A stretch of 64,000 bases of DNA from NCBI GenBank assembly GCA_947462335.1, contig OX381720.1, forward strand, positions 64,749,946-64,813,945. The letters run 5' to 3'. Below the pieces are notes generated by a model. The model was given only the letters and a program-made list of their open reading frames with translations, made no database searches and had not been told where the DNA came from. Origin of the DNA: Harmothoe impar. Lineage: Eukaryota > Annelida > Polychaeta > Phyllodocida > Polynoidae. Shown here piece after piece: positions 1-64,000 of the stretch. The position numbers and the translations under genes are program-made. Every line of letters begins with the position of its first letter. Within the stretch, counting starts at the first letter, position 1.

Positions 1-540
1 ATAATGCCATCATCCTCGATCTCAGCAATGGTTGGGGAGAATACAAACTCCTTCCCCACCACCGAGATACACAGGAAAGTACGTCCAAACGTCCGCAATC
101 TGCTACCGTCGGCTGTGCACGCATTTACCCTCATTTTAAGGTCATCATTTGTGCCCAGCAGAAGAGTGTAGAACCTCCGAGAGATGATGGAGTGGCTGGC
201 TCCAGTATCTATCAGAAATTCCCCGACTCTACCCTTCACAGAAGCGGCTAAATACCACCTTTTTCCTCCATTCAATGAAGGGTTACTAGTGAACTTCTGT
301 AAGTCACTCTCAGTACCTAGATCTAATCCACGCCCTCTTATGTATTCCAGGCAAGGGTGATCTAGGGGGAGCCTGGTTCCACAAACCATTGCACTATACT
401 CCTCCGCATCAGCACCGGGTTTCCCCGACTCACTTCCCGAATGTATGACTGGAATGCTGATGGCCCCGGCCCCAGGGTTCCCAAGCTGCGCCTGCTTGTC
501 CCCCATATGTCCTTCCTCAGGGATCCCCTTTAATTTTCCG
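1..540 (-). CDS. Ty3/Gypsy-type pol, 5' part (aspartic protease), cut by window edge
   Basis: This is the beginning of a retrotransposon pol frame, open on the minus strand from about 540 down to base 1 and continuing outside the window. At about 255-150 it encodes FLIDTGASHSIIS, the catalytic DTGA/S signature of a retroviral-type aspartic protease, preceded by KGRVGE and followed by a beta-rich stretch ending near IAEIEDDG. The frame is -1 relative to the upstream gag frame and overlaps the gag end, the arrangement expected when Gag-Pol is made by -1 ribosomal frameshifting; I did not identify a definite slippery site. The protease would release capsid, nucleocapsid and enzymes from the polyprotein. 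Reverse transcriptase, RNase H and integrase would lie at lower coordinates, so completeness cannot be judged. DTGAS is diagnostic for a retropepsin fold; assignment to Gypsy rather than another LTR clade is inference. Confidence 0.85.
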
Positions 541-3259
541 AGTTCTTTCCGGAGAATCGCATCACAGGTTTCTCAGCTGTGCATGAGGAGGCGTAATGCC
601 CCTTCTCCTGACATCTGTAGCATGTTACAGTACTCAGTTCGGGTTTAACCCTCCTTTCCTCTTTCTTATCAAACATCGCCATCATACGCTGCATCATGGC
701 TTCTACCAATCCGAGGGACTGGTCAGGCTCCGATTTCTTCGGAACATTGGGTTCTGGTGGACCCGAGGGAGGTTTGGAAGGGATTTTTGAATTGTCCCCT
801 TGAGGTTTCTCTGGCTTTTTGCTAGAGGATGATTTGTCAAAAGGTTTCCGCCTTTTGTTATCACCGGACTTTTTGTCCCGGCGCTTCCCACTGAAGGCTA
901 CCGCCCCAATGGTCTCCTCTCCTTCGGTATCCTCACCCGAGGATCCCCCGCTGCTACTATAGTCAACTACCGCTGACGTTCGGGATTGGTTGGGCACCAA
1001 TCCGGCAAGAAGAACTTTCTTCTTCTCATGACCATCTATGGCTAAAAATAGATCGGCTAGGGAGGAATCGCTTTTCCAAGCTTTTCTGGTTAGTTCCTGA
1101 TGATCAGGGTCGCTCAGTCCGCTAATAAACCGGACAAAGAGAGTCTCAATATAGTAATCGGCGTCTCTAGCCCATTCGGGTCTTGCCTGATGCAGAATCC
1201 GTTGAAGCTCTAGACCATATATCTTTGGGGACTCTTTTGGTTTCTGGGTTCGTCCCTTGAAGACCAACCAGTGATCCACTGTCACCAGGTTCCCAAAGAT
1301 ATATACAGCAGTACTTTCGAGCTGATCATATGTACCCGAAGGGCCATATGTACTTCTCCATTGGGAGACTGCTGACTTACCTGGCCCATCATTTAGCCAG
1401 ATCACGAAGGCTCCTAATGAGTCTTCTTTAGACCACCCATTGTATTTGCAGTCATCCACAAATATTTGATATTCATCTTTCCAGGGTCCTTTCCCTTTGT
1501 AGGATTTAGTGATCCGGGCGGTCCGTCGGGCACCCCTGGTGACCCCTTCTATCAGCTGATCTGATAGATTCCGGCTCCAGTCCATTATTTCAGTGGCATC
1601 TTGTCCCCGGCTATAGCTATCTAAGCCAAGGCTCTTGATACAAGGATCAGTATCATAAACCTGTCTCAATCCGGGAGCCATTGAGGTTCTTCGGGTCAAT
1701 GGTCGGACTGGAGAGACTGGTTCGCACCCTGGAAACCGGGTAGGTCGAGGGCGAGAAGTGGTACCCGGATAAGGGGGAACATTCCCGGTGGTTGTTTGGT
1801 CATGGGTTTGGGATCTAGGCCGACTTCCCTGACCATTTGTGGGTCTATCAGGACTATCAGTACGGGGGTACTGTCGGTTCTGATCCCTAGACCATCCAGC
1901 AGAAGGTCCTTCCACTGCTCTTCTGCCTCGGGTTGCATGCCCCCGGGTTTGATTTCCCGGAGTTCTCCCTTCTCGGGTCTCTGCCTCCTGGTTATGATGA
2001 AAAATCAGGTCACCCCAATTATCATAACCATACCACCCCCCCTGTTGATCCTCATGGGTGGTGGTGTTCTTGCTCGTACCCGGAGGGGGTGGAACAGCTC
2101 CATACTGAGATGGACTATCCCCAGCGAAGGGGTTCAAGGTGTCATAACTATCGACTCCCGGCGCACTTCCCGCGGAATATGCCGTCGGATCGATGGTTAC
2201 CGAAGGTCCCGTCGGAGCAGGGGGAGCAGATGTATAGTAGACATCTTTCTCTACCTGTCCTCCGGAAGGGTATCGGGTGGCGGGCTTTAGAACTCCTTGG
2301 AGTGGAGGGTTCTCCACTCCTCCCCCAGGGGTGAGGGTCACCTCTGGGTCAGGTACCTTCTGGTTACCTAGGTAGAGTTCCAACTCTACTCGTCTAGCTT
2401 CCAGTATTGATACCGCCTTCATGCCCTCTAGCTTCTTCTGATCTAACTCTTCGTTTGCTTCTAGGATAGCGGTTCTTACTGCCTCATTGTCTTCCACCTG
2501 CTGGTTGCGAGCGTCCTTGGCGGCGTGCCATTCCCTAGAGTATCTTTCTAGGTCCGCCTGATACTGTTGTTGACAGGCATAAGACTTCCGGTTAGCTTGA
2601 CCTAACTCGGATAATCTTTTCTTTTCCGCTTTCAGGGTTTCCTGATTTTTCTCCATCTGGTCTTTCACCAGTTGGTTGTCACGGGTCAACTGATCCGTTC
2701 TCCACTCCATATCCTGATGGACCTGTCTACTCTCTAGGATGTACCTATTCCTTTCAGAGATCAACGAAACCAATTCGTCGTGCAGAGCATCGTACTGCTT
2801 GTTCATTTCTTCCTTGTTCCGGTACTCGTTGTCCCGGTCCAAGGTGTCGTCCTGATCAAGATCAGGTTGGGTCCCGACGATGGGACCTCCTTCGGGTACG
2901 ACCCGAAGGGGTTGTGGCGGTATTTCTAATACCGTCGGGTCCAGAAATGAGCCCTTCTGGTTCGCCCTTTTCTTTCCTCCGGGAAAGAAAACGGAGTCAG
3001 TCGTGTTGAACAAAGAGCGCCCAGTGTTCAACATGATTTGGCCCTGAGTGGCAATGAAGTTCGGTGTGAACCCCCTCGCTTCCTCCGGTTCCATCTGGTC
3101 CACTCGTGTGGACTCCAGTTCTCCTTCTTCCAAAGTCGCTCCTGGATTTAAAGCTCCTTCGGTTTCACGCATGAAACCCTCGAAGCTGGTCGGAACAACT
3201 GGGTTGTTCCGCTCCGGGACGTTACCGTCCCCATACTCTCCTACTCCGGCCAGGTTCAC
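530..3259 (-). CDS. gag: LTR retrotransposon Gag (capsid plus CCHC zinc knuckle)
   Basis: The structural Gag of the minus-strand LTR retrotransposon. The frame is open for 909 codons. The first in-frame ATG is at 3172 (880 residues), and the frame stays open upstream of 3259 almost to the primer binding site, so the true start is uncertain. Residues about 150-290 are highly charged and heptad-like (probable coiled coil), followed by a Pro/Gly/Ser/Thr-rich disordered region. About 585-760 is a helical retrotransposon-gag capsid-like region (W-S-R-N-L start, FVRFISGLSDPDHQELTRKAW near its end). A Lys/Ser/Pro-rich basic linker leads to a CX2CX4HX4C nucleocapsid knuckle at 880-893 (CYRCQEKGHYASSC). 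It is long for a Gypsy Gag because of the N-terminal coiled coil. The frame is intact, which suggests a young copy. It would assemble the cytoplasmic virus-like particle and bind element RNA. Confidence 0.85.
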   Translation of the reverse strand: MNLAGVGEYGDGNVPERNNPVVPTSFEGFMRETEGALNPGATLEEGELESTRVDQMEPEEARGFTPNFIATQGQIMLNTGRSLFNTTDSVFFPGGKKRANQKGSFLDPTVLEIPPQPLRVVPEGGPIVGTQPDLDQDDTLDRDNEYRNKEEMNKQYDALHDELVSLISERNRYILESRQVHQDMEWRTDQLTRDNQLVKDQMEKNQETLKAEKKRLSELGQANRKSYACQQQYQADLERYSREWHAAKDARNQQVEDNEAVRTAILEANEELDQKKLEGMKAVSILEARRVELELYLGNQKVPDPEVTLTPGGGVENPPLQGVLKPATRYPSGGQVEKDVYYTSAPPAPTGPSVTIDPTAYSAGSAPGVDSYDTLNPFAGDSPSQYGAVPPPPGTSKNTTTHEDQQGGWYGYDNWGDLIFHHNQEAETREGRTPGNQTRGHATRGRRAVEGPSAGWSRDQNRQYPRTDSPDRPTNGQGSRPRSQTHDQTTTGNVPPYPGTTSRPRPTRFPGCEPVSPVRPLTRRTSMAPGLRQVYDTDPCIKSLGLDSYSRGQDATEIMDWSRNLSDQLIEGVTRGARRTARITKSYKGKGPWKDEYQIFVDDCKYNGWSKEDSLGAFVIWLNDGPGKSAVSQWRSTYGPSGTYDQLESTAVYIFGNLVTVDHWLVFKGRTQKPKESPKIYGLELQRILHQARPEWARDADYYIETLFVRFISGLSDPDHQELTRKAWKSDSSLADLFLAIDGHEKKKVLLAGLVPNQSRTSAVVDYSSSGGSSGEDTEGEETIGAVAFSGKRRDKKSGDNKRRKPFDKSSSSKKPEKPQGDNSKIPSKPPSGPPEPNVPKKSEPDQSLGLVEAMMQRMMAMFDKKEERRVKPELSTVTCYRCQEKGHYASSCTAEKPVMRFSGKNSEN

Positions 3260-3285
3260 CTGACTGCTACTTCGAAACTGATCCT

Positions 3286-3298
3286 GGTCACGGCACCA
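3286..3298 (-). other. Candidate primer binding site
   Basis: On the minus strand TGGTGCCGTGACC begins one base after the inferred LTR end. A PBS starting with TGG, complementary to a tRNA CCA end, is what reverse transcription of an LTR element needs. I cannot name the primer tRNA. Confidence 0.5.
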
Positions 3299-3299
3299 G

Positions 3300-3714
3300 T
3301 GTAGTGGTTCGGAATCTCAGAAAGAGAACAAGAACGTCAGTTTCCAAGTGCGAAGTAGAAAGCGTGGTTTATTCAACGTATCCCTATTACAATTGAATCT
3401 AGTCTTAACCCGAAGGGTAAGACGAAGCAGTCCTGGTTCAATCTAGCGATTGGGGTAGGGTAATGCGGGGAGTCAGCCGGGCCTGCACTGACTGGCGACT
3501 ATACGAGGAGGGGAGGTTTATATACCCCCTTTGGGTGTGAAATGAACATGGTCACGTGTCGGTTGGCTCCCGCCTGAAACGTGGTGCGCAGTACCCGAGA
3601 GAGGACAGTCGCCCCCTCTGGGATACCGCCCACACTAACGCCAGGCGGGAACAACCCGAACTTAATCCTCCTCGGTCACCTGGATATAAATGATTACCGT
3701 AGTAAACCCCTACA
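3300..3714 (-). repeat. 5' long terminal repeat of the Gypsy-type element
   Basis: Inferred LTR of about 415 bp, bounded by the short inverted repeat TGTAG/CTACA with TG...CA ends (minus strand: TGTAGGGG to CCACTACA). Reading on the minus strand it holds a TATA box TATATAAA at 3524-3517 and, further downstream, a polyadenylation signal AATAAA at 3373-3368, in the order U3-R-U5 requires. The PBS and gag follow. The second LTR lies outside the window, so the boundaries rest only on the terminal dinucleotides and the PBS and could be off by some bases. Confidence 0.6.
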
Positions 3715-4560
3715 TATATTTTGTATTAGAATCGGCATGCTGGTTGCTATGGAAACACACTATCACTATGGATACCTTCTCAAATGACATTTTTACTCTT
3801 TTAATCAATCAGGCATGCCCAAAAATCCCAATTTAGAGGTATTACACATGCAAATCACACAAGAATTGACTGATTTATGACTTTAAACATTTTGTCAGCC
3901 ATCTTGGACGCCATCTTGAATTTCGGAAAATGCTCAATGATGCCAGCCGGGCATCGTCAAGATTCTGAAAGTATATGACATCCTGTACCCAAATCAGTCA
4001 TAACCTCTTCGGGGAGTTTTTCTGCAAGGTTTTCAAGCTGGCAACTGGACTACATTGCCCTTCTGGTGGTTTGCGCAATGAATAAGGTTTGTGGGATACC
4101 GTCATAATATTAACACAAAGTCAAATATATTATACGTTGTCTGTCGGGGAAACAGCTAATTGTTAGTAAACATTGTATATACGCCATACACTCCAAAGAG
4201 TTTAGAAAATGGGGCAACGTCAGGGATGCTTGAAATAAAAAAGAGGGGAAACACTCAAGGTGGGTATGGGTGAAGTGTATTTTAAAGGTGGCAGTGTATT
4301 GTAATTATATGATGGCTAAGAACAGATAATTTGACAAATAGGATGTGTGTACTATAGACATTAAGAGAAGGCACAGGGGGAGAACAAGACACTTGTATAT
4401 GAAATATAACCTATTTTACTTACGATCTGTCCACGGCCTCTGAGAACATTGTGTTGCATGCTACTGTCTGGCCAAAAAGTATGCTTCAAAGTATCATTTC
4501 ATACAATTGAATGGAAAAGACAATCTTGTATAACCGGAATTCCGATTTAGTTTTGCCACT
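3715..4560. other. Non-coding spacer
   Basis: AT-rich unique-looking DNA. I see no open frame with protein-like composition, no tRNA and no clear repeat. Confidence 0.6.
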
Positions 4561-4564
4561 AAAG

Positions 4565-7498
4565 ATTGTTGGTGTAGGTGAGTGGTAGGTGTCCTACAGG
4601 TATGTAGGGGTGGTGTAGGTGAGTTTGTAGGTGCCCTACAGGTAAGTAGGGGAGGGGTAGGGGAGTTGTAGGTGAGTTTTACTTCGATAAAATAAAATTG
4701 TAGTTGGCAGGCATGTGTGTGGTACCCAGGTTCGATTCCTGGCTTGGCCTATTCATTATTTTGCTGGTGCGAAAGTGGACAGATTGGCCAATGGTCGAGC
4801 CATAGACATGATCTCAAAAATAGGTTTAGTAGACAGTATGGGTGTCTTAAATATTAATTGATTGATCAATCAAGTCATAAATATGGGTGACGTAGGAAGG
4901 TGGTAGGTAAGGATGGTGTAGGAGAGTTGGATAGGTGTCCTACAGGTGAGTAGGAATAGTATAAAATGTAGTGTCAGCTAGGGGTGCTTTGGTGAGTGGT
5001 AGGTACACTACTGGTAAGTAGATATGTGTAGGTGAGTAGTAAGTGTGCTATCAGTAAGTAGCTGTGGTGTAGCCTAGTGGTAGGTGTCAGTACAGGTAAG
5101 AAGCAGTGGTGTCTGTGAGTGGTACATATCCAACAGGTAAGTAAGGGGATGAAGGTGAGCGGTCTGTAACAATGGTGTAGGTGAGTGGTAGGTGTCCTAC
5201 AGGTAAGTAGGTGGGGGGTAGGTGTCCTACAGGTAAGTAGGTGGGGGGTAGGTGTCCTACAGGTAAGTAGGTGGGGGGTAGGTGTCCTACAGGTAAGTAG
5301 GTGGGGGGTAGGTGTCCTACAGGTAAGTAGGTGGGGGGTAGGTGTCCTACAGGTAAGTAGGTGAGGGGTAGGTGTCCTACAGGTAAGTAGGTGGGGGGTA
5401 GGTGTCCTACAGGTAAGTAGGTGAGGGGTAGGTGTCCTACAGGTAAGTAGGTGGGGGGTAGGTGTCCTACAGGTAAGTAGGTGGGGGGTAGGTGTCCTAC
5501 AGGTAAGTAGGTGGGGGGTAGGTGTCCTACAGGTAAGTAGGTGGGGGGTAGGTGTCCTACAGGTAAGTAGGTGGGGGGTAGGTGTCCTACAGGTAAGTAG
5601 GTGGGGGGTAGGTGTCCTACAGGTAAGTAGGTGAGGGGTAGGTGTCCTACAGGTAAGTAGGTGGGGGGTAGGTGTCCTACAGGTAAGTAGGTGGGGGGTA
5701 GGTGTCCTACAGGTAAGTAGGTGGGGGGTAGGTGTCCTACAGGTAAGTAGGTGGGGGGTAGGTGTCCTACAGGTAAATAGGTGGGGGGTAGGTGTCCTAC
5801 AGGTAAGTAGGTGGGGGGTAGGTGTCCTACAGGTAAGTAGGTGAGGGGTAGGTGTCCTACAGGTAAGTAGGTGGGGGGTAGGTGTCCTACAGGTAAGTAG
5901 GTGGGGGGTAGGTGTCCTACAGGTAAGTAGGGATAGTGTAGGTGAGTGGTAGGTGTCCTACAGGTAAGTAGGTGGGGGGTAGGTGTCCTACAGGTAAGTA
6001 GGGATAGTGTAGGTGAGTGGTAGGTGTCCTACAGGTAAGTAGGTGGGGGGTAGGTGTCCTACAGGTAAGTAGGGATAGTGTAGGTGAGTGGTAGGTGTCC
6101 TACAGGTAAGTAGGTGAGGGGTAGGTGTCCTACAGGTAAGTAGGTGGGGGGTAGGTGTCCTACAGGTAAGTAGGGATAGTGTAGGTGAGTGGTAGGTGTC
6201 CTACAGGTAAGTAGGTGGGGGGTAGGTGTCCTACAGGTAAGTAGGGATAGTGTAGGTGAGTGGTAGGTGTCCTACAGGTAAGTAGGTGAGGGGTAGGTGT
6301 CCTACGCGTAAGTAGGTGAGGGGTAGGTGTCCTACAGGTAAGTAGGTGGGGGGTAGGTGTCTTACAGGTAAGTATAGGGGTGGTGTAGGTGAGTGGTAGG
6401 TGTCTTATAAGTAAGTAGGCTTGTAGTACGTGTCCTACAGGTAAGTAGAGTGGTGTAGGTGAGTGGTAGGTGTCCTACAGGTAAGTAGAGTGGTGTAGGT
6501 GAGTGGTAGGTGTCCTACAGGTAAGGAGGGGTGGTGTAGGTGAGTGGTCGGTGCCCTACAGGTAAGTAGAGTGGTTTAGGTGAGTGGTAGGTGTCCTACA
6601 GGTAAGTAGGGGTGGTGTAGGTGAGTGGTAGGTGTCCTACAGGTAAGTAGGGATTGTGTAGGTGAGTGGTAGGTGTCCTACAGGTAAGTAGAGTGGTGTA
6701 GGTGAGTGGTAGGTGTCCTACAGGTAAGTAGGGATTGTGTAGGTGAGTGGTAGGTGTCCTACAGGTAAGGAGGGGTGGTGTAGGTGAGTGGTAGGTGTCC
6801 TACAGGTAAGTAGGGGTGGTGTAGGTGAGTGGTAGGTGTCCTACAGGTAAGTAGGGATTGTGTAGGTGAGTGGTAGGTGTCCTACAGGTAAGTAGGGGTG
6901 TTGTAGCTGAGTGGTAGGTGTCCTACAGGTAAGTAGGGATTGTGTAGGTGAGTGGTAGGTGTCCTACAGGTAATTAGGGTGGTGTAGGTGAGTGGTAGGT
7001 GTCCTACAGGTAAGTGGGGGTGGTGTAGGTGAGTGGTAGGTGTCCTACAGGTAAGTAGGGGTGGTGTAGGTGAGTGGTAGGTGTCCTACAGGTAATTAGG
7101 GTGGTGTAGGTGAGTGGTAGGTGTCCTACAGGTAAGGAGGGGTGGTGTAGGTGAGTGGTAGGTGTCCTACAGGTAAGTAGGGATTGTGTAGGTGAGTGGT
7201 AGGTGTCCTACAGGTAATTAGGGTGGTGTAGGTGAGTGGTAGGTGTCCTACACGTAAGTAGGTGAGCGGTAGGTGTCCTACAGGTATGTAGGGATGGTGT
7301 AGGTGAGTGGTAGGTGTCCTACGCGTAAGTAGGTGAGCGGTAGGTGTCCTACAGGTAAGTAGGGTGGTGTAGGTAAGTGGTAGGTGTCCTACAGGTAAGT
7401 AGGCTTGTAGTAGGTGTCCTACAGGTAAGTAGGGGTAGTGTAGGTGAGTGGTAGGTGTCCTACAGGTAAGTAGGGGTAGTGTAGGTGAGTGGTAGGTG
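4565..7498. repeat. Large minisatellite with 30-40 bp units
   Basis: A tandem array of roughly 80 or more units built on GGTAGGTGTCCTACAGGTAAGTAG. From about 5185 to 5930 the unit is an almost invariant 30-mer; later, 37-40 bp units with the insert GTGTAGGTGAGTG alternate or dominate. Each unit contains the small inverted repeat GTAGG-TGT-CCTAC and, immediately after, CAGGTAAGT, a perfect match to the metazoan 5' splice-site consensus on the plus strand. The left part (4565-5180) is degenerate and interrupted by a tRNA-like T-arm at 4722-4745 (CCAGG-TTCGATT-CCTGG). The array ends at a 12-bp palindrome CCGCTATAGCGG (7499-7510). Open frames across it are by-products of the repeat. Confidence 0.95.
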
Positions 7499-7510
7499 TC
7501 CGCTATAGCG

Positions 7511-8390
7511 GAAAATATGCTTTTCACCTTAAGAAAATTGAAAAAAATAGGGGGGGTCCCGAGCTACTTTTTTTTATACAGATTTTTGAAAAAAAAAAGT
7601 ATTTTCTATTTTTGGCAAAAAATACCAAAAATTGGGAAATCTTCACGATTTTTTTTCTTAGGGAACCACTGCCCACATCGATGTTATATTTGAAGTGAAT
7701 AATCCTATATTGTGTCCTTAAATGGGAAAAATAAAATCATTGTCTAAAAACAACCCTTTTGTGAAAAAAAAGTGGTGGTTATAGGACGATTGATTAAATT
7801 TAATGCAAAACATGTCAACAAAATCTTAAAAAATATCAAAAAAAATCCATAGACTTTTTTTTTTTACTTTCTCAAAAAATAGTTCAGATCATTTACTAAC
7901 ATAAAAAAGTAATTTTGATAGGGGGTCCCGCACATATTTTTAGGGTTTTGGGCCTTTAAAGTAAAAAAATAGGACAAAAACTGTCTAAATCTCATATTTA
8001 AAGCCCAAAATAATGGGTAAAGCGCTAAGGATCGGGGTCAAAAGTGTATATATTTCATACTCTTGGTTGTTTGATGCACAGTCATGAGATCTATATCAAT
8101 CTCAATGATGATTTATTGGTAAATAATTCCAATATTCTAAAATATGTTAAAAATAGCAAATATCACTGGCTCCAAATATATCAAATATTCAAAGTGCAAT
8201 AAAATGCTCAATTTTGCTCGGAATTGTCCAATATTTGAACATGGCTTAGTGGGTATGTATATGTATCCGGTCCTCTAATATTGGCTCATTCTGAAAGGTT
8301 TAATCTATATGCGCAAAAAGGTGTGCAGTAGTCCATATTCCATGAGTAACGATCAACCTTAAAGTGGAGGGCCGATGATATACGAACGAG
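7511..8390. other. AT-rich non-coding spacer
   Basis: Runs of A and T with no supportable gene. Confidence 0.6.
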
Positions 8391-8393
8391 GAG

Positions 8394-8460
8394 CTCGTGC
8401 GAATAGCGGCCACTATTTGCACGAGGTGCTCGTGCAAATAGCGGCCACTATTTGCACGAG
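8394..8460. repeat. Two tandem 32-nt hairpins
   Basis: Two copies of an inverted repeat separated by 3 bases. The second (8429-8460) has perfect 13-bp arms CTCGTGCAAATAG / CTATTTGCACGAG around CGGCCA; the first (8394-8425) differs by one base. Function unknown; either strand could fold into stable stems. Confidence 0.8.
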
Positions 8461-8540
8461 TAACTGGCGAGATAGGCGACGATGAGATAGGCGACGTGCA
8501 CGAGGACCGGCGAGATGGGCGTGCCACCTGACACTACCAA

Positions 8541-9378
8541 GTGAAGTTAGACAACCACCTCACCTGTTCCCACCACCTCACCTGTTCCCACCACCTCACC
8601 TGTACCTACCACCTCACCTGTCACTACCACCTCACCTGTACCTACCACCTCACCTGTCACTACCACCTCACCTGTACCTACCACCTCACCTGTACCTACC
8701 ACCTCACCTGTACCTACCACCTCACCTGTCACTACCACCTCACCTGTCACTACCACCTCACCTGTTCCCACCACCTCACCTGTTCCCACCACCTCACCTG
8801 TACCTACCACCTCACCTGTTCCCACCACCTCACCTGTTCCCACCACCTCACCTGTTCCCACCACCTCACCTGTACCTACCACCTCACCTGTTCCCACCAC
8901 CTCACCTGTACCTACCACCTCACCTGTTCCCACCACCTCACCTGTACCTACCACCTCACCTGTCACTACCACCTCACCTGTTCCCACCACCTCACCTGTC
9001 ACTACCACCTCACCACTACCACCTCACCTGTACCTACCACATCACCTGTTCCCACCACCTCACCTGTTCCCACCACCTCACCTGTTCCCACCACCTCACC
9101 TGTACCTACCACCTCACCTGTCACTACCACCTCACCTGTTCCCACCACCTCACCTGTTCCCACCACCTCACCTGTTCCCACCACCTCACCTGTACCTACC
9201 ACCTCACCTGTTCCCACCACCTCACCTGTTCCCACCACCTCACCTGTTCCCACCACCTCACCTGTTCCCACCACCTCACCTGTACCTACCACCTCACCTG
9301 TCACTACCACCTCACCTGTTCCCACCACCTCACCTGTTCCCACCACCTCACCTGTTCCCACCACCTCACCTGTACCTG
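8541..9378. repeat. 18-bp minisatellite with three unit types
   Basis: About 46 units of CACCTCACCTGTNNNNAC, where the variable part takes only three main forms (GTTCCCAC, GTACCTAC, GTCACTAC), with one 9-12 bp deletion near 9012. Because 18 is a multiple of three, frames stay open on both strands (Thr/Ser/Pro/Val or His/Leu/Thr/Cys repeats plus; Val/Gly/Thr/Glu minus). No start context or non-repeat domain supports a protein. On the minus strand each unit contains CAGGTGAGG. Confidence 0.95.
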
Positions 9379-10385
9379 GTCGAGCATATATATAAAACAT
9401 TAAACGCTTATATGTGGATTTTCCGTATGAATAATCTACTCAGTTTTCTACTCAATCTATCACAATACAATTCATCCTTATTTCATCCGTTGTACTATTC
9501 CACGTATAACCTCAGTATACCTGAGATAGACAAGTCATTCAGCTCACAGACCTATTGCTCTTGAGTGGAAAAAAAACATCATCAAAACTTTACTGTCAAA
9601 ATGATATATCAAGACTTTAGACTGACTGTAATATTCTGGCCAATCATGCTGCGGGAATATAGTGCATTTAAATGCTTAAATATTGAGAATTCCTGTCAGA
9701 ACCAGCCAGTTCCTTAGGTTGCTAGATTACTACTGCTTATTGATGAGGAGTTATACAAAATATAGACCCATGTTAATAGATTATACATGTTATATACGTT
9801 TACAGTAGTGGGGGCGCCATCTATACTAGGGTGAATTTCGGTATGGCTCACAGATTGGACGCGTCACACCAGGTAGAGGTTCATCTACTGGCATTTATAT
9901 CTATACAGTCCGTATCATGACAGTAGCTGGATTGACCAAAATTGAGAAACTGGTAACTCTACACCCCACCACATGTGGTGTGTAGGAGGGTAGCTGAGCA
10001 GCTGGGATTACATAAGAACTTGTAACACAACCATGCTCTCCACTATCAGAGGGGGATGTAGCAATAGGCTCTTTCTTTTTGTAAAGTCTCCTTGGATGGA
10101 ACATGATTTCTAATAATGATGAAATTATTTATCAAGGGGGAGGGGGGCAAAAAATTTGAAGAGGGGTGGGGCAATCCCTCTCAAAATGAAAATCCACCAA
10201 GCCCCCTCCTCCCCCAGTTGTTAAATAATGGGGGAATATTGCCCCTTCTCAGCATGTTACTCTAGTGCAAAGAGGGGGGGTTCAGAAAAATTCTGAACCC
10301 CCTTCCAGGGGGGGGGGCGGGGGTGGGCGGGGGGGAATCCCCCCTTGATAGAGGAATTTCCTTTTTCTAAAATTGTTTCATTAAC
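9379..10385. other. Non-coding spacer
   Basis: No supportable gene. At 9903-9923 lies a 21-bp segment whose reverse complement recurs at about 12049-12069. At 10130-10330 are G/C-tract sequences resembling decayed relatives of the MITE at 10390-10676. Confidence 0.5.
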
Positions 10386-10389
10386 CTAA

Positions 10390-10676
10390 GGGAGTGCTCA
10401 TTTTTTAACAATAGGGGGGGTGGTGGAATGGGGGGGGGGGGAATTTGGACCCCTTGACCAGGGGGGGGGGTAAAAAATTTAGATTCCTCTTGGGGGGGGG
10501 GGGCAAAAAAATTCAACCTGTTTTGAGGGGAAAACCCACACCCGAACGCGTGCGATTTTCGGCCTGCCAAGGGGGGGGGGGTAAAAAAGGTTGACCCCTC
10601 TAGGGGGTGTGAAAAAATTTCACGCGCTCTGCACAAAATTTCACCCCCCCCCTATTGTTAAAAAATGAGCACTCCC
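10390..10676. mobile_element. MITE with TAA target duplication (PIF/Harbinger-like)
   Basis: Ends are inverted repeats GGGAGTGCTCATTTTTTAAC / GTTAAAAAATGAGCACTCCC, extending into G-tracts on the left and C-tracts on the right. Both sides are flanked by TAA (10387-10389, 10677-10679). A three-base TWA duplication is typical of PIF/Harbinger transposition. A second family member lies at 17942-18094. No coding capacity. Confidence 0.75.
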
Positions 10677-10679
10677 TAA

Positions 10680-11277
10680 GGGAACCCAAAATTTGCCAAA
10701 ACAGTATAGAAATGTGAAAATATAACCAAAATTGTATAAATCTCGATATACCATGACGCCTTCCGATCTCATATTATTTCTAAACATGAAAATTGTAGCC
10801 AGTTTCTGTGGAGACCCTAAAATTGACGAAAAGGTGTAAAAATGTTGAATAGTCCCATACATATCGTCACCTCAGTATACAAAAGTCGTAAGTGAAAAAA
10901 TTTCATTATCAAAGGAATTTTCAAAAGATTTTGGATTTTTTCAAATATGACCATTTTTGGGGGAAATCATATATCAGTATACGGTTGTAAGTGATGTGGA
11001 AATTTTAACCCCAAAATATCTTATCATTAAAACGGTATATTTTGTGTTTTTTCTAACCAGTTTACATAATTTATATTATGTTTGTGCATGAAAGGCAATC
11101 ATACTATTATCTTCAGTATTATGCATTGTTTGAAGAAAACAGGGGCCCATAATCTAGACCTTCTGCGCTTTTTATTGCTGTAAGGAAACTGCTCCTTAGA
11201 ATTAGAAAAGTGAAAAAATACTTGGCTTGTATCTTGGGTTTAGAGTAGGCTACACCTTTAGTAAGCAGTTACACAGT
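10680..11277. other. Non-coding spacer
   Basis: AT-rich DNA without a supportable feature. Confidence 0.5.
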
Positions 11278-11278
11278 T

Positions 11279-11500
11279 ACCGTAAAACCCTGCCTTTAAA
11301 ACAACCCCACCTTTAAGGCGACCCCCTTAAAAAAAATTGTCTTGTACAATATACCTTTGAATTTCGTTTTCACTTTAATCTAATTAATGTATATAAACCC
11401 CACCTTTAAGACGACCCAACAATTTTAGATAAAAATTTGTCTTGTAGAGAAAATAAATCCCAAAATAAATCCATCTTAAAAGGCGGGGGTTTACAGTTAT
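11279..11500. mobile_element. Probable short MITE
   Basis: Imperfect inverted ends (CCGTAAAACCCTGCCTTTAA left; TTAAAAGGCGGGGGTTTACA right) with an internal repeat of ACCCCACCTTTAAG. No clear target duplication. Confidence 0.45.
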
Positions 11501-12717
11501 TGCCTACTTCCAAACTATCCCCTTCTCCACAATTGTATTCTGATTTGCCACATGGTTTTGCAGAGTTAATGACATCATTATGCTGTTCCATATCATGTCC
11601 TTGACTTCTTGATTGGTAACAGAAGGATGGAGAAAAATGCTCAGACTTGTTGTTTTTTCTCAAGAAATTCTCTGAAAATTCAGATATGTAATAATTATAT
11701 CCAAATGAGAGTTATACGACTGTTTTTCTCATGATCTCAGCTTTTCAACGGTATATTGCACAACATATTCCCTAATGTGTTTCAATGGAAGTCTGGCAGT
11801 CTGGCGAATTTAACAAGAGCAAAGTTCGCCAAATTGGCATTTGATTCGCCAGTGGCGATCTGGCGAATGGCTAGCGCGAACCCTGATGGCATGTAGCTCT
11901 GAGGCTGGAGTACTGGAGGGGTGCAGCCAGGAGGTGGGGAGCCCCACTGCCCCCCCCCCCCCCCCCACCCTAGCCCACCCCACCCCACTCCCGGCACCTG
12001 GGATTACATCACGGGACCGGGGTCGGGGAGAGCCCCAAGAGGCGCCGTTCTGTCATGATACGGACTGTATAGGTTTGGACGCACTGTGCCAGGGGCGCCC
12101 TCACTGCCGGCACTCTTCCAACAGTGCTACATTTGGTAGCCGTATATAAGGAGACATTGTCTGCTCCTTTCTCAGTTTGTCCCACAAGCTCCCCTTTAAA
12201 AACAATGCTCTGCATTAAACCCTGTTAACCATTTTAATCTATTGTTTGACACTCTTTAAAGGGACTCGCTACTTGTCTCAGGATTACTGCTGTTCTTTTG
12301 ACTTTTGCATATAACTCAGGATTATGTAAGTTTGATGTATTATCTAATAGAAAATCAAAAGAAATTGGCATGTCACAGTACTAAATTTCATGATACGGCC
12401 TTTTGAGCAAAGGAGTACCTTAACTGTAGAAATGAATAGGAAAACAGAATTTTCACATTATCTGTCATGGATAATCCCCTTCTTCTATTGATATTGCAAC
12501 CAAACCTTGGGAATGTATAATGGACATCTATACAAACATTTTAGGACCAATAAAACAAGGGGTCATGGATGAAATAAGAAAGGCATGAATTTTGGAAATA
12601 TATTTCTTTTGCCTTAACTATAGGATCCTATAGGTGTCCTATCAGTGAATATATGTGAACCATGGAGGTATACTGTCAAAATAGCAAATACAAATAGTTG
12701 ATTTATGGAAAGTGGTC
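11501..12717. other. Non-coding spacer
   Basis: No gene supported. It contains a 16-base C tract (about 11950) and scattered short inverted motifs (GGCGAAT / ATTCGCC) near 11800-11875. Confidence 0.5.
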
Positions 12718-13176
12718 TACTGTAAACGTAGACATTTTTCGCGCAGCTATATTTTTCGCGCACCTGGGACATATATAAAGGCATTTTCCCGCAATCATAT
12801 TTTCGCGCAGCTGCAATCAGGTGATCTTTAGCTACATGTCAGTTTTTAGGGTTTTTCAATCGGACAATTATAAAGGGTTTTACAGCCCAAAATACTCTTT
12901 CAAATGATAACAATTCGGATAGCTGAAAGTCATTAGGTTTGTCTTATGCCCTTTGGTGATACCCTACACTAGGGAATTATTACTTTGATAGCAGAACATA
13001 ACTTTTTGGTTTGGCCTAATTGAGTCTCTCCTGCAGTGCAATATAGAGTGCCAGATACCATTGGAAAGCTATTTTTTTGTGCAAAATTTCCGCGCACATC
13101 ATATTTTCGCGCACATACCTATGTGCGCGAAATGCGCGAAAATATGTACTGAGCGAAAATTAATACGTTTACAGTA
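12718..13176. mobile_element. MITE with TACTGTAAA ends
   Basis: Terminal inverted repeats TACTGTAAACGTA / TACGTTTACAGTA with an interior rich in TTTTCGCGCA motifs in both orientations. A shorter member with the same ends and TTCGCG interior is at 50011-50222. TA at both extremes fits a Tc1/mariner-type TA duplication, but the family is not certain. Confidence 0.7.
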
Positions 13177-14322
13177 TGTAGGAATATGAATACAGCTTAA
13201 AGAATACTTTTCATGAGCTTCGATTTTTGCCGCCAGGTGGCTTCTGTGTAGGAACCAGCGTCTCTATTATTAAGGCCAATGTTCACACGTTGATAAACCC
13301 CTTTGTACCTTTGAATCACAATAAATATGTGAATGTTCAATTATACTATGATATAAGCCTGTTACATTTAAAACCGAATTTTGAACTACAGTTTTACTTT
13401 CGCATCTTCTACAGAGTTATACAGAGTATACAGTTATGAGGCTATGTATGTATCCAGGTTATGTTATTGATTGTGTTCAGATATACATGTTATAAAGGTT
13501 ATACAGTTATACAGGTTCTTTAGTTATAAGATTATGTATGTATCCAGGTTATGTTATTTATGGTGTTCAGATATACATGTTATAGAGGTTATACAGATGT
13601 ATAGGTTATGTACTTATAAGACTATGTATCATAGTAACAGGGCTAGGTGGCAGACTGACTTATTTACATCTCATTTTTCATCATCAGAACTGGTTACCTT
13701 CGATACCAGTCTCCTACTAAACACACCACCCAGTAAGTCATAGAGCATCATAACCTATCCCATATTGTATTTGTATTTGAATATATATATTGTAGCAATC
13801 ACCACCCACAATTTGGGATGACTATGCTGTCATGAGTTACAAATCTAGGTTTGCCATTTATAATGAAATCATTTCATTTCAAAGTCAGTATTTTTCGATA
13901 TAGTTATAACAGCTTCCCTAAACCAACTGACCACTCGTTTCCATTCAAAAAGAAATCTAAGTAGGATCACTTTAGATTTTGACCAAGATTGATGACTTAT
14001 CTATCAATAAAATGTCATTTTATAGTACATGAATATGCAAATGAGTTCAATGACACAATATTAGGTTTACGAAATAATCATACGTAATCAACACAAGAAT
14101 GACTGGAGCGCAAAGGGCTTGGTTTGGATCATTACTTTTACAAGTTTGTGAAATGCATATGATACCAGTCTCCTAATCTCCTCCCATGTATTTCACACAA
14201 CATCAGAACTAGTTACTGGCAAATATAAAAGTATCTGACATCAATCCTTATTCAGGTTTGTCATTGCCTTCTATGATCAGTCATGGTAAATCAGGTCATT
14301 GCTCACTCATATCACATAGAGC
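13177..14322. other. Non-coding spacer with a 90-bp direct duplication
   Basis: About 13446-13535 is repeated at about 13536-13630 (shared GTATGTATCCAGGTTATGTT and the following block). The right part would be the 3' untranslated side of the ankyrin gene. No other feature seen. Confidence 0.5.
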
Positions 14323-16806
14323 TCATATTTCATGACACAGGATGTAGCGTTTCAGTCTCGCAGGGATGGGGAGAGTCTTCACCACAGATGGCTGCAGGGA
14401 CACCAGGTTCTCCCCCACACAGCGGCGGCTGTACCACTGTAGGGACTGGGGCTGACTCAGAAAGTCTAATATTCTCTGAATCTGGTGCAATTTGTTTTGA
14501 TACCCGTGTTGTCTTGTGTCCCATCTAACACTGATGTCAGAGACCTCTGGGTACACATGCAGAGACTCGTCACTGAACTCCTGCAGGTCTACCATCTGCT
14601 GCACACGGTACTCCGGGAATACAGATTTCTTTTTGGAGGATCGTGTTTGAAGTTCTGTCTTCTCGGCCTCCTCTACCTGCTTCCACATACCTTCTGTTGT
14701 CCTCTCAATGTCCTCCACAGAGTCCTCCTGCAGCCAAGTAAAGATGGCCGCCTCCATGTTGCTGAGCTGTGTGTGTGCTGCATGTGAGACCCTCATACCG
14801 GCCTGCAGCAGGAGGAGAGGTGTGTCCAGGCACCAGGCCCCATGGGACTGCATCAAGTACCTTCTAAGTAGAGTAAACAGTAGCGTAGTGTCTGCGCCGT
14901 GCCTGATCAGCCACCTCACCCGGTTACTGTGACCGCCGTGTGTAACAACACCTTCCAGGGCTGTTCTCTGGTTACCATCCTCCATGCTGATGTTGCCTCC
15001 GTGCAGGAAGACGTGGTCCAGCAGGCGCTCCGGAAACTTGCGACTGGGTGTAAGGATATATCGGGACAGTGCTAGAAATAAAGACTCCTGCCTGACCACT
15101 GGTCCCTGTTCTAACAGCAGTTCTACAAGAGCTGGTGAACAGTGGCCACCATTTAGTGCCAGCCTCAGGGGACCAGGCATCCTGCAGATAGCTCCAGCAT
15201 CAAGCAGTATCCTTACCCCCTTAGTCCAGCCTAGTCTGGCTGCTTCATCTAAGGCAGTACGGGGTACCCATTTGGGGTTGCTCTCGTCCCCTACATTCAC
15301 GTGATATATTGTATTTGGCTTTGCTCCATGCTCCATGAAGAGCTTAAGAATCCTTGTGCTATTCTTAATAGACCTATACCTATTAATAGCAAGGACAAGA
15401 GCTGCAGTGTGTAAGCTGTGACCCTGCTGATTGGCATGCGTAAGGAGTAGCTCAATAAGGGCAGATGGACAGGCAGGCGTCTGTAATGCGGTTACTAGTG
15501 GACTTTCTGACATCTTGGATGTTGGACATTCAGCCCCGGCGTCCAGCAGCATCTTCACCACATGAGTCTGTCCTCCCTGTACTGCCTCCTGGAGGGCTGT
15601 CCTGGGTTCCCATCCAGGACTTGCTCCCCTTGTCGGCACACTGTGGGATACATTAGGGTTTGCTCCATGCTCCAACAAGAGCTTCACAATAACTGGGTCA
15701 TGTAATGCTCTTAGCAAAGGATCATGGTCATTAGGATCTGCACCATGCTTTAGCAGCAGCTCGATGAGATGAGATGGACAGTTCCGTCTCCGTAGTGCCA
15801 GTATCAGTGGATTCTGTGCTCCAGAGGTCGTGCACTTAGCACCATGCTTTAGCAGCAGCTCAATGACATCAATCGGAAAATTATGTTTCTGTAGTGCCAG
15901 CACCAGTGGGTTCTGTGATGCATCTGGTATCGTGCATTTAGCGCCAGCAGTAAGAAGCATCTTTACCACTTCACTCCTCCTTAGTTCTATTGCTTCATGT
16001 AGGGCATTTCTTGACACCCATGTGTCTTCATGTCCTTCTACCTTTACCCTTTGTACATGTGCGACATCAGGGTTTGCCCCATTCTCCAACAGGAGCCGGA
16101 CTATAGCTGTATCATTCTTAGTTGTGTCCTTCTGAACAAACCGGGCGTTGGCTTTAACAATTGCCTTTAACAAAGGGATATTTACAAGTTGATCATCGTG
16201 GTGGTTGGGGTCTGCCCCGTGTTGTAGCAGCAGCTTGATGAGACCAGGCGGACATTCAACATGATCTACTGCCACCGACAGTGGGTTTTGTACTCCATCA
16301 GACGGTGTGCATGCACCCCCAGCATCAAGAAGCATCTTCACCCCCTGCATCCAGCCTCCCCGTGCTGCCACTGCCTCATGTACGGCAGTCCGCTGCACAT
16401 ATCTGCAGTTTCTTCTCGTTATTTGTAGACATGCTGTGTGTACTGTATTTGGGTTTGCTCCATGGTCCAGCAGTAGTCGGACTATCTGTGACAGGCACAC
16501 AATGTTACCATGCTCACCACCTTTCCTGATTATATAGCTCAGGAAGACCAGTGGTTGAAAACACAGACTGGCTGAAACAAAATACATACCATCATCCAGT
16601 TTTAGCTTCTCATTGACATCCCAACCAGTAGCCAGAACTGTGGTCAGCTGGCCCAGGCCCTGCTGGGTTATGTTGATGAACTCCAGAATATCACACCTTC
16701 TATACTGAGAGTCTGTGTCTTTGTCATTTGTCCAGCCAGGCACATCAGTAGACGTATCTAGCTTCCACTCACCATGACGCAGCACAAACCTGGCAGATAG
16801 TGACAT
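14323..16806 (-). CDS. Ankyrin-repeat and SOCS-box protein (ASB-like)
   Basis: An 827-residue protein in a single uninterrupted frame. The ATG at 16806 is chosen because its context (ACAACAATGT) is good and the frame upstream reaches only a GTG. An N-terminal ~90-residue region without a recognised domain precedes about 14 ankyrin repeats. These are arranged as a three-repeat module (LLLxHGANPN; RTALxEA...VKMLLDAGAxC; NPLxxAL...LIELLLKHG) iterated about four times. A charged linker (EEAEKTELQTRSSKKK) leads to a C-terminal SOCS box, about residues 787-827. Its Cul5-box part LPIPARLKRYIL matches the LPxP consensus, while the Elongin-BC part (SLQWYSRRCV) has Ser where Cys is usual. ASB proteins are substrate receptors of Cullin-5 ubiquitin ligases, the ankyrin stack binding the substrate. 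The substrate is unknown. The single coding exon could reflect retroposition or gene structure. Confidence 0.85.
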   Translation of the reverse strand: MSLSARFVLRHGEWKLDTSTDVPGWTNDKDTDSQYRRCDILEFINITQQGLGQLTTVLATGWDVNEKLKLDDGMYFVSASLCFQPLVFLSYIIRKGGEHGNIVCLSQIVRLLLDHGANPNTVHTACLQITRRNCRYVQRTAVHEAVAARGGWMQGVKMLLDAGGACTPSDGVQNPLSVAVDHVECPPGLIKLLLQHGADPNHHDDQLVNIPLLKAIVKANARFVQKDTTKNDTAIVRLLLENGANPDVAHVQRVKVEGHEDTWVSRNALHEAIELRRSEVVKMLLTAGAKCTIPDASQNPLVLALQKHNFPIDVIELLLKHGAKCTTSGAQNPLILALRRRNCPSHLIELLLKHGADPNDHDPLLRALHDPVIVKLLLEHGANPNVSHSVPTRGASPGWEPRTALQEAVQGGQTHVVKMLLDAGAECPTSKMSESPLVTALQTPACPSALIELLLTHANQQGHSLHTAALVLAINRYRSIKNSTRILKLFMEHGAKPNTIYHVNVGDESNPKWVPRTALDEAARLGWTKGVRILLDAGAICRMPGPLRLALNGGHCSPALVELLLEQGPVVRQESLFLALSRYILTPSRKFPERLLDHVFLHGGNISMEDGNQRTALEGVVTHGGHSNRVRWLIRHGADTTLLFTLLRRYLMQSHGAWCLDTPLLLLQAGMRVSHAAHTQLSNMEAAIFTWLQEDSVEDIERTTEGMWKQVEEAEKTELQTRSSKKKSVFPEYRVQQMVDLQEFSDESLHVYPEVSDISVRWDTRQHGYQNKLHQIQRILDFLSQPQSLQWYSRRCVGENLVSLQPSVVKTLPIPARLKRYILCHEI

Positions 16807-16830
16807 TGTTGTGTCAGTGTTTACCACTCA

Positions 16831-17505
16831 CCATGGCTCAGCACAAATAGTACTTGTGTGTTTACCACTCACCATGAGTCAGCACAAATAGTACTTGTGT
16901 GTTTACCACTCACCATGAGTCAGCACAAATAGTACTTGTGTGTTTACCACTCACCATGAGTCAGCACAAATAGTACTTGTGTGTTTACCACTCACCATGA
17001 CTCAGCACAAATAGTACTTGTGTGTTTACCACTCACCATGGCTCAGCACAAATAGTACTTGTGTGTTTACCACTCACCATGGCTCAGCACAAATAGTACT
17101 TGTGTGTTTACCACTCACCATGAGTCAGCACAAATAGTACTTGTGTGTTTACCACTCACCATGGCTCAGCACAAATAGTACTTGTGTGTTTACCACTCAC
17201 CATGAGTCAGCACAAATAGTACTTGTGTGTTTACCACTCACCATGAGTCAGCACAAATAGTACTTGTGTGTTTACCACTCACCATGACTCAGCACAAATA
17301 GTACTTGTGTGTTTACCACTCACCATGACTCAGCACAAATAGTACTTGTGTGTTTACCACTCACCATGAGTCAGCACAAATAGTACTTGTGTGTTTACCA
17401 CTCACCATGACTCAGCACAAATAGTACTTGTGTGTTTACCACTCACCATGACTCAGCACAAATAGTACTTGTGTGTTTACCACTCACCATGACTCAGCAC
17501 AAACC
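16831..17505. repeat. 41-bp tandem array with NF-E2/AP-1-like motifs, upstream of the ASB-like gene
   Basis: Seventeen units of 41 bp (ACCATGRSTCAGCACAAATAG...). Thirteen carry TGASTCAGCA (TGAGTCAGCA or TGACTCAGCA), which matches the NF-E2/small-Maf and AP-1 consensus; four carry TGGCTCAGCA instead. The bounding sequences are paralogous: the gene's own N-terminal codons (about 16765-16815) resemble the last unit plus its flank (17487-17535), both ending TTGTTGTGTCAGTGT. So the array grew between duplicated copies of the gene's 5' end. It lies directly upstream of the ATG on the transcribed side, so it could act as an enhancer/promoter or lie in the 5' UTR; that is inference. Confidence 0.85.
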
Positions 17506-17941
17506 TGACATCCGCCATCTTGTTGTGTCAGTGTGACCTGTGCCCTGTGACTACTGAGTGTAGTACGTAAGTGTTCATGTGTCACAGTGGGACAGAATGC
17601 TATGGCAGTAGATTGTAATGGCTCTTGTTATGAATTATCCATGGAGAAAATCTGCAGAAAGAGCTGGATATTTGTCTCCTTGTCTCCCTTCATGTCAGGA
17701 GATCTTCCTACACGTGCTGCCTCTGATGAACCTGTAAAAATGAAAACGGATTCATTATATACACGATCCATTGGTAAACACTTAATTCAAAGTATATGCC
17801 CAATTCTGTTGATAAATAAAGGTTTTTATAGGAAATCTTTTAAAATCCACAGCTGTTTGGCATCACTGAATTTCATATTTCATCAAATTAGGAATGATAA
17901 GGAATAGTAGAATAGTTTGACAATCGTTAATTTGGAAATTA
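17506..17941. other. Spacer upstream of the ASB-like gene
   Basis: Unique-looking DNA with no supportable gene. On the minus strand CTCTTTCTGCAG near 17650-17662 resembles a 3' splice site. Confidence 0.4.
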
Positions 17942-18094
17942 GGGAGTGGTCATTTTTTAGCAACGGGGGGGGGGGGGGGTGGTGGAATTTGGGGGGGGGG
18001 TCCAAGAAAATTTGGAGGGGGGACCGAAAATATTTCGACCTGCTCGCGTGAAAATCCACCAACCACCCCCCTTTGTTAAAAAATGACCACCCCC
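17942..18094. mobile_element. MITE, same family as 10390-10676
   Basis: Inverted ends GGGAGTGGTCATTTTTTAGC / TTAAAAAATGACCACCCCC enclosing G- and C-tracts, flanked by TTA on both sides (17939-17941, 18095-18097). It is 153 bp, shorter than the first copy. Confidence 0.7.
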
Positions 18095-18097
18095 TTA

Positions 18098-18910
18098 AGT
18101 GGAGCATTATTATTGAACATTTTTATCGCCCAAGCTATATTATTATTTTCTGTATTTCCCTCTCCATAATACATCATCAATTTAATTTATATCACTCTTT
18201 ATTATTGTATGGACGTTCTTAACCTCAAGAGAGTACATGTTTTTATTACCACCATACTTTAAATCTTTTCTATTGCTAGTTCCTTGGATCGGATAGGGCC
18301 CGTTGCTATGCTAACACCGCTGTTGCTAGCAACATGAGGGTTGTCTCAATGTGATCCTTGGGTCTAATTTAGAGAGATTATGGGCTTTTCTAAGGTTTCT
18401 AAGGCCAATATTTGTGCTAGGAACGCCAGGTCTGTATGTTTTCAAGCTTGAAAAAAAGCAACGACAGTTTGAAGATACACATTACAAGCGCATGAGATAT
18501 TGCTTGTACAACATCAGTTTTCCATATCCAGATACATTGCACAAGATCAAAACATTATGCTGTAGCTTTCAGTACAGTAATTGTATGATGTAAACTCTCT
18601 AAATATTGCTCTTTAAATAATCCCCGGTATCTTAAAGGCTTAGGCCTGGGCCTTTGCCTGGCTATGTCCGTGGTCAAAGCCACATTGTTCTAGTTTAAGG
18701 CATCTATTTGTAGCATAGTGACTGTGAAGTATTCCTGTTCTCCAGATCCTTGCAAAAAGGAGTCTTGGAGGCAGAATGGCAATGCCAAGAATATTTTACC
18801 GAATAAAACCTTAAACAAATACAGCTTTGTTAAGTAGACTAAGCAGGGCTGCTTAATGCATCATGATGACAGGCCTTAGACATTTAAAACACAGATCAGT
18901 GTACAGAACC
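18098..18910. other. Non-coding spacer
   Basis: AT-rich DNA; no gene supported. Confidence 0.5.
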
Positions 18911-18916
18911 ACTTAC

Positions 18917-19107
18917 CAGTCTGGGTCCTGATGTACACGTCTACCAGTCCTACACACCAGTCCTACACACCAGGTATGTATTGGTGGCTCATACACAGTG
19001 ACTATGGGACTGGGCTCTGTATAATAGACCCTCTTTATGTCTGTGGGTGTGGCTGGTACTACACCATGTCTGTATGACTGTAGGTGCTGTCCTATATACT
19101 GCAGCAT
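18917..19107 (-). CDS. Possible coding exon
   Basis: A 190-base open stretch with protein-like composition (LQYIGQHLQSYRHG... to VHQDPDW). It ends exactly at a perfect donor, CTG|GTAAGT, on the minus strand (18916-18911). A possible acceptor CTGCAG lies near 19100-19110 but lacks a good pyrimidine tract. It could be a 5' exon of a gene read toward the ASB-like locus or a chance frame. I recognise no domain. Confidence 0.25.
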
Positions 19108-19153
19108 GCCTGCAGGCCTTGTTCTGGCTACCGTGTAGACTAACCTATATATT

Positions 19154-21460
19154 AGTCTAGTGAATTAAGGGAAATATACTTTATTTCTGGATAAAAGTAC
19201 CAAAGTTGAAATATAGGTAGATAAATATATGTTATTGAATATTTTTCCTTGCTCCAAGCAAAAAGTGTCATGCAACACTATTTTTGGGTCCTTTTCCTGA
19301 AAAATGTGAAAGATGACAATAATAATTTTATAAGTTAATCTTTTGCAGGTTTCTAGCATTGAGACCTAATAATATTGCCATAATGGACATTAATTGTCAT
19401 AAATATGAAAGTTTCAGCCCCCAAAAAATGCATTTTGGGTGCAAAATTAAAGCTGAAAGGCAAAACTAATTGTGGCTTGATGCTTTCATTTTAATTACTT
19501 TTACAAGCTATCAATAGTACCGCTCATATATTTTGAGGGTAATTCTATGTGTTTTCATGTATGTTATACCCTGTTAGGTTACAAAATTGGTAGTAGTAGG
19601 ATTATCTAGGGGAGATATGTGATCAATCTATATGGAATGGGTATTGCAGCAGAACACCGCAAACGAAGGGCTGCAGCCACCACAAGTGAACTGCAGTTGT
19701 CACACTGGGGGGTTTGGGGGCATACCCCCTCAAGACAATTTTGAATTCATGGCATTCAAATAGTCCATTCTTATGAATTTTGCACACACTTTATGAAAGG
19801 TCTGATCTACATCTAGCCTCTATCATTTGGTTTGGGAATTTTTTGGAGGGAGAGATCCTTTGGAAAAATACTTTTGTCACCTGAAGGCATGCCCCCCCCC
19901 CCCACACCTATAACATATATTTGAACACATTGAGAAGGAGGGAGTGGCATTGAGGGGAAAGAAGGGGTGCGGTTGGAGAGCTTAACTGAACTTGTGGACC
20001 TTTTATAAAAACTTAAGGTCACATATAAAGTTGCAAGCAGGGTACAGCGAGCTTGGTACCCACAGGATATTTTCAAGATCTAGAGGCAAAAGGGTTCTTT
20101 CTGGTGGGTTCTGAGAGCTGTATAGATTCATTTGCAGCCAGCAGTCAGGGGTTGTTCTAGTTGATTTTTCTTTCAAAAAGCGAGACTGTGAATCCACACT
20201 CTTTTGTTTTGCATCCTATTTCCTGAATGTCCTTTTTTTCTAATGCTTCCCTTTCCCTTCAACTGCTTCCCTCTCCCTAGGCTTGAGTACACAGAGGTCG
20301 TAGAGGGAGGAGAGGCCACAGGGGTAGGCCAGGGCATGGGAGGGGATCTGAAGGGGAGGAGAGTGGACATGGAATGGAAGGTGAGGTTGAGGGATATTGG
20401 AGGTATATAGTAGGGGAGGGACCACGTCCCCCCTCCATCTTCAAGAAATCCCTCAGCACGCAGAATGCCCCCCTCCCAAACCTGAGAAGAGGAATGGGGG
20501 GAGGGGGGGGGGGGGTGGCAGAAGGCGTGACGATGCCCCTGCTCTCAGGGGAATTTGGAAATAACCTGGTACAGGATCTATATAAAATATAGCAAATATT
20601 TCTGCACGTTTTGTCAAAATCACTTCTCAAACATGAGTTAAAATGTATAACTGAAAACAGTTAATAAGCTTTAAATGCTTTATGTCCCACAATAAATAGA
20701 GAACACTTGCACCAATGATTATTTAGAAGAGAACATTCTACATTAAAAGTACCCTGGTGCATTTTGTGGCCTATTTTTCACATTTGTTGTTATCACTGTG
20801 CCCCCTGGTGGGCAAAACTAGAACTACCCCCCCCCCCCCCCCCAGTCACATTTACCCCCACCTGCTCAGAAATATATGAATCCCCCTCTCCATGAAAAGA
20901 TACTATCTACTCCCCTGAAATACTTTTCTTAAATTAAGAGCTAGTTTTCCAATCTTTCTTTTCATTTCCTTCTCTCCTTTTCCTCCATCTTTTCTCTCCT
21001 CTCTCTTTTTTTGTGTTGGGGGTGGGGGAAATTCTGTTGCATCCCCCCCTTCCCCCTGAATCAGCCTTTTTTCAAATCAAAAGAAACAGCTAAATGAACC
21101 TGAAAAATATGGTTTCATGTGATCTGACAGTCATCTTTATGAAGGGCAGCCATCTTGAATTTTTAATGCATGATTTAGATTTGGATATTAACCTACATTT
21201 ATAGTTACCAGTTAAGCATCTTGTATGGTTTCAGCCCTAAATATCTCTATAAAAGTTCTACAAATTAAGATTTTCTGTTTATTTCAATGATTTTGGTGAT
21301 CACTTTTCAAAATGGCTGAAAAACGGTGATAGCATGGAAATTTCTTTTGGAGCAAGGAAAAAAGTGAAAGTTCTTGGTTCAAACCATGTGTAAAAAACTT
21401 TTGGCACTTTTATCCAGTAATAAAGTATAATGCCAATTCGTTCCCTTAATTCACTAGACT
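19154..21460. mobile_element. Non-autonomous DNA transposon of about 2.3 kb
   Basis: The ends are long imperfect inverted repeats of more than 100 bp. Both begin AGTCTAGTGAATTAAGGGAA and continue through TATACTTTATT, CTGGATAAAAGT and TTGCTCC-AAG blocks in mirror order (about 19154-19270 and 21340-21460). The flanks are TATATA-rich, so the target duplication is unresolved. The interior holds homopolymer C and G tracts and no transposase frame, so mobilisation would need a partner element. Confidence 0.65.
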
Positions 21461-22407
21461 ATATATAGCTACTTCTCTCCAACTTATATCCTATATACTC
21501 TGCACTAAGGACAGAATAAATACATGCCTCAGGTCATGATCAAGTCAAGAATAATTTCCCTCTCATGCATCGCTAATGCTGGAACATTACCATCCTTACG
21601 GACAGCTTACTCTGTAGATGAGTAAACCACCAGTCAGTTACACTGCACGAGAACCCAGATTTAAGGTGTAAGTTAAAGCTCAGGAACTCTCAAGTTGCAA
21701 CCGATATATTTGATTTTAATGGTCCCTGTCAACCTGGGTTTTGATGGACGTTAAGGGGTATTTATTTCTCTGAAGGACTCTATCGACGTTGATTTTTGTA
21801 ATTATATGCAATATTCGTAGGTGTATATTTTGTTCCCTTTCTGTTTAATCCAGACATATTACACATCATTGCAACGGGAAAATTCATATTATCCTTAATA
21901 ATTGGAATATTCCCTAAAGAAGAAAAACGGCCCTCAATAATGAAGTCAAAATCCATTTCCAATCCCTAAAGATGTATTTTATATTTTATTTATACCCTGT
22001 AACTATGTTAGAAACAGAAAAAAACGTTTTTGTTCCAAAAACTTTCCAACTATGTAATGAAATGTGGGTAGGTACACAAATGCCACCTGGTGGCAAAAAT
22101 CAGTAGGCCTATTACTCAATTCTCGAATTTCCAATTAATTGACATCCGTACATGGACTATCGTGCAAATTCTTATGATTATACCCATGCTTGTCATCTTA
22201 ATATTAGATGTCGGAGTACCCATAGGTTCCTATAGTTAAGGAAGTAGAAATATATAGATGAATTCATAAATTTTTCAACCGTGACCCCTTAATTCTTTTC
22301 TTCTAAAATGTTCACAATGATCTCCTCAACACACCTGCAAAGTTTAGTACATAAATCAGTAGTAGGAGGTCTACTGAAAATAGTGTAGTCGATTGATATC
22401 AACAAGC
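21461..22407. other. Non-coding spacer left of Element 1
   Basis: No supportable gene or repeat recognised. Confidence 0.5.
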
Positions 22408-22413
22408 CCGGTT

Positions 22414-22870
22414 AGTAGTATAGTATGTATCGGAACGGGACTATAGTTAAGTACTGTTTATTACTCAATCGACATGCAGCCAATCAGAGGCCTCCATTTG
22501 GTCACGTGACCGGAAGTGACCTACTTAGGGGATTAGTGGTGACGTCACGTGACCTAGTTAGCCAATCAGAGGCCTCCATTTGGTCACGTGACCGGAAGTG
22601 ACCTACTTAGGGGATTAGCGGTGCATTCTGGGTAACCCTGCAGCCAATCAGAGGCCTCCATTGGGTGACCGGAAGTGACCTACTTAGGGGATGGTGCATT
22701 CTGGGTAACCTACTGACCTACTTAGGGGACCGGAAGTGACGTCATATGACCTAATTTAGGATCACGTGATCGGAAGTGACCTGATGAGTCACGTGACCGG
22801 AAGTGACGTCACACGACTTAATGGCCAACCGGAAGCGACCTGATTGATCACGTGACCGGAAGAAGAAGAA
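22414..22870 (+). repeat. Element 1 left terminal inverted repeat
   Basis: Left TIR. The outer ~330 bp is nearly identical to the right TIR; the inner part is rearranged and ends in GAAGAAGAAG. It is made of sub-repeats carrying AGCCAATCAG (CCAAT box), ACCGGAAGTGAC (ETS-type), TGACGTCA (CRE), GTCACGTGAC (E-box) and GCATTCTGGGTA (resembling the ZNF143/STAF core). It is probably both replication origin and promoter/enhancer (inference). Confidence 0.9.
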
Positions 22871-23088
22871 GTTTTTTTTTTGTTTAGGATCCCGTGACTG
22901 GAAGCGACGTCGTCACATGAGTGACGCTTTAAGAGACTGCGCGACTTACTAGTAAAAGAAGCCGTATGATAATAAAAACACAACAATATTTTCTTTTAAT
23001 TTTTTTTTATTTATTTTTTTTTCAATCTTGATAAACACTCTATTTTTGAAAAGATGCACACGCTTATTTTTTTTTTATTTTTTTTTTT

Positions 23089-26000
23089 TCATATCTCTAA
23101 AGGACTCGTTGTCACACCGTCAGAATGCACGCGACGCTTATAATACAAGTAGCGCACGCCGTCTTTCTCTATGGTGTAGGTGACCATTTTGTTTCGCACC
23201 ACTTTGAAATTTCTATTTACAGCAATGAGAGTTTTTCGTTGGCGAAGAACATCCAAGAAGGCGTCTGGTTCCTGGGGGTTTTGTTTCTTCTGTACGCCTT
23301 TTGCACTCCATTTTTTGGATTTTCTTTCACCGGTGTCGCTGACTCGATCGTAGCAAATGTAAGTCTTAGGGTTGAGACTTAGGATCCCGTCACCTTCCCA
23401 CTCCGCTTTCATGAGCCCCGAAGTTCTCAGATCGTGAAGGTACCGTCTCTCACAACATCCGCCGGGCGGCGCACACCATTCTCGCACTCTTTCCGTTTTT
23501 GTCTTCACGAAAAGCTCTAAGTGCTCGTCGCACACCGCTGTCGGAAGCCACTTTCGTTTCTCTCTGAAGTACGTCTCTCTCAGGCGAGGTTTCACTAGGT
23601 CATCCAACGTGGCACCGCTGAGAGCCATGTAAAGACTGTCGGTGTCCATTTGACAAAGGGCATAATCGCGCCGATCGACGAATCTATCCAAGAAGTCGTA
23701 TGTGAACTCTAACATTTTCAACTTCGCGTACTGGTATACCATGAACCCTATCTGAATAGGGAGGTTGTTCTTGACCGTTTTCGGTTGTAGTCCGACTTCA
23801 AACAGATCGGAAGTCAACTCGGACGCCTTTTTGAAGCGCCACGAATTGGCCAATAGTTCGAACTTCCGACTGTCGGTGTATCTCACCGCCGTGTGTTTTT
23901 CTTTGTTGCAGATTGTTTTACCGTACGTAGCGTTTCCCATTAACTTGTAACAGTCTGACAGAATTTTCTCGTTCTCGTTCACGTCGCCACGTCTTCGCGC
24001 CGCCGTCACTTCGTCCGCGAAACCGGCAAAGGAGCGTTTAGGTAGGTATTCTACCACCAGCTGCACTTTGGTGACTATCAAACCGTGCTCTAAATACCAC
24101 TTGAGAAGCGGCGTTCCCAAGAGAATATTTTTTCCGTGGTAACTCCCTATCAGACATCTCTGAGGCGTGCTCAACAGCTTTTCTTCCTGCGCAAAGTCTG
24201 ACATGTGAGGGCCTATGTCCGATTTTGAAACGGTCGCGTTCTTGAAAACGGGGGTCATTTCTTCGAAGTACTCTCGTAGGTGAGGCGGCGTAGTGATGTC
24301 CACTTGAACTAAACCGAACATTTTCTCCTCTTTCACAGCGGAAAGGATGTCGCTCTCGCTCATCGCGTTTCGAGACACTTTCAAAGCGTCAACCTTCCAG
24401 CGTTGTTGGGAGGCCTTGACCCGCTCATCTCGACGCTTCATCTCTCGCCATTCGCACTCCCACACGACGACCAGCTTGTAACCTAACGCTTTCAAGTAAG
24501 CGCTTACTCTGGTCGTTCTGTCGCGTCTCTCCTCTCTCAGTGAAGCGCACTGATATCGGTGCGACGGTATGCACTCGTGAGCGTGGAACCAACACCCGTG
24601 AAACTGGAAAACCGTATTAGAGGCCGCGTGAAATCCGTCCACGCGAATTCTCCGACAGCCTACCGCCATCTCGCCGCCGTTCAGAGCGTGGCGCAGTTTC
24701 ACGTCGCGGTCGTGCTCTACGAAGCGTAACCACTCCAAAGCGCTGTGAGAGTTTCTTTGCCTGATTTCGGGCTTGAACTCGGTCTCGGGCCGTCTCACCG
24801 CGTAATAGCCCGTGCAGTGCGCTTCGCTCATGCAGCGCAAGTACAGTGAGTTAGCGTCTAGTCCTAGGATGTGTTGGCACGGTCTCGCTTCTTCGCCGTA
24901 CTTGTGCTCCCTTATCCGCGTGGTGCCCTTCTCGTGAAATCTATGGAAGATGATGGAAGGACCGCCGACTAGATTCTCTTTGATCAGAGCATGGAGGACG
25001 GCGTCGAACTGGGGAAACGTTGTGAACGCGTCTACTAGGTTTTGGAAGAGGAAGCGTAAAGTCAAACCGGCGAGAGAAACTCCGTCTTTCAACATGTCGA
25101 TGCCGCGATCTTGGAAAAATTTAGCGTGATTTTTCAGAGCTTCTATGAAAGGTTTCACGTCTTTGTTGTTGTAGTGGATCAAGTAGTCTTCCATAGTTTG
25201 CATCTTCTCGTCGGACCAAACTTTCTGACATGCGGCGTAGTCGGATTCGGACATTTTGACGCCCGTCAGCTCGCTGTCGAAAGCCGATCTCGGCGGCAGC
25301 GTTCTGTTTGCCAGTTTCCTGGTAGACGTCATCCATTCGTAAGGAAAGTGACCTTTCTCTTCGTTCCTGGTGAAAGCTCGCAAATAGGTCGCGTAGTTGT
25401 AACCGGGTGCCAAATAGTTGACTACGTCCAAGAAAACCGTGTGCTGTGTGTAAACCGCCAAGTATTGATTGCTTCTCTTTATGACGCTGAATTCTTGGTT
25501 TCTTCGGTCTCCGGAGGCGAAGAACGAGTGAAGGCGTATTTTGATCAGGTTCAAGTCGTAACGCCCCGAGTTGAAGCCCACCACTGGAGCTTGACGGATG
25601 TATCTCAGAAGACGCTTCTTCAGTTGAACTAACGGGTGTCTGGTCTGAGCCGCAGCGAAGCCGCCTGGAGAAGGGGTGGTGAACGTCGCCTCCTCCAGCA
25701 GGAGAGCTTCACCTATCGCCGCATCTAACTTCGCTAACGTCGGTCGGTAAAGTTCTAGCACAGCTTCCCCGATCGCTTTGGCGTTCTCGTTTATGTGATT
25801 TAAAACTCGGTCCAACAAGGGGTCGGAATCTGCGTCGGACGCTCTGACGAAGCAGACGGGCCCCTCCCACCCCGGAAAGTCGGATGCGACGCTAGCCGAC
25901 AAAGGGACGTGATCCCACAGCAGGGACACGTGCTCCGTCGACGGTTCTTTGCACGGTCTGAAGAAAGCCTCGAAATCGAAGGCGATCTTGTAAGGGTAGA

Positions 26001-27216
26001 TTCCGGAATGTCCGTCGGGGGGAAAAATGGAGAAGTCTGCTAGCGCTTCGAAAATCGTTCTCGAATTTTGGTAGATGCCACCTACGTAGCGCAACTTGAC
26101 TTGTCGGCAAGAGGAAAGCTGGTTCCTGTGTCTCTTCAGCAAGAACTCGGTGGTGAACGCCGCCTTACACTTGCAACATTCGTATATGCCCGCGTACGCG
26201 TTGAAGTCCGTGACGAGAGAGACGTGCAAACCGCCTTTCGCCGTCAGGTGTAGGTTGACTTTACCTCGGGCGGCCACAGTTCTGGAAGGCGGTCTGATCA
26301 GAGTAACGCGTCTTCTCAACTTCCGCCCCGGCACTTGACGCGACGCGGTGTAAACCGCTATTTGTACGTCAAACAAGTTCTCTAACGCGGGTAAGTCGCG
26401 GATGTTCAGACCCGGAAAGGATTCAGGTGTGGCAGCGGGACAGAACTGACGTAACAAATCTGGAGCGCGCTTGCTGGTGTTGTATAAGTGAAAGGAAATG
26501 CAGCGGAAGATGCAGAGGTTGTCCTTGTTGGGAAAATCTAACACGCCGCTTCTCTTTCCAACTCGACCGGCCTGAGTGATCCTACCGCCTATGGGGAATT
26601 CCCCCGGTCCCATGTAAACGCAGATGTTCAAATTGGTAGGAAAAAGAACGTGCCACTTGGTGTCAGCGTCGCAAAGTTTCCGTACCTCCTCGCAAGCGAC
26701 GGTGTTTTGCATCTTTGAGAGGAGCTCTTCCAAAGTTTCTGAATTAGTTACAGTAGGGAGCGGTTGTATGAGAGTTGCGTTGTTCTGGGAGGCGTGGAAG
26801 TAGCGCAGTTTGCTCTTGTCTTCTCTGTGTTGTAACAGTAAGCCTACCGAGAAACCCACTTTGTATCTGAATCTTTGTGTCAAGTGAATGCGACGCATAG
26901 TATCTACAGCGTCACTCAACTCGCCGGTTGGTAGCCTGAAGTTTGTTACACTCACGCGAGTCCCGTGCATCCTGACGCCCGTTTGTATCGCAGGCCAATT
27001 CGCCGTGAACGTTTCCTCCCCGTTCGGTACAGCACATATGCGCGGAGGGACGGTCACCCCGTCCAGAGATTCGCGTCGACAAGCGCTCTTTCGGCAATCC
27101 CCTTCGCCGCATAGAGGGCAAAACTTAGCTACTACTCTACAATTTTCTACGTGTCTCTCGTGGTTGTACGCTCTTTTAAACATTTTGAAACACTTTTCGC
27201 ATACGTACTGTGTCAT
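23089..27216 (-). CDS. polB: Protein-primed family B DNA polymerase (pPolB), Polinton type
   Basis: A 1,375-residue intact polymerase that would copy the linear element from a terminal protein primer. The ATG at 27216 is used; upstream only GTG is in frame. Domains: C2H2-like finger and Cys cluster (6-46); an OTU-like segment (about 228-343, DNLCIFRC with Cys235 and GLHVSL with His331 as possible catalytic pair); a second Cys/His finger (348-370). Exonuclease motifs are ExoI DFE (414-416), ExoII FNSGRYD (548-554) and ExoIII Y682-x3-D686. Polymerase motifs are A DANSLY (Asp787), B KLMGNATYG (1091-1099), C DTDS (1191-1194) and KTY (1284-1286). A Cys/His-rich insert (HGCWFHAHEC) lies between A and B. 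All catalytic residues are present. The stop at 23089 is followed by AATAAAA within 20 bases. It is the downstream gene of a same-strand pair with the PC4-like gene. Confidence 0.93.
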   Translation of the reverse strand: MTQYVCEKCFKMFKRAYNHERHVENCRVVAKFCPLCGEGDCRKSACRRESLDGVTVPPRICAVPNGEETFTANWPAIQTGVRMHGTRVSVTNFRLPTGELSDAVDTMRRIHLTQRFRYKVGFSVGLLLQHREDKSKLRYFHASQNNATLIQPLPTVTNSETLEELLSKMQNTVACEEVRKLCDADTKWHVLFPTNLNICVYMGPGEFPIGGRITQAGRVGKRSGVLDFPNKDNLCIFRCISFHLYNTSKRAPDLLRQFCPAATPESFPGLNIRDLPALENLFDVQIAVYTASRQVPGRKLRRRVTLIRPPSRTVAARGKVNLHLTAKGGLHVSLVTDFNAYAGIYECCKCKAAFTTEFLLKRHRNQLSSCRQVKLRYVGGIYQNSRTIFEALADFSIFPPDGHSGIYPYKIAFDFEAFFRPCKEPSTEHVSLLWDHVPLSASVASDFPGWEGPVCFVRASDADSDPLLDRVLNHINENAKAIGEAVLELYRPTLAKLDAAIGEALLLEEATFTTPSPGGFAAAQTRHPLVQLKKRLLRYIRQAPVVGFNSGRYDLNLIKIRLHSFFASGDRRNQEFSVIKRSNQYLAVYTQHTVFLDVVNYLAPGYNYATYLRAFTRNEEKGHFPYEWMTSTRKLANRTLPPRSAFDSELTGVKMSESDYAACQKVWSDEKMQTMEDYLIHYNNKDVKPFIEALKNHAKFFQDRGIDMLKDGVSLAGLTLRFLFQNLVDAFTTFPQFDAVLHALIKENLVGGPSIIFHRFHEKGTTRIREHKYGEEARPCQHILGLDANSLYLRCMSEAHCTGYYAVRRPETEFKPEIRQRNSHSALEWLRFVEHDRDVKLRHALNGGEMAVGCRRIRVDGFHAASNTVFQFHGCWFHAHECIPSHRYQCASLREERRDRTTRVSAYLKALGYKLVVVWECEWREMKRRDERVKASQQRWKVDALKVSRNAMSESDILSAVKEEKMFGLVQVDITTPPHLREYFEEMTPVFKNATVSKSDIGPHMSDFAQEEKLLSTPQRCLIGSYHGKNILLGTPLLKWYLEHGLIVTKVQLVVEYLPKRSFAGFADEVTAARRRGDVNENEKILSDCYKLMGNATYGKTICNKEKHTAVRYTDSRKFELLANSWRFKKASELTSDLFEVGLQPKTVKNNLPIQIGFMVYQYAKLKMLEFTYDFLDRFVDRRDYALCQMDTDSLYMALSGATLDDLVKPRLRETYFREKRKWLPTAVCDEHLELFVKTKTERVREWCAPPGGCCERRYLHDLRTSGLMKAEWEGDGILSLNPKTYICYDRVSDTGERKSKKWSAKGVQKKQNPQEPDAFLDVLRQRKTLIAVNRNFKVVRNKMVTYTIEKDGVRYLYYKRRVHSDGVTTSPLEI

Positions 27217-27417
27217 GTTTTTTTTCACTCGGTTACCAACTACTTAGCCGTCTAACTATCTATCTATCTATCTAGCCATCTATCAATCTGTCGTCTATGT
27301 AACTATCTTTCTGTCTGCTGTCTGTGTATCCGTCTGTCTGTCTGTCTGTCTGTCTGTCTCATACAGCGTACGTCAAACGCTGTGTGTGTGTGTGCGCGCG
27401 TGAGCGTTGAGCGTCTC
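27217..27417. repeat. Spacer with TCTA, TCTG and TG microsatellites
   Basis: The 201-bp gap between the two minus-strand genes of Element 1 consists largely of (TCTA)n, (TCTG)n and GTGTGTGCGCG simple repeats. No promoter motif stands out, so pPolB may be expressed from a shared or spliced transcript. Confidence 0.6.
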
Positions 27418-29004
27418 TCATTCCGAATCTATGCCGAGATATTTCAGAATGATCTCTGTTTTGTCATCCAACTCTTTGAGCGCTCTGGCGGACAGCGTCA
27501 CCCCCTGCTGTGTGGGTTTTTTGTCAGGACCTTCGTACTTGCGCACGTGGACGAGGTTCTTACCGCTGTAGTAGCTCACAGCTGCGTACACTTCGCCCGC
27601 CTCATCCAGCACTGCGAACCAGGGGGTGTGATTAGGTTTTCCTTGCGCGGCCGCTGTGTCGCGTATGCGCACCACTGCGCGGATATCGGCGATGCGTGCT
27701 ATGAGCTCGCGCAGCGCGTCGGCCGTGAAGTGCACTCGCTTGCTTCTGGTCAGAGACGCCTCTTTCACCTGGCCGTCTTTTGTGTAGCGCGGCCTCCTAG
27801 ACAGTCTAGCCACGTCCTCCCAGATCTCCAGCGTCAAAGCTCCGTCTAAGCAGAACTCTAACCCGAGTGTTTTCTCTGCTTCTTCTCGTCCATCTCCTTC
27901 TTTTTCTTGTATTTTTCTCTTCTTAGTGGGCCTTGTTGTTCTGGAACTCACCTTAGAACGTTTCACACCCGCAGGATGAGTAACACCATCAGCGTGAGCT
28001 GAATCAGCAGCAGAACCGATAGCAGGAGCAGCGTCAGCGCTGGTGGTATCGGAGGTCTCGTTGTTGGAACAGCGCAGCCACACGCCGTCCGTGCTGTGTG
28101 TAGCGGTAGAAGATGAAGCGCCGCCGCCGCCCTCGTAAGGTGGCGGTGAGGGCAGTCGCCACGGACCGGACGGGGGGGCGCTAGCAGTGGAGGAAGTGAG
28201 GTCGAAAGGTCGAAGAGGGAAGCCGAAAAACGTACCGCTCACCCCTTGCCCTTCGGGTTCTTCGTACGCCTCGTCGTCAGCGTCGTTCTCTGTCTCACCC
28301 TGTTGCTGCTCCTCCTCCTCCTCTTCTTCTCGGTTCAGGGGCTGAGTGTCCGAATAGCTGTAACTCTCAGCGCGAGCGGCGTCGAGGGCGTCCGTCGATG
28401 TAGTGGTGGAGGAGAGGGGCTGTGCAACGTGCGGCAGGTCATCAAAGTCATCAACAGTAGTGGGGAGGTAAAAACCCGGTTGCCAGTACTGCGCTGTGCC
28501 AGGAGCGTTGTCGTCAGTAGTAGTAGCAGTAGCAGCAGGTGCAGCAGAAGCAGCCGCAGCAGGCGCAGCCGCAGCAGACGCAACAGTAGCAGGCGCAGCA
28601 GCAGCCTCAGCAGGCGCAGCCGTAGCAAGCGCAGCAGTAGCAGGCGCAGCAGCAGCAGCAGCAGCAGCAGCAGCGGCAGGCGGGACGGCGGTAGCAGCGG
28701 CAGCGCGCTTAGCAGCAACGTGTACCGTCGCGAGTGTAACAACGTCGCTAGCACGACGACTGCTACCAGTAGTACTACTAGTACTACTACCACTACTACT
28801 ACTACTGCTACTACTAGTGCTACTGCTACTACTACTACTACTACTACTGCCGCGAGCGCTCGCTACAGCAGGAGGGTGATAAGACCAACCGGCTGCGGCG
28901 GTAGTCTCATGTTCAGTAGCAAGAGCAGGCACTGACGCTAAACGAACGCTGTTCCGCGTAGTCTTCTTGTTCTTGAACGCCGCTAGCTGTTGTCTTTTGC
29001 TCAT
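27418..29004 (-). CDS. Putative ssDNA-binding protein with PC4-like C-terminal domain
   Basis: A 528-residue protein. The ATG at 29004 has a near-ideal start context (CACCACCATGA) and a TATA box about 60 bases upstream, so the longer frame upstream (no ATG) was not used. The N-terminal two thirds is low complexity: poly-Ser, then an Ala/Pro stretch, then a Glu/Gln acidic run. A basic bipartite nuclear-localisation-like cluster (RPTKKRK) follows around residues 355-365. The last ~150 residues are compact and ordered. GKNLVHVRKYE...KPTQQGVTLSARALKEL resembles the PC4/Sub1 fold (GK-x-VHVRKY, KKG-V-L), and the preceding half (RRPRYTKDG...VHFTADALRELI) looks like a second diverged copy. Protein-primed replicons usually encode such an ssDNA-binding protein. 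The PC4 assignment rests on motif resemblance only. Confidence 0.6.
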   Translation of the reverse strand: MSKRQQLAAFKNKKTTRNSVRLASVPALATEHETTAAAGWSYHPPAVASARGSSSSSSSSSSTSSSSSSSSGSSTSSTTGSSRRASDVVTLATVHVAAKRAAAATAVPPAAAAAAAAAAAPATAALATAAPAEAAAAPATVASAAAAPAAAASAAPAATATTTDDNAPGTAQYWQPGFYLPTTVDDFDDLPHVAQPLSSTTTSTDALDAARAESYSYSDTQPLNREEEEEEEQQQGETENDADDEAYEEPEGQGVSGTFFGFPLRPFDLTSSTASAPPSGPWRLPSPPPYEGGGGASSSTATHSTDGVWLRCSNNETSDTTSADAAPAIGSAADSAHADGVTHPAGVKRSKVSSRTTRPTKKRKIQEKEGDGREEAEKTLGLEFCLDGALTLEIWEDVARLSRRPRYTKDGQVKEASLTRSKRVHFTADALRELIARIADIRAVVRIRDTAAAQGKPNHTPWFAVLDEAGEVYAAVSYYSGKNLVHVRKYEGPDKKPTQQGVTLSARALKELDDKTEIILKYLGIDSE

Positions 29005-29064
29005 GGTGGTGACTGTAGAGAGCAGCAAAAAAGAATGAGTGAGTGAATGGAGGTTTCCAAGCCC

Positions 29065-29072
29065 CTTATATA
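29065..29072 (-). promoter_or_regulatory. TATA box of the PC4-like gene
   Basis: TATATAAG on the minus strand, 61 bases upstream of the ATG at 29004. A start about 28 bases downstream would leave a 5' UTR of about 35 bases. Confidence 0.6.
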
Positions 29073-29087
29073 CGCCTTCTCGCTTCT

Positions 29088-29460
29088 AGAGCTAAGCTAC
29101 TTACCGACCCTGTTCAGCTGCCGCCGGCTGGCCGGCGGCCATTCACAAAGAGAAACAAAAAGACATAAGGCATGACGTTTTCAGCTGGATCCCTTTCCCC
29201 CCCCCCCTCTTTTGAGAGATCGACTGTGATGATGAGCTAAGCCGCTTACCACCCTGTTCAGCAATTCAACGCGCATTAGCTGTATAAAGGGTTAAGCGGT
29301 TGCTGCCTGCCGTCGACTGACCGGCGGCGGCCATTCACAAAGACATAAGGTATGACGTTTTCAGCTGGATCCCTTTTTGAGGGATCCACTGTGGTGAGCT
29401 AAGCCGCTTACCACCCTGTTCAGCCATTCAGCGCGCGTTAGCTGTATAAAGGATTAACGG
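29088..29460. repeat. Triplicated promoter-like block between divergent genes
   Basis: The block GAGCTAAGCCGCTTACCACC...CTGTTCAGC occurs three times (about 29087, 29234, 29396), each with GACGTTTTCAGCTGGATCCC and GGCCATTCACAAAG in the intervening sequence. TGTATAAAG (TATA-like, plus) occurs at 29281 and 29443. It lies between the minus-strand PC4-like gene and the plus-strand death-domain gene and is probably regulatory. Confidence 0.6.
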
Positions 29461-29965
29461 TAACGGTGATGAGCTTACAGTGTGTATACAAAAAAAAACT
29501 ACAGGAGGCGTGTGGCGTGAAGCAGGACCCCCCTAAGACGAACGTGTCTGTCTGTGAGTAGAGGCGTGTGCATGTGGTGAGCGACTTAAGTGTAAGACAA
29601 AAATCGCCACCTCCTGCCATGGTGAGTAGACCGGGCCGGCCAGGCGGGCGGGCGGCCGGCTAGTTCAATAGGGAGGGGTGACAGCTGCCTAAGGCTGTGC
29701 ATGAAAAAAAAATCCGATTTTCACCTGACCTCTGACGTTTGTTACAATGAATGTCAGAGGGAGGGAGACGTCCTCGGGTAGGGGGTAGGAGGTATTAAGG
29801 CTATGAGTGAGGAAAAAACACCGTTTTCAGCTGGTCTCCACGGATAGCGATGCCACACCCCCTCGTCATCTAAGCTCTTAAGGAGCGGAGCGGCTGAAAA
29901 AGCGTCATGCGGACAGGGCGCTAGACAGCTGGAGCGCTGTTGGAAATGGGATTAAACTCCCTCTG

Positions 29966-29973
29966 TATAAAAA
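29966..29973 (+). promoter_or_regulatory. TATA box of the death-domain gene
   Basis: TATAAAAA in CTGTATAAAAAGCTC, 158 bases upstream of the ATG. A (CCG)n/(CCA)n tract at 30028-30112 would lie in the 5' UTR. Confidence 0.55.
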
Positions 29974-30057
29974 GCTCTCATTTCTGTTGGAAAAAAAACA
30001 TATCGCCTCTGACCCCAGTAACGGCTACTACCACCACCACCGCCACCACCACCACCG

Positions 30058-30097
<40 letters not shown>

Positions 30098-30123
30098 TGC
30101 CGCCGCCGCCAAGACGAGACGAG

Positions 30124-30873
30124 ATGGCTCAAGCTATTCCACTTTCAAGCTCGCCTTCACCGCCCGGTGCGCCTGAAAAAAAGTTAATGCGGCTTGACGA
30201 CGTGAGACGCGGCGCGAGGCAGCAGACCGATGATGGGGAGACCCGACAGGTAGGACAGCGGCGGTTAGCCTATAGCGACGCCTTGCTTCGTCAACTAGGT
30301 AAAGAGTTGAGCGGCTGTTGGAGAGAGTTGGGCAGTAGCTTAAAAGTCAGCGCCGCCCGTATGGATGCTCTAGTAGAGCGCAGTGTCAAGACACCGGAGG
30401 AGCTGTGTACGGCGATGTTCCGAGTGTGGTGGGGTGAAACCCCGCATCGTCATAGATGGGGCGAGCTCGGTCGCGTCTTCACCCGCATTAGACGCATGGA
30501 ACTGTTGGCTCAGTGGATGGCCCTTCTCCACAGACAGGGGTTGGATTTCGAAAACCCCGACTCGCGCGCGATGCATAAGCACTTGGGCACCCTCGGCAGA
30601 CGTCTGGGTAGCAGGTGGAAAGAGGTGGGGGACCATTTAAAATTGTCGCCTGAGAGGTTAGATAAGATCGCTGAAGAATGCGAATACGGAGGAAGTCCCG
30701 CTGAGTGGGCCTTCCGAGTGTTGAAAATGTGGCAAGATGAAGCTGACGGCGCCGGCGGTACGCCTTTTGAACTCCTTCGAGTGTTGACTGAGGACATGGG
30801 AAAGTTTGGCCTCGGCATCGCGATATTACTTGACTTTATCAAGCAAGAAACAACGAGAACGACGGACATGTGA
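30124..30873 (+). CDS. Tandem death-domain protein carried by Element 1
   Basis: A 249-residue protein. The ATG at 30124 has G at -3 and +4. After a 50-residue disordered, basic N-terminus come two copies of a six-helix death-fold pattern. Copy 1 (about 53-134) reads LGKELSGCWRELGSSLKVSAARMDAL...RVWWGE...LGRVFTRIRRMELLAQWM. Copy 2 (about 151-240) reads LGRRLGSRWKEVGDHLKLSPERLDKI...VLKMWQDE...LLRVLTEDMGKFGLG. The W-x-x-L/V-G-x-x-L signature, the central Trp after the acidic helix and the final amphipathic helix match death domains of apoptosis and innate-immune adaptors. No caspase, kinase, TIR or nucleotide-binding domain is attached, so it could only bridge or block other death-domain proteins. 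The role (suppressing host cell death or signalling) is inference from domain content and location. Confidence 0.75.
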   Translation: MAQAIPLSSSPSPPGAPEKKLMRLDDVRRGARQQTDDGETRQVGQRRLAYSDALLRQLGKELSGCWRELGSSLKVSAARMDALVERSVKTPEELCTAMFRVWWGETPHRHRWGELGRVFTRIRRMELLAQWMALLHRQGLDFENPDSRAMHKHLGTLGRRLGSRWKEVGDHLKLSPERLDKIAEECEYGGSPAEWAFRVLKMWQDEADGAGGTPFELLRVLTEDMGKFGLGIAILLDFIKQETTRTTDM

Positions 30874-31030
30874 ATTGTTGTGTTTTATTTTCATACGTCT
30901 TCTTTATTAGTAAGTAAAAAAAAAAAAAAAAATCATAACAATTAAGACGCGCGATCTCTTAAAGTGTCACTTCCTCCAGTCGCAGCTGATCGCCTCATCG
31001 CAGCACGTGATAAACAAAAAAAAAACACGA

Positions 31031-31072
31031 AGAGACACGCTTCTTCCTCTCGAGAGGAAGAAGCGTGTCTCT
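31031..31072. repeat. Perfect 42-bp palindrome
   Basis: Two 21-base arms (AGAGACACGCTTCTTCCTCTC and its exact complement) meet at CTCGAG with no loop. It lies 158 bp after the death-domain stop and before the C-rich tract. It could fold as a cruciform or RNA stem, for instance in 3' ends of convergent transcripts or in replication. Confidence 0.9.
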
Positions 31073-31114
31073 CGATTGAAAATCTTTTTCTTTCTTAAAA
31101 GAGACAAACGCGCC

Positions 31115-31275
31115 CCTTAGAGTGCCCCCCCCCTAGAGTGCCCCCCTCCCCCCCCTCCCCCCCTCCCCCACTCGCCCCATGCATCCTAAAAGCGCCCCCC
31201 TCCCCATGCATGTTAAAAGGGCCCCCCTCCCCCCCTCCCCTCCCCTCCTTCCCCTCCTTCCCCCTTATACACTCT
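31115..31275. repeat. C-rich subterminal tract of Element 1
   Basis: Runs of 5-9 C separated by T, with ATGCATCYTAAA spacers. The complementary strand has many G-runs able to form quadruplexes. The same kind of tract, including ATGCATCTTAAA and GTGCCCCCCTCCCC, occupies the equivalent position in Element 2 (45648-45765). Confidence 0.75.
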
Positions 31276-31479
31276 AAAGAACGCTTCTAACTAGTTCAAT
31301 AAGTCACTTCCAGTCGCTCGTAAAACAATAAAAAATGAAAAAAAAACTTATATCGTGGTGTTTTTTATTAGTTTACCAAAAAAAAATAAGAGACTCGCCT
31401 CCTCCTCCAAAAAAAAAAGATATCACATTTTAAAGCCCGTGACCCCTTAAAGACGCTCATCTCTTCATTAAGTCGCGTG

Positions 31480-31484
31480 ACGTC

Positions 31485-31515
<31 letters not shown>

Positions 31516-31936
31516 CTTCTTCTTCTTCCGGTCACGTGATCAATCAGGTCACTTCCGGTCACGTGATCCTCAATGAGGTCACTTCCGGTTGGCCATTAGG
31601 TCATGTGACGTCACTTCCGGTCCCCTAAGTAGGTCAGTAGGTTACCCAGAATGCACCATCCCCTAAGTAGGTCACTTCCGGTCACCCAATGGAGGCCTCT
31701 GATTGGCTGCAGGGTTACCCAGAATGCACCGCTAATCCCCTAAGTAGGTCACTTCCGGTCACGTGACCCAATGGCGGCCTCTGATTGGCTAACTAGGTCA
31801 CGTGACGTCACCACTAATCCCCTAAGTAGGTCACTTCCGGTCACGTGACCAAATGGAGGCCTCTGATTGGCTGCATGTCGATTGAGTAATAAACAGTACT
31901 TAACTATAGTCCCGTTCCGATACATACTATACTACT
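31480..31936 (-). repeat. Element 1 right terminal inverted repeat
   Basis: Mirror of the left TIR, beginning inside at a (CTT)n run (31485-31527). Over the outer ~330 bp I count only a few differences from the left copy (for example GGCCGCCATTGGG versus GGCCTCCATTTGG). Confidence 0.9.
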
Positions 31937-31942
31937 CCGGTT

Positions 31943-32874
31943 CTGCTTGGTTTCAAGTAGCAAGTTTTATTGTGTAATCCTGTCAACTTGCAAATTGATA
32001 ATTTTTCATGAAAAATGACCAAATTCCCCTATTTCCCCCCATTTTTGCCTGCTTTCACCAATTTTCATCAATTTTCAAGTGACTATGCTACTTTGAATAG
32101 CTCTGTAGAGCTGAATAATTATCTAGATATAGTTAAAAGAAAAAAAGGACCTGAGGGAATGACACCTAGATTAATCTAAAATCATCAGAGCTGATGAAAA
32201 AAAAAAAGTCCATCCCATAATGCTGTTTAAAGAAAAAAGAATGTTTTTGTTCCGTATGGATAGAAATCTGATAGGAATATTAAATATGATCAATTCGGTG
32301 TATACTATGTATAGTCTACATATATGTGCCAAATAATGCACAGATGTGGATCCCTTGTAGTCCAGTGAACAAGGAGACCTTGACCCTGACCTGGGGCATA
32401 CAGAGCCAGCAGGCCAGGTAGGCTTAGTATAAACCTAAGTAATACATAATGACCAACAGTGACTAATCATACCGGTAGCATGATACTTCTATAATTATGG
32501 GGTAATTATAAACACAATGTAAAATGCAGGAGTAGGCCGACTGTGGCATTACAAGGTCACTGGCGGGAGGGACTATTGCCCCTGCGTTGTTCCACAGCAA
32601 ATAACGATATCGTTATCTTTTACAAATGCTATGATGACGATCTAATTTTGGTGATCGTTGCAAGTGTATTTCATACTAAATGCCATATCTATCCTAAGGA
32701 ATACTTGAGTAACGATTGCTTTTACAGATTTCATTATGAGCATCAATTTTGTAAGAGATTTCGACAATATCGTTACAATTTTTCTGTGCAACAACCTACT
32801 GGTGGTTAATACTAGTACTATCACATTAGTTCTTCACATTCAGGGGAGTATCTGCACATGATAAGTGTTTTCGC
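31943..32874. other. Non-coding spacer right of Element 1
   Basis: AT-rich unique-looking DNA; no gene supported. Confidence 0.5.
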
Positions 32875-33145
32875 ATGGGTATTGAAGAATTACAAATTGT
32901 ACCCTCTTTCAATTATTTAAATATCACTCTGTATGGTGAGTTTAAATATGACATTCATATTAAAGACATGAAACAGAAAATAGGTTACAAGATCATCCAG
33001 TTAACGCGCATAAGAAAATACATAAGCAAAGTGCAAGCAATAGACATCTACAAGTCAAAAGTGCTACCCTACTTTGACTATGGAGACATCCTGTATGATG
33101 GTACCTCCCACACCCTAACAGCAAAGCTACAAAGACTGCAGAATA
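32875..33145 (+). pseudogene. Non-LTR retrotransposon RT fragment (C-terminal part), interrupted
   Basis: Encodes about 90 residues typical of the thumb and post-polymerase part of a LINE reverse transcriptase (FNYLNITLYGEFKYDIHIKD, then IRKYISKVQAIDIYKSKVLPYFDYGDILYD, then LQRLQN). The upstream catalytic motifs are absent, so this is a 5'-truncated dead copy. The frame breaks exactly where a TA-flanked MITE begins. Beyond the MITE, at 34082, the same frame continues as RALAG, the residues expected after LQN, before a stop at about 34116. A CR1/Jockey-type origin is likely but not resolved. Confidence 0.75.
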
Positions 33146-33305
33146 GCAGAGGTTAGAGTTTCCCCTGCTGCTACGTCACAGTGTCTGGAGTGGGGGGCAA
33201 ACAAAGACCTCCACGTGGTTAGGTAGCTGCACCATAATAGCATCATTATAAAACGGTTATTCTATTTTATTACCTGTGTTGGAGTATAGGCTGCAGTTTT
33301 TACTA

Positions 33306-33895
33306 TTGTAGGGGCTTAGTAGTCCCCGCACCTGAGTGGTAGGCCCGCAGGGGTGGCCCGCTCAGGTAGTCACTGCGCCCCTCCCATACCGATCCAGTAA
33401 CGTGAGACACGGTCTATCTGATAGGACATGAGGATGTAGCTCAGTGGTAGAGCAGTCGCTTGGCAAGCGGAAGGCCCCGGGTTCGAGTCCCGGTGTCTCC
33501 GAAAAACGTCATTTTTGGAGAAACCGTGTCCCTCACACATGCGGAGACACCGAGCGCACTCGGTGAAAATGTTGGAAAGTCGGCAGGAAGCGTTCTAACT
33601 TGCTGGGGATTGGCCACCTGCTGGCGGTTGGTATTTGGAGGAGCAGGTAGTGAAGAGTCGGTCTCCAGTACGGGTAGTTGGATACGCAGTTAGAGACTTG
33701 GTTCCAACAATGATTGGCTGAATCGGTATGGTGAAGGATTACGCTAAAGCTGAGAGGGTGTAGTGTAGGGGCTTAGTAGTCCCCGCACCTGAGTGGTAGG
33801 CCCGCAGGGGTGGCCCGCTCAGGTAGTCACTGCGCCCCTCCCATACCGATCCAGTAACATGAGACACGGAGAAACCGTGTCCCTCACACTATGCT
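33306..33895. repeat. Direct repeat pair inside the MITE, one copy with a tRNA-like insert
   Basis: A block starting GTAGGGGCTTAGTAGTCCCC and running to GAGACACGG is repeated almost exactly. In both copies AGAAACCGTGTCCCTCACAC follows, but in copy 1 a ~112-bp segment with the tRNA-like sequence separates the two parts, while copy 2 (33766-33893) lacks it. Confidence 0.8.
33430..33501 (+). tRNA. tRNA-Ala-like sequence (anticodon GGC), probably a repeat-borne pseudogene
   Basis: Folds as a cloverleaf: acceptor GAGGATG/TGTCTCC (one A-C mismatch, wobble pairs), D arm GCTC-AGTGGTA-GAGC, anticodon arm GTCGC-TTGGCAA-GCGGA, T arm CCGGG-TTCGAGT-CCCGG. A-box and B-box promoters are intact, and a G3-U70 pair, the alanine identity element, is present. 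The anticodon would be GGC, which eukaryotic tRNA-Ala genes normally avoid, and the acceptor stem is weak. It sits inside a MITE repeat. A tRNA-derived SINE head or pseudogene is therefore more likely than a working gene. Confidence 0.55.
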
Positions 33896-34094
33896 GATAT
33901 ATTACATATGTAGGAGGGTACCGGAACCCATATTAATTTTACATCAATTTTGTATATGTTTATTCAACTGCAACTGGGTGAGATATGGTTAATATACCCT
34001 ATAAAACATCACCCACGTGGCTTTTGTTTGCCCCCACTGTTCTATTATTGGGTGCAATCTACAACTCTAACCTCTGCTATAGGGCACTAGCAGG

Positions 34095-34910
34095 ATGCAG
34101 TAATTCTACCTTGTGAGACCTTTAGCTGAAGCTGGTCCCTGTCATGAGTTTTAGGGGTCATAAACCTTTCACTTATATCCCTCTATTGTGGGTCCTTAGG
34201 TCATCTGTTCAGATTGGGGGAGCGGTTAGGACTCTGGCCTACCAATCAAAGGGTCATGAGTTCAAATCCATGTCTAGGCTTTTTTGTTCACACATAATTT
34301 TAACATGTATTTTTGGTAGGTCAAAAAATTGTGATAGTATACAATTCGGTTTTAAAGATCCTTTACACAAGATCAATATTTATAGTGTAATCTAAAATGG
34401 TTTTGAATCAGTTGTATTTGAACATTTCTCATGCCACCTGGTTGCATTGGGGGAGTGGTTAGGACACTGGCCAATCAATCCAGGGGTAATAGGTTCAAAT
34501 CCATGCCAAGGCAACATATCTTTTTTTATAGTTAGTAAGAAATAATAATATTATTTACAAAGAAAACCCAATGCAACAATACAAAACCATTTTAAATCTT
34601 AGATTTTAGGTGTTAAGGATCTTTACAACCAAGTTGTATACTGTCACATTTTTTGACCAACCAAAATACATCTTAAAATTGTGTGTGAACAAAATTGCCT
34701 TGACATGGATTGAACCCGTGATGCATGGATTGGTAGGTGAGAGTCCTAACCACTCCCCCAATCTGAACAGGTGAACTAAGGACCCACAATAGAGGCCTAT
34801 ACTTGAAAGGTTTATGACCCCTAAAACACCAAATTTCGGTCATGACAGGACCAGGTTCAGCTAAGCAGCAGGCTTCTATAGTTAGCAGAGGAAAGAGCAC
34901 TGGTACCAGA
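34095..34910. repeat. Inverted pair of tRNA-derived SINE-like repeats
   Basis: About 34095-34405 (plus) and 34555-34905 (minus) are diverged copies of one repeat. Shared landmarks are TAGGGGTCATAAACCTTTCA, CTATTGTGGGTCCTTAG, a tRNA-like head (GGGGGAGYGGTTAGGACTCT ... GGGTTCAA-TCC, A and B boxes), TTTTGTTCACACA-AATTTTAA and AAAATGGTTTTG. A third head with only the tRNA-like part lies between them at 34448-34505. The pair could form a ~300-bp RNA hairpin. Confidence 0.75.
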
Positions 34911-35177
34911 CAAGATGGCGCTGTACAGTGATCATCTAGCTAGTGCGGAATAGAGCCGGTCCCCGTGACTCCGTGACCTCACTGCTCCGCCGCCATGAGT
35001 TTAGATAAGACTCAAGAGATAAGATTGCGTTTTAGGCCAAGCCTAGCTATGTCATGTTACTTTCCATTGTTTCCATTATGATATCAGAAAACATTCATAC
35101 AATTTGGATATCTTCATTATAACTATTTGTATAGAAATAAATAATTTCCTAACATGTGGGTTTTTCATTTGTTCATT
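34911..35177. other. Short non-coding spacer
   Basis: No gene supported. Confidence 0.4.
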
Positions 35178-35182
35178 ATTGT

Positions 35183-35419
35183 GCCTCTACATGGGTAAAA
35201 ATCGACACAGGCGACAAGGCCCCTTTAAAAATCGACACGGCGACACGGCCCCTTCAAAAATCAACACGGCGACTAGGCCCCTTTAAAAATCGATCGACAC
35301 AGATATTTTTTATAAGGCCCTATATCATCAATATGCATAAAAATCGACACGACGACCTGGCACTCTTGCTAAAAATCGACATGGCAACATGGCCAAAAAG
35401 GTGGATACCAATGTAGAGG
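35183..35419. mobile_element. MITE-like element with internal GACACGGCGACACGG repeats
   Basis: Inverted ends GTGCCTCTACAT / ATGTAGAGGCAC, flanked on both sides by ATTATT. The interior is about six copies of AAAAATCGACACGGCGACAC, diverging to the right. Similar motifs (AAATTCGATACGACGACACG) occur inside Element 2 at about 44595-44650. Confidence 0.55.
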
Positions 35420-36840
35420 CACATTATTGGTAATAGTTTATAGGTTTATACTGGGTATTATTTTTTGGTGAAAATTTCTCACTCTCCCAAGCCTAATGTC
35501 TGACCTCCCCTGTGTGGTACCATGTACCGGGGGGGCCATGCATCAAGCCCTCTCTTATGGAGTTGAGTGGCTTTCCGCAAAAAAAGTTTATAGGTTTATA
35601 GGAAATCTTTAGTGGTCGGGTCTGGCGGTGTGGGACTGGGGTCCATATAGCTAGCAGAGGGGTGGAGTGGAAAGAACTTGCATTTTCACAAGCTTTGCAT
35701 TCAGTGAACTCTTAAGTACAAAAATATCGCAAACCCCATATAATTTCCCCGCAAATTGATTGACTTAAGACCTATAAAGCCCTAGTCACATCTTTCAGTG
35801 TCTGGTGATGAGTGGTCTCATGTAAGTACCGTTTGACAACTGTGACACAATTTTTATTATTCTGCCTAGTGATGAATAAAGCCATATCATTCTGTAAACA
35901 AAACATACATGTAAGGTTGGGGGAGCTCCTAGTCCCTGCACAACAGGCCTCACTGCAGAAATAGTTCGGAGCATACCATGTAAACGACCTGACGTTTGTT
36001 TTAAAGGAACATGCAATAAGAGTAATTTTCCGTATATGTTCAATGTCATTGGATTCCAGAATAAGGAGTCTTTTCATTAAGAACACTATGTGGATCATAA
36101 AATAAAGGGTCATTTTTTACTAGAAACTACATGCAGTAGAAACATCATGTGCTATTATTACATACTAGTGGTAATAGTAATACTTTCAAAATATTATTTA
36201 TTTTTAATGACATAAGCGGCCTCTACTAAAGTTAAGACTATTCAGACTGTCTTAAAAGTCTTATTAAGATAACGCTCTGAACGTCTGTCCTCTCACTTGG
36301 GAGAGCTAACCCGTGCATGCCATATGTAGTACAGATCTGAACGTTCAGTTATCGTGTGGCTGCTTTAAACAGTTGGAACATTTAGGAAAGGTCCTTATTC
36401 TTCTGAAACTAAAGCACAATATTATCTAAACACAACCCGCACAGAAATTCGATACTAGACTATTCAAATAACTGTTTTTGGCTTAAGGTGCAATCAATTC
36501 CCATTTAGAAATGAGACCAAGAGCATTGAGCGATTAGGGTAGATTCACCCGGACTTGGACACACACCTTGAGACTGACAATTGATTCCCTGGCTACTAAA
36601 TATCATTCTATTTATATATATTTATTTGTGAATAAAGCCAAGGTTCAACTGTTATTCTCTCCAAAAGAATACGGTAGAAGTCGTAATGGTACATGAATAC
36701 CCTCAAATCTCACTGTCCGCCCCAGGGAATGTGTCCAACTTATGATGAATCTACCCTACATCGAATATAGCAAACAAACAGGAGGGAACCTTTTTGAGAA
36801 GTCGGTGTTGTCCACTGAATACAATTTGTTTATGGTATAT
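35420..36840. other. Non-coding spacer left of Element 2
   Basis: AT-rich, unique-looking DNA; no gene supported. Confidence 0.5.
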
Positions 36841-36846
36841 CATAGT

Positions 36847-37390
36847 AGTAGTATAGTATGTATCGGAACGGGACTATAGTTAACTACTGTTTATTACTCA
36901 ATCGACATGCAGCCAATCAGAGGCCTCCATTTGGTCACGTGACCCCCTCATTTGCATAATTACGTAATAGGCCACGCCCCCTCATTTGCATAATTACGTA
37001 ATAGACCACGCCCCCTTGATCACCAGCCAATCAGAGGCTTCCATTTGGTCACGTGACCCCCTCATTTGCATAATAGGCCACGCCCCCTTGATCACGTGAC
37101 CCTTTCATTTGCATAATAAGCCACGCCCTCTTGATCACCAGCCAATCAGAGGTCGCCATTTGGTCACGCGACCCCCTCATTTGCATAATAGACCGTGCCC
37201 CCTTGATCACGTGACCCCTTCATTGACATGATAGACCACAACAACATCACGTGACTATCTTTGTTTGTAAACAACACCACGTGGCTCTCTTTGTTTGTAA
37301 ACAACACCACGTGGCTCTCTTGTTTGTAAATAAGACCTACTAAGTTTAGGCATAGGTAACAGCAGTGTTTGTAAATAACGCCTACTATGT
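36847..37390 (+). repeat. Element 2 left terminal inverted repeat
   Basis: The outer ~170 bp matches the right TIR closely; farther in, the two are mosaics of the same sub-repeats. It contains five ATTTGCAT octamers, TTACGTAA (PAR-bZIP-like), CCACGCCC (KLF/Sp-like), AGCCAATCAG, GTCACGTGACC and, innermost, GTAAACAA forkhead-like motifs (37268-37300). Confidence 0.85.
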
Positions 37391-37392
37391 TT

Positions 37393-38604
37393 TCAGTCAT
37401 AGGTGTCTAGAGCAGCAGCAGCAGCAGCATCTTCAGCAGCAGCAGCAGCGGCAGCCGCGTCATAAGTGTCTAGAGCAGTAGCCACGTCATAGATGACTAG
37501 TGCAGCAGCAGCAGCAGCATCTTCAGCAGCAGCAGCAGCAGCAGCAGCATCATAGGTGTCTAGAGCAGGAGTAGCAGGAGTGTCATAGGTGTCTAGAGCA
37601 GTGGCAGCAGCAGCAGCAGCAGCATCATAGGTGTCTAGAGCAGGAGTAGCAGGAGCGTCATAGGTGTCTAGAGCAGTGGCAGCAGCAGCAGCAGCAGCAT
37701 CATAGGTGTCTAGAGCAGGAGTAGCAGGAGCGTCATAGGTGTCTAGAGCAGTGGCAGCAGCAGTAGCAGCAGCGGCAGCAGCAGTAGCAGCAGCAGCATC
37801 AACAGTAGCTTCAGCAAAAGCAGCAGCAGCCGCGTCATAGGTGTCTAGAGCAGCGGCAGCAGCATCTTCAGCAGCAGCAGTAGCAGCAGCGGCAGCAGTA
37901 TCTTCAGCAGCAGCAGCGTCATAGGTGTCTAGAGCAGCAGCGTCATAGGTGTCTAGAGCATCAGCCGCAGCAGCAGCAGCATCTTCAGCAGCAGCAGCAG
38001 CGGCAGCAGCAGCCTCATCAGCAGCAGTAGCAGCAGCAGCAGCAACATCTTGAGCATCAACAGCATCTTCAGCAAAAGCAGAAGCCCGTAACTTAGCATC
38101 ATGGGCATCAGTCATAGCCGTAACAGCGACACTGCGACTAGCATAAGCAAAACAGGCTATTTTTTTAGCAGCTGTACAAGCATTAATAGCATTAGCCCTA
38201 GCAGCAGCCGCAACAGCGACACTTTTAGCAGACGTTGCAGCATCAGTAGCAGCAGCATCGGTAGCAAGAGCGGAAACAGTAGCAAAAAGATTAGCAGCAC
38301 GAGCAGCAGCGGCGAGAGTAACAGCAACGTTGTTAGCAGCATTGGCAACTTCGTATGCTACATGTGTAGCACGAACAGCGATACGAGCTTCACGTTTTGC
38401 ACGAGCAGCAGCATTAGCTGCAGAAGTAGCCCTCACACTTTCCAGCCACCCGTACGAATCTTGATAAAAACCAACCTCCACCTTGCTACTTGTTGACTCA
38501 TCAGTAAACATGGACGTCTCCTCATGTGGTGTTGTCGCGGCTCTGTAGTAGTGTTGGGATTGCTCACATTCGGTAGAACGTAGAGTGATTCCTGATGACG
38601 CCAT
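37393..38604 (-). CDS. Alanine-rich repeat protein of Element 2
   Basis: 403 residues, intact, with a good start context (CAGCATGG). Residues 1-60 are of ordinary composition (MASSGITLRS, FYQDSYGWLESVRA). From about 62 it becomes an Ala-dominated, mostly helical sequence (AARAKREARIAVRATHVAYEVANAA). The last ~200 residues are (A)n runs punctuated by ALDTYDA, repeated about ten times. The DNA repeats are codon-based (GCTGCTGC and CTAGACACCTATGA units), so expansion has shaped it. I recognise no family. Ala-rich low complexity also marks the PC4-like protein of Element 1, but no homologous domain is visible. The frame ends almost at the TIR. A structural or disordered protein is possible. Confidence 0.55.
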   Translation of the reverse strand: MASSGITLRSTECEQSQHYYRAATTPHEETSMFTDESTSSKVEVGFYQDSYGWLESVRATSAANAAARAKREARIAVRATHVAYEVANAANNVAVTLAAAARAANLFATVSALATDAAATDAATSAKSVAVAAAARANAINACTAAKKIACFAYASRSVAVTAMTDAHDAKLRASAFAEDAVDAQDVAAAAATAADEAAAAAAAAAEDAAAAAADALDTYDAAALDTYDAAAAEDTAAAAATAAAEDAAAAALDTYDAAAAAFAEATVDAAAATAAAAAATAAATALDTYDAPATPALDTYDAAAAAAATALDTYDAPATPALDTYDAAAAAAATALDTYDTPATPALDTYDAAAAAAAAEDAAAAAALVIYDVATALDTYDAAAAAAAAEDAAAAAALDTYD

Positions 38605-38639
38605 GCTGAAGGTGGTTGAAGAAGTGTGTGGGACTCATG

Positions 38640-39500
38640 TTTCACTCTCGCTTATGTACTAGGCTCCGAGATAAGCTTCTTAACTCAGGAGGAAAACTCT
38701 CACTAGGAAGGCGACCGGCTGTCTACCTGTGTAGGCGCGGGTTCGTTACATCTTTAATCCTGTTCGACCCTCCGAGGAAATACATGAAAAAAACAAAAGA
38801 CTCGAATCCGCAGACAGTAGGAAGCTATAAGGAGCTTAACTCGTGTTTGATTTAAGCTGTCTACCACACGCACGCGCTTGTAGTCACAGCTAGAGTGGCA
38901 GACTTCTGTCCGCCCGCTGGCGCATGACAATCGACTTTAGACACCCCCTGTAGTTTGTTTTTTTGCATACACAGTTGACTAGCATCTTAAGCTCTTACTC
39001 AGCTATAAGCCCATATACATGTAACGCGCATTACTCTTCTTTATGGTAATTATCAGATCGATTTAAGGGTGGAAAGGGCTTAGGTGATGTAGATCCCTCT
39101 CTAGCTGAAAACAGGCTTAGACTATAGCATGTAGGCAGCTGGCCGCGTTAAACATCCCTGTAGTTTTTTGTATACACTCTCGATCCCCTCTCTAGGTGAA
39201 AACAAAAGCTTAGAAGATGAGGTGATCCGGCCACCGGCTGGCGCGTCACACCGGGCGTTAATCACCCCCTGTAGGCTTTGTATACGCTCTCTAGGTGAAA
39301 AACAAAAAAGCTCCCTCCACGGGCTGGCGCGTCACACCTGTCGTTAAAACGCCCCCTGGAGTCTTAGTATACACAGGTGCCCCGCCTTATCTATTCACCA
39401 GCTATAAGCCCATATACGTGTACATGCGATTTTTGATACCCTCTCTGGAATAGGGTGGGGCTCAAGGTGAAAACAAGATTAGTCCATTCGCTCTCTCAGC
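38640..39500. repeat. Upstream region with repeated promoter-like blocks
   Basis: Three diverged copies of a block containing CTCTCTAGGTGAAAACAAAA, GGCTGGCGCGTCACACC and CACCCCCTGTAG (about 38920-39400). It parallels the triplicated intergenic block of Element 1, which shares TTTCAGCTGGATCCCT-like wording. No gene is seen. Confidence 0.5.
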
Positions 39501-39508
39501 TATATAAA
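39501..39508 (+). promoter_or_regulatory. TATA box in Element 2
   Basis: TATATAAA in CAGCTATATAAAGAGCC, about 70-80 bases upstream of ATG codons at 39569 and 39580. Confidence 0.5.
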
Positions 39509-39579
39509 GAGCCTCAATTGTTCTTGCAACAGCACTTCACCACCGGTACACTATCAGTCACGAGGCAGATGTTTGCGGC

Positions 39580-39615
39580 ATGGGTCATACAGGTTACCTA
39601 CTAATAGCGGTTTGG
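39580..39615 (+). CDS. Possible short first exon
   Basis: After the TATA box an ATG opens 12 codons (MGHTGYLLIAVW) that end at TGG|GTGAGT, a strong donor. The hydrophobic stretch could begin a signal peptide. No downstream exon was identified, and an alternative ATG at 39569 reads in another frame. Confidence 0.2.
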
Positions 39616-40255
39616 GTGAGTAGATCACTTTTTTTCCCCTAAAAAACCAAAAAAAAAACCCCACTTATGACTCAGGTATGTATATGTAGCACTGTTAGTG
39701 TAAGTACACAGTAGAATCTACTGTACTATAGACTCGGCCCTCTGAAGACGGCGGAGCGCGTTAATGCGCGGGTCTGTGGCGGCGTCACTTGTTTTTTATT
39801 CTAACTAAAAAGTCAGAAGTCGATCTACGACCTATCAAAGACAAATTTGTGATAAGTTCAAACTAAATAAGAGACAGTTTGAGCGTCTCTTAGTCGCTGT
39901 CAAAGATGCGAATAACGAACGCGCTGAGGGCGGGGTTCAGGTCACGTATAGTTCCTTGCTCTTTCGTCAGATGGCGCCACAATAGGGGATTTGTACATTC
40001 CTACGATGCTCGCGAACATTTCAACGCATAATGAGCTATATAGGCAACAAAGTGTGCTTCTGAATATATTAAAATATAAAAACAATTCAATATTGTGTAT
40101 TTCTGATAGAAATGAGGCAGTTTCTTTGAATACCAACTAAACTATAGCGAGATGAAAAATACCACACCATATCTAAGGCTTTATAAAAGATACATAGGCA
40201 GAAACTCTCGCCGAGTCGGTAATCTGAAAAACGAACCAACTCGTTGTGCCACAAG

Positions 40256-40470
40256 GGCCCCCACCCAACGGGGGCCTTTTGAGCTCAGTCATGTTGTTTC
40301 TCAACACTAGGTGTAATTAATTACGCCCATGTTGAGTAGCATCTACTAACCAACTGACAGTGTCAGTTGGTTGGCCCCTCTTTAGGGGCCACACAATAAA
40401 TAAAGAATAGAGACCTAAGGGAACGTTCACAAACGTCCACCCTTCCTACGGGGTGGGTGGGTCTTTGGGT
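40256..40470. ncRNA. Cluster of strong hairpins, possible structured RNA
   Basis: Consecutive perfect or near-perfect stems: GGCCCCC/GGGGGCC then TTTT (40256-40280); CTCAACA/TGTTGAG (40300-40336); ACCAACTGACA/TGTCAGTTGGT (40349-40371); GGCCCCT-CTTT-AGGGGCC (40373-40390), followed by ACACAATAAA; and CCACCC/GGGTGG (about 40438-40470). Such density is not expected by chance. The fourth stem resembles a histone 3' stem-loop with one extra pair, followed by a polyadenylation signal at 40395-40400. The producing gene is unknown. Confidence 0.45.
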
Positions 40471-40656
40471 TTAGTGACAAAACAGCGACATGTCAGCTCT
40501 CTTTTTTTTTTCCAAGTCTACATATTATTTATGATTAAAAAATTAAAAAAAAAAAACCACGATAATAAAGTGCGCTGATCAAAAACTGAATAGAAAAATA
40601 ACCAAAAATAGGTTGGTAGCTGATCGGTCGTTGTCACACGGTGCAGAAAATTTACT

Positions 40657-41930
40657 GCATATCGGACCAGGGGATAGTCTGGCAGCGACCCGCCACCCCG
40701 TTCACAAGCTGTGTACAGCACCCCGTTTCTCTTTGTCCATATTGGCTAAAAAAAAACAGGACATTGTTGACTTGGCTATTTTACCCGTCTGGGTCTTATT
40801 ATTTAAACACCTCGTGTTGACCCTGTGGGGCAGCGGGTACATGGAATAAACGTGTCCAAGTGCACGCTATCTAACACATAACCGAAGGTTACTGAGTTAT
40901 GTAATAATAGTTATGTAATAATAACTGACCTATGAGGTCGCCAGTCAGTTTGCCGTGATTATTTTGACACACTCTCAGTTACTCGTAGCACATCTAATAC
41001 ATAATTAGACTCAGCCTCATATAAGACAGTCTCGGCCACGCAGGCTGCATATCGGACCAGGGAGATAGTCTGGCAGTGACCCACCAGCCCGTCCACAACC
41101 TGTGTACAGCACCCCGTGTCTCTTTGTCCATATTGGCTAAAAAAAACTAAAAAAAACAGGTCATTGTTGACTTTGGCTATTTTACCCGTCTGGGTCTTAT
41201 TATTTAAATCACCTCGTCTTGACCCTGTGGGGCAGTGGGTATATGGAATAACCGTGTCCAAGTGTACTCTATCTAACACATAACCAAAGGTTACTGAGTT
41301 ATGTAATAATAACCACCCTATGATCCTATGAAGGCGCTAGTCAGTTTGCCGTGATTATTTTGACATACTCTCAGTTACTCGTAGGGTATCTAATACATAG
41401 TTAGACTCAGCATCATATAAGACAGGCTCGGCCACGCCGGCTGCATATCGGACCAGGGAGATAGTCTGGCAGTGACCCACCAGCCCGTCCACAACCTGTG
41501 TACAGCACCCCGTGTCTCTTTGTCCATATTGGCTAAAAAAAAAAAACCAAAAAAAAACAAAACAGGTCATTGTTGACTTTGGCTATTTTACCCGTCTGGG
41601 TCTTATTATTTAAATCACCTCGTCTTGACCCTGTGGGGCAGTGGGTATATGGAATAACCGTGTCCAAGTGTACTCTATCTAACACATAACCAAAGGTTAC
41701 TGAGTTATGTAATAATAACCACCCTATGATCCTATGAAGACGCCAGGCAGTTTGCCGTGATTATTTTGACATACTCTCAGTTACTCGTAGGGTATCTAAT
41801 ACATAGTTAGACTCAGCATCATATAAGACAGGCTCGGCCGCGCCAGCCGCATATCGTACCAGAGGGATAGTCTGGCAGCAACCCGCCATCCCGTCTACAA
41901 TCTGTGTACAGCAGTCTGGACCAGACCACC
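40657..41930. repeat. Three and a half tandem ~400-bp repeats in Element 2
   Basis: Units begin GCATATCGGACCAGG at about 40657, 41047, 41443 and 41849 (periods about 390-406). Each carries GTCTCTTTGTCCATATTGGCTAAAAAA, a poly-A-rich interruption and TTTGCCGTGATTATTTTGAC. The minus strand of each unit has a similar open frame (QYGQRDTGCCTQVVDGLVGHCQTISLVRYAA...). That conservation may simply reflect recent duplication. Confidence 0.8.
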
Positions 41931-42410
41931 AACTCTGGGTATAGCATTCTGGATGCCTGTAGCAAGACTGGATCTAACCCTTTAATAGTCGCATAGCGCT
42001 TTAATATGCAGTGCCCGTTGTCGTCATAAGTCATGAATGCGGCACTCAGAGTTCCTCACCAGGGCTGCATGCATGCATACACTGGCATATCGACAAAGGG
42101 CGTAGCGCATTAAAGCACTATTGCCACCTTTAGCATTAAAGCGCTGAGGGTTTTATTTTTTTGATAGTGTAGAAACCAATATCTGTCTAATTAAACCCCT
42201 TATCAGTGCTGTTTTTTTTCACATACAAAAAGAATTAGGTAATGGCGCTGCAGTACTCTGAAAAGCGGTGGCGGTGAATTTCCATTTAGATCTTGAAAAG
42301 GGGGGCGGTCAGATGTCGTCAAGGCTCTGATAAGTAGGGCAGTTAAAATCATATGATTACATTGAGCTAATTTTCTTGCTGAAAGGAATGAATAATTGTA
42401 TTTGTATAAA

Positions 42411-42411
<1 letters not shown>

Positions 42412-42506
<95 letters not shown>
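42412..42506. repeat. (AC)n microsatellite
   Basis: About 47 uninterrupted AC dinucleotides inside Element 2. Confidence 0.98.
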
Positions 42507-42507
<1 letters not shown>

Positions 42508-42737
42508 ACACCTGATGATCTCCACACGATGACCTGATTGCTCTTCCTAAAAAAAAAAATGCCCAACTCGATCTACCTACTCAACAGGGTTTCAGTGTAT
42601 AGCGTATTAGGGTTTTTCTGATGCGTATATTATATTGAGATTGATTTTCAACTTTTGTGATCAGTGGTTGGTCCTTAAAAGGACCGTTTGGTAGAGAGAG
42701 GGTCGCAGGGACCTTGCTGCTGAAGCGGAGGGCGTGG

Positions 42738-43091
42738 TCATAACGCGTGGCAGTCCTTCAGCAGCTCCTCCAGCACGGCGGGCGGTAAGCCTTCCTCCAT
42801 GCAGACTTGCTGCTTGACCTGCTCCACGCACCGGCGGATGAGTTGATCAGCGACGTTCTCGATCAGCTCATCCACCACACCCTCTGCTTCAGCAGCAGTC
42901 CGCTGTCTCTCCTCTCTCTGTAGCGAGGCTACGAACTGCTTCTCCACGGCCGCATCGATCATAGATCGAGAAACGGCCACGAAGTTCTGTCTCTCCGCCT
43001 CCTCTCTCTGTTGCACGGCTACGAATTCCTTCTCCACGGCCGCATCGATCATAGATCGAGAAACGGCCACGAAGTTCACTCCGTGAGCCAT
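42738..43091 (-). CDS. Small helical protein of Element 2 with an internal duplication
   Basis: 117 residues from the ATG at 43091 (AAAATGG, good context; only GTG lies farther upstream). Residues 6-35 and 36-64 are a duplicated unit: NFVAVSRSMIDAAVEKEFVA followed by Q/L-QREE, then the same with Q for E. It is strongly helical and charged, then continues into a non-repeated helical C-terminus (VVDELIENVADQLIRRCVEQVKQQV...LEELLKDCHAL). A TATA box (TATAAAAG, minus, about 43279-43286) lies roughly 190 bases upstream. I do not recognise the family; coiled-coil oligomerisation is plausible. The unbroken frame, start context and TATA box support a real gene. Confidence 0.6.
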   Translation of the reverse strand: MAHGVNFVAVSRSMIDAAVEKEFVAVQQREEAERQNFVAVSRSMIDAAVEKQFVASLQREERQRTAAEAEGVVDELIENVADQLIRRCVEQVKQQVCMEEGLPPAVLEELLKDCHAL

Positions 43092-43278
43092 TTTGTCGAA
43101 CTGACTTCCTAGCCACCTGAGAGATGCTGACGTCACACTATTTTCGACGACGCTATGACGCGCGCGAGGTAGACAGACGACGTCGTTTCACTTCCTTATT
43201 TGGAGTTTGGGATCTTTTGACACCGAAGTCATACCGTACGGTCGCGATAAAGCAACTAGTGTTGAAAAGCGTGCCGGT

Positions 43279-43286
43279 CTTTTATA
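43279..43286 (-). promoter_or_regulatory. TATA box upstream of the small helical protein
   Basis: TATAAAAG on the minus strand within CTTTTATAAGCGCC (plus). Confidence 0.45.
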
Positions 43287-43289
43287 AGC

Positions 43290-44349
43290 GCCGGAGTATA
43301 AGAGCCTCCAAATGTTTTTTCTCAAGCACTAAAATCGCGACTTTGAATAAGCGCCAGCGCCTGGCTTGTATATAGCTCCTGAGTAAGAACTTCACCGAAT
43401 TGAAAAGCCCTCCCTCAGAGCTCTTAATCGCGACAGTACGGTACAAATCTGATGTCAACCCGCGCCAAAAACAAAAAGGGTGTTCCGGTCACACGTACCT
43501 ACGACGAGCGACCTTCAGCTATCACCACGTGAAGAGTGGGAAATAAATTTTGTACGGCAAGAAAACTGAAAACTGATAACGATTCCATTAGATAAGTATT
43601 TGGTTCCAATCTATGGCGAGATATTTCCACCAAAGCGATTGATTTATATGTCTGTAAGGTTCAGCTCTCCAACACTCTCCAATGTCCGCCAGTGCACGAC
43701 GGTCGCCGCCCATCATTAGTCACAACTAAACTTCTGCTGGAGAGTGAGAGTTACGTTGAGTCTTGAGGTGCGCAGAGATACTATCTGCCGCAGCCTGATT
43801 TTAGTTCCACGCTATTTAGATAAACGCCCCATTTAAAATCTCTCTCTCGATCCTAGTAAAGGAAAAAAAAGGCTAGAGTTTATCATGGACGCGTCTCAGT
43901 TTTAGTCAAGCTGTAAAGTGAAGAACCAGAGCTTGTACATATTCCCACGTGAGGGGTGACCCCGCGGGGCGTTCAGTTAGTACTGAGTCTATACTCAAGG
44001 TCAAGTTCCACTCTCTAAACAGAGCTTTAGCGACTCTGTCATATAGACTAGACTGCGCGCGCGATTTTTTTTTTGCTGAAGCAGCTAATCGATGGAAGAG
44101 TAGAGAACAGGTGCTCGACCAAAAATCTGCTTCAGAGGCTTGTTATCAGGTATTAACAGTTAAATCAAAATATTTCAAAACATCCAGAAAAGCAGAATAA
44201 CATGTCCTACGGGCTACAGCCGGGCACTGACGAGCAGACGGCGCTGACGTCATTTCAATCAGGTCACAGGGCTCTTTAGACACCTTTTCTGTAAGACCCG
44301 TCTCATACCTTAGTATATAATACCGTAAACACCGGTGATTAGTATATGA
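43290..44349. other. Element 2 interior without supported gene
   Basis: Short frames only, none with convincing composition and start. Confidence 0.4.
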
Positions 44350-44419
44350 TCACATTGGCAGTCGCGGATCCACGAAGAGGCTGAATAAGCCTCGAGCGGA
44401 CCCGCCACTTGCAATGTGA
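44350..44419 (+). ncRNA. Pre-miRNA-like hairpin in Element 2
   Basis: A 70-base segment folds into one stem. The outer 22-base arms (TCACATTGGCAGTCGCGGATCC and GGACCCGCCACTTGCAATGTGA) pair at 18 of 22 positions with small internal mismatches. An inner stem GAGGCT-GAATA-AGCCTC caps it. Length and mismatch pattern are like animal microRNA precursors; expression is unknown and the reverse strand would fold too. Confidence 0.45.
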
Positions 44420-45329
44420 CATAATCTTACCATGCGCTTTTGTTTTGTTTTTGTTTCTATTTACAACAGCAAACATTTCAAACAACCTATTGTTTTTTTT
44501 TAAAATGATGAAAAATCAGCCCAAAAAAAAAAAGTAAACATTTTAGAGCTAAATTTGTGGAGGATAGCCGGACATGCTGATGTCACTAGACCCCTAAATT
44601 CGATATGGTGACATGGGCATTTTCTTAAAATTCGATACGACGACACGGGCACGGACATCTAAGTGACATGGGACATGTGGCATTTCTTGAGTCCCACATG
44701 TGCCATGGACCATAGTGACATGAGGAAAAAAAAAAATGTTCAAAGAGTGCATCAGAAAAGTGCCATTTCAAGCCTAAACATTTCGCCAAATTTTTTTTTC
44801 TCTTGGATGGTACTCGGCTTTGCAGTGTCTGGGTCCTTAAAAATGTACCAGAATGCTCAAATTCGGGTTCTAAATATTTTCAAAAAAACGTTTTCTCCCT
44901 TAGTGACGTGTGACATGGGCATTTCTTAAATTCGACATACGGCTGCATGGGGAGGACCCACCCGTCAAGGGCCCCATGATGACTCATACCCGCCGCGTTC
45001 AAACTAGCGTGGTGGTTATAGGTAGACCTTCTTTCAGTATCCACGTGACCAGATCCATCGCCGTCTCTTGAGCAACAGTAACCGAGGTAACTAGGGTTAT
45101 TGTTATCCGGGCCGTAAGACGACAGTCTAAGACGGTGTGTGGTCGCGTTTTGCTCTCCCTAATACTCTAATTCAAGTCGAGTTACCGCTAACCCCTACAA
45201 AAAGAGGGTCATTTGTGTAATTCAAAAGTCGTTCCTTTGTTAGCAATGAGGGGGTCGTTCTATTCATTGATTTTTTTTTTTTTTTTTTTTTTTGTTTACA
45301 ACAACAAGTCAAAGTACAGTCAATCAACC
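44420..45329. other. Element 2 interior without supported gene
   Basis: Contains AAATTCGATACGACGACACG-type motifs (44595-44650, 44925-44945) and homopolymer A/T runs; no gene supported. Confidence 0.4.
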
Positions 45330-45367
45330 GAGATCCTTTCTACTCCGTGGGGGTGTAGAAGGATCTC
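45330..45367. repeat. Hairpin near the Element 2 right end
   Basis: GAGATCCTTTCTAC and GTAGAAGGATCTC pair with a single T bulge around an 11-base loop. Confidence 0.75.
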
Positions 45368-45565
45368 CCCCCTGAGGTTACAAAGTCACCTCTTTATTTA
45401 AAGGGTTACGAGTCGCAAAGTCGCTTTCGCTTTCGCTTACAAGTCACAAAGTCGCATGAAATATTCAAGTCAAAAAGTCAAATTCATCAACTATCAGCAC
45501 AGTCGTTTGAAAAGCATCAAGTCACCGAAAAACTCCTCTACAGTCACCTCCGACTCGCCTCCTCC

Positions 45566-45587
45566 CTACCCCCCTAAAGGGGGGTAG
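45566..45587. repeat. Hairpin preceding the C-rich tract of Element 2
   Basis: CTACCCCCC-TAAA-GGGGGGTAG, with flanking CCTC/GAGG extending the stem. It occupies the place of the 42-bp palindrome in Element 1. Confidence 0.8.
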
Positions 45588-45647
45588 AGAGGAAGCGATT
45601 CTCTAGAGATCAGATAATTTTTTTTTTTCTCTCGAGCAGACCCCAAA

Positions 45648-45765
45648 GGCCCCCCTCCCCCCCAAGTGCCCGCCCACCCCATAAATAGTGCCCCCCTCCC
45701 CCCCTCCCCTCCCCATGCATCTTAAAGTGCCCCCCTCCCCCCCTCCCCTCCCCTCGCCCCTTATA
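45648..45765. repeat. C-rich subterminal tract of Element 2
   Basis: C5-C7 runs separated by T, with GTGCCCCCCTCCCC and ATGCATCTTAAA, as in Element 1 at 31115-31275. Confidence 0.75.
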
Positions 45766-45784
45766 GAAGCCTCCCATTAGCTAG

Positions 45785-46320
45785 TCCAAGTCATGTGACC
45801 AAAAGGGAAGCGTAGTCTGTCTATTGTCTATATTATGCAAATGAGGGAGGGGGTCAAGTCACGTGACCAAGGGGGTGTGGCTTATTCTCTAAATAAAGAG
45901 CGCTTCCGGTCACGTGACCAAGAGGGTGTGGTCCTATTATGCAAATGAGGGGGTCACGTGATCCATGATTATGCAAATGAGGGAGTCACCTGACCAAATG
46001 GAAGCCACTGATTGGCTGGTGATCAAAGGGGCGTAGTCTACTATGCAAATGAGGGGGTCACGTGATCAAGGGGGCGTGGTCTATTATGCAAATGAGGGGG
46101 TCACGTGGGAGTCACGTGACCAAATTGCGGCCCTGATTGGCTGGTGATCAAGGGGGCGTGGCCTATTACGTAATTATGCAAATGAGGGGGCGTGGCCTAT
46201 TACGTAATTATGCAAATGAGGGGGTCACGTGACCAAATGGAGGCCTCTGATTGGCTGCAGGTCGATTGAGTAATAAACAGTACTTAACTATAGTCCCGTT
46301 CCGATACATACTATACTACT
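45785..46320 (-). repeat. Element 2 right terminal inverted repeat
   Basis: Mirror and mosaic of the left TIR, with seven TATGCAAAT octamers, TTACGTAA, GGGCGTGG, GTCACGTGACC and CTGATTGGCTG. The last ~100 bases match both Element 1 ends. Confidence 0.85.
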
Positions 46321-46326
46321 CATAGT

Positions 46327-47544
46327 GTATGGGGGCCTGGTGACTGCCTAAACCTCACCGACAATTCCACCATCAGAACTAACATGGCCGCAAAGATGCA
46401 ACCAACCAGCATTATGGATCATTCAGCTGGTCCCTGAGAAGACTTGTCACACACTGAGCACTCCAGGATTGTCACAAAGTACAAACTACACTGGGTACCG
46501 GGCAGTGAGATACAAATAACATTGTCTACATGGAGGGGTGCGCCGTTATTGACAAACTTATCTCTGTCTTGTATAACCCTTTGTGGATGCTGTAAGCATA
46601 TTCCCTTAAACAACATCCCAGCTTACAAAAATACATTATTATACATCAAAATGACGTTTTAAACATCATATAACGTCTTGCCATAATAGGAGCCATAGGG
46701 GGACGTTATATAGCGTTGTATAACGTCTTTTGTTTTCTGGGATGTGTTGTCATGGTATACACAGCACTCTGCCGCCCTAAAAGGGTTAAAGATGCGTCAT
46801 GCACACAGTAGGCCAAACAGAAGACAGTATGTTTAGCTAACCCGGTCCAGGCCAATGTTATAACATTCATACTTTAACGTTCAACCATATATAATATATT
46901 ACATCGTTTTTTGAATGAAATGGAATTACGTGTGAGGATTTAGTATCCTCAATCGACATCTATAATGCAATTCACCTGAAAAGAAGCTAAAAAATAATGC
47001 TTTTGTTCATTCACATTCCACAGCTATGAAAACCTGATGAAAGACACATTAGATACATTCAATTTGATGTGTCCTAGACATAGCTCCAACATATCTGGGC
47101 CAAATAATTGACAAATATGTTTTTTCTTCGGAATTACATTAACGTTGAATCAATGTTGAATCAAAATTGAATCTACATTTAAAACCATTTGTTGATTCAA
47201 TGTTCTGTGCCCACTGGGAAAGAGCCTGATTATTGCACTGATCTATTCGTTCATAATGTTTTGACATTTTCTGTTGAAACAGATAATTCATGTTCATTTT
47301 GTTTGTGTTGGTTTTCATTTATCGATCCTACTTTGAACTCCAATATAGTAAAGACAATCTAATCTTCCAGTAGCCTTACCTCTGCTGGCAGGTGTAAAGT
47401 GTAAGTGTTGTGAAGTACGGGGGGTCCTCCTCTGGTCTTCAACAGACAATGTTATCTTAAGGAACTCTCACCTTTACAGTGGCCCAGGAGGGTCAAATAT
47501 TTTTGTGAATTTTGAAATTTCAAATTTACTTCAACTTGCACAAA
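46327..47544. other. Non-coding spacer right of Element 2
   Basis: No gene supported. ATAACGTC motifs in both orientations at 46665-46735 suggest a small decayed inverted-repeat element. Confidence 0.45.
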
Positions 47545-47770
47545 ATCAACTTGAGTTGAAAGTGAAAACTCTAACTTCAACCATTTACTGTCACCTGTCA
47601 ACTGTCAATTCAAGTAAAGCAACTTGTGACTGCTATCTTTCAACACTACATTAAACCAAAAACAATACAAATGTCAAAGTTGAAAGTGAAAACTCCAACT
47701 TCAGTCACTTACTGTCAACTGTCAAGTGTCAATTCAGGAACAACAGTTTGTGACAGGTATCTTTAAGCAC
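47545..47770. repeat. Tandem duplication of about 140 bp
   Basis: GTTGAAAGTGAAAACTCYAACTTC...TACTGTCA and TTGTGACNGSTATCTTT blocks occur twice (about 47555-47650 and 47690-47770). Confidence 0.7.
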
Positions 47771-47774
47771 TGAA

Positions 47775-49056
47775 GTTCGCTCCATGTATCCTATGAATGC
47801 TATCAAATCTCAATAAAGTATCAATCAAGTGCCAATCAAGTCTCAATTGAGTGCTAATCAAGTGTCAATCAAGTGCCAATCAAGGGCTCAATCAGGTGTC
47901 AATCAAGTGCCAATCAAGTCCCAGTCAAAAGCTCAATCAAGTGTCAATCAAGGGCCAATCAAGTACCAATCAAGTGTCAATCACATGCCAATCAAGGCTC
48001 AATCAAGTGTCAATTAAGTGCAAATCAAGTGCCAATTAAGGCTCAATCAAGTGCCAATCAAGTCTCAATTGAGTGCTAATCAAGTGTCAATCAAATGCTA
48101 ATCAAGGGCTCAATCAGGTGTCAGTCAAGTGCCAATCAGGTGTCAATCAAGTGCTAAGCAAGTCCCAGTCAAGGGCTCAATCAAGTGTCAATCAAGGGCC
48201 AATCAAGTACCAATCAAGTGTCACTCAAGTGCAAATCAAGTGTCAATCAAATACCCATCAAGTGTCAATCAAGTGGCAATCAAGGGCTCAACCAAGTGCC
48301 AATCAAGGACCAATCAAGTATCAATCAATTACCAATCAAGTGCCAATCAAGTACCAATCAAGTGTCAATCAAGTGTCAATCAAGGGCTCAATCAAGTGCC
48401 AATCAAGGACCAATCAAGTATCAATCAAGTGCCAATCAAGTTCCAATCAAGTGCCAATCAAATGCCAATCAAGTCTCAATCAAGTCTCAATTAAGTCTCA
48501 ATCAAGTGCCAATCAAATCCAAAAATTATGGCACTTGATTGAGACTTGATTGGTACTTTGATTGGTACTTGATTGGTACTTGATTGGTACTTGATTGGCC
48601 CTGGATTGAGTCCTCGATTGGCACTCGATTGACACTTGATTGAGCCTTGACTGAGCCTTGATTGGCACTTGATTGAGATTTGATTGGCACTTGAATGAGC
48701 TCTTGATTGGTACTTGATTGGCATTTGATTGAGACTTGATTGGTACTTGATTGAGCCTTAATTGAGACTTGATTGGCACTTGATTGACACTTGATTGATT
48801 CTTGATTGGTACTTGATTAGCCCTTGATTGGCCCTTGATTGGCCTATGAATGAGCCCTTGATTGGCACTTAATTGACACTTGATTGGCACTTGATTGACA
48901 CTTGATTGGCACTTGATTGGTTCTTGATTGAGGCCTTGATTGGCACTTGATTGAGCCCTTGATTGGCACTTGATTGGCACTCGTTTGAGACTTGATTGGC
49001 ACTTGATTGATACTTTATTGAGACTTGATAGCATTCATAGGATACATGGAGCGAAC
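47775..49056. repeat. Foldback element: inverted arrays of an 11-bp unit
   Basis: The outer ends are exact inverted repeats (GTTCGCTCCATGTATCCTAT left; its complement at about 49025-49056). Inside, 47815-48525 is an array of CAATCAAGTGC-type units (10-12 bp, final bases varying GTGC, GTCT, GTGT, GGGCT). From 48535 to 49025 the complementary array GATTGGCACTT runs the other way, with a centre near 48530. Transcription would give a long imperfect double-stranded RNA. Frames open through the repeats are not genes. Confidence 0.9.
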
Positions 49057-49332
49057 TCTTGTGGGTTAGAGTCCTGCTTTCTCCAGATGATTTCTCTGGG
49101 ACCGTTACACTTGTGTTGAATACCGTTAATAGGATCTTCTATCCATGCAAACACCTTAGAAAGCTAGGTCGCAAAATACTCAATGGAATACAATGTATGA
49201 ATATGAATGGAAAAGCATACATATGTGAATATTGATCACAAGTATATTACACACCAAACCAACCTGACTCCACTTACATGCTTTTATACAAACCTGGTGT
49301 CACCTCATCATTCCTTTCCCCCATCTCCCCTA
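49057..49332. other. Non-coding spacer
   Basis: Nothing supportable seen. Confidence 0.4.
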
Positions 49333-49456
49333 CCCTCCCCCTCCCCCTCCCCCTCCCCCTCCCCCTCCCCCTCCCCCTCCCCCTCCCCCTCCCCCTCCCC
49401 CTCCCCCTCCCCCTCCCCCTCCCCCTCCCCCTCCCCCTCCCCCTCCCCCTCCCCCC
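49333..49456. repeat. (CCCCCT)n microsatellite
   Basis: About 20 hexanucleotide units. The minus strand (GGGGGA)n is strongly quadruplex-prone. Confidence 0.97.
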
Positions 49457-50010
49457 AGTAATATCACAATGATAGGCTATCTGGTAGTCATCATCATCAA
49501 TAATGGAATGGAGGTGCTGTTATCAAAAATGCTAATTAACTTGTTATCATTATAAGTATCAACCTCTTCTGTTATCCAATGGAATCAAATGTAATTGTAT
49601 TCATACTTTTACGTTTCTTGAAATCAGCAGAATAAAAACCTTGCAAAATGTATGGAATTGAATTGAATTGAATTGTCCTACTGTTATTGAGGATAACTAA
49701 AGCAGGCGAATCATGAAAGACGGTGTATACAGACTTGACTATAGTAGGCCTTGTCTGTTTAACTCCATGTGTATGGAGATCACCAAGCTGCATGTTGTAT
49801 TGTGTTAGCTACATACTTAGTGTGAATGGTATAGGCAGGGACCTCCTGCTGTGGTGCTGTCTGATACTCATACATCACCTCCTGGGCTCTGTGTGGGGGA
49901 CAGAGACTTAGAACCATGCCAAATGTACTTCTAGTATACTCCATTGTGAGGTCTATGTAGGAGGTATTAACCCTGTAAGGTCAGCACAGTGCTTTAATGT
50001 GCCATCACCA
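49457..50010. other. Non-coding spacer
   Basis: Nothing supportable seen. Confidence 0.4.
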
Positions 50011-50222
50011 TACTGTAAAGGTATTATATTTCGCGCTGTACATATTTCTGCGGATTTCACGAATTAAAAAAATCCACAAAAATATGTTCAGAGCGAAAAT
50101 GTAACCAATAGAGCTCTGTAACTACCACCCTGCAAAATCCATGAATTCAAATTCCAGCGAAATTGGATTTCTTAGCAATTCTGCAAAAATTTATACAAGC
50201 GAAAATATCTAGGTTTACAGTA
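50011..50222. mobile_element. Short MITE, same family as 12718-13176
   Basis: Ends TACTGTAAAGGTA / TAGGTTTACAGTA with TTTCGCGCTG and AGCGAAAAT motifs inside. Confidence 0.65.
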
Positions 50223-50375
50223 TATCACCATCATGGTGCATAAATACAGCTGAGGCAGGAAACTCTCCAGTTTAACTCAATCCTGGTTTGATACAGTTCT
50301 GAAGGATGTGCAGTGTCAGTGAGTTACTCCCTGGGACTGGTGCATGATGGTGGCAACATTCAGGCAACATGCCGT

Positions 50376-50527
50376 CCTTAAAGGGTTAACTGAGTATAAG
50401 TTAGGACACCTAAGGCTACCAGACGTAAACAGGGATATACACATAAAGACAGCAGGCTGTCCTTAAAGGGTTAACTGAGTATAAGTTGGGACAACTAAGG
50501 CTACCAGACATAAACAGGGATATATGC
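50376..50527. repeat. Direct duplication of about 75-80 bp
   Basis: GTCCTTAAAGGGTTAACTGA...CTACCAGACRTAAACAGGG occurs twice in tandem. Confidence 0.8.
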
Positions 50528-50829
50528 GTTTTCAGATCTCTTGGAGGGTAGAGGCGACACGTCAGTACCGACTCTTCTTACAGTTAGAGAAATTGTCACT
50601 TTGTGACGACCCGCTGTTCTGCTGGTAGACGACTAAGGAGTCCTTGTGACATTGTGACCTGTGACCCACTATTCTACTGGTAGATGACTTGTGACCCATG
50701 ACCTTGTGACCCCTCGCTGTTCTCAGGAGGGTGTGAAGGCAGAGCAGGTAGGTGGCCGTACAGCTGAATATTTAGGGAGTAGGGTAGATAATAAGTCTAT
50801 ACCCTTCACAGGCATGTATGTGTAGCCTG

Positions 50830-53046
50830 TGTGTCCTGCTGTTCACGTTTACCTGTAGGCGTGACTCAGCAGGACTTGAACCCGTACCCTGCTGTTCACG
50901 TTTACCTGTAGGCTGTCAGCAGGACTTGAACCCGTTCCCTGCTGTTCACGTTTACCTGTAGGTGTGACTCAGCAGGACTTGAACCCGTACCCTGCTGTTC
51001 ACGTTTACCTGTAGGCGTGACTCAGCAGGACTTGAACCCGTACCCTGCTGTTCACGTTTACCTGTAGGCTGTCAGCAGGACTTGAACCCGTACCCTGCTG
51101 TTCACGTTTACCTGTAGGCGTGACTCAGCAGGACTTGAACCCGTACCCTGCTGTTCACGTTTACCTGTAGGCTGTCAGCAGGACTTGAACCCGTACCATG
51201 CTGTTCACGTTTACCTGTAGGCTGTCAGCAGGACTTGAACCCGTACCCTGCTGTTCACGTTTACCTGTAGGCTGTCAGCAGGACTTGAACCGGTACCCTG
51301 CTGTTCAAGTTTACCTGTAGGCGTGACTCAGCAGGACTTTAACCCCTACCCTGCTGTTCACGTTTACCTGTAGGCTGTCCTGTTTGGCAACCGCTGCCCA
51401 TATGCGCGGGCCCGGGCCTTCTTGCTGGTGGTCTTGCATGGGATCCCTCCTCAGTGAACCAGGTCTGAGATATCAAAGGCCGTGGTTTGTCTGGCCCTGC
51501 CTACTATGGTACTAGCCCAGGTATGTAGGCCAGGCAAATAAAAGAACACTTGCTATCCTTCGAAAAGAGTAGGGGACGTGCCCCAGTAGCGGTTTTCTCC
51601 CTCACCTCATAGATGCGGTCATTCATTTAATAGATTCGATCATCCATAGATGCGGTCACTGCTGTATTGGGCAAGCAGCATATAAATATCTGTCCTACTA
51701 CTGCAAGGCAGACTACCACTATTTGTGGATGACTCCTTGCCAACTTGAGATGTCCCGTGAGGTACTTAGTGTACGTCTGGACGTTAAACAAATCAATCAA
51801 TCAATCAATTAATCAATGTAGGCTGTCAGCAGGACTTGAACCCATACCCTGCTGTTCACGTTTACCTGTAGGCTATCAGCAGGACTTGAACCCATACCCT
51901 GCTGTTCACGTTTACCTGTAGGCTATCAGCAGGACTTGAACCCGTACCCTGCTGTTCACGTTTACCTGTAGGCTATCAGCAGGACTTGAACCCGTACCCT
52001 GCTGTTCACGTTTACCTGTAGGCGTGACTCAGCAGGACTTGAACCCGTACCCTGCTGTTCACGTTTACCTGTAGGCTGTCAGCTGGACTTGAAACCGTAC
52101 CCTGCTGTTCACGTTTACCTGTAGGCGTGACTCAGCAGGACTTGAACCCGTACCCTGCTGTTCACGTTTACCTGTAGGCGTGACTAAGCAGGACTTGAAC
52201 CCGTACCCTGCTGTTCACGTTTACCTGTAGGCTGTCAGCAGGACTTGAACCCGTACCCTGCTGTTCATGTTTACCTGTAGGCTGTCAGCAGGACTTGAAC
52301 CCGTACCCTGCTGTTCACGTTTACCTGTAGGCTGTCAGCAGGACTTGAACCCGTACCCTGCTGTTCACGTTTACCTGTAGGCTGTCAGCAGGACTTGAAC
52401 CCGTACCCTGCTGTTCACGTTTACCTGTAGGCTGTCAGCAGGACTTGAACCCGTACCCTGCTGTTCACGTTTACCTGTAGGCGTGACTCAGCAGGACTTG
52501 AACCCGTACCCTGCTGTTCACGTTTACCTGTAGGCTGTCAGCAGGACTTGAACCCGTACCCTGCTGTTCACGTTTACCTGTAGGCGTGACTCAGCAGGAC
52601 TTGAACCCGTACCCTGCTGTTCACGTTTACCTGTAGGTGTGACTCAGCAGGACTTGAACCCGTACCCTGCTGTTCACGTTTACCTGTAGGCGTGACTCAG
52701 CAGGACTTGAACCCGTACCCTGCTGTACACGTTTACCTGTAGGTGTGACTCAGCAGGACTTGAACCCGTACCCTGCTGTTCACGTTTACCTGTAGGCATG
52801 ACTCAGCAGGACTTGAACCCGTACCCTGCTGTTCACGTTTACCTGTAGGCTGTCAGCAGGACTTGAACCCGTACCCTGCTGTTCACGTTTACCTGTAGGC
52901 GTGACTCAGCAGGACTTGAACCCGTACCCTGCTGTTCACGTTTACCTGTAGGCGTGACTCAGCAGGACTTGAACCCGTACCCTGCTGTTAACGTTTACCT
53001 GTAGGCGTGACTCAGCAGGACTTGAACCCGTACCCTGCTGTTCATT
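50830..53046. repeat. Minisatellite of 44-50 bp hairpin units with B-box-like core
   Basis: About 35-40 units of CAGCAGGACTTGAACCCGTA CCCTGCTGTTCACGTTTACCTGTAGGC followed by TGT or GTGACT (two length classes). Each unit has the 7-bp inverted repeat CAGCAGG / CCTGCTG. The enclosed loop contains, on the minus strand, GGGTTCAAGTCC, a match to the RNA polymerase III B-box and tRNA T-loop. It is interrupted by a SINE at 51380-51816. Confidence 0.92.
51380..51816 (+). mobile_element. SINE-like retroposon inserted in the minisatellite
   Basis: A 437-bp insert ending in a simple tail (AATC)n, flanked by the 11-bp duplication TGTAGGCTGTC (51369-51379, 51817-51827). The 3' part reads GTACGTCTGGACGTTAAACA before the tail. 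No A/B box is obvious at its 5' end. A tail plus long target duplication indicates LINE-machinery retroposition. Confidence 0.75.
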
Positions 53047-53926
53047 TACCTTATGGTATCAATGTATAATTTTTGATGAATGTCGTTCTGATGTCCAGAG
53101 CTTTCTTATAGTAAGCCTCTATAGCTTTTGTCATTAAACTTTGAATCCTAAGGTCGGGCTCCATTTGTGGTTCAACCAGGGAAAGGGCCAACCATAGATA
53201 TATACATATGCAGGTTAAGGTATTGTTAGGTGTGCTATTGGTCTAGACTACTTGGTAGCCAACCATAGATATACATTAAGGTTAAGATGTTATTAGGTGT
53301 GCTATTGCTTTTGGTCCAGACTACCCCTCATCTCATCTCATCATAGCATGTTTACAAAGTGCTCCACCTGGAGTTCGTGCACATGGCATCCAGAACTCGG
53401 GTTCTCTTCTGGTGCCCATGTGCCACTCCAGGGTAGCCTTCACCCCGTGCACATGTCCATGTCGGTTACTGGGCAGGGTATATAAGGCACCCTTAGTCAC
53501 CAAACAGTGCAGGCCCGGAGAGCGAGTATATACGTGTCCTTATATATACAGACAATTCCCTGATTCAGAACACAGAGTTTTTGTTCTTTGAAGAATAAAG
53601 GAGATCTTATTCTCGCAGTTGTAAACTGCCATCGTGAACTGCCCTTTAATAAGAAAAAGCAAACCACCACACATATATAGGTACTTCTTATTTTTATTAT
53701 ACAAATGTCTAATTGAAACCTTCTTTACGTATTTGAACAAAAACTGTTTGGCAATGGTTGAGTAGGTTTTAAACACATGTTATGTTATATTAGCTGGGGA
53801 AAATTACATTAAATTGCTGGAATAAAACACATGAAAATGCTGGTTCTAACCACTATTATTCAGGGGTAATTCACAGACATTTGTTTCCAAGGTACGGATC
53901 TAGGAATATTAAAGTTTGCTCATGTT
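53047..53926. other. Non-coding spacer with a ~75-bp direct duplication
   Basis: GCCAACCATAGATATA...TTAGGTGTGCTATTG is repeated (53188-53250, 53261-53310). No gene supported. Confidence 0.45.
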
Positions 53927-54021
53927 GATATAAATTAGAGTTGATGTTAGAGCCATAGATCCCTCTACCAGACCATTCTTACAGACACAATATTGTACCA
54001 CACAATGCACAGTATAGACCA
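53927..54021 (+). repeat. Left copy of a ~95-bp repeat flanking the DIRS element
   Basis: TGATATAAATTAGAGTTGAT...GTATAGACCATG, matched at 58597-58685 beyond the recombinase fragment. It may be a terminal repeat of the element. Confidence 0.6.
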
Positions 54022-54128
54022 TGAACTTTAGTCATACCTCGGCAAATAATGCGAAACCAAGGATTCACAATGAATGGCCATGGGGCTATTGCGGTGAGCT
54101 AAGACTGACGCACCAAATAAAATATGCC

Positions 54129-54152
54129 TATGTATATATATATATATTTTTA

Positions 54153-54228
<76 letters not shown>

Positions 54229-54275
54229 ATATATATATATATAATATATATATATATTTATACATATATATATTT
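54129..54275. repeat. (TA)n and (TC)n microsatellite
   Basis: TATATA, then TCTCTC for about 60 bases, then TATATA again. Confidence 0.95.
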
Positions 54276-54437
54276 ATTTATGACATGGACTAGTCAACTA
54301 GTACTACTATTAATCAACAGGGGGTGTTACCAGCTCTCCCGCCAGTGACGCCGTGACGTCACTGCCGGCCTGCTACACCTTCAATCATGGACATTTGAAA
54401 AATTTCTTGGTGAATATTGCCTCTATATCGCCTCAAG

Positions 54438-56264
54438 ATGACGGTATGTTTTTGTGGCCATGAATACCATGGCAATCGAGCCAGTTGTCCGAAATGCCAA
54501 GCCCCGAATCCGGATAAGGGCACGCCTAAGAAGACTGTGCCGGCACAAGACGACAATGGCGGTCCCCAGGGCCGGCATGAGACCGGCAAAGACCCCCCAG
54601 CTCCCCCGGCACCCCCAGGCGGGACGGCCCGCCAACAAGCTGAGCAGGCCGCGGTGGACGCCGCTGCCCAGGAGGAGGAGCTTCTGCAGGCACTTCAGCG
54701 GATTGAAGATCTAACAGTCAAAGAGAGGGCCAGAGAGGCCCAACTAAAGAGGACACAGAAGCTGAAAGAGGCCGAAATGGAGTTGGCCGGACTGAGAGCC
54801 AGCAATAACCGGGTGGAGAAGGATACCTACCTCGCAGAGGCCGCATTCCGCGGTGTTGTACAAGCTGTCGGCAGCGCGGACGCGTTCGATGGTGAAAAGA
54901 CGACCGCGGTGAGCCACCAGAGCGCGGATTCGCGGCATGTGCCCGGCGGACGACACGCGGACACGCGGGGACCAGCGCCGACTTCTGCTCACCGGGGTGG
55001 AGGCTCGAACGCGGCCGCAGACATCAACAATCATGGCGGCGCCCACTCTCACCCTTCCGGTCAGGCCGCCTACGACGATATGCAGGGCGATTTTGATCGT
55101 TTTAGAGACGATAGACAATGGCAGAGGAGTGGGAATACCCCAAACAACTTCAGCTCAGCCCCCTTTACCACCGACGACCGCGCAGAGCGAGAGGTGGGCC
55201 ACGGAGAGCGAGGGTACACCCGTGAAGAGCGAGGTCAGGTTGGTGGTGTAGGCCCAAAGGGCAATGCCGACACTTCATATCAATCTTACCTGCTCTGGGT
55301 GCAACAGCAGCAGCAACCCCAGCACCAACAAGCCCATCAACAGCAGCAACAGCAGTATCAACAGTGGCAACAGCCATTTCAACAGCAGCAACAGCAGCAG
55401 AGGCCACAGCCTCTGTACCCATCCTCTGCTTCAGCCACCATCCAGGCAGGGCTACAGAGGGCTGGGCTATCACACCAGTCTCTGGGACTACTCTCCCCAG
55501 ACTTTGATGCTGCTCTCCTGGGACCCCGTCAACCTCAAGGTTTGTCTGATATTCTGTGTGATGAGCTGAGGGGTTATGCTAGGGACAACAGGAGGAAGAG
55601 GTCTAGGGAAAAAATTAGGCCTGATTATCACCTGGAGGTGGACAAGGATTACAAGCAAATGTCCTACCGAGAGCTTGTGTATGGCATGACATGTGTGCAC
55701 GAGTGTATCATTAAAGGTGAATTTCCCAGCCGCATAACGGCCAGGGGCTACTCTGCCCATATGAAGTTCATCACTATGAGGGGCTTGTCCAAGGCTTATG
55801 AGGCCGACACTCTTGCTAAGTATGAGTTCAGGGTCACCACCAAGGTGATAGAGGGTGATCTCACAGATTATGTACACTGCGATGAGGATGCCCGCCACGA
55901 CTGCCTGGGCGCGGATAACACCGGACCAGTCCGCAGAGCGCTGGCCCGGGAGGAGGCGCGCAGTGAGAGTCGGGGGGCCAACAGCGGGGGGCGGGGCTCC
56001 GGCAACAAAGGAGGACTGTGCCCCCCGGATATCTGTGGGCAATGGAACTTCAGAGACCAATGCGACTATAACCCTTGCAACAAGAAACATATTTGCAGCA
56101 ACTGCCGGGGGGCCCATAAAGGTAGATAATGCAGGAGCCAACCTAGCGGTTTCTATGGCAACCAGGCTCAGATGATGGGTAACCCCCCTCCAGGATATGG
56201 GAGTGGTTTCCCACCTCAAGGTCCCCCTCATGCCCAACAGGGCAACCCAGGTCATCATATGTGA
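54438..56264 (+). pseudogene. DIRS-type retroelement Gag with in-frame stop
   Basis: The ATG at 54438 (AAGATGA) opens 563 codons to a TAA at 56127. The same frame then continues with matching Gly/Pro/Gln-rich composition to a TGA at 56262. N-terminal CFCG...CPKC (residues 4-20) is a zinc-ribbon-like motif. A charged helix (about 80-130, LLQALQRIEDLTVKERAREAQLK), a disordered Gly/His/Arg region and a poly-Gln tract (about 285-330) follow. A folded core (about 370-490) precedes a C-terminal Cys/His cluster (CGQWNF...CDYNPCNKKHICSNCRGAH). The TAA falls between the last His and the final Cys of this knuckle, so it looks like a mutation rather than the natural end. It would package element RNA. 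Confidence 0.7.
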
Positions 56265-56300
56265 CCACATGATCTAGTCGTCAGCGCGGAGCCGAGCCGA

Positions 56301-58202
56301 GTGCACGCGCAGACATTAGCCGTCAGTGCGGAGCCGAGCCGAGAGCACGCGCAGACATGGGACATCAGTGTAGATTGTGATGCTATTTGTGTATGTGCGA
56401 GTGTAGATGATTTGTGTATCATGTACGCGGACTACCTCCCATTATGGGATGTCAAGGAGACCCACTTTGTGGGGGGTGTGCGATCACAGATGAATTTATG
56501 TGCATGGAGGGATATGCTGTCGGGACATGGTGTAGCCGCCCCCGACCCAGACGCACATTTTTTGTTGGACGGTTTAACCCACGGCTTTAAATTGGTTGAC
56601 CCAGGCTCTGTGATTCACCCCTATTTGTGTACAAACTATAAATCTGCGACCGTCTCAGCCAAGGATGAGATTAGCGAGATTATTCTCGAGGAGTTGAGTA
56701 GTGGCAAGTTGTCGTTGGTGCCGAGTACCCCCCACTGCATCCATGCCCTCGGTGCCGTCGAGAAAAAAGGGGGCTCGTATAGGCCTATCACGGATGCTAG
56801 CCGCCCGCTAGGGGCATCCATCAATTCCTTTATGGAATCAACCTTCCAAACTTTCAAGTATAAAACCGTAGATATGGTTTCCGCAGCCATACAACCGTAC
56901 TGCTTTATGGCAGTCACAGACATTACCAGTGCGTATAGGTCAATTTTGATAAGAGAGAGTGACAGGAAGTTTCAAGGTTTGCAGTGGGACATAGACGGTA
57001 CCCCGTGCTTCATAGAGGACAATTTCTTGGCCTTCGGGACCAGGATGTCTCCTAGCGTGTTCACTCGCATCACCGACGCGGTCTCGCGTCATATGGAGGG
57101 ACAAGGTTTCTTTTGTGCCAATTACCTTGATGACTTTCTAGTGATGGGTCGCAATTTCAACGAATGCCAGACAGCCCAACTTTACCTCCATAGTGTATTG
57201 AGGAGGTTGGGTTTCTATATTTCATATAAAAAGGTCAAGTCGCCGGCCCAAATCCAGACCTATCTGGGAGTGGAGTTAGACTCCATCGAAATGAAGCTCC
57301 GTCTGCCCGACGAGAAAATAGCCAGCCTACACGAGGAAATAGCCTTCTTCTCAGGTCGCCTGCGGGCGACGAGGAAGCAGCTGCAACGCCTATGTGGGGT
57401 CCTAGCCCACTGCAGCACGCTAGTTAGGGGCGGCAGGACCTTCAGTCATCGAGTCATCGAAATGCTTTCGCATTTTACCCCCGGCAAGCGATATGTTTCG
57501 CTATCGAAGTCATTCCGCCAGGACCTCCTGTGGTGGTCAGACTTCGCAGCGTGGTTTAACGGGGAGGCTAAGATCATCAAACCGGGCCCAATGAACACGG
57601 CAATCATTCACACCGATGCGGCGACCACGGTCGGTTGGGGGGCTGTGTACGGCGACGACTGGGCCGCCGGCTCGTGGTCTAAGAGTTGGAGGGACCCGAG
57701 AGATCTTCACAATCATTGTACTCCTAAACCGGATATGCACATTCCCTCTAACATTAACGTCCAGGAGCTATATCCTATCCTCATGGCGTTGAGGAGATGG
57801 GGGGACGAGTGGCGCGACACACGTGTAGAATGCGTGACGGACAACACCCAGGTGGTGGCCGCGTTGAATACGGGCAAGAGTGACAATAGCAGGTCTATGG
57901 ACATCCTCCGCCTCATTTTCTGGGACACTGTGATTTTTAATTGCCATCTAGTGGGGGTTTTCTTGCCGGGTTACAAGAATGTTGTTGCCGATGCAGTGTC
58001 CAGAGCCGAGTGCTTTAATGACATTCCTTTCCATTTATGTTGTAGAAACAAACCAGTTTGTCAGGGAGCTGGACATCAGGGCCGCGGAGTTGAGGTCGAT
58101 GGCGTGGTCGGCCTCCACCTGGAAAACGAAAACTTCCCAGTGGAAAAAGTTCCTCGGGTTCTGTGCCCTAGCCGACGCCACCCCGGTACCCACCAAGCTT
58201 GA
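56301..58202 (+). CDS. DIRS-type reverse transcriptase and RNase H
   Basis: An intact frame, open from 56265 to 58202 and in the same phase as gag. No ATG precedes the conserved core, so translation may depend on readthrough or an internal start; numbering here counts from 56301. The RT spans about 110-340: SLVPSTPHCIHALGAVEKK and YRPITDAS (fingers), MAVTDITSAYR with Asp207 (motif A), FGTRMSPSVF (motif B), YLDDF at 275-279 (motif C) and TYLGVELDS (motif E). RNase H follows at about 430-570 with Asp439, Glu489, Asp514 and Asp564 (VVADAVSR). Both catalytic sets are complete. The Y-L-D-D motif and the overlapping recombinase frame indicate a DIRS-order element, which integrates through a circular DNA rather than by an LTR integrase. 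A 45-bp duplication (GCGGAGCCGAGCCGAG) sits at the frame's beginning. Confidence 0.85.
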   Translation: MHAQTLAVSAEPSREHAQTWDISVDCDAICVCASVDDLCIMYADYLPLWDVKETHFVGGVRSQMNLCAWRDMLSGHGVAAPDPDAHFLLDGLTHGFKLVDPGSVIHPYLCTNYKSATVSAKDEISEIILEELSSGKLSLVPSTPHCIHALGAVEKKGGSYRPITDASRPLGASINSFMESTFQTFKYKTVDMVSAAIQPYCFMAVTDITSAYRSILIRESDRKFQGLQWDIDGTPCFIEDNFLAFGTRMSPSVFTRITDAVSRHMEGQGFFCANYLDDFLVMGRNFNECQTAQLYLHSVLRRLGFYISYKKVKSPAQIQTYLGVELDSIEMKLRLPDEKIASLHEEIAFFSGRLRATRKQLQRLCGVLAHCSTLVRGGRTFSHRVIEMLSHFTPGKRYVSLSKSFRQDLLWWSDFAAWFNGEAKIIKPGPMNTAIIHTDAATTVGWGAVYGDDWAAGSWSKSWRDPRDLHNHCTPKPDMHIPSNINVQELYPILMALRRWGDEWRDTRVECVTDNTQVVAALNTGKSDNSRSMDILRLIFWDTVIFNCHLVGVFLPGYKNVVADAVSRAECFNDIPFHLCCRNKPVCQGAGHQGRGVEVDGVVGLHLENENFPVEKVPRVLCPSRRHPGTHQA

Positions 58203-58311
58203 CGTCATGTGCCGTTACGCGGTGTACCTGTCTAAATCCTTGAGATATTCTATAATCCAGAACTTGGGAGTCTGTCCAAGGGCCATCATGCTCTGGCGGG
58301 AACATACATGA
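57979..58311 (+). pseudogene. Truncated tyrosine recombinase (N-terminal domain only)
   Basis: A frame overlapping the RNase H end by 224 bases in the +1 phase, as in DIRS elements. LRSMAWSASTWKTKTSQWKKFLGFC and KLDVMCRYAVYLSKSLRYSIIQNL resemble the core-binding (SAM-like) domain of phage-type tyrosine recombinases. The catalytic domain with R...HxxR...Y is missing: homology stops near residue 98 and the frame ends at 58311. The copy cannot encode an active recombinase. Confidence 0.65.
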
Positions 58312-58329
58312 GCATACAAATAATTATGC

Positions 58330-58935
58330 TGCGATAATCCGTCAGGTTTTATGACGGCCTTGATTCTCCCTGCAATGGGACTGGTCGGACATTCAGGCCT
58401 CAATGGTATTTGTCATTTTGCTGTTGGGATCTAGATCCTATGTAGGCACAGTAGTTACAGGTCTTAACCCTTTAGGGATGACATATCGCTAAAGGTGATA
58501 TTGGTCATTATGATGCACTCATATACCCTCAGTTAATAACTGCATTGGTGCATCATGCCAACTCTTTGGGACTGTCTCGACCCCATTCTCTTAGCTGATA
58601 TAAATTGGAGTTGAGCCATAGATCCCTCTAGCAGACCATTCTTACGACATAATATTGTACCACACAAGACACCGTATAGACCATGTACTTATCCGATTTT
58701 ATCATGGCCTGGATTCTCCCCACAACAGGATTGCTCAGACCATCAGGCCATCAGGCCTCAATGGTATTCGTAGTAATAAATCATGACTTTGCATGCAGGG
58801 ACCTAGACCCTTTGTAGGCACGGTAGTTACAGGTCTTAACCCTTTAAGGATGACATATCGCTAAAGGTGATATTGGTCATCATGATGTAGCCTGCATCAT
58901 GCCAACTCTTTGGGACTGTCTCGACCCCACAGGTT
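58330..58935. repeat. Two tandem copies of a ~370-bp unit after the DIRS element
   Basis: GTAGGCACRGTAGTTACAGG...GATGACATATCGCTAAAGG occurs at about 58443 and 58814, with CATCAGGCCTCAATGGTAT and CATGCCAACTCTTTGGGACT in the same order. The first copy carries the 95-bp block (58597-58685) also found at 53927-54021. Confidence 0.75.
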
Positions 58936-59454
58936 CTGCTTGGCTGCAGTCCTGGTGACTTAACTGCTAGGCCTGCATCCAGCACACCCGGGATAGCTCT
59001 CCTAGGTGCACGGACAAACAATAACATCGCAATCTTAACACAGAATTAACATCGTCTTAATTATCTTAAAATAAGTCTTAATCTTATCTTAGCCTATCTT
59101 AATCCTATCATAAACTACACAGTCCATTGTAGGATAGGCTAGTCGACTGGTATGTAATGGGGGCCTCTGTCCCCCAACCCCCTATTTTTGTGGGTTTTTT
59201 CCTCCTTTCTGCCTTAGATTAAACCATTTTAAAATGTCAGATTAAGATTAAGACATTTTAAGATGTAAGATTGAGATTGCTCTGTTAACGTTTGTCAGCA
59301 CCCCTGGGAGAGCTATCCTGCATTTGCCAGACACACCCCCTGTATGTATGTAACCATTAGGCTGTCCTTAAAGGGTTAACAGCAACACATGTATAACACT
59401 AGACAATAGCTAGGTAGGAATATCATGCCAATACATGTAGTGCCTGATCATTAA
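58936..59454. other. Non-coding spacer
   Basis: Short TCTTAAT/ATTAAGA-type inverted motifs at 59035-59285; no gene supported. Confidence 0.4.
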
Positions 59455-59457
59455 GAC

Positions 59458-60633
59458 CCAGCAAACTGGGGTCAGTCTGCGTGACCCCTGGGACAGGCAT
59501 GTCCCAGTGCGCTAGTTAAAATAGAAATGGGTCATGGTGGGCCATGAATGACCCAGCCTGACCCACCTAACCTCACCGACCTTGACCCAGGTGGTCATAA
59601 CCCAGCCATACCCAACTTGACCCACCTAGTCATGACCCATCCTGACCAGGTTTGACACATTTGTTAAATGTATTTCTTCATAATTATTATCAGTTCTTTT
59701 ATTGTTTGGCTGGAGGGGGGGGGGGGTGGGCTTGGTTTAATAGGATGAACAGGAGGAGGGAATAATATGGGCAATATATTTCTTTATTCATCATTTACCA
59801 TCATTATAGGTATGTCTCTAGTCTTCTCCCTGGCCTCTGGAGGTCCTCCTCCCGTTGTAGCATTGTCCAGCACCTCTCTAGTCCTCTCCCCAGCCTCTGG
59901 ACGTCCTCCTTTAGTTTAGCATTTCCCACCACCCCTCTAGTCTTCTCCCCGACCTCTGGACGTCCTCCTCCAGCTGTAGCATTGTCTACTCCAGTACATG
60001 TGCTGGGATGCAAAGATGGCGTCACCCACGCTTGGATGGCGTCACCACGTGACCTGGATGGCGGGAAGCATTAGTAAGGGTGTGTGTTAGGGAGGGAGGG
60101 GGCAGGGTGGGGGTGAGGGGTAGAAGGGGTTAGGTTGGGGGGCGCGGGTAGAAGGGGTTAGGGATTAGATATAGATTACATGATTCACTATGATGATGGA
60201 TATATATGGGCCATGGGGGGAAGACAGGGAGGTCGGGGGTCATTTAGTATAATTTTTTCTTTAGTAATAAAGTAAAAGGCTAAACCCCAGAAATATTTCA
60301 ATATTTCCACAAATGAATTATACCAATCACTACTATTTGAGGTGTGTCAGAATGTACCATACTGTGTCAGAGCTGACATAAATTGACGCAGACGGACACA
60401 TTTGGCCATGAACTATAGTTATCAATGAGATGGGTCAGAATGTGTCATCATGGGTTAGACCTGACTGGGCGTGACCCAAACTGAAATAGTGTGTCATGAC
60501 CACTTCTGGAAGATGGGTCAGAATACGCTATGCTGGGTCAGAGTGACAGGAGATGACCCAAGCTGACCCACTGCGTTATGACCAAACACTTGGATGACCC
60601 AAGCTGACGATGCATGACCTCAGTTTGCTGGGG
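59458..60633. mobile_element. Inverted-repeat element rich in TGACCC motifs
   Basis: Inverted ends CCCAGCAAACTGGGGTCA / TGACCTCAGTTTGCTGGGG. The arms (59458-59660, 60340-60633) are full of TGACCCA or TGGGTCA, the nuclear-receptor half-site, often as spaced pairs. The middle holds a three-copy ~60-bp repeat (59818-59990, CCTCTGGACGTCCTCCT). No transposase and no clear target duplication. Confidence 0.55.
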
Positions 60634-60639
60634 AGGCAA

Positions 60640-62085
60640 TATTGCAGCATTATTATAGTTTATGGCAAGCACTAGTAGAATTAGGCAAATATAACCTAGT
60701 CATAACACTCCGTATAACGACAATTAGAAGAACCATCGCACATGGGATAATAGAGGTGCATTACACCTGAATTGATAAATCTCTTGGCCATATGATGATA
60801 AATGATAATATCATCTATTCAGCTATTATGAAATTCTTGTGTTTAATCAAGATACACTATAGTGCATATTTGATCATGAATGTATAATCTGCCCTACTGA
60901 TTACATAGTAATAGGCAATAAGCCTTATAATAGAGACCATTCATTATACGTTGGCTAACAGCACAAGGATTCAAGGATTCATGACATAGGTTCACCTATG
61001 TAGTATTATGACAAATTGTAACCATATTTCTATGTTAAATTCGGTGTGTGTACTTTGCGCATCTACTCACGTGACCTCTGCCCCTTCCAAAACACTAGTC
61101 GGTGTAGCTTCTTGGCACATCTAGGCCTACTAACGGTGACATGAATTCCACAGTGATGCTATTACTGTTCCACCCTGACTTTAAAAATGTAAAATATAAC
61201 CAAATAGATATATATTTCCTAAAATAATAGACTGAAGGGTTGATTGCTAAAACTATATCATGTATGGAGTAAAGCATTCCGTCATTTACTTATTTATAAT
61301 TGGATGTGAAATGATGCTGCATTAATCTATACCGAGTCAGTTCCCTGGATACAGGAAATTCCGGACTCTGATCATGCTAACTACTGGGTTTGCCCTTTAG
61401 AAATACACTGACAAATAAAAAAATGGTTATGAGGGCAATTCATAGTATATTAGTATTATTTGCTCTTTAGATACGGTTCCAAAGGATACTAAGTCTCCGT
61501 CTATACAAAATCCTGCTATAGCCGGCAAAATGTCTGCCGGTCCGGCAGAAATGGGGCTACTGCTGGCCTGAATGACCGCCTGTTATTTACAGGTCTTGCC
61601 TACAAACCAGTTTTTATGGCTTGTAAATCGGATCAGTATTTTGTTTCTACAGCATGAAACAGAAAGCATTAATATTTTCTGGAATTTTCTCTAGTAAATG
61701 GCATAATATACTTTTTCTATAGTTGTAACAGACAGCGAAACCCTATGTATCATCATTATTAGTATAAAACACTTGCTTTATGATTAACTTTAAAAAAAGA
61801 GATTAAGCCGGCCCTGAAAAAAGATAAACCTGAGGGACCGAATGTCCTGCATGGTGAAAAAGTTTTCGTATAGACTGAGTAAGTGCTGATATAATGATAT
61901 GATAGTAATAAAGATGTAATACTGATGCTTTCTGGTCAATTGCAAATATCTAGCTATGTTTTTATTGGTGATGTAATGGCGCTCTTCTTATTCCTTTTTG
62001 TCTTCTTCAGGGCCTGTAACTGGTTGATCTTCATCAATGACTGAAGGACTTAACACCTAGGACAAACAACGACCACAGACAAGAT
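60640..62085. other. AT-rich non-coding spacer
   Basis: No supportable gene or repeat. Confidence 0.5.
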
Positions 62086-62139
62086 GGCTTCTCTCTTGTG
62101 AGTACATATACAAAGTAAAGGTGCCCAAAGTGCACCAGG

Positions 62140-64000
62140 TGAATACACCATGTGTAATTAATGTGTGAGTGCAGCAGTAAATACACCATGTGTAATTAAT
62201 GTGTGGGTGCAGCATGTGTAATAAATGTGTGGGTGCAGCATGTGTAATTAATGTGTGGGTGCAGCATGTGTAATTAATGTGTGGGTGTAGCAGTAAATAC
62301 ACCATGTGTAATTAATGTGTGGGTGCAGCAGTAAATACACCATGTGTAATTAATGTGTGGGTGCAGCATGTGTAATTAATGTGTGGGTGCAGCAGTAAAT
62401 ACACCATGTGTAATTAATGTGTGGATGCAGCATGTGTAATTAATGTGTGGGTGCAGCAGTAAATACTCCATGTGTAATTAATGTGTGGGTGCAGCAGTAA
62501 ATACACCATGTGTAAATAATGTGTGGGTGCAGCAGTAAATACACCATGTGTAATTAATGTGTGGGTGCAGCAGTAAATACACCATGTGTAATTAAGGTGT
62601 GGGTGCAGCAGTAAATACACCAAGTGTAATTAATGTGTGGGTGCAGCAGTAAATACACCATGTGTAATTAATGTGTGGGTGCAGCATGTGTAATTAATGT
62701 GTGGGTGTAGCAGTAAATACACCATGTGTAATTAATGTGTGGGTGCAGCAGTAAATACACCATGTGTAATTAATGTGTGGGTGCAGCATGTGTAATTAAT
62801 GTGTGGGTGCAGCAGTAAATACACCATGTGTAATTAATGTGTGGATGCAGCATGTGTAATTAATGTGTGGGTGCACCAGGTAAATACACCATGTGTAATT
62901 AATGTGTGGGTGCAGCATGTGTAATTAATGTGTGGGTGCACCAGGTAAATACACCATGTGTAATTAATGTGTGACTGCAGCATGTGTAATCAATGTGTGG
63001 GTGCAGCATGTGTAATTAATGTGTGGGTGCAGCATGTGTAATTAATGTGTGGGTGCAGCAGTAAATACACCATGTGTAATTAATGTGTGGGTGCAGCAGT
63101 AAATACACGATGTGTAATTAATGTGTGGGTGCAGCAGTAAATACACCATGTGTAATTAATGTGTGGGTGCAGCAGTAAATACCCCATGTGTAATTAAAGT
63201 GCGGGTGCAGCATATGTAATTAATGTGTGGGTGCAGCAGTAAATACACCATGTGTAAATAACGTGTGGGTGCAGAATGTGTAGTTAATGTGTGAGTGCGG
63301 CAGTAAATGCACCATGTGTAATTAATGTGTGGGTGCAGCATGTGTAATTAATGTGTGGGTGCAGCATGTGTAATTAATGTGAGGGTTCAGCAGTAAATAC
63401 ACCATGTGTAATCAATGTGTGGGTGCAGCATGTGTAATTAATGTGTGGGTGCAGCAGTAAATACTCCATGTGTAATCAATGTGTGGGTGCAGCATGTGTA
63501 ATTAATGTGTTGGTGCAGCAGTAAATACACCATGTGTAATTAATGTGTGGGTGTACAATGTGTAATTAAACTGTGGATGCAGCATGTGTAGTTAATGTGT
63601 GGGTGCAGCATGTGTAATAAATGTGTGGGTGCAGCATGTGTAATTAATGTGTGGGTGCAGCAGTAAATACGCCATGTGTAATTGATGTGTGGGTGCAGCA
63701 GTAAATACACCATGTGTAATTAATGTGTGGGTGCAGCAGTAAATACACCATGTGTAATTAATGTGTGGGTGCAGGATGTGTAATTAATGTGTGGGTGCAG
63801 CATGTGTAATTAATGTGTGGGTGCAGCATGTGTAATTAATTTGTGGATGCAGCAGTAAATACAATATGTGTAATTAATGTGTGGGTGCAGCATGTGTAAT
63901 TAATGTGTGGGTGCAGCATGTGTAATTAATGTGTGGGTGCAGCAGTAAATACACCATGTGTAATTAATGTGTGGGTGCAGCATGTGTAATTAATGTGTGG
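62140..64000. repeat. Minisatellite of 24 and 38 bp units, continuing beyond the window
   Basis: About 60 units of CATGTGTAATTAATGTGTGG followed by GTGCAG, with or without CAGTAAATACAC. The two unit lengths alternate irregularly. TAATTA and ATGTGTAATTAATGTGTG inverted motifs recur. Open frames on the minus strand are repeat artefacts. Confidence 0.95.

What the first reader, a model, noticed from the sequence alone, without database searches (positions are those of the whole stretch)
22408..46326. Two intact elements with shared ends and nearly equal length: a possible two-component protein-primed replicon
Element 1 (9,523 bp) and Element 2 (9,474 bp) each have perfect but different 6-bp target duplications, identical terminal ~100 bp and the same right-end architecture, yet unrelated interiors. 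Only Element 1 carries the polymerase. Established parallel: bidnaviruses (bipartite, pPolB-encoding ssDNA viruses) have two segments with common terminal sequences, only one of which encodes pPolB. A length match within 0.5% could be a packaging constraint or chance. I infer a helper/dependent pair or a segmented system.
Basis: partly seen in the sequence, partly recalled or inferred. Interest (0 to 1): 0.9.

Follow-up and report, generated by a model that had tools for sequence, protein, structure and literature searches.

The report
Virus-like element split between partners
An animal genome holds thousands of mobile elements with the same ends, in which the gene that copies DNA sits on one kind of element while the virus-shell and insertion genes sit on another, as if a Maverick-type DNA virus had been cut into separate pieces that depend on each other.

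Summary
In detail: two elements (9,523 and 9,474 bp), perfect 6-bp target duplications, 97/98 bp shared termini, unrelated interiors, polymerase only on Element 1. The host assembly (1.51 Gb) holds 10,412 exact copies of the 37-bp end. In two samples, 70 of 74 distinct terminus pairs are 8.3-10.7 kb, 4 are longer, none is under 8 kb; interiors fall into a few classes. Class A (Element 1; PolB marker 2,889 copies) carries an OTU-type protein-primed PolB with a Vsr-like insert, a PC4-like protein and a death-domain protein. Class E, outside the window (10.3-10.5 kb; about 1,570 marker copies), carries the rest of a Maverick/adintovirus in Maverick gene order without PolB: ATPase, integrase, capsid-protein homologues, protease. 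None of 40 marker-typed pairs holds both modules; one larger unit does, by nesting. A and E share 98/98 terminal bp. Element 2 (class B) and class C have no recognised core gene. Best reading: a Maverick lineage split into complementary components, with satellite or accessory components. Capsid fold, virions and extrachromosomal forms are untested. No split Polinton was found in the papers searched.

The parts
22408..22413 (.). Element 1 left target-site duplication CCGGTT
22414..22755 (+). Element 1 left terminal inverted repeat; starts AGTAGTATAG; outer 98 bp are the shared terminus
23089..27243 (-). [quoted passage not shown]
   Evidence: Pfam PF03175 28 bits (cut-off 25.8); 16 database matches including one of 100%; alignment
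24397..24612 (-). Vsr (very short patch repair) endonuclease-like insert, residues 878-949
   Evidence: PDB 1odg/1vsr: phmmer E 0.003, profile E 7e-7
27418..29085 (-). Ala/Ser-rich protein with C-terminal PC4-like (ssDNA-binding) domain, 555-codon ORF
   Evidence: PF02229 E 1.3e-4, 21.8 bits, below cut-off 25; one database match at 65% over 66% of the query
30022..30873 (+). Death-domain protein, 283 codons (two Death stretches)
   Evidence: PF00531 31.9 bits, cut-off 22.6
31144..31263 (+). C-rich block with ATGCAT, shared right-end feature
31595..31936 (-). Element 1 right terminal inverted repeat
31937..31942 (.). Element 1 right target-site duplication CCGGTT
36841..36846 (.). Element 2 left target-site duplication CATAGT
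36847..37034 (+). Element 2 left TIR (188 bp at 98%; about 394 bp at 87%)
37393..38634 (-). Alanine-rich ORF, 413 codons; 366-466 codons from its Met in 6 of 7 class B copies, 148 in the seventh
42738..43187 (-). 149-codon ORF, found in 7 of 7 class B copies by tblastn, open from its Met in 6 of 7; no family
45642..45761 (+). C-rich block with ATGCAT, right-end feature of Element 2
46133..46320 (-). Element 2 right TIR
46321..46326 (.). Element 2 right target-site duplication CATAGT

Best explanation
Elements 1 and 2 are integrated components of one multi-component Maverick/adintovirus-like system. Class A (Element 1) supplies replication: a protein-primed PolB and probably a PC4-type single-strand DNA binding protein. 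Class E, elsewhere in the genome, supplies an rve integrase with a chromodomain, a packaging ATPase, capsid proteins and a maturation protease. The terminus common to the classes (84-98 bp, beginning AGTAGT) is the protein-primed origin and integrase end, so the two classes serve each other and also mobilise Element 2 (class B) and class C, which behave as satellites or accessory components. The near-fixed length of 8.3-10.7 kb is best explained by a packaging limit. Shown: shared ends, TSDs, separation of the modules, open ORFs, recency. Inferred: action in trans, SSB role, packaging, virions.
For: 10,412 exact termini. 40 pairs on C1 (0-5.26 Mb): 9 with the PolB marker, 10 with the MCP marker (9 of these also the integrase marker), 10 class B, 8 class C, 2 class D, 1 unclassified, none with both modules. 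Of 72 MCP markers on C1 below 104 Mb, 3 lie within 20 kb of one of 100 PolB markers against 2.6 expected. 39 of 46 integrase markers (C1, 0-30.5 Mb) have an MCP marker 2.6-3.2 kb away; 1 of 46 has PolB within 12 kb, a nested A-in-E insertion. Class E gene order ATPase-122aa-433aa-INT-404aa-147aa-MCP-protease fits the published Maverick modules ppolb/atp/pm/pz and int-mcp-pw-Mcp-pro without pPolB (PMC8097293 section 7). Six class E ends compared with E1 agree at 98 of 98 terminal positions. (AGT)2//(ACT)2 ends and 6-bp TSDs are those of vertebrate Mavericks. PolB ORF intact in 6 of 8 class A copies; the 10 pairs among the 5 equal-length copies give dN/dS 0.19-0.43. None of 74 distinct pairs under 8 kb.
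Against: The interior of only one class E copy was read. The MCP assignment rests on homology to turtle F54H12.2-like proteins, gene order, and my recollection of what those proteins are; Pfam and PDB searches gave no capsid match and the fold prediction did not finish. The protease of five distinct class E copies differs by 1-3 of 450 bases where it differs, all nonsynonymous, so no constraint is seen there. Protease, chromodomain and PC4 matches are below the Pfam cut-offs. Classes are not wholly unrelated: B and C share about 6-16% of their interiors, C and D about 10-18% per strand, D and A about 41%. 20 of 100 and 28 of 100 sampled termini had no partner. No extrachromosomal or encapsidated DNA was examined.
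Confidence: 0.75

Rival explanations
1. A and E are both deletion derivatives, and a rare full-length one-piece Maverick with the same ends supplies everything, so the classes seen are ordinary non-autonomous elements.
For: Typical vertebrate Mavericks are single elements of 16,862 +/- 1,678 bp. A more distant relative appears unsplit: P0013 (PolB) and P0024 (MCP) are both reported on a contig of 12,657 bp.
Against: None of 40 typed pairs holds both modules. In the second sample 34 of 36 pairs are at most 10.7 kb, too short for the 4.1 kb PolB gene plus the 6.8 kb capsid module plus ends. Of the four longer pairs in the two samples, three hold the class B marker and one, 13.8 kb, is untyped. 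With 0 of 74 the 95% upper bound would be 4%. Both modules stand at about 1,570-2,900 marker copies with recent, mostly open copies.
Confidence: 0.12
2. A two-component transposon that moves only inside the nucleus: modules split as in the best reading, but the capsid genes of class E no longer make particles and element length reflects a few founders. (Overlaps with the best reading on everything but particles.)
For: Only integrated copies were seen; the protease substitutions are all nonsynonymous. Class-specific founder lengths explain part of the tightness.
Against: ATPase, integrase, MCP, protease and the other module ORFs are uninterrupted in the copy read. Class C, with three or six ORFs of 100-111 codons and none longer in the two copies listed, stays at 9.2-9.7 kb in 8 of 8 C1 pairs, one further pair with the C marker being 8.5 kb, and no short internal-deletion forms occur among 74 pairs.
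Confidence: 0.3
3. One reading: Elements 1 and 2 themselves form the two essential segments.
For: Shared ends, close lengths; the Ala-rich ORF of class B stays open at varying length in 6 of 7 copies.
Against: Element 2 has no recognised replication, integration or capsid gene among the ORFs scanned; class B has the lowest marker count of the four classes counted (1,049); the missing functions lie on class E.
Confidence: 0.05

Closest known systems
Mavericks/Polintons of vertebrates (PMC8097293, passages and section 7)
   Same: (AGT)2//(ACT)2 ends, 6-bp TSD, long TIR, pPolB, rve integrase, ATPase, MCP homologue, adenovirus-type protease, same order of the int-to-protease module
   Different: Published intact ones are single elements of 12.7-24.6 kb (mean 16.9), with an average of 22 and median of 8 copies per host; here pPolB and the rest are on separate 9.5 and 10.5 kb elements with thousands of marker copies, plus elements without core genes
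Adintoviruses (PMC11071296 and PMC8363768, passages)
   Same: PolB with N-terminal OTU-like domain, integrase with chromodomain, hexon and protease homologues
   Different: The three described in the Drosophila paper are single contigs of 13.3-14.6 kb carrying PolB, integrase and virion genes together or nearly so
Bidnaviridae and Vesanto virus (PMC4061559, PMC8363768, passages)
   Same: Polinton-derived pPolB; several segments with similar inverted ends; optional or satellite segments considered by the authors
   Different: Parvovirus-type capsid and helicase and ssDNA, segments of 3.3-5.8 kb in Vesanto virus; no such genes found here, and these components are integrated with TSDs
Acheta domesticus segmented densovirus (PMC10267136, abstract and outline)
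   Same: Replication and capsid cassettes split over two segments, one per particle
   Different: ssDNA parvovirus; lack of integrase and pPolB is from recall

Membership tests
Maverick/Polinton | 6-bp TSD and TIRs with (AGT)2//(ACT)2 ends | tested here: met
   18 of 20 fetched elements with perfect TSD; compared
Maverick/Polinton | protein-primed PolB | tested here: met
   class A only (fragments in D)
Maverick/Polinton | rve integrase | tested here: met
   class E only, PF00665 50.2 bits (cut-off 32.6)
Maverick/Polinton | packaging ATPase | tested here: met
   class E, PF02456 24.3 bits (cut-off 21)
Maverick/Polinton | adenovirus-like protease | tested here: inconclusive
   PF00770 20.7 bits against cut-off 21.3; adenain E 0.26 in PDB; position fits
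[quoted passage not shown]
   MCP query matches 35 database proteins incl. turtle F54H12.2-like; no PDB or Pfam capsid match; fold job unfinished; minor capsid protein by gene order only
Maverick/Polinton | core genes together on one element | tested here: not met
   0 of 40 pairs with both modules; one larger unit with both is a nested insertion
Bidnaviridae | parvovirus-type helicase and capsid genes | tested here: not met
   no such Pfam match among 18 ORFs scanned from E1, E2 and E; smaller ORFs and classes C and D not scanned
Bidnaviridae | segments with common termini, one encoding pPolB | tested here: met
Bidnaviridae | encapsidated ssDNA genome | not testable with these tools
   needs virion DNA

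The most novel reading that the evidence does not exclude
The first segmented or multipartite integrating linear dsDNA virus: a Maverick-lineage virus whose genome is two chromosomes (replication, and virion plus integration), each under a packaging limit near 10.7 kb, accompanied by a cloud of satellites kept at packaging length, with all components able to integrate into the germ line at thousands of copies.
Probability: 0.5. Interest if true: 0.95.

Novelty: new variant of a known kind. Interest (0 to 1): 0.9.

Why it matters
Polintons are proposed as a root of many eukaryotic DNA viruses, and bidnaviruses show that their polymerase can end up in segmented viruses. A Maverick split into complementary, size-matched, co-amplified elements would show genome segmentation arising in an integrating dsDNA lineage, would link transposon helper/satellite biology to virus segmentation, and would make the open question whether Mavericks form particles testable through a length limit imposed even on nearly non-coding components.

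Tried and rejected
A DNA similarity search of the terminus in the host genome gave nothing, not even the window's own copies (the tool skips very common words); replaced by pattern counts. IMG/VR scans with PolB, its alignment and two terminus patterns found no relative. No other copy or fragment of E1 or E2 was found in the rest of the window (blastn E<=1e-3). A shared gene between E1 and E2 was rejected: outside the ends and the C-rich block the matches are Ala-codon repeats. Pairs of 13-16 kb as unsplit elements rejected for three of four: they hold the class B marker (the C1 96.9 Mb pair by its position in the list); the 13.8 kb pair on C2 lies beyond the marker lists and is untyped. The one TIR-bounded unit with both modules is an A element nested in an E element (20,074 - 9,539 - 6 = 10,529 bp). 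dN/dS on class B ORFs is uninformative. A C-rich block as a universal feature was rejected: strong near one end in A and B, weaker in C and D, not found by this scan in the E copy. In one search the two broken PolB copies and the five pairs with the length-differing copy were left out of dN/dS. Host species not identified.

Full report
Observation. Both elements are real and exact: Element 1 22414-31936 with CCGGTT duplications, Element 2 36847-46320 with CATAGT duplications. The outer 98 bp agree at 97 of 98 positions between the elements, after which the subterminal repeats differ. Interiors share little but alanine-codon repeats and a short C-rich block.

Element 1 genes. The 1,384-codon ORF is a family B polymerase (PF03175) with 16 database matches, one of them 100% identical. 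The alignment shows conserved exonuclease and polymerase motifs (motif names recalled) and an N-terminal region with invariant C244 and H340, which I read as the OTU-type domain described for polinton pPolBs (PMC11071308 passages); that these are the catalytic residues is inference. Residues 878-949 resemble Vsr endonuclease (profile E 7e-7). A PC4-like protein (below the curated cut-off) and a death-domain protein complete the set. No integrase or capsid family matched among the 8 ORFs of the two elements scanned, and the seven class E proteins tested have no tblastn match (E<=1e-5) in any of the 22 class A-D elements.

Genome-wide. The 37-bp end occurs 5,195 times forward and 5,217 times reverse, control 0; if all were paired at 9.6 kb this would be about 5,200 elements and 3.3% of the assembly. 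Of 100 listed sites on contig C1, 80 form 40 +/- pairs under 20 kb and 20 stay unpaired; 38 of 40 pairs are 8.7-10.54 kb. A second sample, selected by a self-complementary TSD class (190 + 169 sites in all; 100 listed, on C1-C5), gave 36 pairs with 28 sites unpaired: 36 of 36 have exactly matching duplications, 34 of 36 are 8.3-10.7 kb, none is under 8 kb. Two pairs are common to both samples, so 74 are distinct; 70 are 8.3-10.7 kb and 4 are longer.

Classes. Twenty elements under 10 kb were fetched; 18 of 20 have perfect TSDs. With E1 and E2 they fall into A (8), B (7), C (5, in two forms) and D (2). The classes are discrete but not wholly unrelated: D shares about 41% with A, B and C share about 6-16%, C and D about 10-18% per strand. 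One 10.5 kb element was read in two halves. Using class markers (3 mismatches allowed), the 40 C1 pairs are A 9, E 10, B 10 (including the 13.2 and 15.9 kb ones), C 8, D 2, and 1 unclassified of 10.46 kb. Marker-typed class E pairs are 10,344-10,537 bp. Whole-genome marker counts: PolB 2,889, MCP 1,563, integrase 1,585, B 1,049, C 2,624. Their sum exceeds the number of intact end pairs, so copies with damaged ends or truncations must be included.

Class E. In order on one strand: ATPase (Adeno_IVa2 24.3 bits), 122 aa, 433+ aa, integrase (rve 50.2 bits, chromodomain below cut-off), 404 aa, 147 aa, 439 aa MCP homologue, 263 aa adenain-like protease ORF (20.7 bits, cut-off 21.3). In vertebrate Mavericks one module has ppolb, atp and pz, with pm between atp and pz, and the other int, mcp, pw, Mcp and pro (PMC8097293 section 7), so E reads as a Maverick core without pPolB; pm, pz, mcp and pw are assigned by position only. 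The MCP search found 35 proteins, among them turtle F54H12.2-like proteins at 34-35%; that those are Maverick/adintovirus capsid proteins is recalled. Profile searches of PDB and Pfam gave no capsid match. One distant MCP homologue (P0024, 45%) and one PolB homologue (P0013, 47%) are both reported on a contig of 12,657 bp, which I take to be one unsplit relative (inference). Seven of 16 PolB matches have a longest contig of 9.3-10.06 kb, compatible with, but no proof of, split relatives.

Separation. On C1 below 104 Mb, 72 MCP markers and 100 PolB markers are as close as uniform placement predicts (3 against 2.6 within 20 kb). On C1 0-30.5 Mb, 39 of 46 integrase markers have an MCP marker 2.6-3.2 kb away; one has PolB within 12 kb, explained by a class A element (L050) nested in a class E element.

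Activity. The PolB ORF is intact in 6 of 8 class A copies; the five equal-length copies differ at 2-26 of 4,125 positions with dN/dS 0.19-0.43, on few changes. The right 1.5 kb of four further class E copies is 99.1-99.8% identical to the copy read, their left 1.5 kb 94.5-98.7%. Against constraint: the protease of the five distinct E copies differs only by nonsynonymous changes, 1-3 per pair where it differs (L006 and L052 are the same element). Class B keeps its Ala-rich ORF open in 6 of 7 copies.

Mechanism. Published work expects repeated terminal trinucleotides to serve jumping-back during protein priming in Mavericks (PMC8097293 passage). The common 84-98 bp with AGTAGT is therefore the likely origin on every class (C ends agree at about 82 of the first 84 positions, one C end carries an indel). 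The same ends and 6-bp TSDs on elements with no integrase imply that the integrase acts in trans (inference). A length window shared by coding and nearly non-coding classes, with no short deletion forms in the samples, points to size selection; a constrained genome size was also inferred for vertebrate Mavericks. Packaging itself is not shown.

Novelty. The listings of searches of an open-licence PMC library, and passages of the papers named above, showed no segmented or split Polinton, Maverick or adintovirus; the founding adintovirus paper is not held, and subscription papers and Repbase were not searched.

Noticed in passing
window 24397-24612: Vsr mismatch-endonuclease-like domain inside the polymerase; weak Vsr matches also in Pfam scans of relatives P0007 and P0015, below the cut-off
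   Followed up: partly
L034, L049: Class D: chimeric element with PolB fragments, an Ala-rich ORF ending in a death-domain-like stretch, and an inverted duplicated 331/383-codon ORF of unknown function
   Followed up: partly
G000:C1:3023555-3043628: Class A element inserted within a class E element; outer length after subtraction is 10,529 bp, as other class E elements
   Followed up: yes
window 54414-58311: Long ORFs that look, by eye, like a DIRS-type retroelement (reverse transcriptase/RNase H-like 645 codons and a recombinase-like ORF)
   Followed up: no
window 47811-49029: 11-bp tandem repeat array (64 copies) followed by an array (45 copies) of nearly its reverse complement, a large inverted satellite
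   Followed up: no
window 5177-7501, 50835-53051, 62130-64000: Several kilobase-scale tandem repeat arrays
   Followed up: no
window 22480-22760 and 36944-37240: Class-specific subterminal repeats with CACGTG, TGACGTCA, CCAATCAG and ATTTGCAT motifs, reminiscent of factor sites in adenovirus ITRs (recalled)
   Followed up: no
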